From Medicago truncatula (taxonomy: Eukaryota > Streptophyta > Magnoliopsida > Fabales > Fabaceae), in NCBI RefSeq assembly GCF_003473485.1, contig NC_053048.1, forward strand, positions 50,899,755-50,963,754: a stretch of 64,000 nucleotides of DNA, read 5' to 3'. This document shows, piece after piece, positions 1 to 64,000 of this stretch (position 1 is the stretch's first letter; the number at the start of each line of letters is the position of its first letter). The translations under genes and the position numbers were made by a program. Under the pieces are notes generated by a model. That model saw only the letters and a program-made list of their open reading frames with translations, did no database searches and was not told where the DNA came from.

Positions 1-486
1 ATTTCAATTATAAGCTAAATTAACTAATTTTAAACTAATTATGTAGAAATTTAGTTAAATGTAAAATAATTTAACTCGTAAAAATAAGTACATTCTCGAA
101 AGTATATATCACTTGCGAAAACTTGTTCTATAAGAGCTAAAGAGTCTTTCAAAATAAAAGTTATTTATTTTTTGAAAGAAAGAAAAAATAAAATTTATAT
201 TAATTTGAGAAAAATCATTAAAAAAAGAGTGAAGGTGAATTTGCTTATGTTTGAGATCAATTTCTTTTTTTTCTTATATTCTATGTTGATGAGGGTACTA
301 AATATTTTCACACACAATTGTTTTTGCGAGTGAATTTTGCCATGCTCAAATTCGTGGTTAATGAAGTTATGTTGATGATTAATGAGTTTTGATCCCGAGT
401 ATATCAATTAACCATATACTGAATGTAACAGGGCAATCATTTGAGCTAGGTTAACAACTTAAAAAGTTGTCTAAATTTGTTTTTTG
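1..486. other. AT-rich stretch, no gene seen
   Basis: No coding region with recognisable similarity and no RNA gene is visible. The sequence is strongly AT-rich with scattered homopolymer runs. Confidence 0.6.
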
Positions 487-650
487 CAAAATGTTGGTCA
501 TAAGGAGATATTGAAGATCACCGCATTGATATTTATGAATCACACAAGTGAATTAAACTTCGTATTTTCACTTAAAAGTTTAAAGCATTATATATATAAA
601 CTCCCTCACATAATCACATTTAACATATACAAACACAAAATCATTTATCT

Positions 651-1079
651 TTTTTTTTTTTTTAACAAATCAAAATGGAATTATATTACTCAAAACACAA
701 TGCTCACCCCGCACAAGGTGTGCAAGGGGGGATCATCGGTAAAATATTTACAAAGTTATGATGCCAACAACAGAGCACCACCAAAACCACCTAGTTACAA
801 CATAGCACCCATACAATGAATAGGGTGTTGGCACCAAATCATGATAAGAATAAGCAAAAGCCACCTGTTTAGACCTCAACCATAAAAAAGATAAACGTTT
901 TACGATTTCTATGAGGTTGAAAGGTTCAGAACCGGTATTTTGAAAAACCCGATTATTCCTTTCCTTCCAAATCACCCAAATAGTGGCAAACCAAATAACC
1001 CTAAAAAAAGAATAAGTGAGAAGAGGCATTCCCGCCATCTTAGTGAACTGGAAACAGTGTTGTCGAATTTCACCAGCAT
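651..1079 (-). mobile_element. 5'-truncated L1-type LINE fragment
   Basis: The minus strand encodes a peptide typical of the far C-terminus of plant LINE ORF2, including 'VIWFATIWVIWKERNNRVFQ' and 'SKQVAFAYSYHD'. The 3' poly(A) appears as a T-run at 651-663. The fragment is bracketed by a target-site duplication, 'acacaaaatcatttatct', at 633-650 and 1080-1097. Only about 400 bp of the element was copied, as expected for 5' truncation during target-primed reverse transcription. Confidence 0.88.
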
Positions 1080-1101
1080 ACACAAAATCATTTATCTTTT
1101 A

Positions 1102-1382
1102 CTCCCTCCGTCCCAAATTGTATGACGTTTTGGCCATTTCACACGTATTAAGAAATGTAATTAATATTGTTTGGGGAAGAGAAATTATCAGTTGTTTTAC
1201 AAAATTATCCTTAATAAATGGTATGGAAAAGATAAATGATATAATTGAAAGAAGATAGAGTAATTAATAGTTAAGGATATAATAGAAAAAGTAACATTAA
1301 TATTTCATTGGTATTGTAAAGCGACATATAATTTAGGACAAAATTTTTTTCCAAAGCGACATACAATTTGAGACGGGGTGAG
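1102..1382. mobile_element. Stowaway-type (Tc1/mariner) MITE
   Basis: The left end 'ctccctccgtcccaaattgt' and the inverted right end (complement 'ctcaccccgtctcaaattgt') form terminal inverted repeats of about 25 bp. The element is flanked by TA on each side (1100-1101 and 1383-1384). CTCCCTCCGTCCC is the classic plant Stowaway terminus. It is about 281 bp, non-coding, and directly abuts the right target duplication of the LINE fragment. Confidence 0.85.
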
Positions 1383-1702
1383 TAACTCGCTTGATTGGAA
1401 GACTTATTTATGAACAATTAATTAATTTACTTTTTTCAAAGCTTTTTATCCAGCTTCGGTTGTACAAAGTGTTGGTCATGAGAAGAGATTGTCGATTACT
1501 TCATCGATTTTTTATGAATCACACAAGTGAATTAAACATCACATCTTCCCTAAAAATTATAAAAGCATTATATATATAAACTCTCGAATAATTGCATGTA
1601 ACATATACCAACACAAAATCATTTCTCTTTTCACTCATACATACGGTTTAAAGATTTATTTATGAACAATTAATTTACCCTTTTAAAACCTTTTTATCCA
1701 AC

Positions 1703-2754
1703 AACACCCTGTCTGGATTTTATTTTATTTTTCTTGTGGCCTTCCAAAATAAACGTAGATAGCATTTCTTTTATTCAGAAAATGAAAAACGACAGTAAAC
1801 ATTGCATGTGAAACGTGTAGGTGCTAATTGAATTGAGTTGGGAGAAAAATTGAAACAAAATGGGACCACAGTTGGTGGGAGGCCACTTGTTTCTCAAAAC
1901 AATGAGAATTATGATAATCGACATGCTTGACTTTTGTGGTAGACAGACAAGATACATCTATTAAGCGTGTGGGTAATTGTCATTGCGATCAACTAATCCT
2001 ATGATGTTTTAATCAAGTATTTGACATTCATGTTTTTGAACAATGACGTTCATGACATTTTTGTTTAAAATAAGGTATCCTTCCCACATCTGTCGAAATT
2101 AATCTCTCATAACTGAGATTTATATAAAGAGTAAACATCTCCATTTGTAACAACAAAAGATCGAACTTACAACTAAATTATTTAAGATCATAAGCATCTT
2201 CCATTTGTGTCAGGTCATTCTGATTGACTTTCATGAGATTTGGCTACATAGATTTTTTTTTAGGGGATTTGACTACTTAAATTGAAATAGTCATGCGTTT
2301 ACTCAAAATGAATTGCCAAAAGTATTTTATGATAATTTGAATGGACTTTTACTAGTAATGATGATTATTTATTTATTTTGCTATTGACATTGTGTGTGTA
2401 TTCTTACGTTTTTTTGGTGAAACTATAAAGTTTGACTTCACATTAAATATTTGTAAAAGATATAAATTCATTAATACGAATGTGACAACATGGTTTGAAT
2501 TAGTTCTACTCTAAATCATAAAAATGGTAATTAATTAGGTAGTAGTCATATACCAAGGGTGGTTAGGTTGGGTCTAGAAATGAAACTTCAAAGAACAATA
2601 CAATCAATAGAGATAGACATTATGAGGGAAAAATCAATAAATTAATAATCAATGTCTAAATAGACTTTCATGTTACAGAAATTACAAATTGTATTAACAT
2701 TAGACTTGTCGTGAATTACAATGTGAATTATACAAATTCCATTGTTCGTGTTCA
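1703..2754. other. Downstream flank of the RNA-binding gene
   Basis: No gene was recognised. The right part should hold the 3' UTR of the minus-strand gene ending at 2755. A short poly(A)-type insertion lies at 2248-2265 (separate entry). Confidence 0.5.
2248..2265 (-). mobile_element. Micro-insertion (LINE-tail stub)
   Basis: A short CCCTAAAA-type tail on the minus strand lies between 'gatttggctac' (2237-2247) and 'gatttgactac' (2266-2276), 10 of 11 bases identical. Confidence 0.45.
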
Positions 2755-5700
2755 TCAGTAAGGTTTACCGGGTTTGTTGTCCCTCTTATGCTGAACCTTT
2801 AATTTCTTACCTCCTAATTGGCATCCATTCATCATACTAATAGCAGATTGAGCAGCTTCTGGGGAATCATAACTTACAAACCCTGAAAATGATAGCTTTC
2901 ATCAAACACAAGCTCCACACAAAATCCATCAAATTCATTACTAATAAGAGCAGAGGTTTACCAAAACATTTGCTAACACCGGTAGCTTTGTCAACAAAAA
3001 CTTTAGCACTCAAAACTCTACCAAATGGTTGAAAGGCATTAGCAAGCTCTTGATCTCCAAATTCTTGAGGTATGTGATAGATAAACAGATTTGCGCCAGG
3101 TGGTCCTAAGTGAAAATATAGTAATATTTATCATTGTAAGGAATAGTTATTGTAAAAATATAAAGCCTTAAATACATTTTTGGTCCCTTAACCTAATTTA
3201 AGGTTCGGTTTGGTCTCTTATCTCTAAAATGAATAAATTTGGTCACTTGTGTTATGTTTGTTAACGGCGTTTACGCCAGTTTAGGGAAATTAGTAATAAA
3301 GGCTTATAGCTTTAGCGAAGAAAATGCCACATCAGCACTAGTTAACAGCGTCTAGGTCAGTTTTCACATAAATGGCCAACTTGTGTTAACAGACATAACT
3401 TTGAGGATCAAATAGACTCATTTTAGAGTTAAGGGACCAAACTGAACCTCAAAAATAAGTTAAAGGACTAAAAAGATATTTAAACCAAATATAAATATAT
3501 TAACATGAATAATTGTATGCATTCATTTGTATCAGAGCACGTGTAAGAAATAAGAAACCTTCAGCTTGACCACCACCAGAATTTTTGCTGGACCCTGATG
3601 ATGTAGCGGAGTTGCCATTTCCACCGGAAGGTGAAACAGAACCAGGAGGACTATTCAAAGGTCTTGGACTTATCATTCCTCCAGGATATGCCATCGGATG
3701 TTGTAGCCCTGGCACAGCAGGATAAGAGCCAACATAACTTGCAGGAGGCACATGATAGTTTCTAGGATTCATATTGGGGCCGAGATCTGGCCGCAATGCA
3801 TTTCCTTGATTCATGTGAGGCATCATATTATGGTAACCAGGTTGATTCTGCATTGGTGGTGGCATGCGGTACGGCATGAGCCCATAACTTCCAGGAGCCT
3901 ATCAAGAGAAAATTAATGTCATCACACATATAACTCATCAAGATGTTAGTAATGAAAACTAATTCCTTCAACAAAAAAAAAAAAAGTAATGAAAACTAAC
4001 GAACATTAATACGAAAATGTGATATTTTTGAATGGAAGACAGTACTACGGAGAAGAACTGCATGAATTAAGGGGAAAAAACTGAATTAGTCTTGTAGTGT
4101 TATTATAATAGAACTAACCTGATAACCATAACCGTTATATGGAGGAACATAACCCATAGGCATGGCTCCAAATAATGAAGGATGCTGAGAATCATGTCCC
4201 ACATTAGAAGCTTGAGACTGTGCTTTCTGAGCTCTTCGGGCTTGTCTTTCCTTTTCAGTATCAGCCCATTTGACAACTAACGGAACACTTGAACCCTATA
4301 CATGACAACATATATCAGATCGCAGTTGTACTTGCCAAGTTAGCACATCACCGTCAAATTTTATCATGTGTGTAGAGAACATACAAACCAAATGATAATA
4401 AATGACTTGCAGGTCATGCAAACACAGACAAAAAAGGTGTCTAGATGAAGTTTAGCATCTGATCAGTAATTTTGGGTTAGCACTAGTTTGCCAAGAGGAA
4501 AAATAATTTGTGCTTGGGAAAAAATAAGATGCTGGTACAATTCAACTATGACACATTTTTGGGACTTCATGAGCATTGAATCATATATCTTATATTTTTC
4601 ATGTATTATAGTTGTATATATTGACTGAAACAGTGCACAAAGGTTTGTGTGCATGGGAGATAATCCCAGTCTTGAGATTTATTCAGCTTGGGCTAATTTA
4701 TTGCAAACATTTAAGAAGCTTCACAAGCCAGAGCTTGATTTTCCCTTTCTAAACTTGGATCAAGTTCGAGCCTGTCATATTAATAATTATTAACGGGTCA
4801 AACCTAGGTGTGGAACATTGTCCTATACAAGCCATTGCAGGGAACAAACCCACCATTAGGTTTCCAATTTGAGACAAGGATGCAAAATTGAAATAACAAT
4901 TGTAGGTCTACAATGAAATCTGAACATGATTAAATGTTCACATCGCTCACCAACAAGATTTTGTGACTGAATGCCGCTTGAAGGTCCAAAATACTGCAAA
5001 GACCATTTACAACTAAAATTGTAACTGAGGTTGAAGGCATGCACTTCTCCATTCTACCACATACAAGGAACCAAAAGCATGTTATCTATCTAAAATAGTC
5101 CGTTCATGCCATCTTAGTCAGGGTTTCAACTATATAACTTGCACTCATTGTATCAATAGAATTAGATGTATATACTATATAGTACCACTATATTGCTAAA
5201 TAGTAGTATCATTCAGAAAATACTGTAGTTTCATCTTGTACATGGAATCTAATTCTCTACATCCCTTCATCTTGTATTTAAAAGGAATGGTTTTGCCATC
5301 CAGAAAGAATAAGCGGCGCAACTTGTTGCCTGCTTGCATTCTATTTCGGTATAGAATGAAGTACATTTTTTTCTTTCATTTAACTCTTTATTTGTCCGTA
5401 GAAAATACATTATATTACATAATTAACCTGGCTACTACCAAAAATGAAAAATAGAAATAAAATTTAAAAATTCAGGTGACGGCTTTAATAAACACCAACC
5501 TCCATTTTGTGCTTTCCATTGATTGCCTCCAAAGCAGCAAGAGCTTGTTCTTTCGTTTCATACTTCAAAAATGCACAACCTACTACAACATGGTAAGAGA
5601 ACTATGAATAAGCCTTGTGAATTGTGATTAAAGAGAGCCAAAACCTAGAAAGAATAAAGAATGAATTAAGCCGTAAAATAAGCACCTTTGCTTGTCTGTT

Positions 5701-7390
5701 GAGAACCTCTTAAAATTTGTAAATCCTTTATAGTTCCGTACTTGGAGAAAAGTGCGGATACTTCAACTTCAGAAATGTTCTTTGGAAGCATGCCAATGAA
5801 GAGTTTGTGTTCTGAATTCAAGTTCAAAAGATAATTACTTATGAAAGAAGGAATGCCATTGATATAACCATGAAAGAAGGCATGCTCATTAAAATATTAA
5901 AATAAGTCATAAAAATATATCACACCTAATCTTTCCAACTCGCCATCTGCATACTTCACTTGCAATGGACTAGATGCCTGAATTAGAAACAAAAAACATG
6001 TTGCTTCCCAATCTAAATGAGAATAATGATACGAAATAATGTGGTAACAGATAAAGTTCATAACACCAACACTTCAGTGTTCTAAAGAAAGCCTTGGATA
6101 ATCAAGTCGTCAAAATGTTTAATAGTATCTGGCTTTTTAGGCATATTTGGATCACAACTACTTGAAGAATCAACAAACGCAACTTATCATGCAGGCAGAA
6201 ACCCAAATTTAAATATTAATGACATACTTAAAATGGAGCGTGGCCTATATGGACACCTGCCATTAACATAATTCATTCATAGGTTACTTGGTCAAAAAGT
6301 CCCAAATATTTCAATGAAACGCAAATAAAAGTCGATTGTCAAAACAATTTTGTTACACCTACAATAACAAACAATTGTGTAACCATGTTTTCCAGACCAC
6401 AATTCCGCCACTAAACTTAATTATAGAAATTTATTTCTTCAATAATTACATAATTGATTTCTACTTGCAAAATCTTTAACACTCTATTTTCTTTGACAAG
6501 GTTTCATACATTAATTCAAAGTTTCTAACAACTTTCACCAATCATCTTTATCTCTTCAATAATGCATCGTTATTTTTTCATCAAAATAACAAAGTTGGCC
6601 CAGCCTATTTAGTACTAATAGTTCATATTAAAGATGTGTCGGGTGCCAGACACGATACAAACACACGTGGCTATCCATTTTTTGAAATTATTACCAGTGT
6701 TTGTTTGTGTCAGTGTTTTATAGTTTTCGACGAGTGACCACTAAGAAAAGTTACAAAAATGTGAAACACTAGGGTATGGGGGAAGACATTAAAAACAGTG
6801 ATGAAAGCTATAAGAGTAGGTTAGCCAAAAATAGCAATAAGCACCAAAACATAAATTGCTAAAATTAGACAAAAAGTATATATACACGAATTAAGACATT
6901 CATTACTAGTAAAAGTAAAAAGCTAGTAGTAGTCGTCACAAAGCTATTTATAACAGAATCATCAATCATATGAATTGAATAAAAACGGATCCACATTGAA
7001 TTAAAGAGTAACAAACAGCATAAAAAGAAAAAATTACTATACGCACCCCTGGTAATGTTTTCTTATTGTGACACGCATTAACGGCCTTATCAGCTTCATC
7101 TCTAGAAGGACAAATCACGAAACAACAACCTACAAAAAAAACACGAAAATTAGGGTTGAAAAAAAAAAAACTAGTAGATTTGAAGAATTAGCGGAGAATG
7201 CGAGATTTGAAAACGAACCTCGAGAAGCGCGTGTAGCTTTGTCTTTGATGATGTTGACTTCGTCAACTATAGCAAATTCTTTGAACAATGTAAGTAACTC
7301 ATCTTCCGTCATGTGTTTCGGTACTTGACCTACGAACAATTTCACACTTTCTTCGTTGTTAGATTTACTCTCTTCCTTTGTTTCCGCCAT
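2755..7390 (-). CDS. BRUNO/CELF-like RNA-binding protein, three RRMs (RBP-DR1/BRN1-like)
   Basis: Nine exons with consistent GT-AG junctions and phases: 7390-7219, 7129-7047, 5977-5926, 5811-5686, 5579-5500, 4295-4119, 3898-3559, 3105-2962, 2882-2755, giving 433 aa. RRM1 spans about residues 16-102 (RNP2 'LFVGQV', RNP1-like 'GCCFVICP'). RRM2 spans about 103-185 ('LFIGML', 'GCAFLKYE'). A Met/Pro/Gly/Asn-rich linker of about 160 residues follows, then a C-terminal RRM3 ('LFIYHI', 'CFGFVSY') ending '[10 protein letters not shown]'. Two RRMs, a long linker and a third RRM is the CELF/Bruno layout. Family members bind GU/U-rich RNA and control mRNA stability or translation. Arabidopsis BRN1/BRN2 repress SOC1 mRNA and delay flowering; that role here is inferred by homology. 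The start is the first ATG before RRM1, preceded by a CT-rich leader. Introns 2 and 5 exceed 1 kb, and intron 7 carries a MITE. Confidence 0.93.
3165..3486. mobile_element. Mutator-type MITE inside intron 7 of the RNA-binding gene
   Basis: The left end 'gccttaaatacatttttggt' and the inverted right end (complement 'ggtttaaatatctttttagt') are imperfect terminal repeats that continue inward for tens of bases. A perfect 9-bp duplication AAATATAAA flanks it (3156-3164 and 3487-3495), which is diagnostic of Mutator-like insertion. About 322 bp, non-coding. Confidence 0.88.
3963..3984 (+). mobile_element. Micro-insertion (LINE-tail stub) in intron 6
   Basis: TTCCTTCAAC followed by 12 A lies between perfect 15-bp direct repeats 'agtaatgaaaactaa' at 3948-3962 and 3985-3999. 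Tail plus target duplication and nothing else, as expected of an extremely 5'-truncated LINE copy. Confidence 0.75.
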
Positions 7391-7797
7391 TAATGTCGAG
7401 TCGAAGAAGTTTCGTGTAACGATTCTTTCTCTCCCTCTCTCTCTCTTCTTTCTGAGATTTGGTTTTTCGTAATTTGGGGGTCGTCGATGCAAATTGACAA
7501 GGTACTCTCTCTTTCTTTTTCTCTCTCTTTTGGATGATGAATTATGGCGAATTTGGATCTTCAATATTTCTTTGCATATTTTTAATTATTATAACCTTAT
7601 GTTCGCGACATTTTTTGTTCCTTTTTTACCATTATACCACTACTTATCAAGTGGATTCGACACAGTGCTGTATGTCTAGCTGTCCTCAATATACTCTTCC
7701 TAATTGGCAAATTATTAGAATATTCTTTTGTTTTTTTGTAAAAAAATAATTATTTTTATTAAAATACTAAAAGTAGTGATGAAAACCTAATAAATGT

Positions 7798-7821
7798 TTC
7801 TATCAAGAAAGAACAAAAAAA
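7798..7821 (+). mobile_element. Micro-insertion (LINE-tail stub)
   Basis: A 24-bp insert ending in 'gaacaaaaaaa' lies between perfect 11-bp repeats 'ctaataaatgt' at 7787-7797 and 7822-7832. Confidence 0.65.
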
Positions 7822-8307
7822 CTAATAAATGTGGTTTTTTGTTGTTTGACTTATTTAAGAAAAAAAGGTGTTTCATTTCATTTTAATAGGAGTATGTAGT
7901 ATGAAAAATTCAAAGAGTTTTGTCTACGGCTTGAAGCCTTGAACTCCAAAAAAATTTATTCGAATCCTGCTAATTTCTTTGAAAAGACATAAATATAAAT
8001 ATCTTTGCAAGTGATCATTTTAAAAAAAAATCTCTGTAAGTGGAGTTGTCATTTATCATATGAGAATGTAGGTTAATTTGAATAAATATTTCCTTACGAC
8101 AAAAGATGAGTAGTGTATCATGTAAAAAAATATTTATCATCTAAAAAAAAATATGTAAACTACAATTTTTAAATGTGTATACTTTTGTGTTTTGATAAAC
8201 TTTTTGGTATTATAAATGCCATATATTGTATTTGTTAAATCATGGTTTAACAAGTTAGTTTTTTAAAAAAAAATTGTTACAAATCTATCTTTTAAGAAGT
8301 GTAAATT

Positions 8308-8326
8308 CTTTCAACAAAAAAAAAAA
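8308..8326 (+). mobile_element. Micro-insertion (LINE-tail stub)
   Basis: CTTTCAAC plus an A-run lies between 'gtgtaaatt' at 8299-8307 and 8327-8335. The tail nearly matches the TTCCTTCAAC-poly(A) stub at 3963. Confidence 0.65.
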
Positions 8327-9780
8327 GTGTAAATTATCATTTAATATTGAGGTGATATTTTAAAAATCTTTATGGCATCATACATGATTACTTACGCACA
8401 TTTTTTTAGTTTATTTTTGAATTCAAACCTAATTTTACAAATAAATATTTCATCAACGGTGTTATAAATCAAGTAAAAGATCAGTTTTGTTTTAAATCAA
8501 AACCGAACAATACATGTATGAATTCTAGTTTTGAGTGTGGTAAAATTGGACATACGAACTTCACATTAAACGTCCACGTAAACACTTTAACCGAGTTTGA
8601 TGAAAATATGATAAAAATGCATATATAAATGATTTAAATAACCAATTTGTAACCAAAAAAAATTATTATAAATACATAACTCAAAGGACCGTGAATGGTA
8701 TTTGACATAATTTTATTTTTTTGTTTGAAGGAGACATAGTTTTTATTACTCACTTATTAATTTTATTAGAAAGAAATAAGTATTTATTTTTTATATAGTG
8801 TTAACTATTGTTTTCTTTTTGTGGTCAGAAGAGCTAATGGTTTTTATTATAAAATAATATCGTGCTCATGTACTTAAAATAATTTGATAAACAACAGCTC
8901 TCCTAAATATTTTTAATCTGTAGTTTTTATTAGTCAACTTGTTGTTTTTATTTTTTTAAAAGATACTGTAACTCGTTATTTTTATTTTAAAAAATAAACA
9001 TTTCCATTTTTAGCAAGACAGAGTACCCAAGTCCAACTGAATTCCCTGAAGTTAACGGTCATCTTACAATGTTACTGAGAATGAAAAGTGAATTTCCACG
9101 AAACACAGTGATGGATAGGTTGGAAGTACAAGTTTAGGGACAATTATTGTCATCACCGTGAAAATGTAATTCACTTTTCCATGACTAAAGTGGGAAAGGG
9201 TAGGTTGGAAGTAAGGGTGAGTTGGTCAATTGTGAACTCAACTGAGTAATGACACTTTGTTGGTTTGGTGTTTTGTCTGTCTTTTATGCATTTCTTTTTG
9301 GTCAACCCTTATCTCTTATGTTATTATATACTACTAAAATATGTAAGTGTTGTTTTTTTTAACAATATATATATATACTAGTAGTAGTGTAAAGGATACT
9401 TAATTTTTAAAAGATCATAAAAGAAATTGGTGAAGAAAGTATTGACCCTATATTCTATCATATTTAATCTTTGTAGTACCATAAACAATAAGTAGACCGA
9501 CTCCTATATATATATGTTTTTATAGACATAGAATTTTATAGAATCGTTGTTATAAGATAAGATAATTTTGAGGAAGGTCCAAAATTACAACGGTTTATCG
9601 CAATTTTGGCAATCCAACAACCGATGAAAACACTCACCTAAAGAAATTTGAACGGGTTTTCAGAGTTCCACCCAAGATAGCTACTTAAACATGAAGAAAG
9701 GCGCATTATAAGCCACTAACGCCGCCAAATTGTAAAGAATCAGCATGCTGACTTTGCTTAATTCGTCACTACAAAAGAAA

Positions 9781-10670
9781 TGTTGTTTTTGGATTTAAAA
9801 ATTACGTCAGAGCTTTTTGAAATAATTACCGGGGTGAGTCACGACCAGGTCGCTTTCTTTAAGACGTTTCACGGCACTACCTAAGTTGTGCAAGGTAAAC
9901 TAGCAACCGCGCCGTCTCCAGGATAAAACAGCTCAGATTCTTACTGTACGATTAAAGGTTGCACTGCTAGAAATCGCTCGAGAATAACACCTCGGTATGG
10001 TTTCGAAAAGTTTCGAAAAACCACTCTAGTATGGCACGTAGACCACTCGAGAAACCAAAGAGGGGAGGAAGAAAAGAACGATTCGTCAACACAAACCGAG
10101 GGAGATGAGAAGGGGAGAAAACCAGAGAAGAGGATTCGATTCTCGATTTTGGAGTGAAGAATCCCATTCCCGAGCTCTCTATTTATAGCGGGGAATTTTC
10201 CTCGTTTTCTCCGCCGACCCGGTTCGCGACCCGCCAAACCCAGCCCACGACCCACGTAACGGTAACCACGACGCGTGTGAAAAACGTGCGGGACTTGATC
10301 CTCCGCGTGCGGGAATCTCGGAGAGCAAATAAAAAATTATTTTTCATTTTCTGAGCGCCAAAAAATATATTTCTATAAGGCCCAGCCCCGTCCGGTCGGA
10401 CGGGCGGCGGTGTCGCGCGCGTGTGGCTTATATAATTTTTGGCTAGCGCTCACTCCGTTCACAAAAGTGGGTACCCCAAGGGCACACCCTTGGAAGTGAT
10501 TTCCCACATATATAAACACTACTAGAGTGTGTGATCTACCCAATGAGGGACATAAAATTTTCAATTCACACTTTACGCTAGTTTCTACATCATTGTGTTT
10601 ACATTCCAATGTCTCCTCATAACAACTAGTATACTCCAAGTTTTTGCCAATATACACTAGTGTTCCAACA
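9781..10670 (-). mobile_element. Solo LTR of an LTR retrotransposon
   Basis: The 890-bp unit begins TGTTG and ends CAACA (a TG...CA pair with inverted TGTTG termini). It is flanked by a perfect 5-bp duplication AGAAA (9776-9780 and 10671-10675). On the minus strand a TATAAATAG box near 10185 is followed by a CT-rich leader, so the LTR reads right to left. It is much more GC- and CpG-rich than its surroundings. No internal retrotransposon sequence is present, as expected after LTR-LTR recombination. The family is uncertain (copia-like termini). The intact target duplication suggests a modest age. Confidence 0.88.
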
Positions 10671-10864
10671 AGAAATGTCTCGCATTAGATAGTGGATGAA
10701 GGAAGATATAGGTGACAGTTTTTTAAATTGGTTTTTTTTTTATTACATGAAACTTACTTTTAATTGATATAATTAATTAAACATTGTTCAATACATGAAG
10801 GATAGAACTCAAAAACACGGAGACTTGTCCAAGAACAAGTCGTCCCAATTAAATCATATTTACT

Positions 10865-11235
10865 TAACAAACTTCACCTTAAAATAAAATATAAACAAAC
10901 TTAGCAACAATAGTCTGAAATTCAGAGTTGTCATGACGATGGGACGACAAGGTGTTCACCAATGTAGACGAGTCACACTCAAAAATAACCATTTCCCACC
11001 TGTTACTTTCAACAAACCAGATAGCTTCCAATAATGTCATTGTCTCACCTTCAAGAAATGTCATGTGTGATTGTTGGCACATCGTTTGCACGCCTTCATG
11101 AACTGTCCATTAGAATTATGAGTATAACATCATAAAGAAATTGTTGCAATGGAGTTGTGAAACGCGACATCAATGTTACATTTCAGCCAATCAACATTCA
11201 GTTTCTCCCAAACTGTGTTACGGCGTTGTTCACCT
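10865..11235 (-). mobile_element. Degenerate LINE fragment, RNase H region
   Basis: The minus strand shows RNase H-like pieces of a plant LINE: 'WLKCNIDVAFHNS' (around 11180), then 'LLEAIWFVESNRWEMVIFEC' and 'DSSTLVNTL' (around 10950-11040). These match the KCNxDAA, ExxALLxAI and FExDS blocks seen in the intact LINE at 12750-15634. The pieces are in different frames, so the copy is dead. Ends and target duplication were not found. Confidence 0.7.
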
Positions 11236-12733
11236 CTCTTTGTCACATGCACGCCGCAACAGTGTTGTTGCTGAACTCCAACGTGACATCGCTTGATCAT
11301 AATTCATTTACATCCCGGCTGAACACCATATTATCGAGGTCCCTACCTCTAAGAGATGGTTAACATAAAAAATAAATAAAGAAACCTCGATAACATGGAG
11401 TTCGGCCCGGATGTAAGTAAATCATGATAAATAATTGTTCCAAGCATAAATCAAATTTGGATTCCCTCGAGCGATTCATGAGAAGAGCATCCACATTGAT
11501 AGTCTATTTAAAATAATTCTTAAATGATTATAACGTGACATTGACGTATACATATCGCTTATAATCACCCCAATCCAACACCTCTAAAAAAACAATAAAT
11601 GAATCTCATGAATAACTCTGCATCATTACATTCAAGTTAAAAATAGTTTATTTTTCATTATTTTAAAGATAGAATTCATACCGATGAGTGTTTGATTGGT
11701 CTAGTCCTTATTAGTTAAAATTCATTCTATTTTAATGTCATAAGAGAATTCATTTACTTGTTGAACCGAATCATTTGATTATTCTCTTGGTGTTTTGTTA
11801 ACGAGTATCTTGATACACTTTTTACACATTCTAAAATAAGCAAGTATTTTTAATAAAAAAAAAATCAAATATTTTGATTACCAAAACATTGATTACATAC
11901 ATTTTTATGCTATTTATTAACTTTATATCGAGAGCACTCGTTAACATTTTATTTAAAACAAACATGGATAAAAGGGTATAGAAGTAAAAAAGCAGAAAAA
12001 GGGTATTGTGGTAGTAAGCAAGAAAAATGAGGTATAAAGATAAGTATTACCACTATTATGCCAGACTGTCCCGCCAAGACAGCGCAAATTGTTGATGGAT
12101 GTTGTTGCCTTCATCACTCTCTCTTCTCTCTACCAAAGTGCCAATGTCCAAAACGAATCAGGACAAGAAAATGGCTTACAATTTTTTACCCTATCCGTAA
12201 TTACGACACCAATCCTACGCCACCTTTTAAAAATAATAAATTCCCTTTTATAATATTGTACTCCTAAGTCCTATCCTTCTTGCTCAAATATATTCATTGT
12301 ACAAAAATTCTTAACTAACACAAACTCAAGCACTTGCCCTTGCTAAGATCTGCTGCTGTAGGAAAGCATACAGTTTCACACAGTTTTGAATTATGACTAT
12401 TGGATTTTTATTGGTATGGTACTATTATAATATCATCAAACCATCCACTGGCTGAAATGAAAACTGTGTTGTACTTTACAGCACCAAATCCATATCCACC
12501 TCGAACATGTTTAAGCAACAAGACTACAACAATAGAAGGAATGTTTTTATTTTATTTTATTTTTTTTGACATGAGCAACGGTAGAATGATAATAGTTGTG
12601 GATTTTACTACCATAATCGTATAAATGGCACTTTTGTATTCATAAATTTTTTATTTTGATTAAAAAAATTCGTATGTATTTTTATACTTTAAAGTGAGTT
12701 GCTAATTTTTCAATTTAAAAGAATTGTATCTAT
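11236..12733. other. AT-rich intergenic stretch
   Basis: No gene, RNA or repeat could be assigned. The short open frames around 12058-12270 and 12400-12624 have low-complexity translations and no recognisable motif. Confidence 0.5.
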
Positions 12734-15595
12734 ATGTACACACATATTCTCTCTTGTGTTCAGCCACGGATCACAGCTGAAGACAACAATACTCTCACAC
12801 AGCCTTTCTCTGAACAAGAATTCAAAGAAGCTATTTTTAGTATGCACCCCGATAAATCTCCGGGCCCTGATGGCCTCAACCCGGCTTTCTTCCAAAGGTT
12901 CTGGAACGATATTGGAGGCGACATCTACACTACTGCTATCAATTGGCTCTCCACCGGGGTCATTCCCTCCGACCTGAATTCTACACATATTGTTCTTGTT
13001 CCAAAAGGGGAAAATCCAGAATCAATGAAAGATCTTCGTCCCATATCCCTTTGTAATGTCCTTTACAAAATCATTGCCAAGGTTCTAGCAAACAGATTGA
13101 AGCCTTTGATTAATAAATGGATTGCACCAGAGCAAGCAGCTTTTGTCCCCTCTCGTTCGATATTAGATAATGCGCTTACAGCTTTTGAAATTTTACACTA
13201 CATGCGCTGCAAAAGAAAAGGAAAAGAAGGGGATATAGCTCTGAAACTCGATATTTCAAAGGCATTTGACAGTGTCAGCTGGTCTTATTTACAAGCAATC
13301 TTATCCAAATTGGGTTTCTGCTCCCAATGGATCACATGGATGATGATGTGCATCTCTACAGTTGAATACCATGTCATCTTTAACGGAGACCGCATCGGCC
13401 CCATCACTCCTACACGAGGTTTACGACAAGGTTGCCCTCTGTCCCCATATTTGTACATTATCTGTGCTGAAGGGTTGTCTGCTACTATTAAGAATCACGA
13501 GCTTCGAGGTAAAATCCATGGAACCCGCATTTGCCGTAAGGCTCCTCCTGTTAGTCACCTTCTTTTCGCGGATGACAGCTTCCTATTTTGCAAGGCGACA
13601 ATTTCAGAAGCTCAATGCCTCAAAGACATTCTTTCTAGTTATGAACTCGCTTCTGGGCAAGCCATAAACTATAGGAAATCGGCGATTTCCTTCAGTGCAA
13701 ACACTCCACAAGACTCTATCTCTTCCATCATGACATGCCTTGGCGTTTCTAGTGCAATCGGAAGCGGAAAATATCTAGGTCTTCCATCTATGGTAGGTCG
13801 TAGCAAGAAGGCAATCTTCACCTATCTAAAAGATCGAATATGGAAGAATTGTCAATCTTGGAGCGCTCGGTCTCTCTCAAGGGCAGGGAAGGAAATTTTG
13901 ATCAAGTCAGTGGCCCAAGCCATTCCGTCTTACTGTATGGGAGCCTTTCTTATCCCTACATCTCTTTGTGATGAGATTGAAAAGATGATGAACTCATTTT
14001 ATTGGGGCTCTAAAAAGAACGGTCGTCGTGGAATAAATTGGCTACGTTGGGACAAGCTCACTCGCCACAAAAGTCAAGGAGGTTTAGGCTTCAGGAACCT
14101 CGAAGCATTTAATCTTTCTATGCTCGGTAAGCAAAGTTGGAAACTCTTATCCGACTCGTCCTCCCTATTTTCAAGAATCCTCAAAGCTAAATATTTTCCC
14201 CGAAGGGATTTTTTGGATGCCAATCTAGGTCATAATCCAAGTTACACATGGAGGAGTCTATGGAGTACTCAATCTTTACTTACCTTGGGCCATAGGTGGA
14301 AAATTGGAGACGGTTCCCTAATTAATGTGTGGAGTATGCCTTGGATCCGCAATTTGCCAACTCTCAAACCATCTACCCCGCCTCTATTGCACCACGCGGA
14401 TCTTACGGTTAGTTATTTGTTGAATTCAGATGGAAATTCTTGGAATATTCCTATAGTGCAATCTCTGTTTAATAGCGTAGATGCAGAAGCAATCGTTTCC
14501 ATGCCTTTATTCCCTCGTACTGCTACTGATCAGCGCATCTGGAAGGCTACTGCAAACGGATCTTACACTGTCAAATCAGCATATCGTCTTTGTTCAGACC
14601 TTATAACTGCCATCAATCCCATCCAACATGATTATCGTTGGAATTCTATATGGAATTTGCAGATCCCACCACGAGTTCGAGCTTTTCTTTGGCGCCTTGC
14701 TCAACATTGTTTGCCAACTCGCGCTAATCTTCTTACCCGTGGTATTCCATGTGATGACTCGTGCATATTTTGCGACCAATTCGCAGAAACGCAGACTCAT
14801 GTTTTCTTCGTCTGTCCGAAAGCATCCAGCTGCTGGGAACTGCTTGGAGTTAATCACATCATCCGAGACCTGCTACTCTCTAGTAATGACTGCACTTCTA
14901 TGTTTTTTGACTTGATTGACAGGTTACACCCGCAGCAGCAAGTACTAGTTGCTATGACTCTCTGGAGCTTATGGAAGAGTCGTAATTCCAAACTTTGGGA
15001 GGCCACAGATACTACTCCAATTTCTATTGTCACTCAAGCAAAGGATGTCATCAACGAATGGAGTTGTATGCAACGAGAAAAGGCACCAATTCACCACGCA
15101 AATTCTGTCCACTCCTGGATCAAACCACCGATAGGTACAATTAAATGCAATGTCGATGCAGCTGCATTTAATAATAATTCTATCATGGGGTATGGTATGT
15201 GTTTTCGCGACTATACAGGTACTTTTTTACTTGGGAAATCAGACTTTCATCACTCATCAGCCACTGTTTTGGAGGCAGAATCTCTAGCCTTGCTTGATGC
15301 TATTAAATTGGCTATTTCAAATGAGATGCATGTTGTATTATTTGAAACTGATTCGAAGATCTTAGCTGATGCACTCACCAATAACTCTTCCCCTACCAAT
15401 GAGTTTGGAGATCTTGTAACCCAATGTAGAAGTCTCTTACTTGATAAACCCGACTTTGCAGTGTCGTATGTTAGGAGGCAAGCAAATAGTGTTGCTCATA
15501 GTATTGCTCGAGCTTCGCTATCTCATCCTAGCCCCCATATTTTTCATCATGTATTGCCTACTTTGTACCGCCTAATTATGAATGAAATGAATTGA
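12734..15595 (+). CDS. LINE ORF2 remnant: reverse transcriptase plus RNase H, 953 codons open
   Basis: In order: the start of the RT domain ('KSPGPDGLNPAFFQRFW', about residues 42-58), 'RPISLCNVLYKIIAKVLANR', 'LKLDISKAFDSVSW', 'GLRQGCPLSPYLY', and the catalytic FADD at residues 278-281. A thumb/connection region ('GRSKKAIFTYLKDRIWKNCQ') follows, then a zf-RVT segment (C-x2-C 'CIFCDQFAETQTHVFFVC'), and a C-terminal RNase H ('KCNVDAA', 'EAESLALLDAI', 'FETDSKILADAL') that keeps the D-E-D residues. A full-length plant L1 ORF2 is roughly 1,300 aa. The missing N-terminal endonuclease means it should not be able to move on its own. The ATG is not the element's own: it is the first three bases of the target duplication and happens to be in frame. 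Transposon-derived, not a host gene. Confidence 0.93.
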   Translation: MYTHILSCVQPRITAEDNNTLTQPFSEQEFKEAIFSMHPDKSPGPDGLNPAFFQRFWNDIGGDIYTTAINWLSTGVIPSDLNSTHIVLVPKGENPESMKDLRPISLCNVLYKIIAKVLANRLKPLINKWIAPEQAAFVPSRSILDNALTAFEILHYMRCKRKGKEGDIALKLDISKAFDSVSWSYLQAILSKLGFCSQWITWMMMCISTVEYHVIFNGDRIGPITPTRGLRQGCPLSPYLYIICAEGLSATIKNHELRGKIHGTRICRKAPPVSHLLFADDSFLFCKATISEAQCLKDILSSYELASGQAINYRKSAISFSANTPQDSISSIMTCLGVSSAIGSGKYLGLPSMVGRSKKAIFTYLKDRIWKNCQSWSARSLSRAGKEILIKSVAQAIPSYCMGAFLIPTSLCDEIEKMMNSFYWGSKKNGRRGINWLRWDKLTRHKSQGGLGFRNLEAFNLSMLGKQSWKLLSDSSSLFSRILKAKYFPRRDFLDANLGHNPSYTWRSLWSTQSLLTLGHRWKIGDGSLINVWSMPWIRNLPTLKPSTPPLLHHADLTVSYLLNSDGNSWNIPIVQSLFNSVDAEAIVSMPLFPRTATDQRIWKATANGSYTVKSAYRLCSDLITAINPIQHDYRWNSIWNLQIPPRVRAFLWRLAQHCLPTRANLLTRGIPCDDSCIFCDQFAETQTHVFFVCPKASSCWELLGVNHIIRDLLLSSNDCTSMFFDLIDRLHPQQQVLVAMTLWSLWKSRNSKLWEATDTTPISIVTQAKDVINEWSCMQREKAPIHHANSVHSWIKPPIGTIKCNVDAAAFNNNSIMGYGMCFRDYTGTFLLGKSDFHHSSATVLEAESLALLDAIKLAISNEMHVVLFETDSKILADALTNNSSPTNEFGDLVTQCRSLLLDKPDFAVSYVRRQANSVAHSIARASLSHPSPHIFHHVLPTLYRLIMNEMN

Positions 15596-15650
15596 TTCTG
15601 CTTTTGCTCAAAAAAAAAAAAAAAAAAAAAAAAAATGTACACACATATTC
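12734..15650 (+). mobile_element. Young 5'-truncated L1-type LINE with target duplications
   Basis: A perfect 16-bp duplication ATGTACACACATATTC flanks the insertion (12734-12749 and 15635-15650). The element body runs from 12750 to a 25-base poly(A) ending at 15634. It starts just upstream of the reverse-transcriptase domain, so ORF1 and the endonuclease are missing. Intact coding sequence and identical duplications indicate recent insertion. Confidence 0.95.
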
Positions 15651-16286
15651 ATACGTTACGGATAATACATGCAAAATTGTGTAATAATAAAACGGAACGA
15701 ATGAAAAAGTTAGTCGAATATACCTTATTCCTTTTATCTACATATATAGATTAAAAAAACAATTGAGCTCGGGTAGGAGTTCAGTCATAGGTAAGTACAA
15801 TTTAAGAAAAATTGTTTCATCCATAAATCGAACCTAAATTCTCCTAAATAATTTATCCTTTGTTGAAATTCATTAACCACTTGAGATCGATTGTTTGGTT
15901 CATTTCGTTTTTATTTTTGTTGACGTTCTTCTGAATTTGATTTATGTCCTCCGAGCATTGTTTTCATTTCCATCAATATATTTTAGCTTATAAAAAAACT
16001 AATTTTGTTGTTCTCTTTGTTTTTAATGTTTTAGAATTAGAATCTACACTCCACATGCCACGTGAATAATAGAAATCCATCTTACAAATGCCATAGTTTT
16101 TTTCTTTTTGGAGAAACAAATGCCATAGTTAGATTCCCCTAAAAATATGTCATAATGTCCTAAGTTAACCAACCGATCGAGCCAACTCGATGTACCTTTT
16201 AATTAAAATTGTCAGCGTGACGAATTCAACAAATGAAAAGCGTTATTTTTTCTTGTTAAAATCTTCCGTAGTCTTCATTTATAATA
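15651..16286. other. AT-rich spacer
   Basis: No gene was recognised. A micro-insertion lies at 16099-16115. Confidence 0.5.
16099..16115 (-). mobile_element. Micro-insertion (LINE-tail stub)
   Basis: On the minus strand TTCTCCAAAAAGAAAAA lies between perfect 15-bp repeats 'acaaatgccatagtt' at 16084-16098 and 16116-16130. Confidence 0.72.
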
Positions 16287-17428
16287 GGGCTAAAGTACAT
16301 TTTTTCCCTTAACTTTCAAAAACTTGCAATTTTGATCTTCTAAATATAAAAATTACAATTTTGGCTCTCTAAAAATTAGCACATTTACATCTTTGATCTT
16401 TTTGGCCAATTTTGACTTAGTCAAAGCTGAGTGGCATGCCACGCGTGTAATAACTAATTAAAAAAAAAAATCCACTTGTGTATTTATTGCTGAAATAAAA
16501 AAAATAAAAAATAAAAAGGAAAAAGAAATTGGAAGGGGCACATGAAAAATTCCAATTGACATCACATAACATAACAACAAAGCACAAAAATTCCAATTGA
16601 TTTTTTTTCCCTTCTGCATCATCATTTTGAAGTAGAAACAAGATCATCCTTATCTCCTCTTTTTCTCTCTTCTTCTTTCTCCTTTCTCGCCCATACAGGT
16701 TTGATTCAAAATCTGGATTGAAGAATTTTTATGCGTAAACCTTCATCAAGAACTGAATCTTTATCAAAATCCATCATTTCGAATCTGGATCTGCCATAGC
16801 TCTCTCGGATCCAGCGCTCCAAGAATCCTTGTATGCAGTAGCGATTTTCGGAATCCTCCTTTGAGATTTTCGGATTTTATTACTTTGTCAACAACAATAT
16901 TTTGATTCTTACAAGGGCCGAGTGGCGTTGGGGCATTTTTGACAGTTTCTTTGGAAGTTTCTAATTTTTGTAGCAGCTGTGTTGCGCTTGTTTTGAGTAG
17001 CAGCTGCTATCTGGGAGTTATTATTCCCCTGTCATATAGCGCTTGTATTTTGGTGTTTTAGTTTGGAATAGTTTGCTTTTATAATATCATTATCAATGAT
17101 GAATGTATGAAGATATAATGAAGAAGAAGAAGAAGAAGATATGAAGAAAATGGTGAGGTTTAAAAATCTGGGTTTTTTTAATTTTTTTTAAAAAATCTTA
17201 CTTTTTAATTTTCTTTCATTTATTTAATTTAAAATTTGATTTTTTTAGTTTTTTAATTACTTAATTACACACATGGTCTGTCACGTAGGCGTTGAATAAA
17301 TTAAAATTGATCAAAAGGATCAAAGATGCAAATGAGATAAATTTTTGGGGGCAAAACTGTAGTTTTTATATTTAGGGAACCAAAATTACAAATTTTTAAA
17401 AGTTAGAAGAGAAAAGTGCACTTTAACC
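16287..17428. mobile_element. Mutator-like element (1.1 kb) with ~110-bp terminal repeats and gene-like interior
   Basis: The left arm (16287-16400) and inverted right arm (17318-17428) match over about 110 bp ('ggctaaagtacattttttcc' against complement 'ggttaaagtgcacttttctc'). A perfect 9-bp duplication TTTATAATA flanks it (16278-16286 and 17429-17437). The interior around 16640-17100 contains a CT-rich leader-like stretch and GC-richer DNA unlike the arms. It could be a captured gene piece (Pack-MULE) or the element's own remnant. No transposase is visible. Confidence 0.85.
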
Positions 17429-18140
17429 TTTATAATATACTCCAAATCTAAGTGGAAAACCAAGATCATTTGCAGAAAGCAAAAGATATATAGTTGATAG
17501 TAATTGCTTTTCACTTTATTTTAATTTCATTTTCAGGTCAATAAAAAAGGACGTCAATTGTTGCATATTAAAAAAAAAAGACATCAAATTGTTATGGAAA
17601 GGGCGTTTACCTTTTTGTTGATGAAGAGTGAGGGAATCATATAGCATTTGATATTTCCCAGAGTCTCCATGGTCACATGATAACAACTCAACCACTTAAA
17701 TATAAAAAATAAAAATGACAACCATTTGTAAAGGAAGAAAAAAGCAATTCCCTTTCAACTTTGATGTAAAAGAGAACTAATTATCCACTGCAATTTCATT
17801 CGCCACCAACATTGGACCAACTCAAATCAATATCCAATTGGGTCCCTTTTTATTATTGTGCATGTTAGGAAACATAATCTCATAGAGAAAGACAGTGACT
17901 GTTGTTATATTTATTTGCAATGGAATGATATTGTACAACCTTGTGTGGGGATTCCTAAACAAGAAAAAACAGTAAAATCCTTGCAATTAACATTTTCAGC
18001 AATCACATTGTCTCCTGTTTGTCTCTTTCCGAGTTATATATGGATGAAAATGATGGATTTTAATTTTAATATTTTTTTTTTTAAATATCTATATACACGT
18101 AAAAATGTTTTAGTCCATGATGCAATAATATGTTAACCTA
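17429..18140. other. AT-rich spacer
   Basis: Nothing coding was recognised. One candidate micro-insertion lies at 17563-17579. Confidence 0.5.
17563..17579 (+). mobile_element. Micro-insertion candidate
   Basis: GCATATT plus an A-run lies between 'gacgtcaattgtt' (17550-17562) and 'gacatcaaattgtt' (17580-17593), which differ by one base and one indel. Confidence 0.4.
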
Positions 18141-18149
18141 TTATTTATA

Positions 18150-18493
18150 GGTTTAAATATGCAAACCGTCCTTGTAATTTGAGTGTATTTTGATTTTCGT
18201 CCCTGTAAAAAAAAATAAAAATTAATTACATCCCCGTAAAAAAAAAATTGTTTTAAAAATGTCCCTGACCCCACTTCATTGGTGATTTGGCAAGGTTTTG
18301 GGCCATGTGGCAGTTGCTGACTGTGCAACTTATGCCACGTGGCCCAAAACCTTGTTAAATCACCAATGAAATGGGGTCAGGGACATTTTTAAAACAAATT
18401 TTTTTTTACAGGATGTAATTAAATTTTATTTTTTTTACAAGGACGATAATCAAAATACGCTCAAATTACAGGAACGGTTTGCATATTTAAACC
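18150..18493. mobile_element. Mutator-type MITE forming a near-perfect long hairpin
   Basis: The two halves are inverted copies of about 155 bp separated by a short loop near 18320. The ends read 'ggtttaaatatgcaaaccgt' and its complement. A perfect 9-bp duplication TTATTTATA lies at 18141-18149 and 18494-18502. Transcription would give a long double-stranded stem. Confidence 0.92.
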
Positions 18494-18714
18494 TTATTTA
18501 TAATAGTTTTTGTTTGAAGTCTTGCTAAAAAACATCAGAAATCCTCTACCACTAACTATAACTCCAATCCTCCCATTTTATGATAGATCGGTACATCCAA
18601 TTGTCCCATTTGATGCTTGCCTCATATTTCTATACTGCTACTGCTCCGGTACACCATAGAGAGAGGAAGAAAGAAAGACCATAGAGAGAGGGAGGAAGAA
18701 GAAGGGATTTTAAG

Positions 18715-19000
18715 TTTTTAAAATTCAAAAATTGAAAATTACGTTTTTTTAAATTAGTTTCTATGTTAAATTGCGTTTTTTGTTTTAGTGCCTATACTAA
18801 CCTCAGTCATCAACTAGTTTCAACTTATGAAGTGCCACATATTGGTATGTTAGCCAGCTCATCGTTTTTTTTACGGAATTGAACGACATGAACTATATCC
18901 AAAACGTTTGGTAAATATAGGGTTTGTCTCGCAACAAAAAAACTTACAGAGACTAAAACAAAAAATGCGCCAATTTATAGGGACTTTTTACTTATTTAAG
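18715..19000. repeat. Probable degraded foldback element
   Basis: 'attgcgttttttgttttagt' near 18770 recurs inverted near 18952-18972 ('actaaaacaaaaaatgcgcc'), with further partial matches outward. No clean target duplication was found. Confidence 0.5.
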
Positions 19001-19353
19001 AAGAAAAAAAAATGAAAACGAGTTTCTTGCAAAATGATTTAGTTACTTACATTGAAAATATATATAGCGTCAGTTATGGTTGAATTTGACTCTCTGAAAT
19101 ATTGTCGAACTCAAATTTTTTATTTAATAGATATTATTAGTTTTTATCTTTTTCGGTATTACTTCAATGTACATTTTACATAACTAAAATTAAAGTGCTT
19201 TTTCATTATAAATTAATTTTAAAAATATGTTTTATTTTATTTTAGTGCATTTGGTTATCTTGTGAAAATCTGCCTAGCTTCAATATTGGGAGAACGAACT
19301 ATATGGAAAAGAAAAAAAACAACTTGGAAAATTTAATTTTTTTTGTTTTTTTT

Positions 19354-19431
19354 GTTAGGTAGCATAGTGGCTAGAATTCACCTTATAAGGTGAATAAGTG
19401 GGGTGTTCGTGGTTCGAACTCCAACCCCTAC
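19354..19431 (+). mobile_element. tRNA-derived SINE-like repeat, copy 1
   Basis: An A-box-like 'tagcatagtggctagaattc' and a B-box-like 'ggttcgaactcc' lie about 45 bp apart, as in pol III promoters of SINEs. The same module recurs at 50475-50545 (minus) and 53743-53820 (plus). Confidence 0.6.
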
Positions 19432-19601
19432 ATATAATAATTTCTTTTGTTACTCTGGCGTTCACGAAATAACTAATCTATATACAAAAAAAAAAAATGC
19501 GTCCCAAAACATATGACATTTTTCAATTTTCAATAAAATATTAATTACTTTTTTCCTCTTCTAATTCTACAATCTAATTAATAACACTTGCATTATTCTT
19601 A

Positions 19602-20257
19602 GGAGAAATTGCACTTACCTCCCTTAAGATTTCACTGAATATCACAAACATCCCCTCTAGTTTTAAACTCGACACTCACATCTCTTAATTAATTTTCAAA
19701 TTGACATAGACCCCCCTGTTAACATCGTTTGACTCTATTAAAAACACGTTACTTACCTTGGCTCTCTACATATAAAATATTTTCCACCGTTTCATTATGA
19801 CAAGATGTTTTCCATCGTTTCATTACTCACTTGAAAGCCTAACATATCACCGAAGCAATTGGGATTTTGGAAAAAGCATGCAGGGTGAGAGTGATAAATA
19901 ATGATGTGAGAAAAAGCCTCAAATCAAATTTGTATCCATAACAGAGTTAAACATTGAAAATTTGTCATATCGATGAGTTAAATATGTTGAATTCATTATA
20001 AATGGAAGCTGAGAGAATAAGGTTGGGAATCGGCACCGAGTGGTTTCTTTGCTCTTCTCTGCAAATCAATTTGAGAGTTTCTTGACTTTTCAATCCCTAA
20101 TTCTCATCATTAATCCTATAGGGAAAATCACATAACATGGAAATATTTAACGTTACTAACTATGTAATCCCCAAGGGAGGTGAGTGTAGAGTTTAAAACT
20201 AGAGGAGGTGTTTGTGATATTCAATGAAACCTCAAGGGAAGTTAGTGCAATTTCCCC
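19602..20257. mobile_element. Mutator-type foldback element (~650 bp)
   Basis: The left arm 'ggagaaattgcacttacctc' matches the complement of the right end 'ggggaaattgcactaacttc'. The arms stay similar for about 90 bp, including 'gaatatcacaaaca' and 'ctctagttttaaactc'. Flanking nonamers TTATTCTTA and TTATCCTTT agree at 7 of 9 positions, a possible decayed duplication. No coding sequence is visible. Confidence 0.78.
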
Positions 20258-20266
20258 TTATCCTTT

Positions 20267-22933
20267 ATATCTAATGTTAGCAAACATGCCTACCCTAATT
20301 GCAAAACCCTAAACTTAATTTTTTTGGCTCCAACCATTTCAAATTTGAATTTCAAATTCCCTCATATCCCTTCTTCATTGGAAAACGGCGTATACATGTC
20401 TCACATATCAATACACGCGTTTCCTCTTTTCTCAAAACAGGCTCACATGTTTCTTCTTCCTCTTATCATCATCACCACTACCAACCCTCTCTCTCCCCCA
20501 TCCATCGACCGCAACCAGCAAACCTCTCCCTCAACATATCAATAACCAGACTTTCTACCATATCTATCCTCCATCATAGTCGTATTTCTCCTCTCAACCC
20601 TCGTCGTCGTCAACTCGATCGCCACCATCTGTCGTCTACCGTCTCAGCCTAGACAGTCTGCCGTCGATGGATTAACGACAACTTTTCCAGTCCTTCAGAT
20701 GGATTAACGATTCTCAACAGTCCTTCACCATTAGTGATTTCAGATTCTCACCCCATTCTTTCGATTCTCCTCCATCACTGAGTCCAGAAGGTTCGATTTT
20801 GAATCCTTCCTATACAAAAACACAAAACCGCTAATCCGTTCCGCTTACTAATTCAAAAAAAGGTTTGATTTCTTCTCATCAAAATTTCATCGTTTTCATC
20901 TAAATTTTATGTTTTTTTTTCCTCCGAACTATAACCTAATCTTTGGATTTTTTTTTTTTTTTTTTTGTTGCAAATGATGTAGTAGAGGCACTTACTTCTC
21001 ATTTACTTACAAAAAAGGGTTGACATCATTTGATTATGATCTTCATATTGACCATTGAGATCCCAAGAGATTTTGTCGGGTGCTACTTACCTAGAATGAC
21101 GAAGGTAACTACAAGAGTGGTAAGAATTCAGATTTTCCCTCAAAAATTTCATATTGGGTTTCACCAATTCTGATTTTGTAGTTTTCTACATAGAGGTTCA
21201 ATTAATCATTTCATATTAGGTTTCATTAATTTTGTTTGATTACAGTTTCATTACATATAAGCAATTTAATGTGTTTTTGGTTGATTTCTTTATGAATACA
21301 ATCAATTTAGTGTGTTTTTGGTTGATTTTTTGCAAAACTAAAAATGGCATATACATGTTGTGTATATCTATGTTGCGTTTTATAACGGTAAAAGTAGGCT
21401 ATACTGATTCACATAAACTATGCCTTTTTTTAGGTTGATAAGTTTCTTAATATCTACTAACCATGATTTTTTTAGGTTAATACCATTTCACATTTATATT
21501 ACTAATTGGTCCATTTTGCATATTTGAGTATGGTAATGTTGTAAAGTTGACTTGGTTTGTAGTCTTTGTAGTTGCTTTCTCCTCTCACATGATTTAAACT
21601 TCTTCATGAAAACACATACTTATGTAATTAATATAAATGTGTCAGGTTGGCAATTATTTTGAATTTATTGAATGAAATTTTTTATTTGATTTTTTTTCTT
21701 TGTTGTAGAACAATCTTGCATTCAAGAAATAAACTTCTAATTGAGGTACCATTTACATGCTTATTATTCATTCATGTTTATGGTATTATTTATTATTTAC
21801 ATTGCATCAACATCTTGAAATTGGAAGGCCTATCTATTCATTTATTCTAGGTTGTATTGATGTGTCTAAGCCATCTCAACAAATTGTCTTCATATTTCAA
21901 TTGTACATGATGAATTGAAATAATAGTATCCTAATTGATATGTGAACGTGTGTGAAAGGGTTGTATGGTGTTTATTTTAGATTGATATGCTTTGATATAG
22001 TTTCTATTGAGCTTGCAGTTCAGTTTTTTTTTCTCCTTTGTTGAAGGAACTCATGTTACCTTTTAGATATGTCAAATTGAGTAGCTTAAATGATCTGAGA
22101 TTTTGTTGTCAGGAGCAATACCTGACACAAAGTTGTTTGTTGTTTAGCAATGAACTTTCGACGCCATGGACTGTCTTAGGCCTGATAAGTATGGTAGTTA
22201 GCTTGGTGTGTTATTGTACTTTGATTACGAGCTTAATATATTGTAGAATGATTGCATGCAGCTATCTAAGAATGCAAAGTTGATTTCATAGGTGTTCACA
22301 TCTTATATTGTTATGTTATGAAAAATATACTATAGGTGTTGTCGCTTTATTAATTTAGATGCAACTTGGAGTGCTATTGTGATGGTGGTTATTTATTAAT
22401 CTTTGGTGGTAAGGATTTATAAGGTGTCGCTAACCCTGTTGATTCCTGCTGTAATTTTTCTGCATAAAGTGTGTTTTGCAACAGTCATGTGATGCAACTC
22501 TATTGGTTTTTGTGTTAGTTCAGAACTATGTGTACATGAATTTTGAATTGACATGGCTGTGAGAAAAAGTAAGTGTCGGCGATTGAATGGAGTTGTATCT
22601 TGGAGTTGTACCACTTAAGCATTGTGAAAAAGAAAGGCAAGAAGCTTGGAGTTCATGGAACATAAAATTATTTAGCTATGGCAAGCTACTATTTATTTCA
22701 TCACTGAATTAGATGTTTGAGATCCTAAAGAGATTGATAGGGTGATTTTAGTGTACTGATGCTCTTATTTTAGTATAAGAAATCTCATACCAAAATAGAT
22801 TTTTAGCCTCTCTTGAGTTATATAGTATGGCAATAGTGTATGTGCCATGTATTTTAAAGTTATTTTAATGTACGTTAGTATACAAGTGTAGCTCCATTGG
22901 AGTTGTTTCTATGTTTGATTAACCATTTTTTAA
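20267..22933 (+). other. Transcript-like region, possibly Helitron cargo
   Basis: No protein family was recognised. The left part (20290-20830) is C-rich on the plus strand with a 73-codon frame at 20324-20545 that is Ser/Thr/Pro-rich and low in information. T-rich stretches ending in AG are followed by G/A-richer segments, giving an exon/intron feel. Since a Helitron-type 3' terminus lies on the far side of the solo LTR at 24969, this stretch may be the interior of that element. The 5' end was not located. Confidence 0.3.
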
Positions 22934-22938
22934 GCTGC

Positions 22939-23784
22939 TATCATACCCCAATTTTTGACCTAAGGCCCCACTGACACATGTCACTTGATCCTGATCGATC
23001 TCTGATTTTTCAGTAAAAATTCGGCAAGGAGGTATTTTAAAAATACCTCATTTTTGATTCCGAGTCGGGCCCTCTTTTCTCTCTTTATTTTCTTTTTATT
23101 TTCATTATCTAATTTCCATCTTTTATTAATTTTAATTTTAAGTTTAGTTACTATTTTTATATTTAATAATTTTTATTTTCCATCTTTTAATTTTATTTTT
23201 CTTTACATAATTTAGTTTAATTTGTTTTTATTTTATTTCGTATTAGATTTATTTTATTTTTATTTTATTTATTTTTAATTAATTAGTGTAAAAAAAAAAA
23301 ACAAAGTGTCAATAGGTCCAAAAATAAAATGTCCAAGGTCTAAAAAATTTCAAGTCAAATGTCAACTTTAACATTCCTTTTTCAAAATTCACCATAATTG
23401 TCCATCATTTTCATTAAACAATTTTTCCTTTTTTCATCAACCTCCTCACCTATAAATAGAACCCTCATTCCACACTATTTCACACACCAAAAGTTCTCTT
23501 GAGTTGTCAAAGAACTTTTCTCTCTTCTCCCTCTTTAGCTTGTGTTAACGAGCTATTCTTTTCTTCTCCCTTTTTTTCTTCTGTCCCTTCGGTAATTTTT
23601 GTCCCTTCGATTGTCCATTTCTTTTATTTTCTTGCATTTTATTTCTTTTTAGCATTTTTTCATTTTATTTTATTTAGCATTTTAATTATTGTTATTTATT
23701 TTTCAGCAATTAGAATGTATTTAGGTCCAACGTAAATATAAATGAGAAAAGTGTGTGGGTGTGTGTCCTTTTATTTCTTTACCG

Positions 23785-23870
<86 letters not shown>

Positions 23871-24605
23871 AAAAATGCAAAAAAAAATAGATTAGGGATT
23901 TTGTGGTGATCCAACGTCACTACAAAAATCCACGCGCTTTTATTTTTATTGCTCCGTTAGTTTAATTTTTATTTAATATTCCAAAAAACAACAAAAAACA
24001 TGCAAATAATCAAAAATCACAAAAATATTTTCATAATAAACCTTGATTCCAAAATCAAGTGATCCTTTTTTTTATTTTATTTTTCTTAATCAAACTTTCA
24101 ATCAATTTAATCATACCTTGAGTTCATTTTCTTTTAAATTAAAAAATACAAACCAAATCTTATTTGCCACTTGGCTTTTCTCTTTAAAACTTTTTCAAAA
24201 CTTATAAAAAACACAAAACAAATCAAACGTCAATTTCTACCCCGAACTACGAGGTTTTGATCCCTCACGGGTACGTAGGCAGAGGACCATGTCCTTCCAA
24301 ATCAATAAAAATGTAGATAATTAGGTCTTTATTTTTATCACTTTAATTCCTTCTTTTCGAAAAAATAATAAGCAAGTTATAGCACATTAATTAAATAAAA
24401 TCAAGAGGTTCTCGTAGAGTACTACGAATATTTAGGGTGCTAATACCTTCCCTAAATATAACCAACCCCCGAACCCTAAATCTCAATATGGGGTGTTTTG
24501 AACTTTTTTTCCCTCTTTCTTAAAAAATTAAATGTTCAGTCGTGAAATAAATTAGTGAGTCAAAAGCTAATCAAATAGCCTTGATCTCCGAAAAATGACG
24601 CGACA
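22939..24605 (+). mobile_element. Solo LTR, Ogre/Tat-like (Ty3-gypsy)
   Basis: The unit starts 'tatcataccccaatttttga' and ends 'gcgaca'. It is flanked by a 5-bp duplication GCTGC (22934-22938 and 24606-24610). The start and the internal 'cacgggtacgtaggcagagg' (about 24268-24287) are typical of legume Ogre-type LTRs. A TATA box 'cctataaatag' near 23450 supports plus orientation. A large (TA)n microsatellite has grown inside it. No internal coding region remains, so this is a fossil left by LTR recombination. Confidence 0.82.
23788..23868. repeat. (TA)n microsatellite, ~40 repeats
   Basis: Uninterrupted TA dinucleotides inside the Ogre-like LTR. Array length could be affected by assembly. Confidence 0.95.
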
Positions 24606-24610
24606 GCTGC

Positions 24611-24969
24611 GATTCTCTTTGCTCACACCTCAATGGTCAATAGGTCGATGATGTTCATACGTCTAAATTTTTTAACACAATTCTTTTAGTCTTCCGAATC
24701 ACAAATTAAAATTGATAGTTGATATTTGGACTTTACTGCAAGCCTATGTAATGGTACTCGGTTGATAATTACAAAGTTGGGTAGATATATTCTTGAAAGA
24801 AAGGTAATATCAGGTAGCAACATTGGGGAGAAAGTCTATATGACTGGAATGTTACGGTGATTGCATAAATACGACTACTAATGTAGTTGCATAAGTAGTT
24901 AATAAATTGCATTTTAATATTTTTTTTTCAATGTATATGATCTGTGCGGCAGCACGGATGGAAGTCTAG
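24611..24969 (+). mobile_element. Helitron-like 3' terminal segment
   Basis: The segment ends CTAG immediately before T (24966-24970). A 6-bp stem, 4-nt loop hairpin (24942-24957, 'ctgtgcggcagcacgg') lies exactly 12 nt upstream. A hairpin 10-12 nt before CTRR|T is the Helitron 3' signature. A second terminus of the same family, with the same spacing, lies on the minus strand at 50384. The left limit given is only the edge of the nested LTR. Confidence 0.65.
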
Positions 24970-25859
24970 TTCTTAACTAATGAAAAGAAGGACACTCACG
25001 TCTTTATTTTTCTGTTTTTTTTTTAATTTTATTATAATAGCGCGTGTAGCTTATCAACAACTTTTTTTTTTATAGAAATCTGCATATAAATTACAAAAGA
25101 TATTTTATATACATTTTTTTATATAGATTAAAACTATATTTATAGATATCTGTGACTTTTAAATGCAACAAATTCGACAAACCATATTTATCCCTTTCAA
25201 TGACAACAATAATACAATAAATATAATAAAAATTATTATCTTTATCAATAACACCAATAACATAATAGTATTATGAAAAAAAATTGTTTAAGGGTACAAA
25301 AAGTCAGCCCAAAATCTCTTATTCTCTTTGTATATAGTATAGAAAATTTAACATTTTTTTAATTTACATATATGATAATAATGAATAGACCAATACATGG
25401 TAAGAGTATCCCTGTAAAATTATGGGTGTTTGCGGTGCAGTTTGATTCAGTTTCGAAGTTAAAAGTCATTCAAACCGTATGATAAAAAAATACGCGGTCT
25501 GGTTTGGTCCGGTTGACTTTTAAAATAAAATCAAACCAAATCAATGTGATTTGAGTTGGTTCGGTTGTTGCAGTTTTTTTGCTAGACAATACACTTTTTT
25601 ATTTCCAACATTAAAATTAATTAAAAGTTAAAAACAATTTATTTTCAACAATGTTTCAAATTTGATCAAACATTACAATTTTATTTTCATCCAACAATAT
25701 CCCCATCAACATATATCAAATTAAAAACATGAGCAAAAAAACATTTTATTCGGTAAGACATGCAAAAGACTAAAATTTTACCATTATTTAAATGCTCTCG
25801 TCGAGTTTTTATGATTCAAGATATGTCTAACAACTTGTGAAGTAACGAAGATATAGCTT
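24970..25859. other. AT-rich spacer
   Basis: No gene was recognised. The stretch 25427-25575, rich in 'ggtttggt' and 'ggttcggtt', resembles a dispersed plant repeat but has no ends I can define. Confidence 0.45.
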
Positions 25860-26770
25860 CCTCTGCGGTAATGTTATATGGAATTGCAACAAGGACTTCG
25901 TCCCATAAACCAGCTAGTCAGCAACCACACATGAACATTAAATGGACAACGAAAAAAGACATGAACTAAATCTTCTACTTCTTCGTTACAACTAACACAA
26001 TTTACCAGACATTGCACAATTTTATCTTGTATTCGGACTCTTGTTGGCAAACAACCAAGACACACACGCCATATGAAATTCTTGATTTTTGGTGGTACCT
26101 TCAACTTCCTTATACCCCGACCAATAATCTGGCCGTCTCAGAAGCAAAGTATCTACTAGTTTCTCAACATAAAGTCTGTAAGCACATTTAACCGAGTAAA
26201 TATCGTTCTTTTCTGCTTTCCAAATCATACGGTCCTTAGAAACACGAGGAATCAACGATGTATTAATAATATCATTTTGCCATATCCTTTAAGAAAACTT
26301 GATAAATCAGATTCGTTTCCCACCGTTTCTGTGCATCATCAATGAGTTATTAACCGTGAAACCTCGAAACAAAGAGGTGCCGCGCATAGTATATTGTCAA
26401 TGCATAGATCATTTTGAAGCCATGGTTCATCAAGGATTGAGATAGAAGAACTTGTGCATATACACCATTGAACACCTCCTCAGACAATGAAAAGCGCGCG
26501 AAGAATACCACGCAAGATGGGAAATACCTTGCTTTAAACAAATTAGACACAAAAGAAGCAGGTTCCAACCTTATTTACCAAGTATGGCGAGATTAAAAAC
26601 CGATAAATCCTTAAAACCCATGCCCCGTGCATAGCCAATTTCTTCCAAAACCGCAATGAATGCCTTTATTGTTTGGACCTCCATGATCCCACCAAAATGC
26701 ATCCATCATTATTTAGACGGATATAATAATCAATGCAGGGAGTTCAAATAAACTCGTAAAATAGGTTGGT
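25860..26770 (-). mobile_element. Degenerate LINE fragment (RT C-terminus and zf-RVT)
   Basis: Reading leftward on the minus strand: 'MDAFWWDHGG' (about 26690), 'SNLFKARYFPSCVV' (about 26530), 'RMIWKAEKNDIYSVKCAYRL' (about 26230-26170), 'PKIKNFIWRVCLGCLPTRVR' and 'CVSCNEEVEDLVHVFFRCPF'. These correspond to the connection and zf-RVT parts of plant LINE ORF2. Several frame changes and stops show it is inactive. Ends were not identified. Confidence 0.82.
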
Positions 26771-27237
26771 ATCTCTGTAAAGACCAAAAACATATTTGAG
26801 TCTTAAATTAATTAATTTTTACAAGATAAAATTATTCAATTTATTTTATTGTTTTTTGTTGCAAATAATCTAATGACTATAAAATCATTGTTTTCATAGT
26901 GAATAAATAATGTGTTCATAGTTTAAACTTATGGATTATCCATACTAACTAAGTTAAACCCACAACACATTTTACTGAATTAGAGATGGTTATTGAATTT
27001 ACATATTTTACCTTGTCAAAAAACAAAGATTTTTTTTTTTTGAAGGAGGAAAAAAATGTTTTCACTTTAAAATTTTAGGGTTTTAATTTCAATTTACCCC
27101 CACTACACCATAGCAAGCAGAGAAAGTAATAGCGTTTTAGGGGTTCTCTCATCTCTGTTCTGTTTCTTCTTCGAATTCATCATCCACTGATCGGTTCAGC
27201 TCTCGAAGGAGAAGGAGCCATTACAATTCAAACCGCG
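26771..27237 (+). promoter_or_regulatory. Upstream region of U1-C
   Basis: The region directly upstream of the U1-C start codon; the leader (about 27110-27237) includes CT-rich sequence. No core element could be assigned with confidence. Confidence 0.4.
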
Positions 27238-29250
27238 ATGCCTCGGTACTTCTTTATTCAAATTTCATCTTAATTCAATTCATGTTATTACTCCTTAATC
27301 ACTCACTTTTTTTTTCTTTTTTTTTTCCTTCCAATTTGCAGCTATTACTGTGACTACTGCGATACCTACTTGACCCACGATTCTGTAAGTTTAGGGTTAT
27401 AAATTTTTTGATGGAAAATTAAGTTTTTGTTTTAATTCCATGAAAAGGTTGTTGGTCACAATTACATAATTTTACTTTGTTTTCTTTGTTTCTTGCAGCC
27501 ATCTGTAAGAAAGCAACATAATTCAGGTTACAAACACAAGGTACTATGGAATATGAAATACTTTCCTGTCCCTTATTGTATGTTCTTTATGCTAGCGGTG
27601 TCATAAGAAGTCGTGGGTTCAATCTCCAGATCCAGTATAAAAACTAACAATACTAACATTCGCCGTTTCAAATAAAAAAGTTATTCTTTGCTATTTTCAC
27701 TTATTATTAAGAAAAGTCGCGTTGTTTTTAATGTGGCCATTTTGTGTATGAATGTGTTATGTGTCCAACTCTGAATTCTCATCTCTCAAGACAAATTAGT
27801 AATATTTATAATGTGTATATTAAGGCTTTATTTGGTAAAAAATAGTGGATAGCTGATAAGCTAGCTTTATAGTGGGTAATTGATAGCTTGTAGTAGATTA
27901 GCTAGATGATTGAATTTGTAGTATTTGGTAAAATCAGTGGTTGAACTAACTTATAAACATGAAATGATATAAAAAGACATGTCTGGCATAAAATGAAGAG
28001 AAAAAATGATAAGCTTTAAGCTGCCTGAATTAGCTTATATAAAAAATATGCCATAAGCTAGTAAAAATAAGTTATAAACTCGTGAGAAAATTCTGTAAAA
28101 AAAATGCTTGTGAGAAAATAACTGTTACCAAATGAGTCTTTTTTAGTCATATATGAGCTTATAAGTTATAAGCTCAAAATTGTGTCTGGCCAAACAAAAC
28201 TGTGTCAGGTTATATAATAATATACCGTGACTATTGACAACAAGATGATTGTATTAAGGCTTATAGTTTTATTCTGATCTTTTAAGATAAGGGCTTTACA
28301 TTGTATCTGTGATGTTAACGTCTTTTCATCTTTTAAGGCAAATGTGAGGCAATACTACCTGCAATTTGAAGAGCAACAAACCCAAAGTTTAATTGATCAA
28401 AGGATTAAGGAACATCTCGGGCAAGCTGCAGCATTTCAGCAAGTTGGTGTAGCTTTTAATCCCATGATGGCTCAAAGGCCTTCTATGCCCATCTTGCCAC
28501 CACCAAGGTTGCCAATTCCTGGAAGTGTTCCAGGCTTTGGTGGACAACAACTTTTCCCAGGGATGAGACCTATGATGATGCCTAGGCCAGGTCCTATTGC
28601 ACCAGGTAGATACCATCTCTACCACTCGTCCGCTCTTTTCATTGAAGCATCTTTTTCACTCATTTTACATGCAGATATAGTTTCTCTTTTTATTCTGTTT
28701 ACCTCAAATGTGATTATGAGTATGTTGATAGTTCACTGCAAATTACTTGATTGACTTTCATTTTATTGGGAATTTCAATTTCCAACAATGTTACTTGGTT
28801 GTTTGGCTTTTCTCAATTTTTAAAAATCTATTATTCTATTGAATTAAAATTGTAAGTCAAATTGTGCCTGTGCTCATGTTCAAGCATTAACAACTAGTTG
28901 CTTTGTTCATGTGGTGTAACTGGTTTCGTTTGGAATGCACAGGAGGATATTATTCTGCACCTGGCATGCCACCAACTTTACCTCCACCTGGTGCTCCCTT
29001 AGTACCTGGTCAAACAAATACCCTTCCTAGGCCGCCGACACTACCTCCACCACCGATGGTTCCTGGAAACACTGCAGCACCAGCCTCCAATGGTGCTCCC
29101 CCCATGGTTTCATCAGCAACATATCCAGCCAATTCATCAGCACCGTCAACCGGAGGCTATGAAAGTTACAATGCCAACGCTCAACCACCATCAACCGGAG
29201 GCTATGAAAGTTACAATGCCAACACTCAACCACCTGAGGGAAATAACTAA
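27238..29250 (+). CDS. U1 small nuclear ribonucleoprotein C
   Basis: Five exons: 27238-27245, 27342-27384, 27499-27540, 28338-28605, 28943-29250, coding 222 aa with matching phases. The first 30 residues hold the U1-C type C2H2 zinc finger: '[14 protein letters not shown]' with Cys6 and Cys9, then His24 and His30 in '[10 protein letters not shown]'. U1-C uses this finger to bind U1-70K and stabilise U1 snRNP at 5' splice sites in the nucleus. The rest is Pro/Gly/Met-rich ('[20 protein letters not shown]'), as in other plant U1-C proteins, with about 200 aa being the usual length. Exon 1 carries only eight coding bases, so the finger is split over three exons. The C-terminus carries a perfect in-frame tandem duplication of 45 bp (29146-29235) apart from one base. 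Intron 3 (about 0.8 kb) holds MITE-like sequence. Confidence 0.95.
27826..28145. repeat. MITE-like sequence in U1-C intron 3
   Basis: Partial inverted ends ('aaggctttatttggtaa' near 27833, 'ttaccaaatgagtctt' near 28126) enclose AGCTTATAA/TTATAAGCT-rich DNA typical of hAT-type plant MITEs. A target duplication was not found, so the limits are approximate. Confidence 0.45.
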
Positions 29251-29631
29251 CCTGGTCAGCCATAATGCTATTTTGTATGGAAGTACCTAATACAGTACTT
29301 ATTCTTGCTGTTTCCTATGGTAATTGGCAGAGGGAGTTAGTTATTTACATAGATTCTCACATTGACTGCAAGTTTTATATCTGCCATGGCCCATGGGAGT
29401 TCTGATTATATCTTTTTATGCTCTTCTTATCAGCAATTGATCAATTGGGGGACCCTTATTTGCCATCTTGTATTTGTAGCAACATTATTTTAAGATTTTT
29501 GGAATGTAGTTTCTCAAGCGGCATGGATGTGAGGAAAAGTTGTACGGATTACTATTCCTGAGTGAAAGAATTTTTAGTTGCCTAGAATTTTCCTTGTGAT
29601 ATAATAACTTTGTTAAAATTTACTGAAAACT

Positions 29632-29654
29632 TGCACCAAAAAAAAAAAAAAAAA
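29632..29654 (+). mobile_element. Micro-insertion (LINE-tail stub)
   Basis: TGCACC plus 17 A lies between perfect 11-bp repeats 'tactgaaaact' at 29621-29631 and 29655-29665. Confidence 0.75.
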
Positions 29655-31220
29655 TACTGAAAACTGATACTGAGCATTGCTGTTTCTTGTAAAGTGCGAT
29701 GAATTCCTTTTTTAACAAAATATGTTCAGTAAATGGATTGATACCCAAAATCATTGAATTTGATGGCAAAAGTTCCACCACCAGCTGTTCTCCTCGGTAA
29801 AGAATTCGTAGATACCGTTGTGAGTTCAAGTCTTTTACTCGTAGTAGTACACCACGATAGGCGGAACTTAGTTAGGACATATGGTGGCCACGACCACTCC
29901 AAAAAGAAAATTATAACACCTACACTCCAACCATAAATACCATGCTCTCCTTTTGCTACTCCATTCCATTTGCCCCAGCTCGTGTTTTGCCGCCTGACTG
30001 TGTACCGTTCCTTCCGTGCACGTTTGTCTGCGTGTGTGACACAATGTCCCCCCTCTCCACTGTGCGTGTCTTTGTTTGTCCCTCAGGAATCAATAAGTTC
30101 AATCCTTCCTTAATCGATTTCCTATGCGAATTGGGTACTTTTATGTTGTGATTGAATTGGTTTCCTATGCAAATTGAATTGATTTATTGTTGTTGGCTAC
30201 TTTGATGCTACAATATGAAAAGAATTGGGTATTTTTTCTGGTTCTGATGTATGAAATTGAATTATTACGCTGCAAATGCCATCTTTACTTTGATGCTGCT
30301 GTAGTTCTGTAGGAAATTGAGCTGCCCTGCTCTATGTCTATGAAAATAATTGGATTGTGGCCTGCTGGGTGGATGTTTTGTATTGCAACACTTATTGAGG
30401 ATCTGATGCAGTATTCAGTAAGATGACGGTTTTGCTGGTATGCATATGCTATTTTATGATAGTCTGTGTTGTTATATTTTGGGGGAGGTGGGGGTTGAAA
30501 TTGATAGCAACATTGAAGTTTGCTGCTGATTTTCTGGTTTTTATTTATCTGTTGTGTGTATGCTGCTGATTTTTTGGTTTTTAGGCTACTTGGTTGCAGT
30601 GTCTTTAATTCATGTTTGCGCCGAATAATATCGTAATTATTTTGACATGGTGGGACTTGTGAACCTGTTATTTTTGGCGTTGATTGAATGGTCACTTATA
30701 TCATAATGAAAAGGTTAAAATCTTGCCCACATATCAAAGAAGTTTCTTAAAATTTTAGTGAAGTAACATGACTTAAATATTTGGCCTCATGAAAAACTTT
30801 CAAACGCTGCCACTGTATGTACAGGCCGTTTGAAAAATGATAGATTTGTCTCTAAACAATTATTTTTTGTATCTAAAAAATGATAGATCTATCTCTAAAC
30901 ACTAATATCATATCATATATTATACCGAGCCATACATATATTTGAATTCGAAAGCTCCCATAAGTTGGAAGCTAATCCAAATTAAAATTGGCTTTAGTCT
31001 TAACTTATGCTCTAGCATTATCGGTTTGCAGTAATTCTTTTAATCGCGGGAAATTATTAGATCAGAGCATCTTCACATCCTGTTCATACACCTAGCCTAT
31101 GAAATTTTCCACTTTTAGTTTTTGCCTTTGTGAATATCCAATCTGGCCGTTTAATGTAAAATTTCTATTTGCATATTTGGTTTTCATACCTGCTAGTGAG
31201 CTAACTATAATGGGTTTCTT

Positions 31221-31250
31221 GAATTTAAAAAAGAATTATTAATAAAAAAA
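31221..31250 (+). mobile_element. Micro-insertion (LINE-tail stub)
   Basis: A 30-bp A-rich insert ending in seven A lies between 'actataatgggtttctt' (31204-31220) and 'actataatgagtttctt' (31251-31267), 16 of 17 identical. Confidence 0.6.
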
Positions 31251-33070
31251 ACTATAATGAGTTTCTTATTCTTGGTATTATGTTTAGCTTTACACTGTTG
31301 AAAATAATCAAAACTTTTTCGCTGATATTTGTAGTACAAAGGTCAAGCAGTTAGGTAGTGTCAACTTGCTCGTCAACCTTGATGATCTAGGTTTGATATT
31401 CTGGTACATTGAAAAAACTTGGCCAGTGTTGGCACTTTGAATCCAAATCAGTGTGACTAGTGCTGTCAATCAACTTCATGCTGGAAAGCATCCTTACCCA
31501 ATGAAATCTGGTGTCTATAGCTCGTTCACAACTCACAAGGTTTTGTAGTATTTATATTCATCGCAGATAGAATTAAAGTGAAATCATCTAATTATATAAG
31601 AACAATTTATAGATAGTTGAAAATTTCCCGTTACTCCTAATTTCAATTAAAATTAAATGATAATAGCGAAATTGCAATTGTATATGTACGCAATCTAAGT
31701 TTGCATACGTCTTAAAATTCATATTTTAAAAAATTACATAAATGAGTTTACGTGAGCAATGTTAAGCATGCTATATAAAAAACTCAATTTACATACGAAT
31801 ATGTAAACTCAACTTACATATGCATTGTAGATTACATAAACTCAATTTGCAAAGGTTGTGACTTTGAATACAACTGATAAATTATTTAATTTTAAACGTA
31901 TTTTAGTCATCTGAGGGTGTAACTAATTTTTTTTGGGATGTGACTCAAAATTGTCTTATATAAATAAAATATATTTTTTTAATTAACTTTAAACATTCAA
32001 TGATTTTAAAGGATCAATAGTGAACAAAATTTCAGTCGTTATGTTTCACAAATTACACAACTTATCCCCAACAAAAGGTGAATACCAGTGAGAGTTCGCT
32101 GAATTTACTAATGTGACTTTTGTAGATTTGAGTGGACGTGTGTTGATACCGTATAAGCTAAAAGTTATTAGTTCATCTGAAAGTGTTTGACACAAAGCTA
32201 AGCTGTCAGTTGCAATCATGAGAAAATAAAAATAAAACATTATCTATAAAGATAAATTCATCAGAATCCATACACACCTTGGTCAACTTATATTACATTA
32301 AAATGACTCCTTTTACAAAAAAGAGCATTCCATAGATATCATTTGCCGTCATTGAGTCACTTGAGTTGAACATGGCTCAAAACAACATAAAGGAGACTAA
32401 GTTGCATTTGTAAGTAACTGACCAAGTAGCATCTGTACGTCAACATCTGAGAAAAAAGGGCCATTGTTTTTATCAATTCAGTCAACCACAGTAATAATAA
32501 TTTGCCTCAGAAATCAGCTATTCTCAAGATAAAGGACTCAAACGCTTTCTGTAAACCTTCCCAAACCAATTACATCTACTGAGTTTATTCACGAACAGTT
32601 TATGCCTGCCAAAGATGAAGTTCACAGCAATGTTAAATTTTAACAAGATTGTCAAGATAATGCGTAACCATCATTTTACAAAAAATACAGTGCATTCTTT
32701 CCTTATTCTAGAGCGCAGAACAATAGACTTGCTACATCATATATACGAAGTTCCAAAGTGAATTTATCTCTAAGTGTACAAGAGTGTTTTCATCCTTATG
32801 TGCATTGTGGTCTTAACACACCAAAATTGAAGGATAAAAAATAACCATATTTGTTCACTTTAGAGATAATATAACTTCACCGCGTACCTAGTTCAGATAC
32901 AACAACTTCAAGAGTGGCAACTGGCAAGAATGAAAATGTTAGGTTCATCATAGTGTGAGATAGCTAGCTATACATAGTACAGATCAAAGGCAGCCTTTGT
33001 ATAGTTAGGTTAATATATCATGTTCCAAATATTATATCATCATACCTCACGAGTTCCAAATGTCTAAATA

Positions 33071-36000
33071 TCATATCATCAATATGAAGGATAAATGGCT
33101 CTCATATATCAAGTTATACCTCTCGAGTTCCAATTTCTGGATAATAATTCCATTCAGAACAAGCTCCGAACTGTAAACAGCAGCTCCTGCAAATTTAAGT
33201 CTTATATGTCACATGAATAAAGGATAAAATGCAACTGTGTTGTTCATTGAGAAGATGGAAGAATTCAAAACCTCTCTTAAGGAAATGGCGGCATATTGCA
33301 AAGTCTTCTTCACAAGAAAGAATCAATAGATCATCTAAGATATTATCATTCTTGTCTGCAAATATCTGATTTTCATCCACTAGCTGAAGAATGAAAACAA
33401 TTTATAAAGAATATGTGATGAACACAACATAAGAAATAATCCAAAACACCTAATATTGAAACCACAGGTCAATTGCAGCTGTGGAGTGGCATGCATAGAT
33501 GAATAGGCATACCTGACCATGAACAGCGGTAACCAAGCTTGCAACCACTTCCTTATTAGGTTTGATGTGTGGTGTTATGTAGACTCGTTTACCCTGTAGA
33601 GCGAAGCAACCAGATTTTGAGGCAAGAGTGCATAAGAATTTTAGCATAACTGAAGTTTATATACAATAATACAAATACCTTCAGGAGTGGCTTTTGTCTT
33701 GCTCGAGCAAGAGAAACTGGCATGCTAAAGCCTATTTCCTTTTCCTTTTTCATATCCCTCAAAATATAATTTTTCTCATCAATCAAAAAGTTGGCTTGTC
33801 CACAACTCTCAAGCCATGAGTGTGTCAATACTAAGTTACCAAGAGCCATTGCTTCCAGCATATTCTTTGTACGTGTAAACTTGTCTGCTATGAAATGAGT
33901 GGCTTCCATTGAGCTTGATGCAGTAGATATATTAAGACGCGCCAAGATCTGCAAGGAGGATAAAACAACATCACTAGTTGATAATCACAACATTTAGCAT
34001 CTCCAATCATAAGCATAAAAGCAATAATTTACCTTCTGTTGCTGCTTGAGGACATTGTCATCCAAATGTTGACTAAACAGAACTCGAACATTTGTCATAT
34101 CTCTTCGATGTCTCAAATCTTTACTCATCATTTCTGATGTGGATTTGGGAACACCTAATCTGATAAGTTCCTTCAAAAGTGAAGACTTTGGCAGGTTTTT
34201 CTCACATGCTTTTTTGCGGTGCTCATTGCATGTGTGGTTAGCATTTGAAATTTTTATGCCTTCACTTGGACCAACTGAAGCGGAAATTTCTGAACTCGAT
34301 TGTACAACACTCTTGTTTGATAATATTTCAACATGTGCCAGCAACAAGGGACGCATATCATGCAGGTTTTCAAATTTTATAGCATCACCAGCTGAAACTG
34401 GGAGAAGACGAGATTTACGCACAGCATTTCGGCCCTCTAAACTTCTAGTGGAATAGACATTGTTTTCTTTATCATCAATACCCAAAACTCTTGGGGCATT
34501 AGCTCGCTTTCTTTTACCTCTTGGTCCTTTTGGACAAGCCCAAGAATCAATCTTTGAAAAACTGCTTGTAACTGATATCTGCGGACTAAATTCAATCTGG
34601 TGGTTCAAACTGCTCTTCCTAGCCACTCCATATGAGGTAGTAGATAAATTAAGACGTTTAGTCTTAACGTCTGACACCACTGGATCTGCCACTAAACACT
34701 TTCCCTTCCTCTTATATCTAATTATATCCTCTTCAACATTATTGTTCTTCTCTATAGGATGGCTTGGTTGATGTGTCATTCTTGTCCATCTGCTCTTATT
34801 CTGGATTTTGGGCTCTTTGGAAGCAGGTTGAAAACTTATATCCTCTTCTAGTAAGCAAACCTCTTTATGTGATACACTTTCACTGCATACTGATGAACTG
34901 GTATTATTTTTGAACTGCCCTTCAATAGTTGACTTACTTCCCATTATTTTTTTCATTTTCCCTGAGACAAGATTTGAGTCTTGATTGTAAGTTTGCTCGC
35001 TAGAGGACTTAGAAGTTACTTTGCTGAACCTACAGGAAGATACATTTCGCTTGTTGGATTTTAGTGCAATAGAATGTGAACCATGATTCTCTTTAAATGA
35101 AGAATTTTCCTTATGAGCTTGTTTTAAATCACTCAAAGATGCATCAAACATGTTCTTTGGTTGGTGAGCATCACTGAAATGAAAGCCGACAGGGGACAGA
35201 TTGGCTAAAGCACCCATAGCTTCAGCAGCTATTTGAGTGTCTAAGCCAATATCAGACATGTCTTCTGTACCTGCTACACTAGAATAAATATCAACATCGT
35301 CTCTTGCGGCACGCGACTCAACATACAACTCTTTGAGAGAGTTATTATTGTCAATTGCCATTGTTGGTTCTTGGACTAAATTCTCATCACTATAGTTTCC
35401 TTGGTTCTCATCACATCCATTACTTGCACTACATTTTCCTTGGTTCTGAAGACGACTACCTTTTTGCTGTTTTCTTCTCTTATACGTCAGTCCATGGCTT
35501 CCAAAATTGAAAGATGCTTCAAGTTTTTTACAGAAAATACCAGCTTCTTTTAAATTTTGATCCTTGTCAGCCCATTTGAATGGGTCTTTATCTTCATTTT
35601 GCGTTTGAGCTTTAACTTTCTTAGCCAGACTAATCGATCCTCTCGCACTCGAGACTTGAGGTGACTTCTCCATAGCAATCTTTCCATTTTGAAATCCTTG
35701 AAATAGATCCACATCTATTGATGACAAGTACTGATCCACGAAACCTAGTGCAGCTACGGTTGGTGAGTGAGCATCATATGACATAGCAGGTGGATATTGA
35801 TGGTTGTTGTCATCAAAGCTCTCAGCATCATTTGAAGCTCCTTTGTCACCTTCAAGCACATTATGTTTTTCAAATGTCAATCATTCATGAAATGCTCTAG
35901 AAATTGCATTTACTTGGTAAACTACTTATTAATAAGGTATTTATCACGGTAAGTTAAAGCAAGAATAGTTCACAAAAAAATAAGCAAAATTATAAAAAAT

Positions 36001-37114
36001 ACCAAAAACAGTCTCTTAATGTTAAATGGCTGTGATAAAAATTAGAAAACACATACCAGTACCAGTTTTCCCACAAGTTGTGGCATTTGATTTTGAGTTA
36101 TCTTGCTCACACGGTAGCTTAGGCAATCTCTTCTTGAAGAGCACCGAAGAATTGTTCACCGCTGGACTACTTTTAGCCTGAAGAAATCTTTCACCAACTG
36201 TCAATTTGCCTGTATTATTCATTTCTTCGTCCTCGCTATCAAGCACCACTTCTGTCTCATACTCACATGCTGTACCAGTTATCATATCCTCTACAGGCTC
36301 TGAATCCTCTACAATCTCAGTATTATTCAGATCGAGAATTTCCAACCCAGTTTCGGTGAATTTATCATCAATCACTAAGGTGTCCTCAAAAAGCTCAGTT
36401 TCATGATAGTTCTCATTTCCATTTGTATCATTAACTTCATCTCCTAATTATATTGAATCAACATTCTTATCAACCTAACAAAGTTTTATCTATATAATAT
36501 TCCATAATAATCAACAGAAAGAAACATAAGCAATAATATTCACAACCTATGAAGCACTGACACATACACATACATCAACATGATACTGACACAGACATGT
36601 CGACACCGATAAAAATTTGAAAAATATGAATAAATTAAGCGTAATTACATGTGTCAGTGTTGTGTAGGTGTCTGGCTTCCTTCACAAGTGTCGGTGCTAC
36701 AGAGTTCACAGTTAGTTCTTAATTTTTACTACATTTTTCTTACGTTTTTCAAATCAACATGTTGCATATTTTACAATGCAGTACCACACTATGGATGATA
36801 CGAAATCGAACATACTCAATTAATCTCTATTTTAGTTTCTAATTAAGTTATGAATGAGATTGATCATCAATGAGTTTTACTTCCATCACAAACAGGTATA
36901 ATAATTAAAACAAAATTGAAGACGAAACTACAATAGTAGTACATTCAGAAAGTAAAAAAAATGCAGTTTCTGAACAACTTCAAATCGCACAGAAAATGAG
37001 AAAATTGAATACAGTAAACTGAATAAATAAATAAATAAAAATAATGAAAGAAAGAAAAGCGTTGAAGAATCGAAAATTACCAGAAGGTGCAGATGAAGGT
37101 TGAGTGTTTGCCAT
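33071..37114 (-). CDS. Tandem-BRCT domain protein, DNA-damage-response type (At4g03130-like)
   Basis: Seven exons in phase: 37114-37081, 36443-36057, 35849-34033, 33948-33679, 33593-33513, 33383-33272, 33186-33071, giving 938 aa. The N-terminal half is acidic and Ser-rich ('VVLDSEDEEMNN'), low-complexity and probably disordered. Basic clusters such as 'KGPRGKRKRANAPR' may be nuclear signals. The C-terminus is a BRCT pair. BRCT1 (about 723-800) begins 'RVLFSQHLDDN' and has the conserved Trp in 'LTHSWLESC' (about residue 791). BRCT2 (about 836-938) includes 'KRVYITPHIKP'. This layout resembles MDC1/PTIP-type adaptors that read phosphorylated chromatin proteins; that function is inferred. The exon 3 acceptor is pyrimidine-poor but is the one that keeps phase. 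An in-frame upstream ATG at 37174 would add 20 residues. Confidence 0.86.
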
Positions 37115-37408
37115 TGGATTGAGAAATCCTTTGGTTCTTTTTTTTAATAATTTGTGAAACTTGATTGAAATCACAGCGTAAATGGACGAGGAACTTGATG
37201 AGAGGGAAAATGAAGTAAAACCCTAACACTGTGATGAGATTGATAACATAGATGCTGAGGGTGAAGATGGAAAAGAATTTATGTATGAATGGAGAGAGGG
37301 GAAAATCAAAATTATTGGGAATATGAAAGGGAAATTTCAGTTTTAGCGGGAAAAGTCATTTTATCTAGAAAGTATTTATCTTTTATATGCGAAAAGAAAT
37401 CAACAAAT
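37115..37408. other. Spacer between the BRCT gene and the tRNA
   Basis: Probable 5' UTR and promoter of the minus-strand BRCT gene, then AT-rich DNA up to the tRNA. No other feature is visible. Confidence 0.5.
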
Positions 37409-37480
37409 GGGCATTTGGTCTAGTGGTATGATTCTCGCTTAGGGTGCGAGAGGTCCCGAGTTCAATTCTCGGAATGCCCC
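37409..37480 (+). tRNA. tRNA-Pro (anticodon AGG)
   Basis: A 72-nt gene folding as a standard cloverleaf. The acceptor stem GGGCATT pairs with AATGCCC (37473-37479), with discriminator C37480. The anticodon stem CTCGC/GCGAG encloses a TTAGGGT loop with anticodon AGG at 37441-37443. The T-arm holds GTTCAATTC. The A box 'tggtctagtgg' is intact. A run of four T directly after the gene fits a pol III terminator. No intron. Confidence 0.97.
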
Positions 37481-37484
37481 TTTT

Positions 37485-37925
37485 AATTTAAAATTTATTT
37501 TTTTATTTCCATTTCAGTGGTAAATGTGTTTGACTGTATCAGTATCGTAAATGTCCTTGAATAATATTATTATTAAGATGTCGAGGAAAACTTTTTCTAT
37601 AATGCTATGATGCATTTGTTTTTGGTGACAAAATATTCTATTACTATCCAAAAAATCAAAATTATTCTATGAATGTCATCACACCATAGTCCATGCATCT
37701 TATCTTATCACAAAAAATATCACGGGGTAAGCATATATAATTTGCATATATTCGTTGTCACATTGACCAAATTATCCTTGCAGTCCTTTTTCTTTAACAA
37801 GCACTGCAAATCACTTATTTTTTTCTCTGTAAATTTTATTTGTCTTATAGGGATAGCAAAAGGTCAGAGACTCAAACTACATTACACTCCAGTGTGTTTG
37901 ATCTGATTCATTTTGGAAGAAAATC
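37485..37925. other. Spacer upstream of the dehydrogenase gene
   Basis: No gene was seen. The right part is the likely promoter and 5' UTR of the downstream SDR gene. Confidence 0.5.
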
Positions 37926-39387
37926 ATGTTAAGAATTTGTTTGAGGTTGGTTTCACACTTCATTTTTATGCTCTTATTATCTACACTTTCAGTTTGATGA
38001 TTAAAAAATGAAGTATAGGATGTTCTGCTTGTATTTTTCAACTACTCTAATGAATGAGTGACTGTATATTTTATTTTATAACTTTGGATCCTCCTTCATG
38101 TTCTCTGATTATTTCCAAGTTGTAAATAAGTTTTCAGCTTACGCTTTTTCTGCTAATTGTTGAAAACAGAAAAAATCTTCCATGTTCAAGGCCTTTGTTT
38201 GCTGAGAGCTTCAACAGATTATTGTCTACTCAGACTGGAAGGTATGGTCAAACAATCCTTCAGTTTCTCTGTATTAGGTTTACATTTTGGTTTTTTTATT
38301 TATCTATAAGATGGCAAACTGTTATTTATTCTAATAAAAAATGACACCCTGCATCCATAGCCTTTGAAACCTCTTCGGTGAACTCTTGACTGTTAGATTA
38401 ATTTAACGACCATGTTATAATACTCTTAGCCGTTAGATTAATTCAAAAACCGAGGTTAGACTAAAGAAACTGCAGAGGATCCAAATCAATCAAATAATGC
38501 TCAACACTATGCAAATGTTATCAAAAGGATTTTTGTTGTTTAATGTTAATGCCTTTAATTCATGTTTGATGTGGTGGTCCAGGAAGCTACAAGACAAGGT
38601 AGCACTGATAACTGGGGGAGCTAGTGGAATAGGAAAAGCTGCAGCAACAAAATTCATCAATAATGGAGCCATAGTAATTATTGCTGATATCCAACAACAA
38701 CTTGGCCAAGAAACTGCAAAAGAACTAGGACCTAATGCTACCTTCATAACTTGCGACGTCACAAAAGAATCAGACATATCAGACGCAGTTGATTTTTCCG
38801 TTTCTGAATACAAACAACTCGATATCATGTATAACAATGCAGGAATACCCTGTAAAACTCCACCAAGCATTGTTAACCTCGATCTAGAATTGTTTGACAA
38901 AGTCATGGAAATTAATGTCCGCGGCGTTATGGCTGGCATCAAGCATGCAACACGTGTAATGATCCCTCGTGGGACTGGATCCATTCTATGCACTGCCAGT
39001 GTCACTGGAGTGATTGGAGGGATGGCACAGCATACATACTCGGTATCAAAGTTTGCGGTTATAGGCATTGTAAAATCTCTGGCTTCAGAGCTATCCGGGC
39101 ATGGAATCAGAGTCAATTGTATATCGCCTTTTGCCATTCCTACTCCTTTTGTCATGAACGAAATGGATCAGATATATCCGCATCTTGATTCACAGCGACT
39201 TGTAGAAATTGTTCGTAATGTTGGTGTCCTGAAAGGAGCGAATTGTGAACCGAATGATATTGCTAATGCGGCGCTTTACCTTGCATCTGATGATGCTAGG
39301 TATATCAGCGGGCATAATTTGGTTGTGGATGGAGGTTTCACATCTTTTAAGAATTTGGAGTTTCCTGCACCAGATCAAGCGCAGTAG
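37926..39387 (+). CDS. Short-chain dehydrogenase/reductase, NAD(P)-binding (At4g03140-like)
   Basis: Three exons: 37926-37945 (20 nt), 38170-38241, 38583-39387, joined in phase to 298 aa. Classical SDR marks are present: cofactor motif TGGASGIG at residues 41-48, a downstream 'CDVTKE', the structural 'NNAG', catalytic Ser170, and YSVSK with Tyr183 and Lys187. The C-terminal 'GVLKG..EPNDIANAALYLA' and 'YISGHNLVVDGGF' are typical of the plant SDR110C/ABA2-like group. The substrate cannot be read from sequence. The first 31 residues ('MLRICLRKNLPCSRPLFAES' and on) are Arg/Ser-rich with few acids and resemble a mitochondrial or plastid presequence. The tiny first exon rests on splice-site and phase agreement. 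An alternative single-exon start at 38497 would replace the presequence with intron-derived residues and is less likely. Confidence 0.88.
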
Positions 39388-40561
39388 AAGAGCTTCTGCT
39401 TTCAATTTTTTAATGCTTGTTTAAAGGAGGCGATTGAAAGAGCTTGTCTAGACTTGTCTAATGATAATATATAAGGTTGGAAAAGCAAAGCTTATAAAAA
39501 ATAGCTCATTATTTGTTATATGGTGAATTCAGCTTATTTTTCTAATTTCTCCAAGATACCTTATAAAAAGAAATTATTCAGAACTTGTGCGGAGTTTACC
39601 TTTCTACCCTATCTGATTGTAGAAACATCTTACACATAACGCTTTATACAATAAACACTTAATAAATAAGTGATTAATTAACTTGTTGATCCAAACATCC
39701 CCTTAAAGTTGAGTCAAATTCACCTTTTCAATGCTCTTGACGCATCATGCCATGTGAGTAGCATCTCTGAACAGGATTAGTTTCATACCAAAAGGTTAGA
39801 TATTAATTCAAGGACTAAAAATGCATGGCATATGAACGATGGCTCATGCTCTTTCTATTAAAAAAATCCTAGAGTAAATACCAGATTCAAATGATAATAT
39901 TGACTGAATCAGAAAAATCTCCGCTAACAGAATAAACAAAACCAAACTGTGTTGAACCACGCAGTCAATTCATGTCCTTCATTATTTCATATATTGATAC
40001 ACAAGAATATGATCCTTCCTATTTACCTTTTGACTTTAGTAAAAAAGATGCTAATAGTGACAGTCAAGTTTGAATAGATGACCAAAGCTTTGGTTCTCAG
40101 ACTACATCAATCTTATTACATCCACTGATGCATGTAGAGAAACCTCAATTAAAATTGTAACCAATCATTTTTCCATCAATAGGAATCTTTATAATAGCAT
40201 ATGTATCAGTGGATCACCTGTTGTCATTGACTAAGGGATCCGAAACCACACTTTCAAAGAGGCTTAAACAAAATATAACTCAAAGCAGCCTGGAATCTGT
40301 CTAATGATTGATATCAAAGAACTACCATAGTACAAAGCCAGGCCATTAAATTAGAACATCTCAAACAAGATTTCTCATCAAACTCTTAACTGGGATAACA
40401 TGCAAAACTCATGTAAGTTCATAAATTGATAATAAATTCAGTGCTACATGAAAGAGCCACCAATAAGCGAGTTAGGAAACTCTAAAACAAAGAAACATGT
40501 TACAAGACTATAGTATACAATAGTAGAAGTGAAAAAAGCAAACCATGTGGAGCTATGGAAT
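39388..40561. other. Convergent intergenic region
   Basis: 3' flanks of the SDR gene and of the minus-strand gene at 40562. The stretch 39440-39715 contains 'ataagtgattaattaacttg' and 'ttgatccaaaca', a composition seen in plant hAT-type MITEs, but paired ends could not be fixed. Confidence 0.45.
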
Positions 40562-41470
40562 TTAATTTGGGTGGCATAATTGTTCAATCCGCTGCGCAAT
40601 TAGGTTTACAGCCGCATTTGCAGATGTGTATGCCCCATGAAAACTTTCCTTATAAGAAATGGTTTCCAATTCACGTGCCATATTCAACAAAATGTCAGCT
40701 AAATCAGCTTGTTTCCGTATCAAAGAATTATAGTAGGATTTTGCAGCAACTCTGCTTATCTCCACATTTGTTTCCTCAGGACAGTATTCATCATCCAACC
40801 ATTTATGTAAAGTAACCCTAAGCCACTCTGATTCCTAATAATTATGAGAGAAAAAAACAATTAATGAAGATAATTATGTTTAGTTGGAATTTATAAATGA
40901 TCCGAACCACCTTAGGATCAACGCATCTCTGATCAAAGGTGTGTGGTATGGTATCCGACACCGACACATGGCGGTTTCAACAAAGAAAGGACACTAACAC
41001 ATGTGATCATAATCAGCAATGCTATTTTCTCAAATTATTATTATTATTGGTGTAGGCGTGTCCTTTGTTCCGTTCATCAGTCTAAGCTAACTAACTTTGA
41101 ACTAATCATAACTAACGTGGAACAATATTGAACTAATTCTTCTAACATGAACATCTGAACTAGAAGTTTATAAAAATTAGAGAGGAATGAATACCTGGGA
41201 AGCATTGGTTGGGAGTAACCAATGAGGGGGAACACGAAGGTCTTGAACTTGGTAGTCATCGGGTTCTGGGAATGAACGAGAATGTGAATGGGTACGAGTA
41301 GTGTGAACAAATTTTGGTGAAGAAGAAGAAGAAGAAGAAGAAGCGTTTTGGTGGTGAGTGAATGTTAAGTTGTTAACGGAGGAGGAGGAGGAAGATGGTG
41401 TGAATGAGATGATGATGCTGCGGGGACAAAGAAACATGGGGTGAACTAAATTCAATTTCAAGCTTGACAT
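40562..41470 (-). CDS. Small conserved plant protein, putatively plastid-targeted (At4g03150-like)
   Basis: Two exons, 41470-41195 and 40834-40562, both in phase 0, give 182 aa. The N-terminus (about residues 1-60) is rich in Ser with long Ser runs and few acids, resembling a chloroplast transit peptide. The mature part begins around 'FPEPDDYQVQDLRVPPHWLL'. Exon 2 is a helical stretch ('RVAAKSYYNSLIRKQADLAD') ending 'RIEQLCHPN'. No catalytic or binding motif is visible and I do not know its function. Its identity as the At4g03150 counterpart rests on gene order and remembered annotation. Poly-Ser is encoded by GAA/GAG-rich microsatellite-like DNA on the plus strand. Confidence 0.8.
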
Positions 41471-41618
41471 TATAATAGAAGAAGATGTTGTGTTCGACTA
41501 GAAAAGAAAAGTAAAGAAGCAATTGCACAGGGACGGGGACGGGGACTGCCAATATCAACCATTCATTCACAAACTTATTTATTTTCCTGGATCAGGCCTA
41601 CTCCAAGGACAATGTAAT

Positions 41619-41638
41619 TTTTATTTTATTTTAGGAAA
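41619..41638 (-). mobile_element. Micro-insertion (LINE-tail stub)
   Basis: On the minus strand TTTCCTAAAATAAAATAAAA lies between perfect 10-bp repeats 'acaatgtaat' at 41609-41618 and 41639-41648. Confidence 0.6.
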
Positions 41639-42261
41639 ACAATGTAATAATTTTAAATATCTGTTTTAAATAATTGGTCAGTCTCGTATAACCTATTCTT
41701 CATCTTAGAGTAGCAAGGGTCAAGGGACATTATATATATGTTCTTTTATTGCAACGTCAGTTTTTTTTTTTAACGAATTTGTAGCAAAACCACATTAAAA
41801 TGGTAACAATGTGAACATTTAGAAACGTAAAAGACATAAATTGTTATATGAAATTAAATTATGAGAACGTGAGAGTAATTTTGAAAATTCTACGGTAAAG
41901 TCACGAAAATGATTTTTTTTAGTGAAGTTAACATTGTAGTATAAAAAATGTTGTGAGTAACACCTCACTGTACAATGACATCAAAAGTTCAGTCTACATA
42001 GTATCATCAACTATCAGACTAACAATAATACACTTAATCTAATTTTATCATACCTTGTTTTAAGTGCAACACCTCACAACGTTTAATACTTAATACAATC
42101 ACATAATATCATCAACTCTGTTTGCATGTTAAAGATGCCAACGATAAAATAATACGTCCAAGATGTTGCAAGCATTACTAGATGAATTACTATTAATCAT
42201 GAATCACTAATCAACAATTTAAAAATGAATCAAACATTAAGATTAAAATTAACTTTTTCAA

Positions 42262-42436
42262 CCAAGTTGCTTGGGCTCCAGTGGCAAGGAGCTCCTTCCA
42301 AGGACGTACCCGGGGAATACCGGGTTCGATTCCCAGGGGGAACAACACTTGGTCAGTGCGCATGCCTCTACGCATGAGCTGGATTAGTTGTTTACCTTTG
42401 ATGGATCAGAAACCGATGTGAAAGCAAAAAAAAAAG
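42262..42436 (+). mobile_element. tRNA-derived SINE with target duplications
   Basis: About 175 bp. An A-box-like 'tgggctccagtggcaagg' and a B box 'ggttcgattcc' are followed by an unrelated body and an A-run. Perfect 14-bp duplications 'attaactttttcaa' flank it (42248-42261 and 42437-42450), proving retroposition. A small RNA-polymerase-III-type retroposon, not a functional tRNA. Confidence 0.88.
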
Positions 42437-42558
42437 ATTAACTTTTTCAAAAAAATCAATTTCCTGACGTAGAAATTCCCAACTAACAAATCATACAAAA
42501 ATGGATGGAAACACATTTTAATCACATAATTGGAGCATACTTTTAAAACATATATCAA

Positions 42559-42579
42559 TATTTTTTTTTTTGACGGAAC
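42559..42579 (-). mobile_element. Micro-insertion (LINE-tail stub)
   Basis: Minus-strand GTTCCGTC plus an A-run lies between perfect 11-bp repeats 'acatatatcaa' at 42548-42558 and 42580-42590. Confidence 0.68.
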
Positions 42580-42812
42580 ACATATATCAAATTAATGGAG
42601 CAAGTTCTAATTCTTTTCATACATGGAATAAAAATTACACAAAATTGTATTGGCCCCCATATGTTTGGAGGTTATACTTGAGTCTTTCTTTCTTCCTCTC
42701 CTTTGATTTTTTATTTATATAAATAAATTATACTTGAGTCTCTCTAACCCCAACCAACTGGCATCTAATCGACAATATGCGGATGAATCATCTCTAATAC
42801 TGTTTCTGAACT

Positions 42813-45213
42813 TCATAGATTTTGCATGATGGATCTCACATCATTTGCTACATTTTTTGCATCTGCAGCAGCTCCATAGAAACCTCTCCTTGATAGTCCA
42901 GCACAATATAAACCATTCTTTCCCTTCCAATGAATGGGGTAACTTGGCTTGGGAATACCATCATCATTCAAAAGGTAATCATCCCCCTACCAAAATATAA
43001 TTAATTAGTTTATATATAAAATCTAACATACGTCAAAGCATATATGGTCACATTTCTTTTGGTTTCTACATTTCCCATTTTCATGTAACATATATTAAAA
43101 TAAAGAGTCTTAAAAACAATTATTATTTTTTTTTTTTTTTAACTTTCATTTTACTGTTGTTGCTATTGATCTATCTATTCATCATCAAAAGAAAATTTAA
43201 TATTTTAATAAAAATGATCTAATAAAAAAGACAAGAAAATTTCCAAACCTTAAGCCACTTGTGGGTTGATCTCTTGAAGCCGGTGCAGAAAATAATAGAG
43301 TCAAAAGAGTGTAATTGGCCATTTTTGAAGAGGACATTCTTCCCACTTACGCATTCTATTTCCGCTGGTAAAACCTAACGTAACACACAACACAATGTCC
43401 ATTCGTCACGTCACAACAACAAACAAAGCTACCGCAATTATATTTTTGCACTTTTCATTCATGTACTAACTCAATATGTGAATTTATATTATTATTTATT
43501 ATCTGAATCTGAATTATTATTATTCTTCAAACGAGCTAGTTTTCCATCTTTTTAGTAAAATGGCATTGAACCTTTGTTTATAGTTAGATAACCTTCCACT
43601 TAAATAAATTTGTTTATGCAAATATACTAGTAAATTACGACTATTTTTATAAGATTACTTATAAATTAAGAGCGTTAAATCATGAGGCAAATTTTAGTTG
43701 AACTTTCAAGTTACACCAAAGCAAAGCAACCAATGGCAATTATCTCTAACGTACCTTTAACTCTCGAGATTTAATTTTGTGAAAGGTTCCAACGTCAATA
43801 ATAGGATACTTGCCGTACTTGACCTTCATATAAAAGGGACCCTCACTAGGCCTACCAACCCCATAATTCGTGACATCCCCGTAAACCATTTTACTAAGCA
43901 TCACCATCACTGAATCCACCATCTCCATTGACAAATACTTCATCAGAAACAACCCCAAATTCACCATGCCCCTTGACAAAATGTGAACCTGCATGCACAT
44001 TGCATTCACTTTGTTATATCTGAGCGTGACAGGCAAACTAATTAATAGCAATAGTTTAACCAAAGTTACATAATCAATCACAATCATATACTGATTTTCT
44101 TCACATCTATGTATTGTATAACAAAGAACAAATAAACGGCTAAATCAAATCCCTCAAACATGACATGTTCAATCATAAACCGCAAATATTTACACATTCA
44201 TCACGTAGTAATTTATATATCTATTCTTAAAATTTCTTCTGTTTTTCCCTATATGTCGGTGGCCCGTGCAATTGTTGTTACCTTGTACCTTCCATGAAGG
44301 GGATATGTGGAAAAACTAGTAAAATGTTTTTTACTCGGTCGATAAATGAGACCATATAACTATAACCAATAATAGAAACAATCATTCAGTTAAAAAAAAC
44401 AAAAACAAAAATCAATCATCGATATGTTTCATAACAAATACAGAGTTGGTGAGTTGGTAGGTATAAGTGTGATGAGATAATTAAATTACCTAACAATTTT
44501 AAATTTGATGTGTGTCTATGTGTATCTTAAAATTAAAGGAAAACAAAACAAAAATTTGTGAGTGAAATCAAATAGATGTTGAAAATAACAATTACCTTGC
44601 TTCGAACAACAATGGAAGTTTTTGCACCATGGTTAACAAGATCCAATGCAATTTCCATACCAGAATTCCCAGACCCAACAACAAGAACATGTTCATCTTT
44701 AAACTCTTTCCCATTCTTAAACCCAGTTGAATGAATCACTTTCCCAGTAAAACTCTTCAACCCATCAATTTCAGGTACAAAAGGGTCACTAGTTTCACCA
44801 CTAGCTACAACCAAAAACCTTCCTTCATATTCCTCAACCTCACCAGATTCCTTATTCTTAGCCTTCACCTTCCATTTCTCAGAACCTTCATCATACTCTG
44901 CATTCTCAACTGTTCTGTGATACAGAGGATTGATTTTGAAGTGTGAAACATAGTCCTCTAAGTATTGTAAAAACTTATCTTTAGGAATGTATGATGGAAA
45001 AGAAGGTGGAAATGGTTTGTGAGGAAGCTCACAAAATTGTTTTTTGAGGTGAAGATGAAGACGATCATATGAATATTTTTTCCATAGTGAAGCAAAACAA
45101 TTTTCTCTTTCGAGGATTATATAAGGAATGGATTGGTTTCTTAAGCTTGCTGCTACTGATAGACCAGAAGGGCCTGCTCCAACAACTATCACTCTTTCAT
45201 TCTCTTTCTCCAT
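42813..45213 (-). CDS. YUCCA10/11-like flavin monooxygenase, copy A
   Basis: Four exons: 45213-44596, 43988-43755, 43374-43249, 42986-42813, all in phase 0, giving 383 aa, the usual length for YUCCA10/11. FAD-binding GAGPSG is at residues 12-17 and NADPH-binding GSGNSG at 180-185. A YUCCA-type 'FCTGF' (313-317) replaces the FATGY of the family. YUCCA enzymes convert indole-3-pyruvate to the auxin IAA in the cytosol or at the ER using NADPH and O2; activity here is inferred from intact motifs. A paralogue with identical exon phases lies to its right at 54494. The start codon is only about 40 bp from a long (TA)n tract that abuts a Micron-like insertion, so the native promoter has been displaced or interrupted. 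Confidence 0.93.
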
Positions 45214-45252
45214 TTTTTCCTTCTCTTTTTGTTTTCTTGATCCATCTATTGT

Positions 45253-45256
<4 letters not shown>

Positions 45257-45318
<62 letters not shown>
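45257..45318. repeat. (TA)n microsatellite at the YUCCA copy A promoter
   Basis: About 31 uninterrupted TA repeats, starting 44 bp upstream of the minus-strand start codon and abutting the left end of the Micron-like element. Confidence 0.95.
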
Positions 45319-45320
<2 letters not shown>

Positions 45321-45323
<3 letters not shown>

Positions 45324-46090
45324 CAGGATCCGTTGACACCAAATCTCAACTATTGATCTTATTTAATCAAAGGTTAATAATAGTGCCACATTTTTATTTA
45401 TTGTGTATCCTTTTTTTCAATCACACACTATTATTGTTTTTAATGATTACAAAACCTCAATTGGAAACATAATCCTATCATAATTCTCCTTATTCTCTTG
45501 TCTGCAAAATTGAAATACTCCATAGTTGAATAATTAAAATACTTCAAAGATATTATTGTTTAGAATGAATTGGAAATATTAGTTGTTAAATGCAATTCTC
45601 TCTATGATCTCTTCTCCTACATACTAATTGTACCAATTCAAAGCCAGTGACTTTGCTGAGATTTCTTTTTTTATGCCGTAATCAGAATAAAATTGTAATG
45701 GAGTTTTCCATTCTACCAAAACCATACAATTCACTTTTTTGATATCCAATCATTTAAAAGCAAACTCATCCAATTGTAATTTTGTTTTGAAGGAAGCTTA
45801 TTCAATTGTAATTGTTATAATAACATTGACATAAATTTCCTTCATGTGCTCCAATACATAGGAGGAGTTAAATAAGAGGGAAAGGAGATAGAAACAAGAA
45901 TAATAATATTCATAGGAACGGGGGAAGAGAAAAACAATTTTTCTAGGAGAGAATTACGAGTATCATTGCTCCATGTTTTCGGTTTGAGTTTTTCAATCAC
46001 TAAAATCAATAATTGTGTCTTTGGGATAGATAATTATGGGCCTTTGGATTAAAATAACTGACGGATAAGATTTGGTGTCAACGGATCCTG

Positions 46091-46093
<3 letters not shown>
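45321..46093. mobile_element. Micron-like element between two (TA)n tracts
   Basis: A perfect 26-bp inverted repeat forms the ends: 'aatcaggatccgttgacacc' at 45321 and its complement ending at 46093. The 773-bp unit is non-coding and AT-rich. Long (TA)n tracts lie directly outside both ends. Rice Micron elements are known to insert into (TA)n microsatellites. Assignment to that type is by structure only. Confidence 0.8.
45782..45796 (-). mobile_element. Micro-insertion inside the Micron-like element
   Basis: Minus-strand CTTCCTTCAAAACAA lies between 'ctcatccaattgtaatt' (45765-45781) and 'cttattcaattgtaatt' (45797-45813), 15 of 17 identical. Confidence 0.5.

Positions 46094-46152
<59 letters not shown>
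46094..46152. repeat. (TA)n microsatellite, right flank of the Micron-like element
   Basis: About 29 TA repeats directly following the right inverted end. Confidence 0.95.
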
Positions 46153-46154
<2 letters not shown>

Positions 46155-46799
46155 GCTATTTATTTTTAATTGGTGTCCGGATTCGAACTCCGTACCTTAC
46201 ACGTAATTTGATATGGTAGGCATTACTTAAACAATTTAGAATCATCATTTACTTATTCAAAAACTTTTATACTACAGGATAATTGTTTTCTTTTTCTCAC
46301 TTATTTCTTTTTATAATTTTAGATAAATAATATGTTACTATAAACACATCATGTTGAATAAAAATCGTTTCAACTTTAATCATATAATTAGAAACAAAAT
46401 TCCCCGTACAATACTTTTATAAAGTAAAAAAAGTAAATGATATTTTAAACGTACCTACATGTATGCATATTTGTATTATTTATTATTAAAGAAATGAAAG
46501 GATCACATCCTCTAGCATTCCTCTTGTTATTATTATTATCATAAAATAAAATAAAAAATAGGCGTCCAACACAATGAATATTTCATCTTTTTTTTTTTTT
46601 TTTAGGGGATGTCATCTTTAAGTTATCTTGAAAGTAAAGAAATTAATCATATACTCCTACTTGCTTTTGGGAACCGTAAGCTATTTATGCTTTTATATAA
46701 TTTTATGGTTTTTTAGGCTTTAAGATTACTACTGTGCAGCTGATTTCTCAAGTTCCAAATAAGATGAGATGAAGCAAACAACCCGAGGAAATTGTAAGT
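46153..46799. other. AT-rich spacer
   Basis: No gene. A tRNA T-arm-like 'cggattcgaactccg' near 46179 may be a SINE relic. A candidate micro-insertion lies at 46591-46611. Confidence 0.45.
46591..46611 (-). mobile_element. Micro-insertion candidate
   Basis: Minus-strand CATCCCCT plus an A-run lies between 'tcatcttt' at 46583-46590 and 46612-46619. The 8-bp repeat is short, so support is modest. Confidence 0.4.
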
Positions 46800-46808
46800 T
46801 TGTAACTA

Positions 46809-46982
46809 GAAAAATGCTAGGATCACTCTCTTTAACATTCATTGTCTTATTGGATAAAATTAATGTGGTCTCACCACTTTATTGTGATCCATTTTCAATG
46901 TGTGGTACCCACATGAATTTCACCCAATAAAAGAGTGAGTGTTAGAGAGAGTGTTAGAAAGAGAGTGTCCATAACACTCCTC
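46809..46982. mobile_element. Mutator-type MITE (174 bp)
   Basis: Imperfect inverted arms ('ggatcactctctttaacatt' against complement 'ggacactctctttctaacac') are flanked by a perfect 9-bp duplication TTGTAACTA at 46800-46808 and 46983-46991. Confidence 0.85.
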
Positions 46983-47152
46983 TTGTAACTAACAGTGATC
47001 AATTTACTTAAATTTCAAATGATGAAGGGAGAGACCAAGATGTACGTATGAGTTTGGTTTCACAGAACCAGAGGTAAAAATAAGTCAGACCAATTTATAG
47101 AGGCTTATGACCTAGTCTACGCAATCTCATACCAAATTATTATGAGTTTTTA

Positions 47153-48826
47153 GACTTAATATATCATTTGGTCCCTTAACTTATTTTTGATTTTCACTTT
47201 GGTCCCCTAACTATTAAACGTCTCAATTTGGTCCTATAAATCTTCTGTCGTTTACTATTTTGGTCCTCTCTGTTAATTTTTAACCTTAAATGTCTAAGGT
47301 GGACTATATTAAAGGTGCTCCACTATAGGCCTTACAAATTCATTTAATTTTAAAACCTTTGATATTTTTTTAAAAAGAGAACCGTTGGATTATATAGGTC
47401 TGTTGTACCTTATGATGAACCATTAACACCTAATTATTTTTCTTATTTCTCCTTCTTCCTTCATCTCCTTCATCATCACATTCATACTTTATCGAGCAAT
47501 CTTAATATAACCCAGAGAAAAAAAAACAACAACAACAACACATGATATTATCATCAAAATCAAACCCATAAAAAACAACAACAACCCGACAAATTTGGAA
47601 TCAAATTCAGAAAAGAAACAACAACAACCCTTCTTAGAGAAACTAAACGAAATCATTCACATTAATACTGTCAAATTCGAATTCAGTTCTTCTGCATCCG
47701 GATTCAATTCATTCACATCAAAACGAAATCATAATGAAAATGCAAGAAGGAGAATAAGTGTTGTTGTGTTCATATAGGTTTTTGCGATTTTAGTTCTTCT
47801 GCATATGGGTTTCAATTTCAATCCATAATAATCAAATCAAAACAAAACCAGGATTTCTCAATCTTATATCTTTGTGAAATCTCAATACCCAACACACAAT
47901 TTCACCCTTAGAACTCTCTTTAATTCCTTCAAAATTAATTCCCAATTCCTCCATGATGTTCGTGTCATGGGAATTGAGAACAATGTTGAGATGGTTGGTT
48001 CGATGTTGGAAAGTAGGAGAAATGAAAACATTGTGGTCAATGTTGTTGTTGAGTTAGACAATGATGGAGTATCAGAAGCTCAAGGTGTAGATTATGTTTT
48101 TATGGAAGAGTCTCTTTCGAGCGAGCGAGATTAAATTGGGAGGAACTGATATATACTATTTTGTTGGAATTTAAAGTGTTTGTATTCTTGGGATTTCAAG
48201 AAAAAGGTTATTGAAGTGAAAAACGGTTAGCTTGCAATTAGTTCTCTTGGTGGTTTACATGGAAGAACTAAGAAAGTCTTATATGAGGATTTTGAGGTTT
48301 AGCATTGAAGCCATTTTAAGTTTAATGCATACTGAAAAATTTATTGCATCTGGAAGGTAATGTTGTATGTCATTTGTATAGGATTAAAAAAACTGCAATG
48401 GTGCATCAATATCTTGTAATATTCTAATTTAATCTTACACAGTAGTACTATTTTTTTTTGGGAGACTAAGAGTGTGTTATTGCTACAAATCAACGATTAA
48501 GAATAGAGGAGTAGAATGAGAAATAGAAAGGAAAAAATAGGAACATTGTGTTATTGATGAATTATGTATGAACATGAAGAAGTGGTGGAAGGAAGAAGAT
48601 GAAGAGAGGGAAAAAATTATGTGGTGATGGTTCACTATTGTGTATAATGGATCTTGCAATCGAATGATTCAAATCATTTCAAAAATGTTAGACATTAAAA
48701 AACTAACGGAGGGGACCAAAATAGTAAATGACAGAAGGTTTATGGGACCAAATTGATACGTTTAATAGTTAGAGGACCAGAGTGAAAATAAAAAATAAAT
48801 TAAGGAACCAAATGATGTATTAAGCC
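47153..48826. mobile_element. Mutator-like element, 1.7 kb, family shared with 52286-53367
   Basis: Terminal repeats of about 120 bp begin 'gacttaatatatcatttggt' and end with the complement of 'ggcttaatacatcatttggt'. Flanking nonamers GAGTTTTTA (47144-47152) and TAGTTTTTA (48827-48835) match 8 of 9. The interior has a CAA-rich leader-like tract (47520-47640) and an 86-codon frame (47874-48134) with no recognisable family. No transposase is evident, so it is non-autonomous, with possible captured DNA. Confidence 0.87.
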
Positions 48827-48835
48827 TAGTTTTTA

Positions 48836-49304
48836 TTATATTTAGTTAGCATTTTCCTTGTACATTATTTTTTTTTGACTGATTGAGACTTTGCCTTTTA
48901 TATTCAGAGCAAATGCCTCCTACAACAGAGCATGCTAATTATAAGCAACTCAAAAAAGCTACAAAGTGAAATAATTGAATGCTGCTTGCATGTTAAGGTT
49001 TCTATCCCCCGAGGACTGGTGGTTACGCATGTAGTAATAGTAGTATGCTGCAATAGTGCAATTTGAAACCGCCAATAGTATGTTGAGTCTATGTAAAGGC
49101 TGTCTCCCTTTCTTAAATGCAAATCATGACAAACTAAAAAGACTTGATATTCAAACATCCTTGGAAGTTTAGGAAATGAGACTAGTTATGTGTTTTTCTC
49201 CATTTCTCATATTTGACTAAAGTTTTATGGTCATGTAAGTAAGTATATAAAGAAGATATTTATACTCTACTTTTATACTGCATTGTCATATTATAACCGT
49301 AGAA
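48836..49304. other. Spacer between Mutator-type elements
   Basis: No gene or repeat was recognised. Confidence 0.5.
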
Positions 49305-49313
49305 TTATAATAA

Positions 49314-49935
49314 GGGTAATGTTATCTAGTGTCCTGGGAGCACTAGTTAAGGAGCATTAAATGAACATATTCCACTTATTTAACTTTAATTAAAGTAATA
49401 AATAAGACAATTAATTAAAAGAAGAAAAATGTGTATTTAATACTCTACCAAATTTCCTATTTTGTGATACAAACATGGAATCCTATTTTGTTTTCAAGAA
49501 TATTTTATAATTTTTACACATTTGATGATTTTGTATTTGATATTTTTTTTTGAGAGGTTGTATTTGATATTTTAATTGGTTGTGTTTTATCTTTGGAATT
49601 GTTAATTTATTTTAGATTTTATTTTAATTGAAAATGTTGCTAATTATGCATAGGCTTCCATGAATTGGTTTAAAAAAAATATGATTCACAGAAGATTTAC
49701 GGAAAGAAAAATTGGTTTGAGTAAAATCCACAAGAAGAAAAAATTTTATTAAGAAATGAAAAGGATATAAAAATGTAAATATGAAATGGAAAAGGAAATT
49801 TAACGGACTATTAAATACAATTTTTTTATTTTAATTAGTTACCTTATTTATCACTTTAATTAAAGTAAAATAAGTAGAATCTGTTCATTTATTGTTCCTT
49901 AACCAATGCTCCGGGGACATCGATTAACAACACCC
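49314..49935. mobile_element. Mutator-type foldback element (622 bp)
   Basis: The arms match over about 90 bp ('gagcactagttaaggagcat' against complement 'gagcattggttaaggaacaa', both followed by 'taaatgaaca'). A perfect 9-bp duplication TTATAATAA lies at 49305-49313 and 49936-49944. Non-coding. Confidence 0.9.
49547..49557 (-). mobile_element. Micro-insertion inside the foldback element
   Basis: Minus-strand CCTCTCAAAAA lies between perfect 16-bp repeats 'ttgtatttgatatttt' at 49531-49546 and 49558-49573. Confidence 0.7.
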
Positions 49936-50085
49936 TTATAATAATGTAGAATCTGAGAAGATATAATCTCCAATAATATAAGCATTGAGACCAATGTGTT
50001 TCTTTGATTACTTTGCTTTAATGTTAATCAATAAAAAGCAATCATAAAAGGGTCATGTTAACCGTTAGAGAAGAAAAAAAATAGG

Positions 50086-50383
50086 TATAAATTTTCATTG
50101 AAAATTACAATTTTTAAACAATTCAAAAGTTGATTGCACTCTTTTTTAAAATAATACAGCCTTGATCCTTATTTATAGTAGCATATTTGTGAAAAAAAAT
50201 ACGGGAATTAAAAAAGTTAGTCATTATATTAATTTTGTTTGACAATTTCTATTATTTTACAAAATTATCCTTTATAAGAGAGACAAATAAAAAGGGTCTT
50301 TTTTTTTAAGAAGCAAATAAAAAGGGGTCTTATAATAAACGGACAAATAAAAAACTCAAAAGGATCTTATATTTTAGACTTAA
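50086..50383 (+). repeat. 300-bp direct repeat, copy S1
   Basis: Near-identical to 51996-52293, including 'ttgattgcactcttttttaa' and 'gtagcatatttgtgaaaaaa'. The right end stops at a Helitron-like terminus. Confidence 0.93.
50301..50313 (-). mobile_element. Micro-insertion within repeat S1 (also present in S2)
   Basis: Minus-strand CTTCTTAAAAAAA lies between 'caaataaaaagggtctt' (50284-50300) and the same sequence with one extra G (50314-50331). The same stub occurs in S2, so it predates the duplication. Confidence 0.6.
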
Positions 50384-50413
50384 TTAGACTTTCCACCCGT
50401 GCTACCGCAAGGG
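50384..50413 (-). mobile_element. Helitron-like 3' terminus
   Basis: Read on the minus strand, a 7-bp stem hairpin with one mismatch ('cccttgcggtagcacggg', 50413-50396) is followed after 12 nt by CTAA, then T. Spacing and sequence closely match the plus-strand terminus at 24942-24969. The element would extend rightward; its 5' end was not found. Confidence 0.6.
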
Positions 50414-50474
50414 TCATATACATTGTAGATGTAGTAGACAAAAACAAATCTCAATGCATATAAAGAGAATGAAA

Positions 50475-50545
50475 TATGTGGTCCCAAATATATGCAGATG
50501 TTGGAATTCGAACCTCAGACACCACACTTATTCACCTTAAAAATA
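50475..50545 (-). mobile_element. tRNA-derived SINE-like repeat, copy 2
   Basis: On the minus strand it contains 'aaggtgaataagtgtggtgt' and the B-box-like 'ggttcgaattcc', matching the copies at 19354 and 53743. Confidence 0.6.
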
Positions 50546-50560
50546 TTAATTTTTATCAAT

Positions 50561-50695
50561 CGTGTGTTACTTCATTCTTTTGTTAAAATTATATGTCAAT
50601 GTTATATTATTGGTATGTTACTTCATCTTTTTTTTTTATTTTTGACAAAATATTACTTCATTCTTTTGTAAAAATTATATGTTAATGTTATATTA
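50561..50695 (+). repeat. Two-copy ~60-bp tandem repeat with a micro-insertion in the second copy
   Basis: 'ttacttcattcttttg' followed by 'aaaattatatgt(c/t)aatgt' occurs twice. The second copy is interrupted by a T-rich insert around 50627-50652 (minus-strand TTTTGTC plus A-rich), bracketed by 'ttacttcat' at 50618-50626 and 50653-50661. Confidence 0.65.
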
Positions 50696-51017
50696 TGTAC
50701 CTAAAAATAGCTCATTCTTAACCTCAACATGTAAAATATTTTATTTAAATAATTTTCCTTTTATCAAATATTTGACCTTTACCGTAAATGATACCCTTTA
50801 ACTGTTTGTTGAAATGTTTCTTCCACCTGTTTATATAGATTGCAAAATTCTGGTGCATTTTGTGGTAGATATTTAACAAATTGAGTTCAGTTCTAATTGG
50901 ATGAAAAGTGTAATATTAACAAAAAAAATGTTGCTATAATCTTTCAAAACCCTTTTATTCCAATAGGGCGATTTGTTTTGAAGAAATACGGGAAATAAAG
51001 CGATGTCGATTTGCTTA

Positions 51018-51740
51018 GTTCATGAAAATAGGAGATTAGGTGTGAGCATTAGGGTTGTTCATGAAAATAGGAGATTTGGTGTGAGCATTAGGGTTAAAAC
51101 AGTAAAATTATGCAATAGGGTTTAGGTTAAAATTAGGGCTTACGGGTTAACTTTAATATATATAAGAAGATTAGGTGAGAGCATTATGGTTGTTCATGAA
51201 AATATAAGATTATGTGTGAGCATTAGGGTTAAAACAGTAAAATTATGCAATAGGTTTTAGGTTAAAATTAGGGCTTACGGGTTAACTTTGATATATAAGA
51301 AGATTAGGTGTGAGCATTAGGGTTGTTCATGAAAATAGGAGATTAGATGTGAGCATTAGGGTTAAAACAGTAAAATTATGCAATAGGGTTTAGGTTAAAA
51401 TTAGGGCTTGCATGTTAACTTTAATATATAAGAAGATAAGAAGATTAGGTGTGAGCATTAGGGTTGTTCATGAAAATAGGAGATTAGATGTGAACATTAG
51501 GGTTAAAACAGTAAAATTATGCAATAGGGTTTAGGTTAAAATTAGGGCTTACATGTTAACTTTAATATATAAGAAGAAAGATAGGTGTGAGCATTAGGGT
51601 TAAAACAGTAAAATTATGCAATATGGTTTAGGTTAAAATTAGGGCTTATAGGTTAACTTTAATATATAAGAAGATAAGAAGATTAGGTGTGAGCATTAGG
51701 GTTGTTCATGAAAATAGGAGATTAGGTGTGAGCATTAGGA
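51018..51740 (+). repeat. Minisatellite of ~140-bp units, about five copies
   Basis: A composite unit contains 'gattaggtgtgagcattagg', 'gttgttcatgaaaatagga', 'aaaacagtaaaattatgcaa' and 'gggcttacgggttaacttta'. The block 'aaaacagtaaaattatgcaa' occurs five times between 51096 and 51625. Units vary in length through loss or gain of sub-blocks. Confidence 0.92.
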
Positions 51741-51741
51741 T

Positions 51742-51993
51742 TGTCCCTTTTTATAAGACATCTTTGGTGTTTCCAAGTACATTAATTATTTCTTTACTAA
51801 CATACCCTTATTTATTTTGCATTTTTCTTCAATCAACAATAAATATTATATTGAAAACATAAATTTACCCTCTCTCTTAAGGATAAAATTGTAAAAACAA
51901 TTGTAATTATATAAAAATTTAATACTACAACCAACTTTCTTAATCTCCGCAATTTTCACAAAAGGCTCCTATATTTAGGGACAGGGACGGAGG
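51742..51993. mobile_element. Probable Stowaway-like MITE, eroded left end
   Basis: The right end '...tttagggacagggacgga' (complement starting 'tccgtccctgtccctaaat') and the left 'tgtccctttttataagacat' form an imperfect terminal repeat of a common CTCCGTCCC-type MITE. Confidence 0.6.
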
Positions 51994-51995
51994 TA

Positions 51996-52293
51996 ATATA
52001 AATTTTCATTGAAAGTTACAATTTTTAAACAATTCAAAAATTGATTGCACTCTTTTTTAAAATAATACAGCCTTGATCCTTATTTATAGTAGCATATTTG
52101 TGAAAAAAATACGGGAATTAAAAAAGTTAGTCATTATATTAATTTTGTTTGACAATTTCTATTATTTTACAAAATTATCTTTATGAGAGAGACAAATAAA
52201 AAGGGTCTTTGTTTTTAAGAAGCAAATAAAAAAGGGTCTTATAATAAATGGACAAATAAAAAACTCAAAAGGATCTTATATTTTAGACTTAAT
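51996..52293 (+). repeat. 300-bp direct repeat, copy S2
   Basis: Second copy of 50086-50383. It runs into the left end of the Mutator-like element at 52286, with the first eight bases of that element (gacttaat) also present at the end of S1. Confidence 0.93.
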
Positions 52294-53367
52294 ATATGCT
52301 TTGGTCCCTTAACTTATTTTTGGATTTCATTTTGGTCCTCTAACTATAAAGTGTCTCAATTTGGTCTCATAAATCTTCTGCCGTTTACTATTTTCATCCT
52401 CCCCATTAGTTTTTTTTTTTCTTTCAAAAATAGTTAATCTTTATCCACATGTCATCAAAGATTTGTGATCAAGGGTTAGATTTAAAAAGTACACAAGGAT
52501 ACAATGAACTCAAACATATGATCATTTCTATTTTTCTTGATTTTCCTGAAAAAAAAATATTATTCCAGAATTTTTATAAAATCTTTTTCAAAATTAAAAA
52601 ATTAGAAAAAATTTATTTTTTTACAAATATTAAAAAAAAGGTTTTAAAATTTTTTCTACAAAATTCTGGAAAATATTTTAATTTCTAAGAATCTGGATAC
52701 ACTTTTTTTTAAAAATATATAAAAAATTCATATTTTTATAAAATCTGAAAAAAAATTCCAGATTTTTTATAAAATATTTTTCAAAATTTTAAAAATTGAT
52801 TTTATTTTTACGAAATTTTAAAAAAATTCTGGAAAATATTTTAATTTTTTAAAAAATATATACAAAATTCAGATTTTTATAATGAAAAGGGATTATTCCA
52901 GAATTTTTATAAAACTCTTTTTCAAAATTAAAAAATTTTGAATTTTTTTTATGAAATTAGAAATATTTACGAAATTTAAAGAAAAGGTCAATTTTTCTTA
53001 AATTTTTTCTACAAAATTCTGGAAATATTTAAATTTTAAAAATCTGGATGCCAATTTTTTAAAAAATATATAAAAAGATGAAGATTGATGGTGATTTTAA
53101 ATTTTTATTTTTAGGAAAATCAAGAAAAATAGAAATGATCATATGTTGTGAGCTCATTGTATACTTGTGTACTTTTCAAATCTAACCATTGATCATCAAT
53201 TTTAAATGACATGTGGACAATTGGTTAACTGTTTTTGAAAAAACTAACGGAGAGGACCAAAATAGTAAACGACAGAAGAATTATGAGACCAAATTAAGAA
53301 ACTTTATAGTTAGAGGACCAAAATGAAATCCAAAAATAAGTTAAGGGACCAAACTATATATTAAGCC
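52286..53367. mobile_element. Mutator-like foldback element, 1.1 kb
   Basis: The outer arms are the same family as 47153-48826 and extend to about 260 bp ('tgatcatttctatttttctt' near 52522 and its complement near 53120). A perfect 9-bp duplication TATATTTTA lies at 52277-52285 and 53368-53376. The interior is built of repeated 'ccagaatttttataaaa' motifs. Non-coding. Confidence 0.92.
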
Positions 53368-53742
53368 TATATTTTATGATGAAGATAATAATTTTATATT
53401 TGTTTTGTTAACTAATGTTCAAGGTTAACATTTTCCAATATAAAAAGTAGTAGAATGCTTAACATTTTTCAATATGAAAAGCAGGAAAAGGATTAGATAA
53501 GCCACATTCACTCACTAATACTCTCTTTCTTTTTGCTTGTCGTTTTACTTCATCCAAAATGAAATATAAGCAAAAACTGTAGTTAAAAAATTGATATATA
53601 TGTGAACTAAATTTTTAACATACATTAACATTTCAAGTATCACTTTTATTTATATTTCATTTATGAGGCAGTAAGGTTATTTCTATATTTCATTGAAATA
53701 AATAAATTTTGTTACTTTTAATATAATTAATTGTTTTTTTTT

Positions 53743-53820
53743 TTAGTCAAGTAATCTAGTGGTTAGAATTCACATTTTAAGGTGAATAAGTAGACTGTTT
53801 GAGATTCAAACCCGACCCTT
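53743..53820 (+). mobile_element. tRNA-derived SINE-like repeat, copy 3
   Basis: 'agtggttagaattcacattt' and 'aaggtgaataagtagactgt' align with the copies at 19354 and 50475. The B-box region has decayed to 'gagattcaaaccc'. Confidence 0.55.
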
Positions 53821-54346
53821 ACATATTACATTGCATTGTCTTTATCAACTGAATTATACTCACAAGAACAATTAGTTTTTTCATAACACCCTTAATTATT
53901 GACCATCTCATTCTACATATTTATTTCTCTTAATTGTTTATTATCTCATTCAAACATTTAAGGGAATGAGTGAGAAAACAACAATTAAGGTTGCATTGAA
54001 CTTTTTTTAGATTGCATTCAACTTTAAAACTTACAAATAATTTGCAAGTCTTATTATGGCTTGCTACTTATTCGCAGTCTTATTACTGCCGCGTATCCAA
54101 ACTTCTTTTTCTTAAAGTTTCAAAAGAATTTGCTCTCTGACTTGCACAGTTGAGACTCTTTTTTCTTGTCCAATTTTTATCTAATTTTTAATATTCATGT
54201 TGTATAGGAAAGGAATTAAATTAAAAAAAAAAAGAAGGAAAACATACAGTTTTAACTTAAAAATTTTTTTTTAAAATTTTTTGGGTGAATTTCAATCGGT
54301 ATATAAGGCCTAAAATATCAACGAAATTATGAACAACAAATTATAA

Positions 54347-54367
54347 TTTATTTATTTTTTTGAAGGA
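54347..54367 (-). mobile_element. Micro-insertion (LINE-tail stub)
   Basis: Minus-strand TCCTTC plus an A-rich tail lies between perfect 18-bp repeats 'atgaacaacaaattataa' at 54329-54346 and 54368-54385. Confidence 0.75.
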
Positions 54368-54493
54368 ATGAACAACAAATTATAAATTATGAACACATGA
54401 TTCTTAAACCTTAATTTATGGTCCATCGGCACACTACATTCTCAGTTTCAAATTAATCACAGACAGAACATATGACATAGACTCTCACAATTC

Positions 54494-54736
54494 CTAGTTT
54501 CTTTCATGTTGAGGAACTAACATAGCAATATCATTTGCTACATTTTGAGCGTCCATCTTAGCTCCATAAAATCCCCTCCTTGTCAATCCAACACAGTAAA
54601 AACCATTCTTACCCTTCCAGTGGTATGGTAAACCAGGCTTTGGAAAACCATCCTCATTCAAAAGATCACCACCCTGTTCAAAATAATGAACACTAGATTA
54701 ATTTAGATTGAACATGACACTGCATTCAATCAAGGG

Positions 54737-54786
<50 letters not shown>

Positions 54787-56461
54787 CAATAGAGAAATCT
54801 GTTCAATATATTGAATTGAAAGTGATGTAAGTGGTATTAGTGTTGTACTGAAATGAGATCATTCATTTTTTTAAAAATAAGTCACCTATTTTGAGAGAGA
54901 ACGGGAGGAGTGTTTTGCAAGGTACTTTGCATAATTTGTTAAACTTGACTAACATTGGTATAACAAACTTAACAGGTTTTTCCATATATATTTTTTAGGC
55001 TTAAATATGTCTTTCGTCCTTGTAAATATAGGTCATTTGAATTTTCATCCCTGAAGTTACTAATCCTTCCAATCTGCCCCTGCAAATATTAATCATTTGA
55101 CTTTTGGTCATAATTAGATTTTTTTGCTGAGGTGGGCTGTCATTAACGACGTGGTGTACATGTGGCAAGTGATGATTGAGCGAGGTGGTTTGCTTAAATA
55201 GATATTTCATCCCTACAAATATAGGTCATTTGAATTTTCGTCCCTGAAGTTACTAATCATATGTAATTAGGACCAAAAGTCAAATGATTAATATTTGCAG
55301 GGGCAGATTGGAAGGATTAGTAACTTCAGGGACGAAAATTCAAATGGCTTATATTTGCAAGGACGAAAGACATATTTAAGCCTACTTTTTAATATAACAG
55401 GTTTCTCTATTTAAAAATGTAGCTAATATTATCGTCTGTCACATAAAATATGATACCTTAAGCCATTTTTGAGTTGATCTCTTGAAACCAGTGCAGAAAA
55501 TAATGGAGTCAAACGGGTAGGATTTTCCATCACGGAACAACACTTGGTTACCACTTATGCTCTCTATTTCTGCTGGCAACACCTACATATATACAGAATA
55601 ATATTATGCCACTCGCAATCTATGTGTCAAGTTTACATATATGCGATGGATTACCACAATTGATATATGTATTGCCACATCACTCAACCTCTTTTCACCT
55701 TACTAATAAACTTAATGTATTGCCAAAAATAAACTTCAAACTCAATGGTGGTGAAAGGTCACACATTTTATAAAGTCAAGAATTAAATTTTCGAATTTAA
55801 AGATGGCAGATAAAGTAATTAACGTTTATGAAATCCATCTATGCATATGGTTGGTTATTCCAAGAGAAATCAGTATTTGTTTTGTAGTTCTGTTTTGCTT
55901 TTGTTTGAGTTCGTTTTCATATGAATTTCAAGAGAAACAAACAATTAACCGAAGAAGTATAATGTATGAAGTAAGATTATTCTGCTTTCTTTATAACAAA
56001 TGGATATACATACCTGAATCTCCCCGGATTTGATTTTCTTGACAGTTCCAACGTCAATTACAGGAAACTTGCCATACTTCATCTTCATGGTGAATGGGCC
56101 TTCACTAGGAAAAGGTATACCATATTTGCTCAGATCTCCATACACAATCCTGCTTGCTATCACCACTAGTTTCTCCACTGTGCTTGGTGACAGATAGTTC
56201 AACAAAACCCCACCATAATACATCATATCCCTAGAAAGAATATGAACCTACATGTACATAACAATACATTATTGCACAAGTTGAGTAGATAAATTCCATT
56301 TTGATCTTTTGGCTGGTCAGACCTATTAGATAAACATAAGCTAGCTCCTATAGTTAAGGTTAAACTACAATCGCTATTGCTATGCAAATGTACGCCCCAT
56401 TGATACTAGGATACGCTCCACTAATAGTAGGAGTTAGTTTTCTATACTGTGTATCATTCTG

Positions 56462-56496
<35 letters not shown>

Positions 56497-57422
56497 CCAT
56501 ACACTATGGCCATCAGAATCATTGAATTATCATTCCCTTTTAAGACCAAAGTAAAATTTAAAAATAACCAAAGGGTTCAAAAGTGTAATTTAGGGATTTA
56601 GATTAGACGCGGTAACTCTGAGACTTGGCCGTTTGATTTGAATCTACGGCCAAGATCAGTTAACTATGAAACTGGCTATGTAATATAAACAATCCTATCT
56701 CAAATCAACGATCAAAATCACATACCATACCATAATTTAGCTAGCCTAAACTAGTAAAGATCTAATTAAAGAGAAAAAGAATAAGGAACATAGAATTTTG
56801 TTAATACCGGGCTTCTAACAATGATTGAAGGTTTAGCACCAAAATTAGCCAAATCTAAAGCAATCTCCATACCAGAATTACCAGAACCAACAACAAGAAC
56901 ATGTTCATCTTTAAACTCTTTTCCATTTTTGTACCTAGTTGAATGAATTACTTTCCCTTTGAAATTCTCCAACCCTTCAACCACAGGTACACGAGGTTCA
57001 GCTGTTTCACCACTAGCAACAACCAAGAACCTTGCAGAATACTCCTCAACTTCACCAGAACTCTTATTCTCAGCTTTAACCCTCCATTTCTTCTCATCAT
57101 CATCAACATACTCTGCTAACTCAACAGCTCTGTTGTATATAGGGTTGATGTTGAAGTTGTTGACATAGTTACCTAAATATTCTATGAACTGTTTTTTGGG
57201 TACATAGTGAGGATAAGAAGGTGGAAAAGGAAAGTGTGGTAACTCACAAAGTTGTTTTCTTAGATGAAGATGAACACGATCATAGGTGTAATTTTGCCAT
57301 AGAGAAGCAAAACAGTTTTCTCTTTCGAGAATGATGAAAGGTATGGATTGTTTTGTTAAGCAAGCTGCTGTGGCTAGGCCGGATGTTCCAGCTCCGATTA
57401 TTATCACCGGTGCTTCATGCAT
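54494..57422 (-). CDS. YUCCA10/11-like flavin monooxygenase, copy B
   Basis: Four exons: 57422-56808, 56247-56014, 55582-55457, 54673-54494, phase 0 throughout, giving 384 aa. Motifs: GAGTSG (10-15), '[16 protein letters not shown]' after the FAD fold, GSGNSG (179-184), and '[14 protein letters not shown]' in exon 3. Exons 2 and 3 have exactly the same lengths as in copy A (234 and 126 bp), so the two arose by tandem duplication. They differ most at the C-terminus ('MLVPQHERN' against 'VRSIMQNL'). All cofactor motifs are intact, so it is probably functional in IAA synthesis, but substrate preference of the YUC10/11 branch is less well established than for other YUCCAs. Intron 3 contains a (TA)n tract (54738-54785) and a MITE. 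Intron 1 has another TA tract (56465-56494). Confidence 0.93.
54738..54785. repeat. (TA)n microsatellite in YUCCA copy B intron 3
   Basis: About 24 TA repeats. Confidence 0.95.
54998..55382. mobile_element. Mutator-type MITE in YUCCA copy B intron 3
   Basis: Ends 'ggcttaaatatgtctttcgt' and its perfect complement. Near-complementary arms of about 130 bp, with an extra partial repeat of the left arm at 55195-55257. Flanking nonamers TATTTTTTA (54989-54997) and TACTTTTTA (55383-55391) match 8 of 9. Confidence 0.88.
56465..56494. repeat. (TA)n microsatellite in YUCCA copy B intron 1
   Basis: About 15 TA repeats. Confidence 0.9.
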
Positions 57423-57713
57423 TCTGTTATTTCTTTATTTTATGTTTTTTTAGCTATGTTCTACTGAGGAAAAATCGAATGATGAATAAAATAAGAGACA
57501 AAGACGTGTGCACAACGTTAGATGCAGTACGGAACTTGATTTTACCAAATTTGTTTTTTATTCCCAACTGATAATATCTATTTTTTGTGGTTGAGAAAGG
57601 ATGCCAGTTTAAGTGATCTTTGTAGACTTTTACAATTAGTGTCACAAACAAGTAAAATATGAAAAAACGACATATTATCAACTATAGCTATCTTCCACAT
57701 TGTTCGTGTCACA
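57423..57713. other. Upstream region of YUCCA copy B
   Basis: Presumed promoter and 5' UTR of the minus-strand gene. It is cut off 294 bp from the start codon by a CACTA element. Confidence 0.5.
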
Positions 57714-57716
57714 TTT

Positions 57717-59589
57717 CACTACCAAAAAAAAATGCGTTAATTCTGGCGGTTTTATACCGGCGGTCCATGTTAACCGCCACTATAGTGTATTGCGGCAGTT
57801 TTATTGACCGCCGCTTTTTATTGTACATTACGGTGGTTTCGACTGCCGGTATTAACAAAATATTATGGCACAATTAACCTTGTTTATTATGGCATTTTAG
57901 ACCGCCAGTATTAACGTTTTTAATTTTTTCAACTTCACAGCATTTGGCGCACTAATTTCCCTCTTTTTATTTCCCTAAAATTTTAGAAAATCCCTTGTTT
58001 TTTATGTTACGAGGGAAAAATCCCTCCATCTTTCCTTTTCCTCTTTTTTTTTTTTTTTTCATAACACATAAAATTATATTTTATAAAAAAAACTTCATTC
58101 TTTTTCCTTGTTCTCTCTCATCGTCTCATCTTCTCCCATCGAAAGTTATTCTCGCCGGCGAATCCTTCAGATCCTGCCTCTCCGGCCACCGCTTTCCCTT
58201 CCGTCACTCTCCGTCTCACTTCCTTCTCAGGTCCTCTCTCTCTCACTCGATCTATTCAAATTTCAACCTAGGTCTTCACATTTTGTCATGATTTTTTTCA
58301 CGGGTCTGTCAATTTGTGTCGTTTGAGATTCATGGATTTATAATCATGTAAATTGAATTGAAAATATTGTTTATTATTGATATATTTTCAATTCAAAATC
58401 CAATCTGGAACCTCAAACCCATGGATTCCTCAATCTTTGACTCAAACCCATCTTCATTTGCTGATTCTGAAATACCCAAACCCTCATCTTTGTATTATTC
58501 TTCTTTTTAGTTGATTAATAAGGTTCACTTTTGATAATAAAGTCCAGTTTTGATTATATGATAGATGATTTCCTGGTTTTCGCTTTTGATAATTTATTTT
58601 TTATCAATTAAATGCATTTCTCTAAGTTTTTCATCATCAATCTTTATATTCATCAATTATGAAAAATTGATTTTGGATAATACTGTCTTTCAAGCTTTTA
58701 CTTTGATAATAACTTTTACTTTGCTTAGGTTCTTGAATTGGCAATAATATCTTGCTTAATATGAGTTAACAATTATAATATTTTTTGCAGGCATCAAATG
58801 TAGGAAGTGAATCTCCAACACCCAATAACATAACTAGATCATCAGATGAAAGCAACGCACGTCGAGCATGAGAGTCCTAATTTTAGTGACATCAGTTGTC
58901 TAGTCATTTTTATGTTTTGAAACTTGTTATTTTGAGAATAGCTAAAGATGGTGGCAATGGTTTGTGTAACTTTATGTTTGGAGACTTGTTTATATTTGAG
59001 AGTTGTTTTTGGATATTTGCATCAAACTCCACTTGAGTTAAATTATAAATATATCAATGACAATGTTCAAAATTTGTTTGTCATTTAATTTTGTTCAAAA
59101 AATAGAAATGTACAATTATATATTCCTATGAAATAATAATATTATAAATAAAATAATTTCAATTTTTTGAGCATTGTGGCATTTTATATGTCAATTGTGG
59201 CATCTCAATGATTAAATATCAGAACTAAATTCCGGTAGTTGGACATGCCACTACATGCATAGGTCTCAGGAGTACTTTCTGGCGGTTAAAACCGCCGGTA
59301 CTTTCTGCATGTTACGGCGATCAAAAATGCCAGAAACACCTGTTGGCTTTGTCACAATTATGTGAATGATGGCGTTTGAAACTGCCGCTATATACAATTA
59401 AATAACTGTCACTTTAAGCCAAGTATAAAACGGCGGACAACATGGCGGCTACGTAAAAACTGCCACTTTAAACCTTGTGGCAGGCAAAATATCGGCAGTT
59501 TTTAAAACGCCAGAATTGTGCATAGTGGCGGCTAAAACTGCCGGAACATACATTTTTAGCCGCCGAAAAACACGCGTTTTTTTGTAGTG
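57717..59589. mobile_element. Non-autonomous CACTA (En/Spm) transposon
   Basis: The left end CACTACCAAAAAAA and right end TTTTTTTGTAGTG are inverted, with a 3-bp duplication TTT at 57714-57716 and 59590-59592. Both subterminal regions are packed with short GGCGGT/ACCGCC motifs in both orientations, the usual transposase-binding arrays. The interior (about 58055-58870) has a CT-rich leader, a likely splice donor near 58220 ('ctcag|gtcctc'), and a branch/acceptor 'ttttttgcag' near 58790. The acceptor leads into a short frame ('ASNVGSESPTPNNITRSSDE' and on to a stop near 58870). This looks like the two ends of a transposase-type gene after internal deletion. At 1.9 kb it cannot encode a full transposase. 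Confidence 0.9.
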
Positions 59590-59592
59590 TTT

Positions 59593-60040
59593 CCGTGTAT
59601 CTGTAAAACCTTATAGTCATTACCATCAATCACACCAAAACTAAATGGTCCAAGTAATGATAGTACTATAAACCAAGAATAAATTTAAAATTTATGTGTA
59701 GAACATAAATAATCAAACCAAAATTCAGGCACGAAGCTACGTATTTCTAAAAGAGAAATGATATTTGAACAACTATTTTTTACAACTTTCTCTCTCATAC
59801 TCACATTATCTTTTTACTTTCTCTCTCTATTGCTTTGGTTTTTGTCACCTCATTTTCTTTGTAAAATTTTGGTTGCCACAAAAATTATCACATATATGGA
59901 TGTTCAAATAACACAACTCTTTCTAAAACGGGGCAGCCGTCACCCTCAAATATTAATAAGCTAGATGCATATATACCACTAATGCATGTTCGCCCTTGTA
60001 AATTGAAAGGACCGACTCAAAGTAAAAAGGATTGGCTGGG
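59593..60040. other. Spacer with probable MITE
   Basis: No gene. 59748-59930 has inverted ends ('gaaatgatatttgaacaa' and 'gttcaaataacacaactctt') resembling a common plant MITE; limits uncertain. Confidence 0.45.
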
Positions 60041-62950
60041 CTTTTTTTTTTTTTTTTTGAAAAAAGGAGAGAAAAATCATTAATTCAAAATGTCATGAAC
60101 ATACAAAGAGTTTATGGCTAATGGCACCTCCTCCATCCAAATTCTGTTTGGGTCGGAGTGGGCTAATTGGGCCAAATGGTGAGCCACTTTGTTCCCAGAT
60201 CTAGGGGTAAAGGAAAAAAGACATCTGTCAAAAGCTAATTTGGTCCTAAGGATTTCCTGAACCATTAATCCAAGATAAGATCTATCTTTAACTAAGCATT
60301 CCTTTATCATGCGAACCAGTCTTTCGTTGTCTCCTTCGAAAACCACTGAACGAAAAACCACAATCTAGAGTGAATCTCATCACTGTAAGCATAGCAAAAG
60401 CTTCAGCTTCCAATATGTTATCATTGCCGGGAAGTAACCAAGTTCCAGTCGCCATAACTAGCCCTTCACTGTCTCTAATGATACCTCCCAAACCCCAAAA
60501 TCCATTGACTTGCAGATTTGCATCCGAGTTGATCTTGACCATATCTGCTTCTGGTCTTAGCCATTTAGTGACGCGATTATCTGATTGATGGGGATTTGAG
60601 TTAGGAGTCGAAGGAACATGCTGGGTTGAGACGCACAGATTAGCGTTTTTGTACTCAGTAATACCGTTGATGGCTCTTTGGAGAATAACTTCTTCAGGTA
60701 TAAATATATCTTCAAAAATACTTATATTGCGAGCATGCCATAGATTGTAGATTATAGCTGCGGTTTGGAAGATAGTTTGTTCATCTTTGTGGACAATAGT
60801 GTCATGAAGCCATTCACGAAAGTCTGGATTGGGAAGATTTGAAAAATTGAGAGAGAGATTGGAACCAAACCAAACTTTGCTAGACTTTGAGCAAGTCATA
60901 AATATGTGAGTAATAGTTTCTATTTTGGAGTGACACCTGGGTCATAAATTGTAGCAATTTATCCCTCTTTTGCTTAATTCATTCCTAACAGGAAGAGACT
61001 TGTGGAGGATTCTCCATAAAAGCATTTTGTGCCTAGGCAGCGTGTGAATAGACCAAATCTTCTTCCAAATAGGGTTATCATCAATACTGGTAGTGGGATA
61101 ATGGTTATTATTGGTGTGCCATTGTTTGATGGCTCTATAACCACTCTTGGCAGAGTATAAACCAGTAGAGTCATGCATCCACATAAGAGAGTCAGGTATG
61201 TGAGTATTGATTAGGGGAATTTGATTGATCTGATCCCTGTCAATATTGAGAAATTGACCCTCCAAACACTCCTCTTTCCAACTAGCTTCATTAAGGTTTA
61301 TGAGGTCCTCAACCTTAATAACATTATGATTTTCTGGTCTCTTAGAGATAATCTTGAAATCCTTATAGTTGGGAATCCAGATATCCACTGTCTTACCATC
61401 TCCTATTCTCCAACACCCACCCTTATTGATGACCCAAATGGAGTTTTAGATACTCCTCCAGGCATAGCTTGGATTATTGCCTGCAGTAGCTTGTAGAATA
61501 TCACAATTTGGGAAGTACTTAGCCTTAAAACATCTAGAAATTAAGGAATTTGGTTCAGTATGAAAGCGCCAGACTTGTTTGGCCAGCATAGCCAAGTTGA
61601 AATCTCTAAGAGTTTTGAAACCAAGCCCTCCTGAATGTTTTGACCTGAAAAGATTATCTTTAGCCGTCCAATGTATTTTCTTTTTAGACCCAGTAGATCC
61701 CCACCAGAAGGAGCAAACAACTTTTTCAATTCTATTGCAAAGACCTTTGGGCAACAAAAAACAGCTCATATAATAAGTAGGTATGGCTTGGGCCACTGCC
61801 CGGATAAGAACTCCCCTACCTTCAAAGGACATACATTTTTCCTTCCACCCTTTAAGCTTTTTCCAAATTCTATCCATGATAAAATTAAGGTCCTGATCTT
61901 TTGATCTACCAAATTCTATCCATAATCTTAACCTTAATAGTCTTCACATTCTCTGAAAACTCATATAGATCAACATCCATAATAGTTCCCAACTGACTTC
62001 CCATGTCTTTCCCCATATTTAAGGATTTGCAATGTAGAGGTAGCCCCCAGAATTGGATCCATAGTGGAACATGAGAAAAATCCAATTCTTGAATAATCAT
62101 ATTGCGCCCCAATGGTGAAAAATCATCCAGCAATTTCTGATGGTCCAGGGATTACCTTTAAGGATCCTCTGAATGTCTTCTTCTTTTTCCATTTTGATCT
62201 GGTAGACTTTTCCTTCTAGTTCATTGATTTTGAACCCCTGAGGCTTACACCATATCCCTGCCAGAGCATTGTGGAGAACTTGAGTGGAAATAGGTTTATC
62301 TGATAAGATTTTTCCAATGAGGCTATTTTGGCATTGTTTGATGCTTTCTTGAACATGATCCTCCTGATAGTAAAAGAAATGGTCCTCAGTTGGTTCTTCA
62401 ATGTTGTTATTTCTATTTGAAAATCTTGATCTTGTTCTTGTGCAGGTGAATTGCTTTCCTGAGATTGAGTGTGATGCTGATTACTGGACTCAGCCCCAGC
62501 AAAATGGAGGCAATCTTGAGGGATGACAATGTGTTGAGGATGTGTACCTTGCAATTTCTGTATTTTGTGGGGTCTGATGGTAGATGGAGAAAATTCAGGT
62601 TGAGGGGGAGAAAAAGAGTTGGTGTTTGAGATAACACCTTTGCCTTTGTTGGAGGACATGGTGAAAGAGAGAGAAACAGGTTCTGGAGGTTGGGAAAAGG
62701 CTGATAACATGTAAAGAAAGCGAAGAAAAGGATGGGGATACAGAAGAGAGAAAACAGGATCAAAGGACAAGAGAGAAGATAAAAGGTCAAGAAAACAAGA
62801 ACAGAGTGGAGAAAGGATGAAACAAAGGAACCATCCACACCAGAAGGTGGGAGAACAAACCAATGAAGGAGAAAACTAGGGACAACTATCAACAATCTAA
62901 TTGGGATTGATGAAGGAAAACAAAGGTAAAAGGAGGGTTTTAATGGGTAA
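60041..62950 (-). mobile_element. L1-type LINE with large internal deletion
   Basis: Poly(A) is the T-run at 60041-60058. Reading leftward from the 5' side: an ORF1 start 'MSSNKGKGVISNTNS' (62657), a DUF4283-like segment ('PLWIQFWGLPLHCKSLN', about 62060), then directly the C-terminal RT part ('WKEKCMSFEGRGVLIRAVAQ', about 61840). zf-RVT sequence ('LPRHKMLLWRILHKSLPVRN', about 61040) and an RNase H ('VKINSDANLQVNG', 'EAEAFAMLTVM', about 60550-60390) follow. The end of ORF1, the endonuclease and the RT palm are missing. The remaining frames contain several stops and shifts, so the copy is dead. Target duplication was not found and the 5' limit is approximate. Confidence 0.88.
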
Positions 62951-64000
62951 TCATCGTAGAAAAAACCTTAACGATGAATGAGAATCTTGGAAATCTTGGA
63001 GCGGTTGGAGCGGTTCCATCACATCTATGATTTACCGGATGGGCTTAGAATCATAAGGGTCCTAATTGATTTGTTTTTTATTTTTACAAAAGGTTCTTCC
63101 TTGTGTTTATCTACCGATTGGCCGAGTATGATAGTCTTCAATAATATATGTCAACTCAGTCATGTTAATGAATAATGAATCAACATGGTTTTTATTTTTA
63201 ATTTAGTTTTCAATAATTTTAGTCAAAAATATACGGTTTGTACCAAAAAAAATATTCAGTTTTCAACAAATAGCCAATTACTGCACTCTATTATCAATTT
63301 ATTCATGTCAAGAGCATTCAACATCCTCCATATCACATAGTCCCTCTCTAGGTTGACCTATTGTTAATGGTTAGAGACCTTAGAGTGATTTTAAAATTAT
63401 ATTCGATTTTGGTGGATTAGTTTAGCTTAAATATAACATTATTTTATGTTTTCAAATGGATACTTAAGCCAAACAAATTCACCTAACTGGAATATGAGAT
63501 CTTCACAATACCCATTTAAAAAAAAATAAAAAAATTATAGAAGTTATAGTTTTATTGAGTGGGTTTTTGTTTGACTAAAAAAACCCAACTAAAATACAAT
63601 AACATTTTCTTTATAAATATTAATCGATGACGACATTTATTGATTGTGATTTTACTTCTCACATAGTAAATTTTCGCCACCCTTGTCATTTTTTCGTGGC
63701 TCCGTCCTTGAAAGCAACAAAATTCCTTCTAATCATATTTGCATTATTATTGATGACAACTGTTTTAGAACTTTCCTAAGAGCTTGTGTAATGGCATACT
63801 TCGACATCCTTCTAAATCTTTGATTTTTAAGTTTTTTTGGCTACATCAAAGGCACCTCTCACATCCTTCTTGTCAAAGTTCATGTTATTCACAGGGGTCT
63901 TTTATTGGCTAAGGGGTTGAATTTTCATGATGTTATTTACTAAACCGATCAACCTCCATTTTGTTCATATCTTAAAGGAGTCCACTCTTAAATTTCACAA
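62951..64000. other. Right end of window, nothing recognised
   Basis: AT-rich with no coding similarity, RNA gene or paired repeat that I can support. Confidence 0.5.

Follow-up and report, generated by a model that had tools for sequence, protein, structure and literature searches.

L1-type endonucleases nick at targets whose leading A's follow a pyrimidine. In rice, patch-mediated repair of breaks reportedly leaves small, filler-containing tandem duplications. In human NF1, a poly(T) insertion of ~120 bp in exon 25 may, in its authors' view, be an Alu, L1 or processed pseudogene that was severely truncated (PMC3219598). A review (PMC3747384) covers plant L1 LINEs and SINEs that end in poly(A), as well as a 3′ hairpin known from a single monocot lineage. 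In the portions available, neither PMC12016303 nor PMC2837659 describes a class of fixed-length stubs, and no such class in plants is reported in the titles and abstract openings surveyed, drawn from a collection with few subscription papers.

We analyzed stubs of this kind in a 64-kb stretch of DNA (the window; C7:50899755-50963754) and in samples of its source genome of 430 Mb and 42 contigs. Its genes and repeats, the latter legume-like, mark the source as a plant and suggest Medicago truncatula. Read in the direction of the A's, a stub consists of an A-leading duplication, a short pyrimidine-rich piece, an A tail of ~7-22 A and the second copy of the duplication.

Sixteen sites in the window

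A sequence-only reading of the window had placed inserts between direct repeats at 16 sites. A best-pair search around each coordinate, which carries no chance control of its own, found a direct-repeat pair at all 16, with those at 2248, 17563 and 46591 being weak. In this search the repeats were perfect over 10-16 bp at sites 3963, 16099, 41619, 49547 and 50301, and had one or two mismatches at sites 7798, 8308, 29632, 31221, 42559, 50627 and 54347.

On the forward strand, the stub at site 3963 (3948..3999) has the form TTCCTTC-AAC-A13 between perfect 15-bp repeats, and that at 7798 (7782..7832) joins TTCTATC to an impure A tail within a 16-bp repeat carrying one mismatch. Perfect 11-bp repeats flank both CTTTC-AAC-A11 at 8308 (8297..8335) and TGCACC-A17 at 29632 (29621..29665). 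The weak candidate at 17563 (17540..17587) has GCATATT and A10 within an imperfect repeat (3 mismatches in 18). As the earlier reading had noted, the insert at 31221 (31203..31267, forward strand) is merely A-rich; it spans 29 bp within an 18-bp repeat with one mismatch and does not have the pyrimidine-plus-A form of a stub.

The remaining sites lie on the reverse strand. Perfect repeats enclose TTCTCC and an A-rich tail at 16099 (16084..16130; 15 bp), TTTCCT and an A-rich tail at 41619 (41609..41648; 10 bp), CCTCTC-A at 49547 (49531..49573; 16 bp) and CTTCTT-A9 at 50301 (50284..50326; 13 bp). A form of this last stub is also present in the duplicate copy near 52198. Single mismatches occur in the 12-bp repeat around TTTTGTC and its A-rich tail at 50627 (50615..50661) and in the 23-bp repeat around (T)TCCTTC-A7 at 54347 (54329..54390). 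At 42559 (42548..42590), GTTCCGTC and an A tail lie within an 11-bp repeat, and at 45782 (45771..45813) the end CTTCCTTC is followed by AAAACAA within a repeat that is exact over 11 bp and has 4 mismatches in 24 when extended. The weak stubs are CCCT plus A9 at 2248 (2237..2283), with the repeat GATTTGGCTAC/GATTTGACTAC (3 mismatches in 18), and CATCCCCT plus an A tail at 46591 (46580..46619), with an 8-bp repeat (1 mismatch in 11).

In the window, an exact-repeat scan returned eight cases with an A tail, including one (at 30836) of non-stub form; the reversed window gave one case. When mismatches were tolerated, 11 A-tailed inserts reached a repeat score of at least 10 in the window and none did so in mirror geometry. 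Shuffled sequence, the check that the sequence-only reading had set for itself, fell far below this count, averaging 0.10 inserts at Markov order 2, 0.07 at order 3 and 0.27 at order 5 (30 shuffles each; maximum 2). At a score of at least 13, there were six A-tailed inserts in the window and none in 90 of 90 shuffles.

Abundance across the genome

The polarity seen in the window recurs on a second chromosome, where 20 stretches of 10 kb from contig C1 (200 kb) gave 18 right-way and 4 mirror cases at a score of at least 10. With duplications ignored, runs of at least seven A's in 284 kb followed five pyrimidines including C in 67 cases (20 in mirror) and CC plus 0-4 pyrimidines in 86 (31 in mirror).

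One core is especially frequent. TTCCTTC followed by nine A's occurs at 1307 places genome-wide, compared with 14 for the same letters written backwards. We fetched 28 of these places, hand-picked from the first 100 and all on contig C1, and found stubs at 24 (19 of 20 in a first set and 5 of 8 in a second), a tally without a separate chance control and drawn with a pattern in which pieces shorter than TTCCTTC cannot appear. In the first set, 19 places had a repeat scoring at least 10 adjoining the insert, L127 being the exception, and the piece measured 5-8 nt in 15 of these stubs and 10-13 nt in 4. In the second set, the stubs are L155, L156 (8-bp repeat only), L159, L160 and L161; L157 combines a 43-nt piece with a repeat, and L158 and L162 are weak. 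Strict placement, which additionally left out L134 and L136 (score 8), retained 17 stubs with duplications of 14-22 bp including the leading A's; 15 of these duplications are perfect, and the set contains 2 mismatches in 268 bases. These stubs look young, although both the unmutated 16-base pattern and the requirement for a recognizable repeat favor young ones.

If our samples are representative, the genome would hold roughly one stub per 15 kb, or ~30,000 in total, as extrapolated from the 28 rows in 284 kb after subtraction of 7 mirror rows. The 28 rows correspond to ~26 loci, with two loci counted twice (L019 near 3084/3121 and L021 near 3503/3511). If this estimate is true, stubs would contribute greatly to the genome's small insertions, poly(A) tracts and young polymorphism. 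Because stubs have no body to match, repeat annotation is likely to miss them.

Target sites and length of the piece

The stubs have several features of a product of L1-type target-primed reverse transcription. First, they lie between target-site duplications. Second, the A tail adjoins the downstream copy with a single polarity, as judged from mirror controls. Finally, the endonuclease site is recognizable, with clear enrichment of leading A's, modest enrichment of a preceding T and weak enrichment of a preceding pyrimidine. At least two A's lead the duplication in 16 of the 28 sample rows (background 12%), and a T stands before them in 20 (background 51%). Among the 17 strictly placed stubs, 15 have at least one leading A (background 32%), 10 have at least two (background 12%) and 16 have a pyrimidine before the leading A's, compared with ~75% in background. 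Such A-leading targets agree with a first nick made by an L1-type endonuclease. An apparent preference at the second nick, with the repeat ending in T in 15 of 17 cases and a purine next in 22 of 28, was dropped as an alignment effect; the repeat alignment takes up any T's at the start of the piece and requires the native base that follows to be different from the piece, and this alone yields such numbers. Within the sequence sampled, a paralogue spanning the insert as an empty site was found for 0 of 59 candidates.

The new point is that the length of a stub's non-A piece is fixed at 5-7 nt. Among 700 runs of at least seven A's in 284 kb, 48 had an adjoining repeat with a score of at least 8 and a piece of 0-9 nt, compared with 22 in mirror. 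Pieces of 5-7 nt account for 30 real and 2 mirror cases, whereas the corresponding counts are 2 and 1 at 4 nt, 8 and 13 at 0-3 nt, and 8 and 6 at 8-9 nt. With a core score of at least 10, pieces of 5-8 nt number 22 (3 in mirror), those of 10-30 nt number 9 (4 in mirror) and those of 60-200 nt number 29 (16 in mirror). Ordinary truncated elements could be the source of the modest excess at 60-200 nt. Ten longer A-tailed inserts include a LINE-like sequence (L010), a tRNA-derived one (L103) and one within a repeat family (L016:3836-4046).

Random 5′ truncation is not expected to give an excess at 5-7 nt only. If a long RNA were truncated at random, products would spread over the longer bins; random early stopping would fill the 0-3-nt bin as well; and the 284-kb counts do not have the broad spread of lengths typical of truncated LINE copies. 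The sequence-only reading had attributed the stubs to LINE target-primed reverse transcription that stopped within a few bases of the tail. The duplication, the adjoining tail and the A-leading targets bear out the first part of this proposal, but ordinary random truncation, which the second part suggests, disagrees with the set length and with the lack of a comparable excess at shorter lengths or at 9-30 nt.

Template, mechanism and known systems

Two elements in the window serve for comparison. A 5′-truncated element on the forward strand (12734..15650), which we take to be a LINE from motifs in its translation, ends in TTTTGCTC-A26 and has the duplication (A)TGTACACACATATTC. A second LINE, on the reverse strand (60042..61943) and also named from its translation, has the 3′ end CTCTCCTTTTTTC-A17 starting at 60058, alternatively written CTCCTTTTTTC-A17; position 61943 is the end of an open reading frame, and the element may extend further. 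The likeness of stub pieces to these two ends (GCTC-A and CTTTTTTC-A), suggested earlier, is not the main match; TCC[CT]n-A is the core that recurs. LINE 3′ ends sampled across the genome are pyrimidine-rich, like the stub pieces. The commonest sampled family ends in TTTGCTC or TTTGCT, a second in TTTATTC or TTTTTTC, and a third in TTTCC followed by T or C (TTTCCTTC, TTTCCTT, TTTCCT, TTTCC and TTTCCCTCG). This third family has at least 21 matches at 59% identity or more among the 150 candidates scored out of 2087; two of these matches are parts of a single locus. All LINE copy counts are lower bounds, with 150 candidates scored per protein search (150 of 221 in the third search).

By eye, the third family's end looks like the stub core TCC[CT]n. 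We compared stub pieces by exact suffix with 94 LINE and SINE ends, some of them mis-set because the first A-run after the match is not always the element's tail. At 4 nt, 15 of 28 pieces matched (mean after shuffling 12.9); at 5 nt, 7 of 26 did so (5.2); and at 6 nt, 3 of 19 (1.6). The comparison of tails proposed in the sequence-only reading thus does not rise above the level of shuffled letters, and we do not claim a LINE template. The exact third-family end CTATCTTTCCTTN-A5 occurs at 7 places (control 1), compared with the 1307 places of TTCCTTC plus A9, which upholds the earlier view that stubs outnumber LINE copies, here those carrying the matching end. TTTGCTC plus A9, the tail of the commonest sampled family, occurs at 318 places (control 17), so stub numbers do not track LINE copy numbers.

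The structure and orientation of the stubs, their A-leading targets, their fixed length and the genome-wide abundance of one core are direct observations. They are probably explained by L1-type target-primed reverse transcription that halts at a set point, ~5-7 nt above the poly(A). We propose that a LINE endonuclease would nick ahead of the A's, and that the nick would prime on the poly(A) tail of an RNA. The enzyme could then copy the tail and ~5-7 nt of the RNA's pyrimidine-rich 3′ terminus before synthesis stops at the set point, and joining would yield the 14-22-bp duplication. The template would be a LINE RNA, for which the best candidate in the case of the TTCC type is the low-copy family ending TTTCC(T/C)n-A. 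The halt may be caused by a roadblock, either a bound protein or a structure in the 3′ RNA. A 3′ stem-loop can be drawn in single-sequence folds, but covariation does not favor it as the stop; in the candidate family, compensatory change was seen in 0 of 10 pairs and the covariation term was positive. More generally, a fixed length makes the early failure of reverse transcription measurable, in terms of both where and why the enzyme halts.

The main rival, which we regard as a tentative possibility, is that the LINE machinery copies a tiny template end to end, such as an RNA, left by decay or processing, that comprises poly(A) and ~6 protected nt. The fixed length would then mark the 5′ end of the template, and much of the same data would be explained, including a sharp length with neither shorter nor longer products in comparable excess. 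The left boundary of TTCCTTC also seems fixed, in that 15 of the 19 stubs have pieces of 5-8 nt and ACA precedes the heptamer at 40 of 1307 places (control 1); varied upstream letters fit a sharp boundary. L134 and L140 had pointed to a source element containing ACATTCCTTC, which was rejected on the same count. General plant mRNA ends are expected to contain more A than the stub pieces, which are 84% pyrimidine (T 51%, C 33%, G 8% and A 8% in the 28-row sample), and this composition counts against the tiny template. More tentatively still, stubs could be complete micro-retroposons, with a body of ~7 nt (such as TTCCTTC) and a poly(A) tail scattered by LINE machinery, and as such may be the genome's commonest retroposition product.

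It is unlikely that the enzyme copies poly(A) alone and adds non-templated, purine-rich bases to the 3′ end of the cDNA, read as pyrimidines in the sense strand. Varied pieces, a narrow length, a strong pyrimidine bias and LINE-end matching at the shuffled level would all suit such addition, but we estimate that 1307 occurrences of TTCCTTC before A9 are too many for a loosely random process, and the recurrence of one heptamer makes non-templated addition less likely. Long truncated LINE copies also speak against it. Only 2 of 7 have a clear duplication, a low yield that also counts against the main reading, and the 5′ junction of one shows microhomology without added bases, while that of the other carries GCAAG, which is not pyrimidine-rich; non-templated pyrimidine-rich addition was thus found at the 5′ junctions of none of the seven copies.

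A highly improbable alternative is that the stubs arose in double-strand-break repair as filler-containing tandem duplications, the A-runs being incidental. Direct repeats with short filler are indeed frequent in the window, with 64 at a score of at least 10 (11 of them A-tailed) compared with shuffle means of 4.3-6.7, and the many non-A fillers make A-tailed stubs one of at least two classes. For the A-tailed class, however, break repair is disfavored by the one-way polarity (11 versus 0 in the window and 18 versus 4 elsewhere), and neither A-leading targets nor a fixed piece length nor a recurrent TTCCTTC core is expected of filler. Chance or slippage in a window that is 67% AT and rich in A-runs is ruled out by the shuffle, mirror and backwards-pattern controls, although, judging by the mirror count, chance should account for about one-quarter of the sample rows at the low threshold.

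Set beside known systems, the stubs share some features with each. Tandem duplications with filler resemble stubs in that a short insert lies between short direct repeats, but are expected to lack polarity, an A tail and an endonuclease motif. Plant tRNA-derived SINEs (PMC3747384) have the A tail and presumed LINE machinery in common with stubs, which contain no SINE body. In our samples, one SINE (L103:1604-1730) ends in TTGACC-A, and the stub at L008:955 carries TTGACC. The NF1 insertion is likewise a tail-only product ascribed to the L1 endonuclease (PMC3219598), but is a single event with a long tail, whereas stubs have ~7-22 A and a pyrimidine-rich piece and exist in very many cases. Finally, 5′-truncated L1-clade LINE insertions share with stubs the duplication, the A tail beside the downstream copy and the A-leading target. 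By contrast with these insertions, stubs have no recognizable LINE body, adopt one narrow length rather than a broad spread and occur at places that far outnumber LINEs with the same end.

Duplicated sequence and the age of one stub

Positions 50086-50384 and 51997-52293 hold two copies of one segment, 93-99% alike and spaced ~1.9 kb apart. The second copy contains, near 52198, a counterpart of the stub at 50301 (a short pyrimidine-rich piece and A tail between target-site duplications), and this stub is therefore probably older than the duplication that produced the two copies. Elsewhere in the window, 44533-45255 and 56766-57434 are related gene pieces, 80% alike across 300 nt, which we take to be flavin-monooxygenase-like.

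LINE copies and other A-tailed elements

Among the seven 5'-truncated LINE copies examined, a clear target-site duplication was absent in five (L106, L110, L111, L112 and L114). In two genome stretches, L143 and L152, the 3' end of the low-copy TTTCC family of LINEs is repeated after 70 bp, and the repeat has an A tail of its own.

Other elements also carry A tails. In a tRNA-derived SINE-like element (L103:1604-1730) a hairpin of 5 bp is predicted, and CTTGACC-A16 follows it; TTGACC-A is present in the stub at L008:955. A 211-bp A-tailed element (L016:3836-4046), with related stretches in L002, L004, L010, L019 and L102, has an end that, judged by eye from the unfolded sequence, looks like an inverted repeat.

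Direct repeats with and without A tails

The mismatch-tolerant scan of the window returned 64 direct-repeat pairs at a score of at least 10, 11 of the 64 being A-tailed, with shuffle means of 4.3-6.7 (Markov orders 2, 3 and 5, 30 shuffles each). Short non-A filler flanked by 10-26 bp direct repeats is numerous in the window, for example at 16545, 21262, 30521, 35396 and 61863; these repeats resemble tandem duplications with filler.
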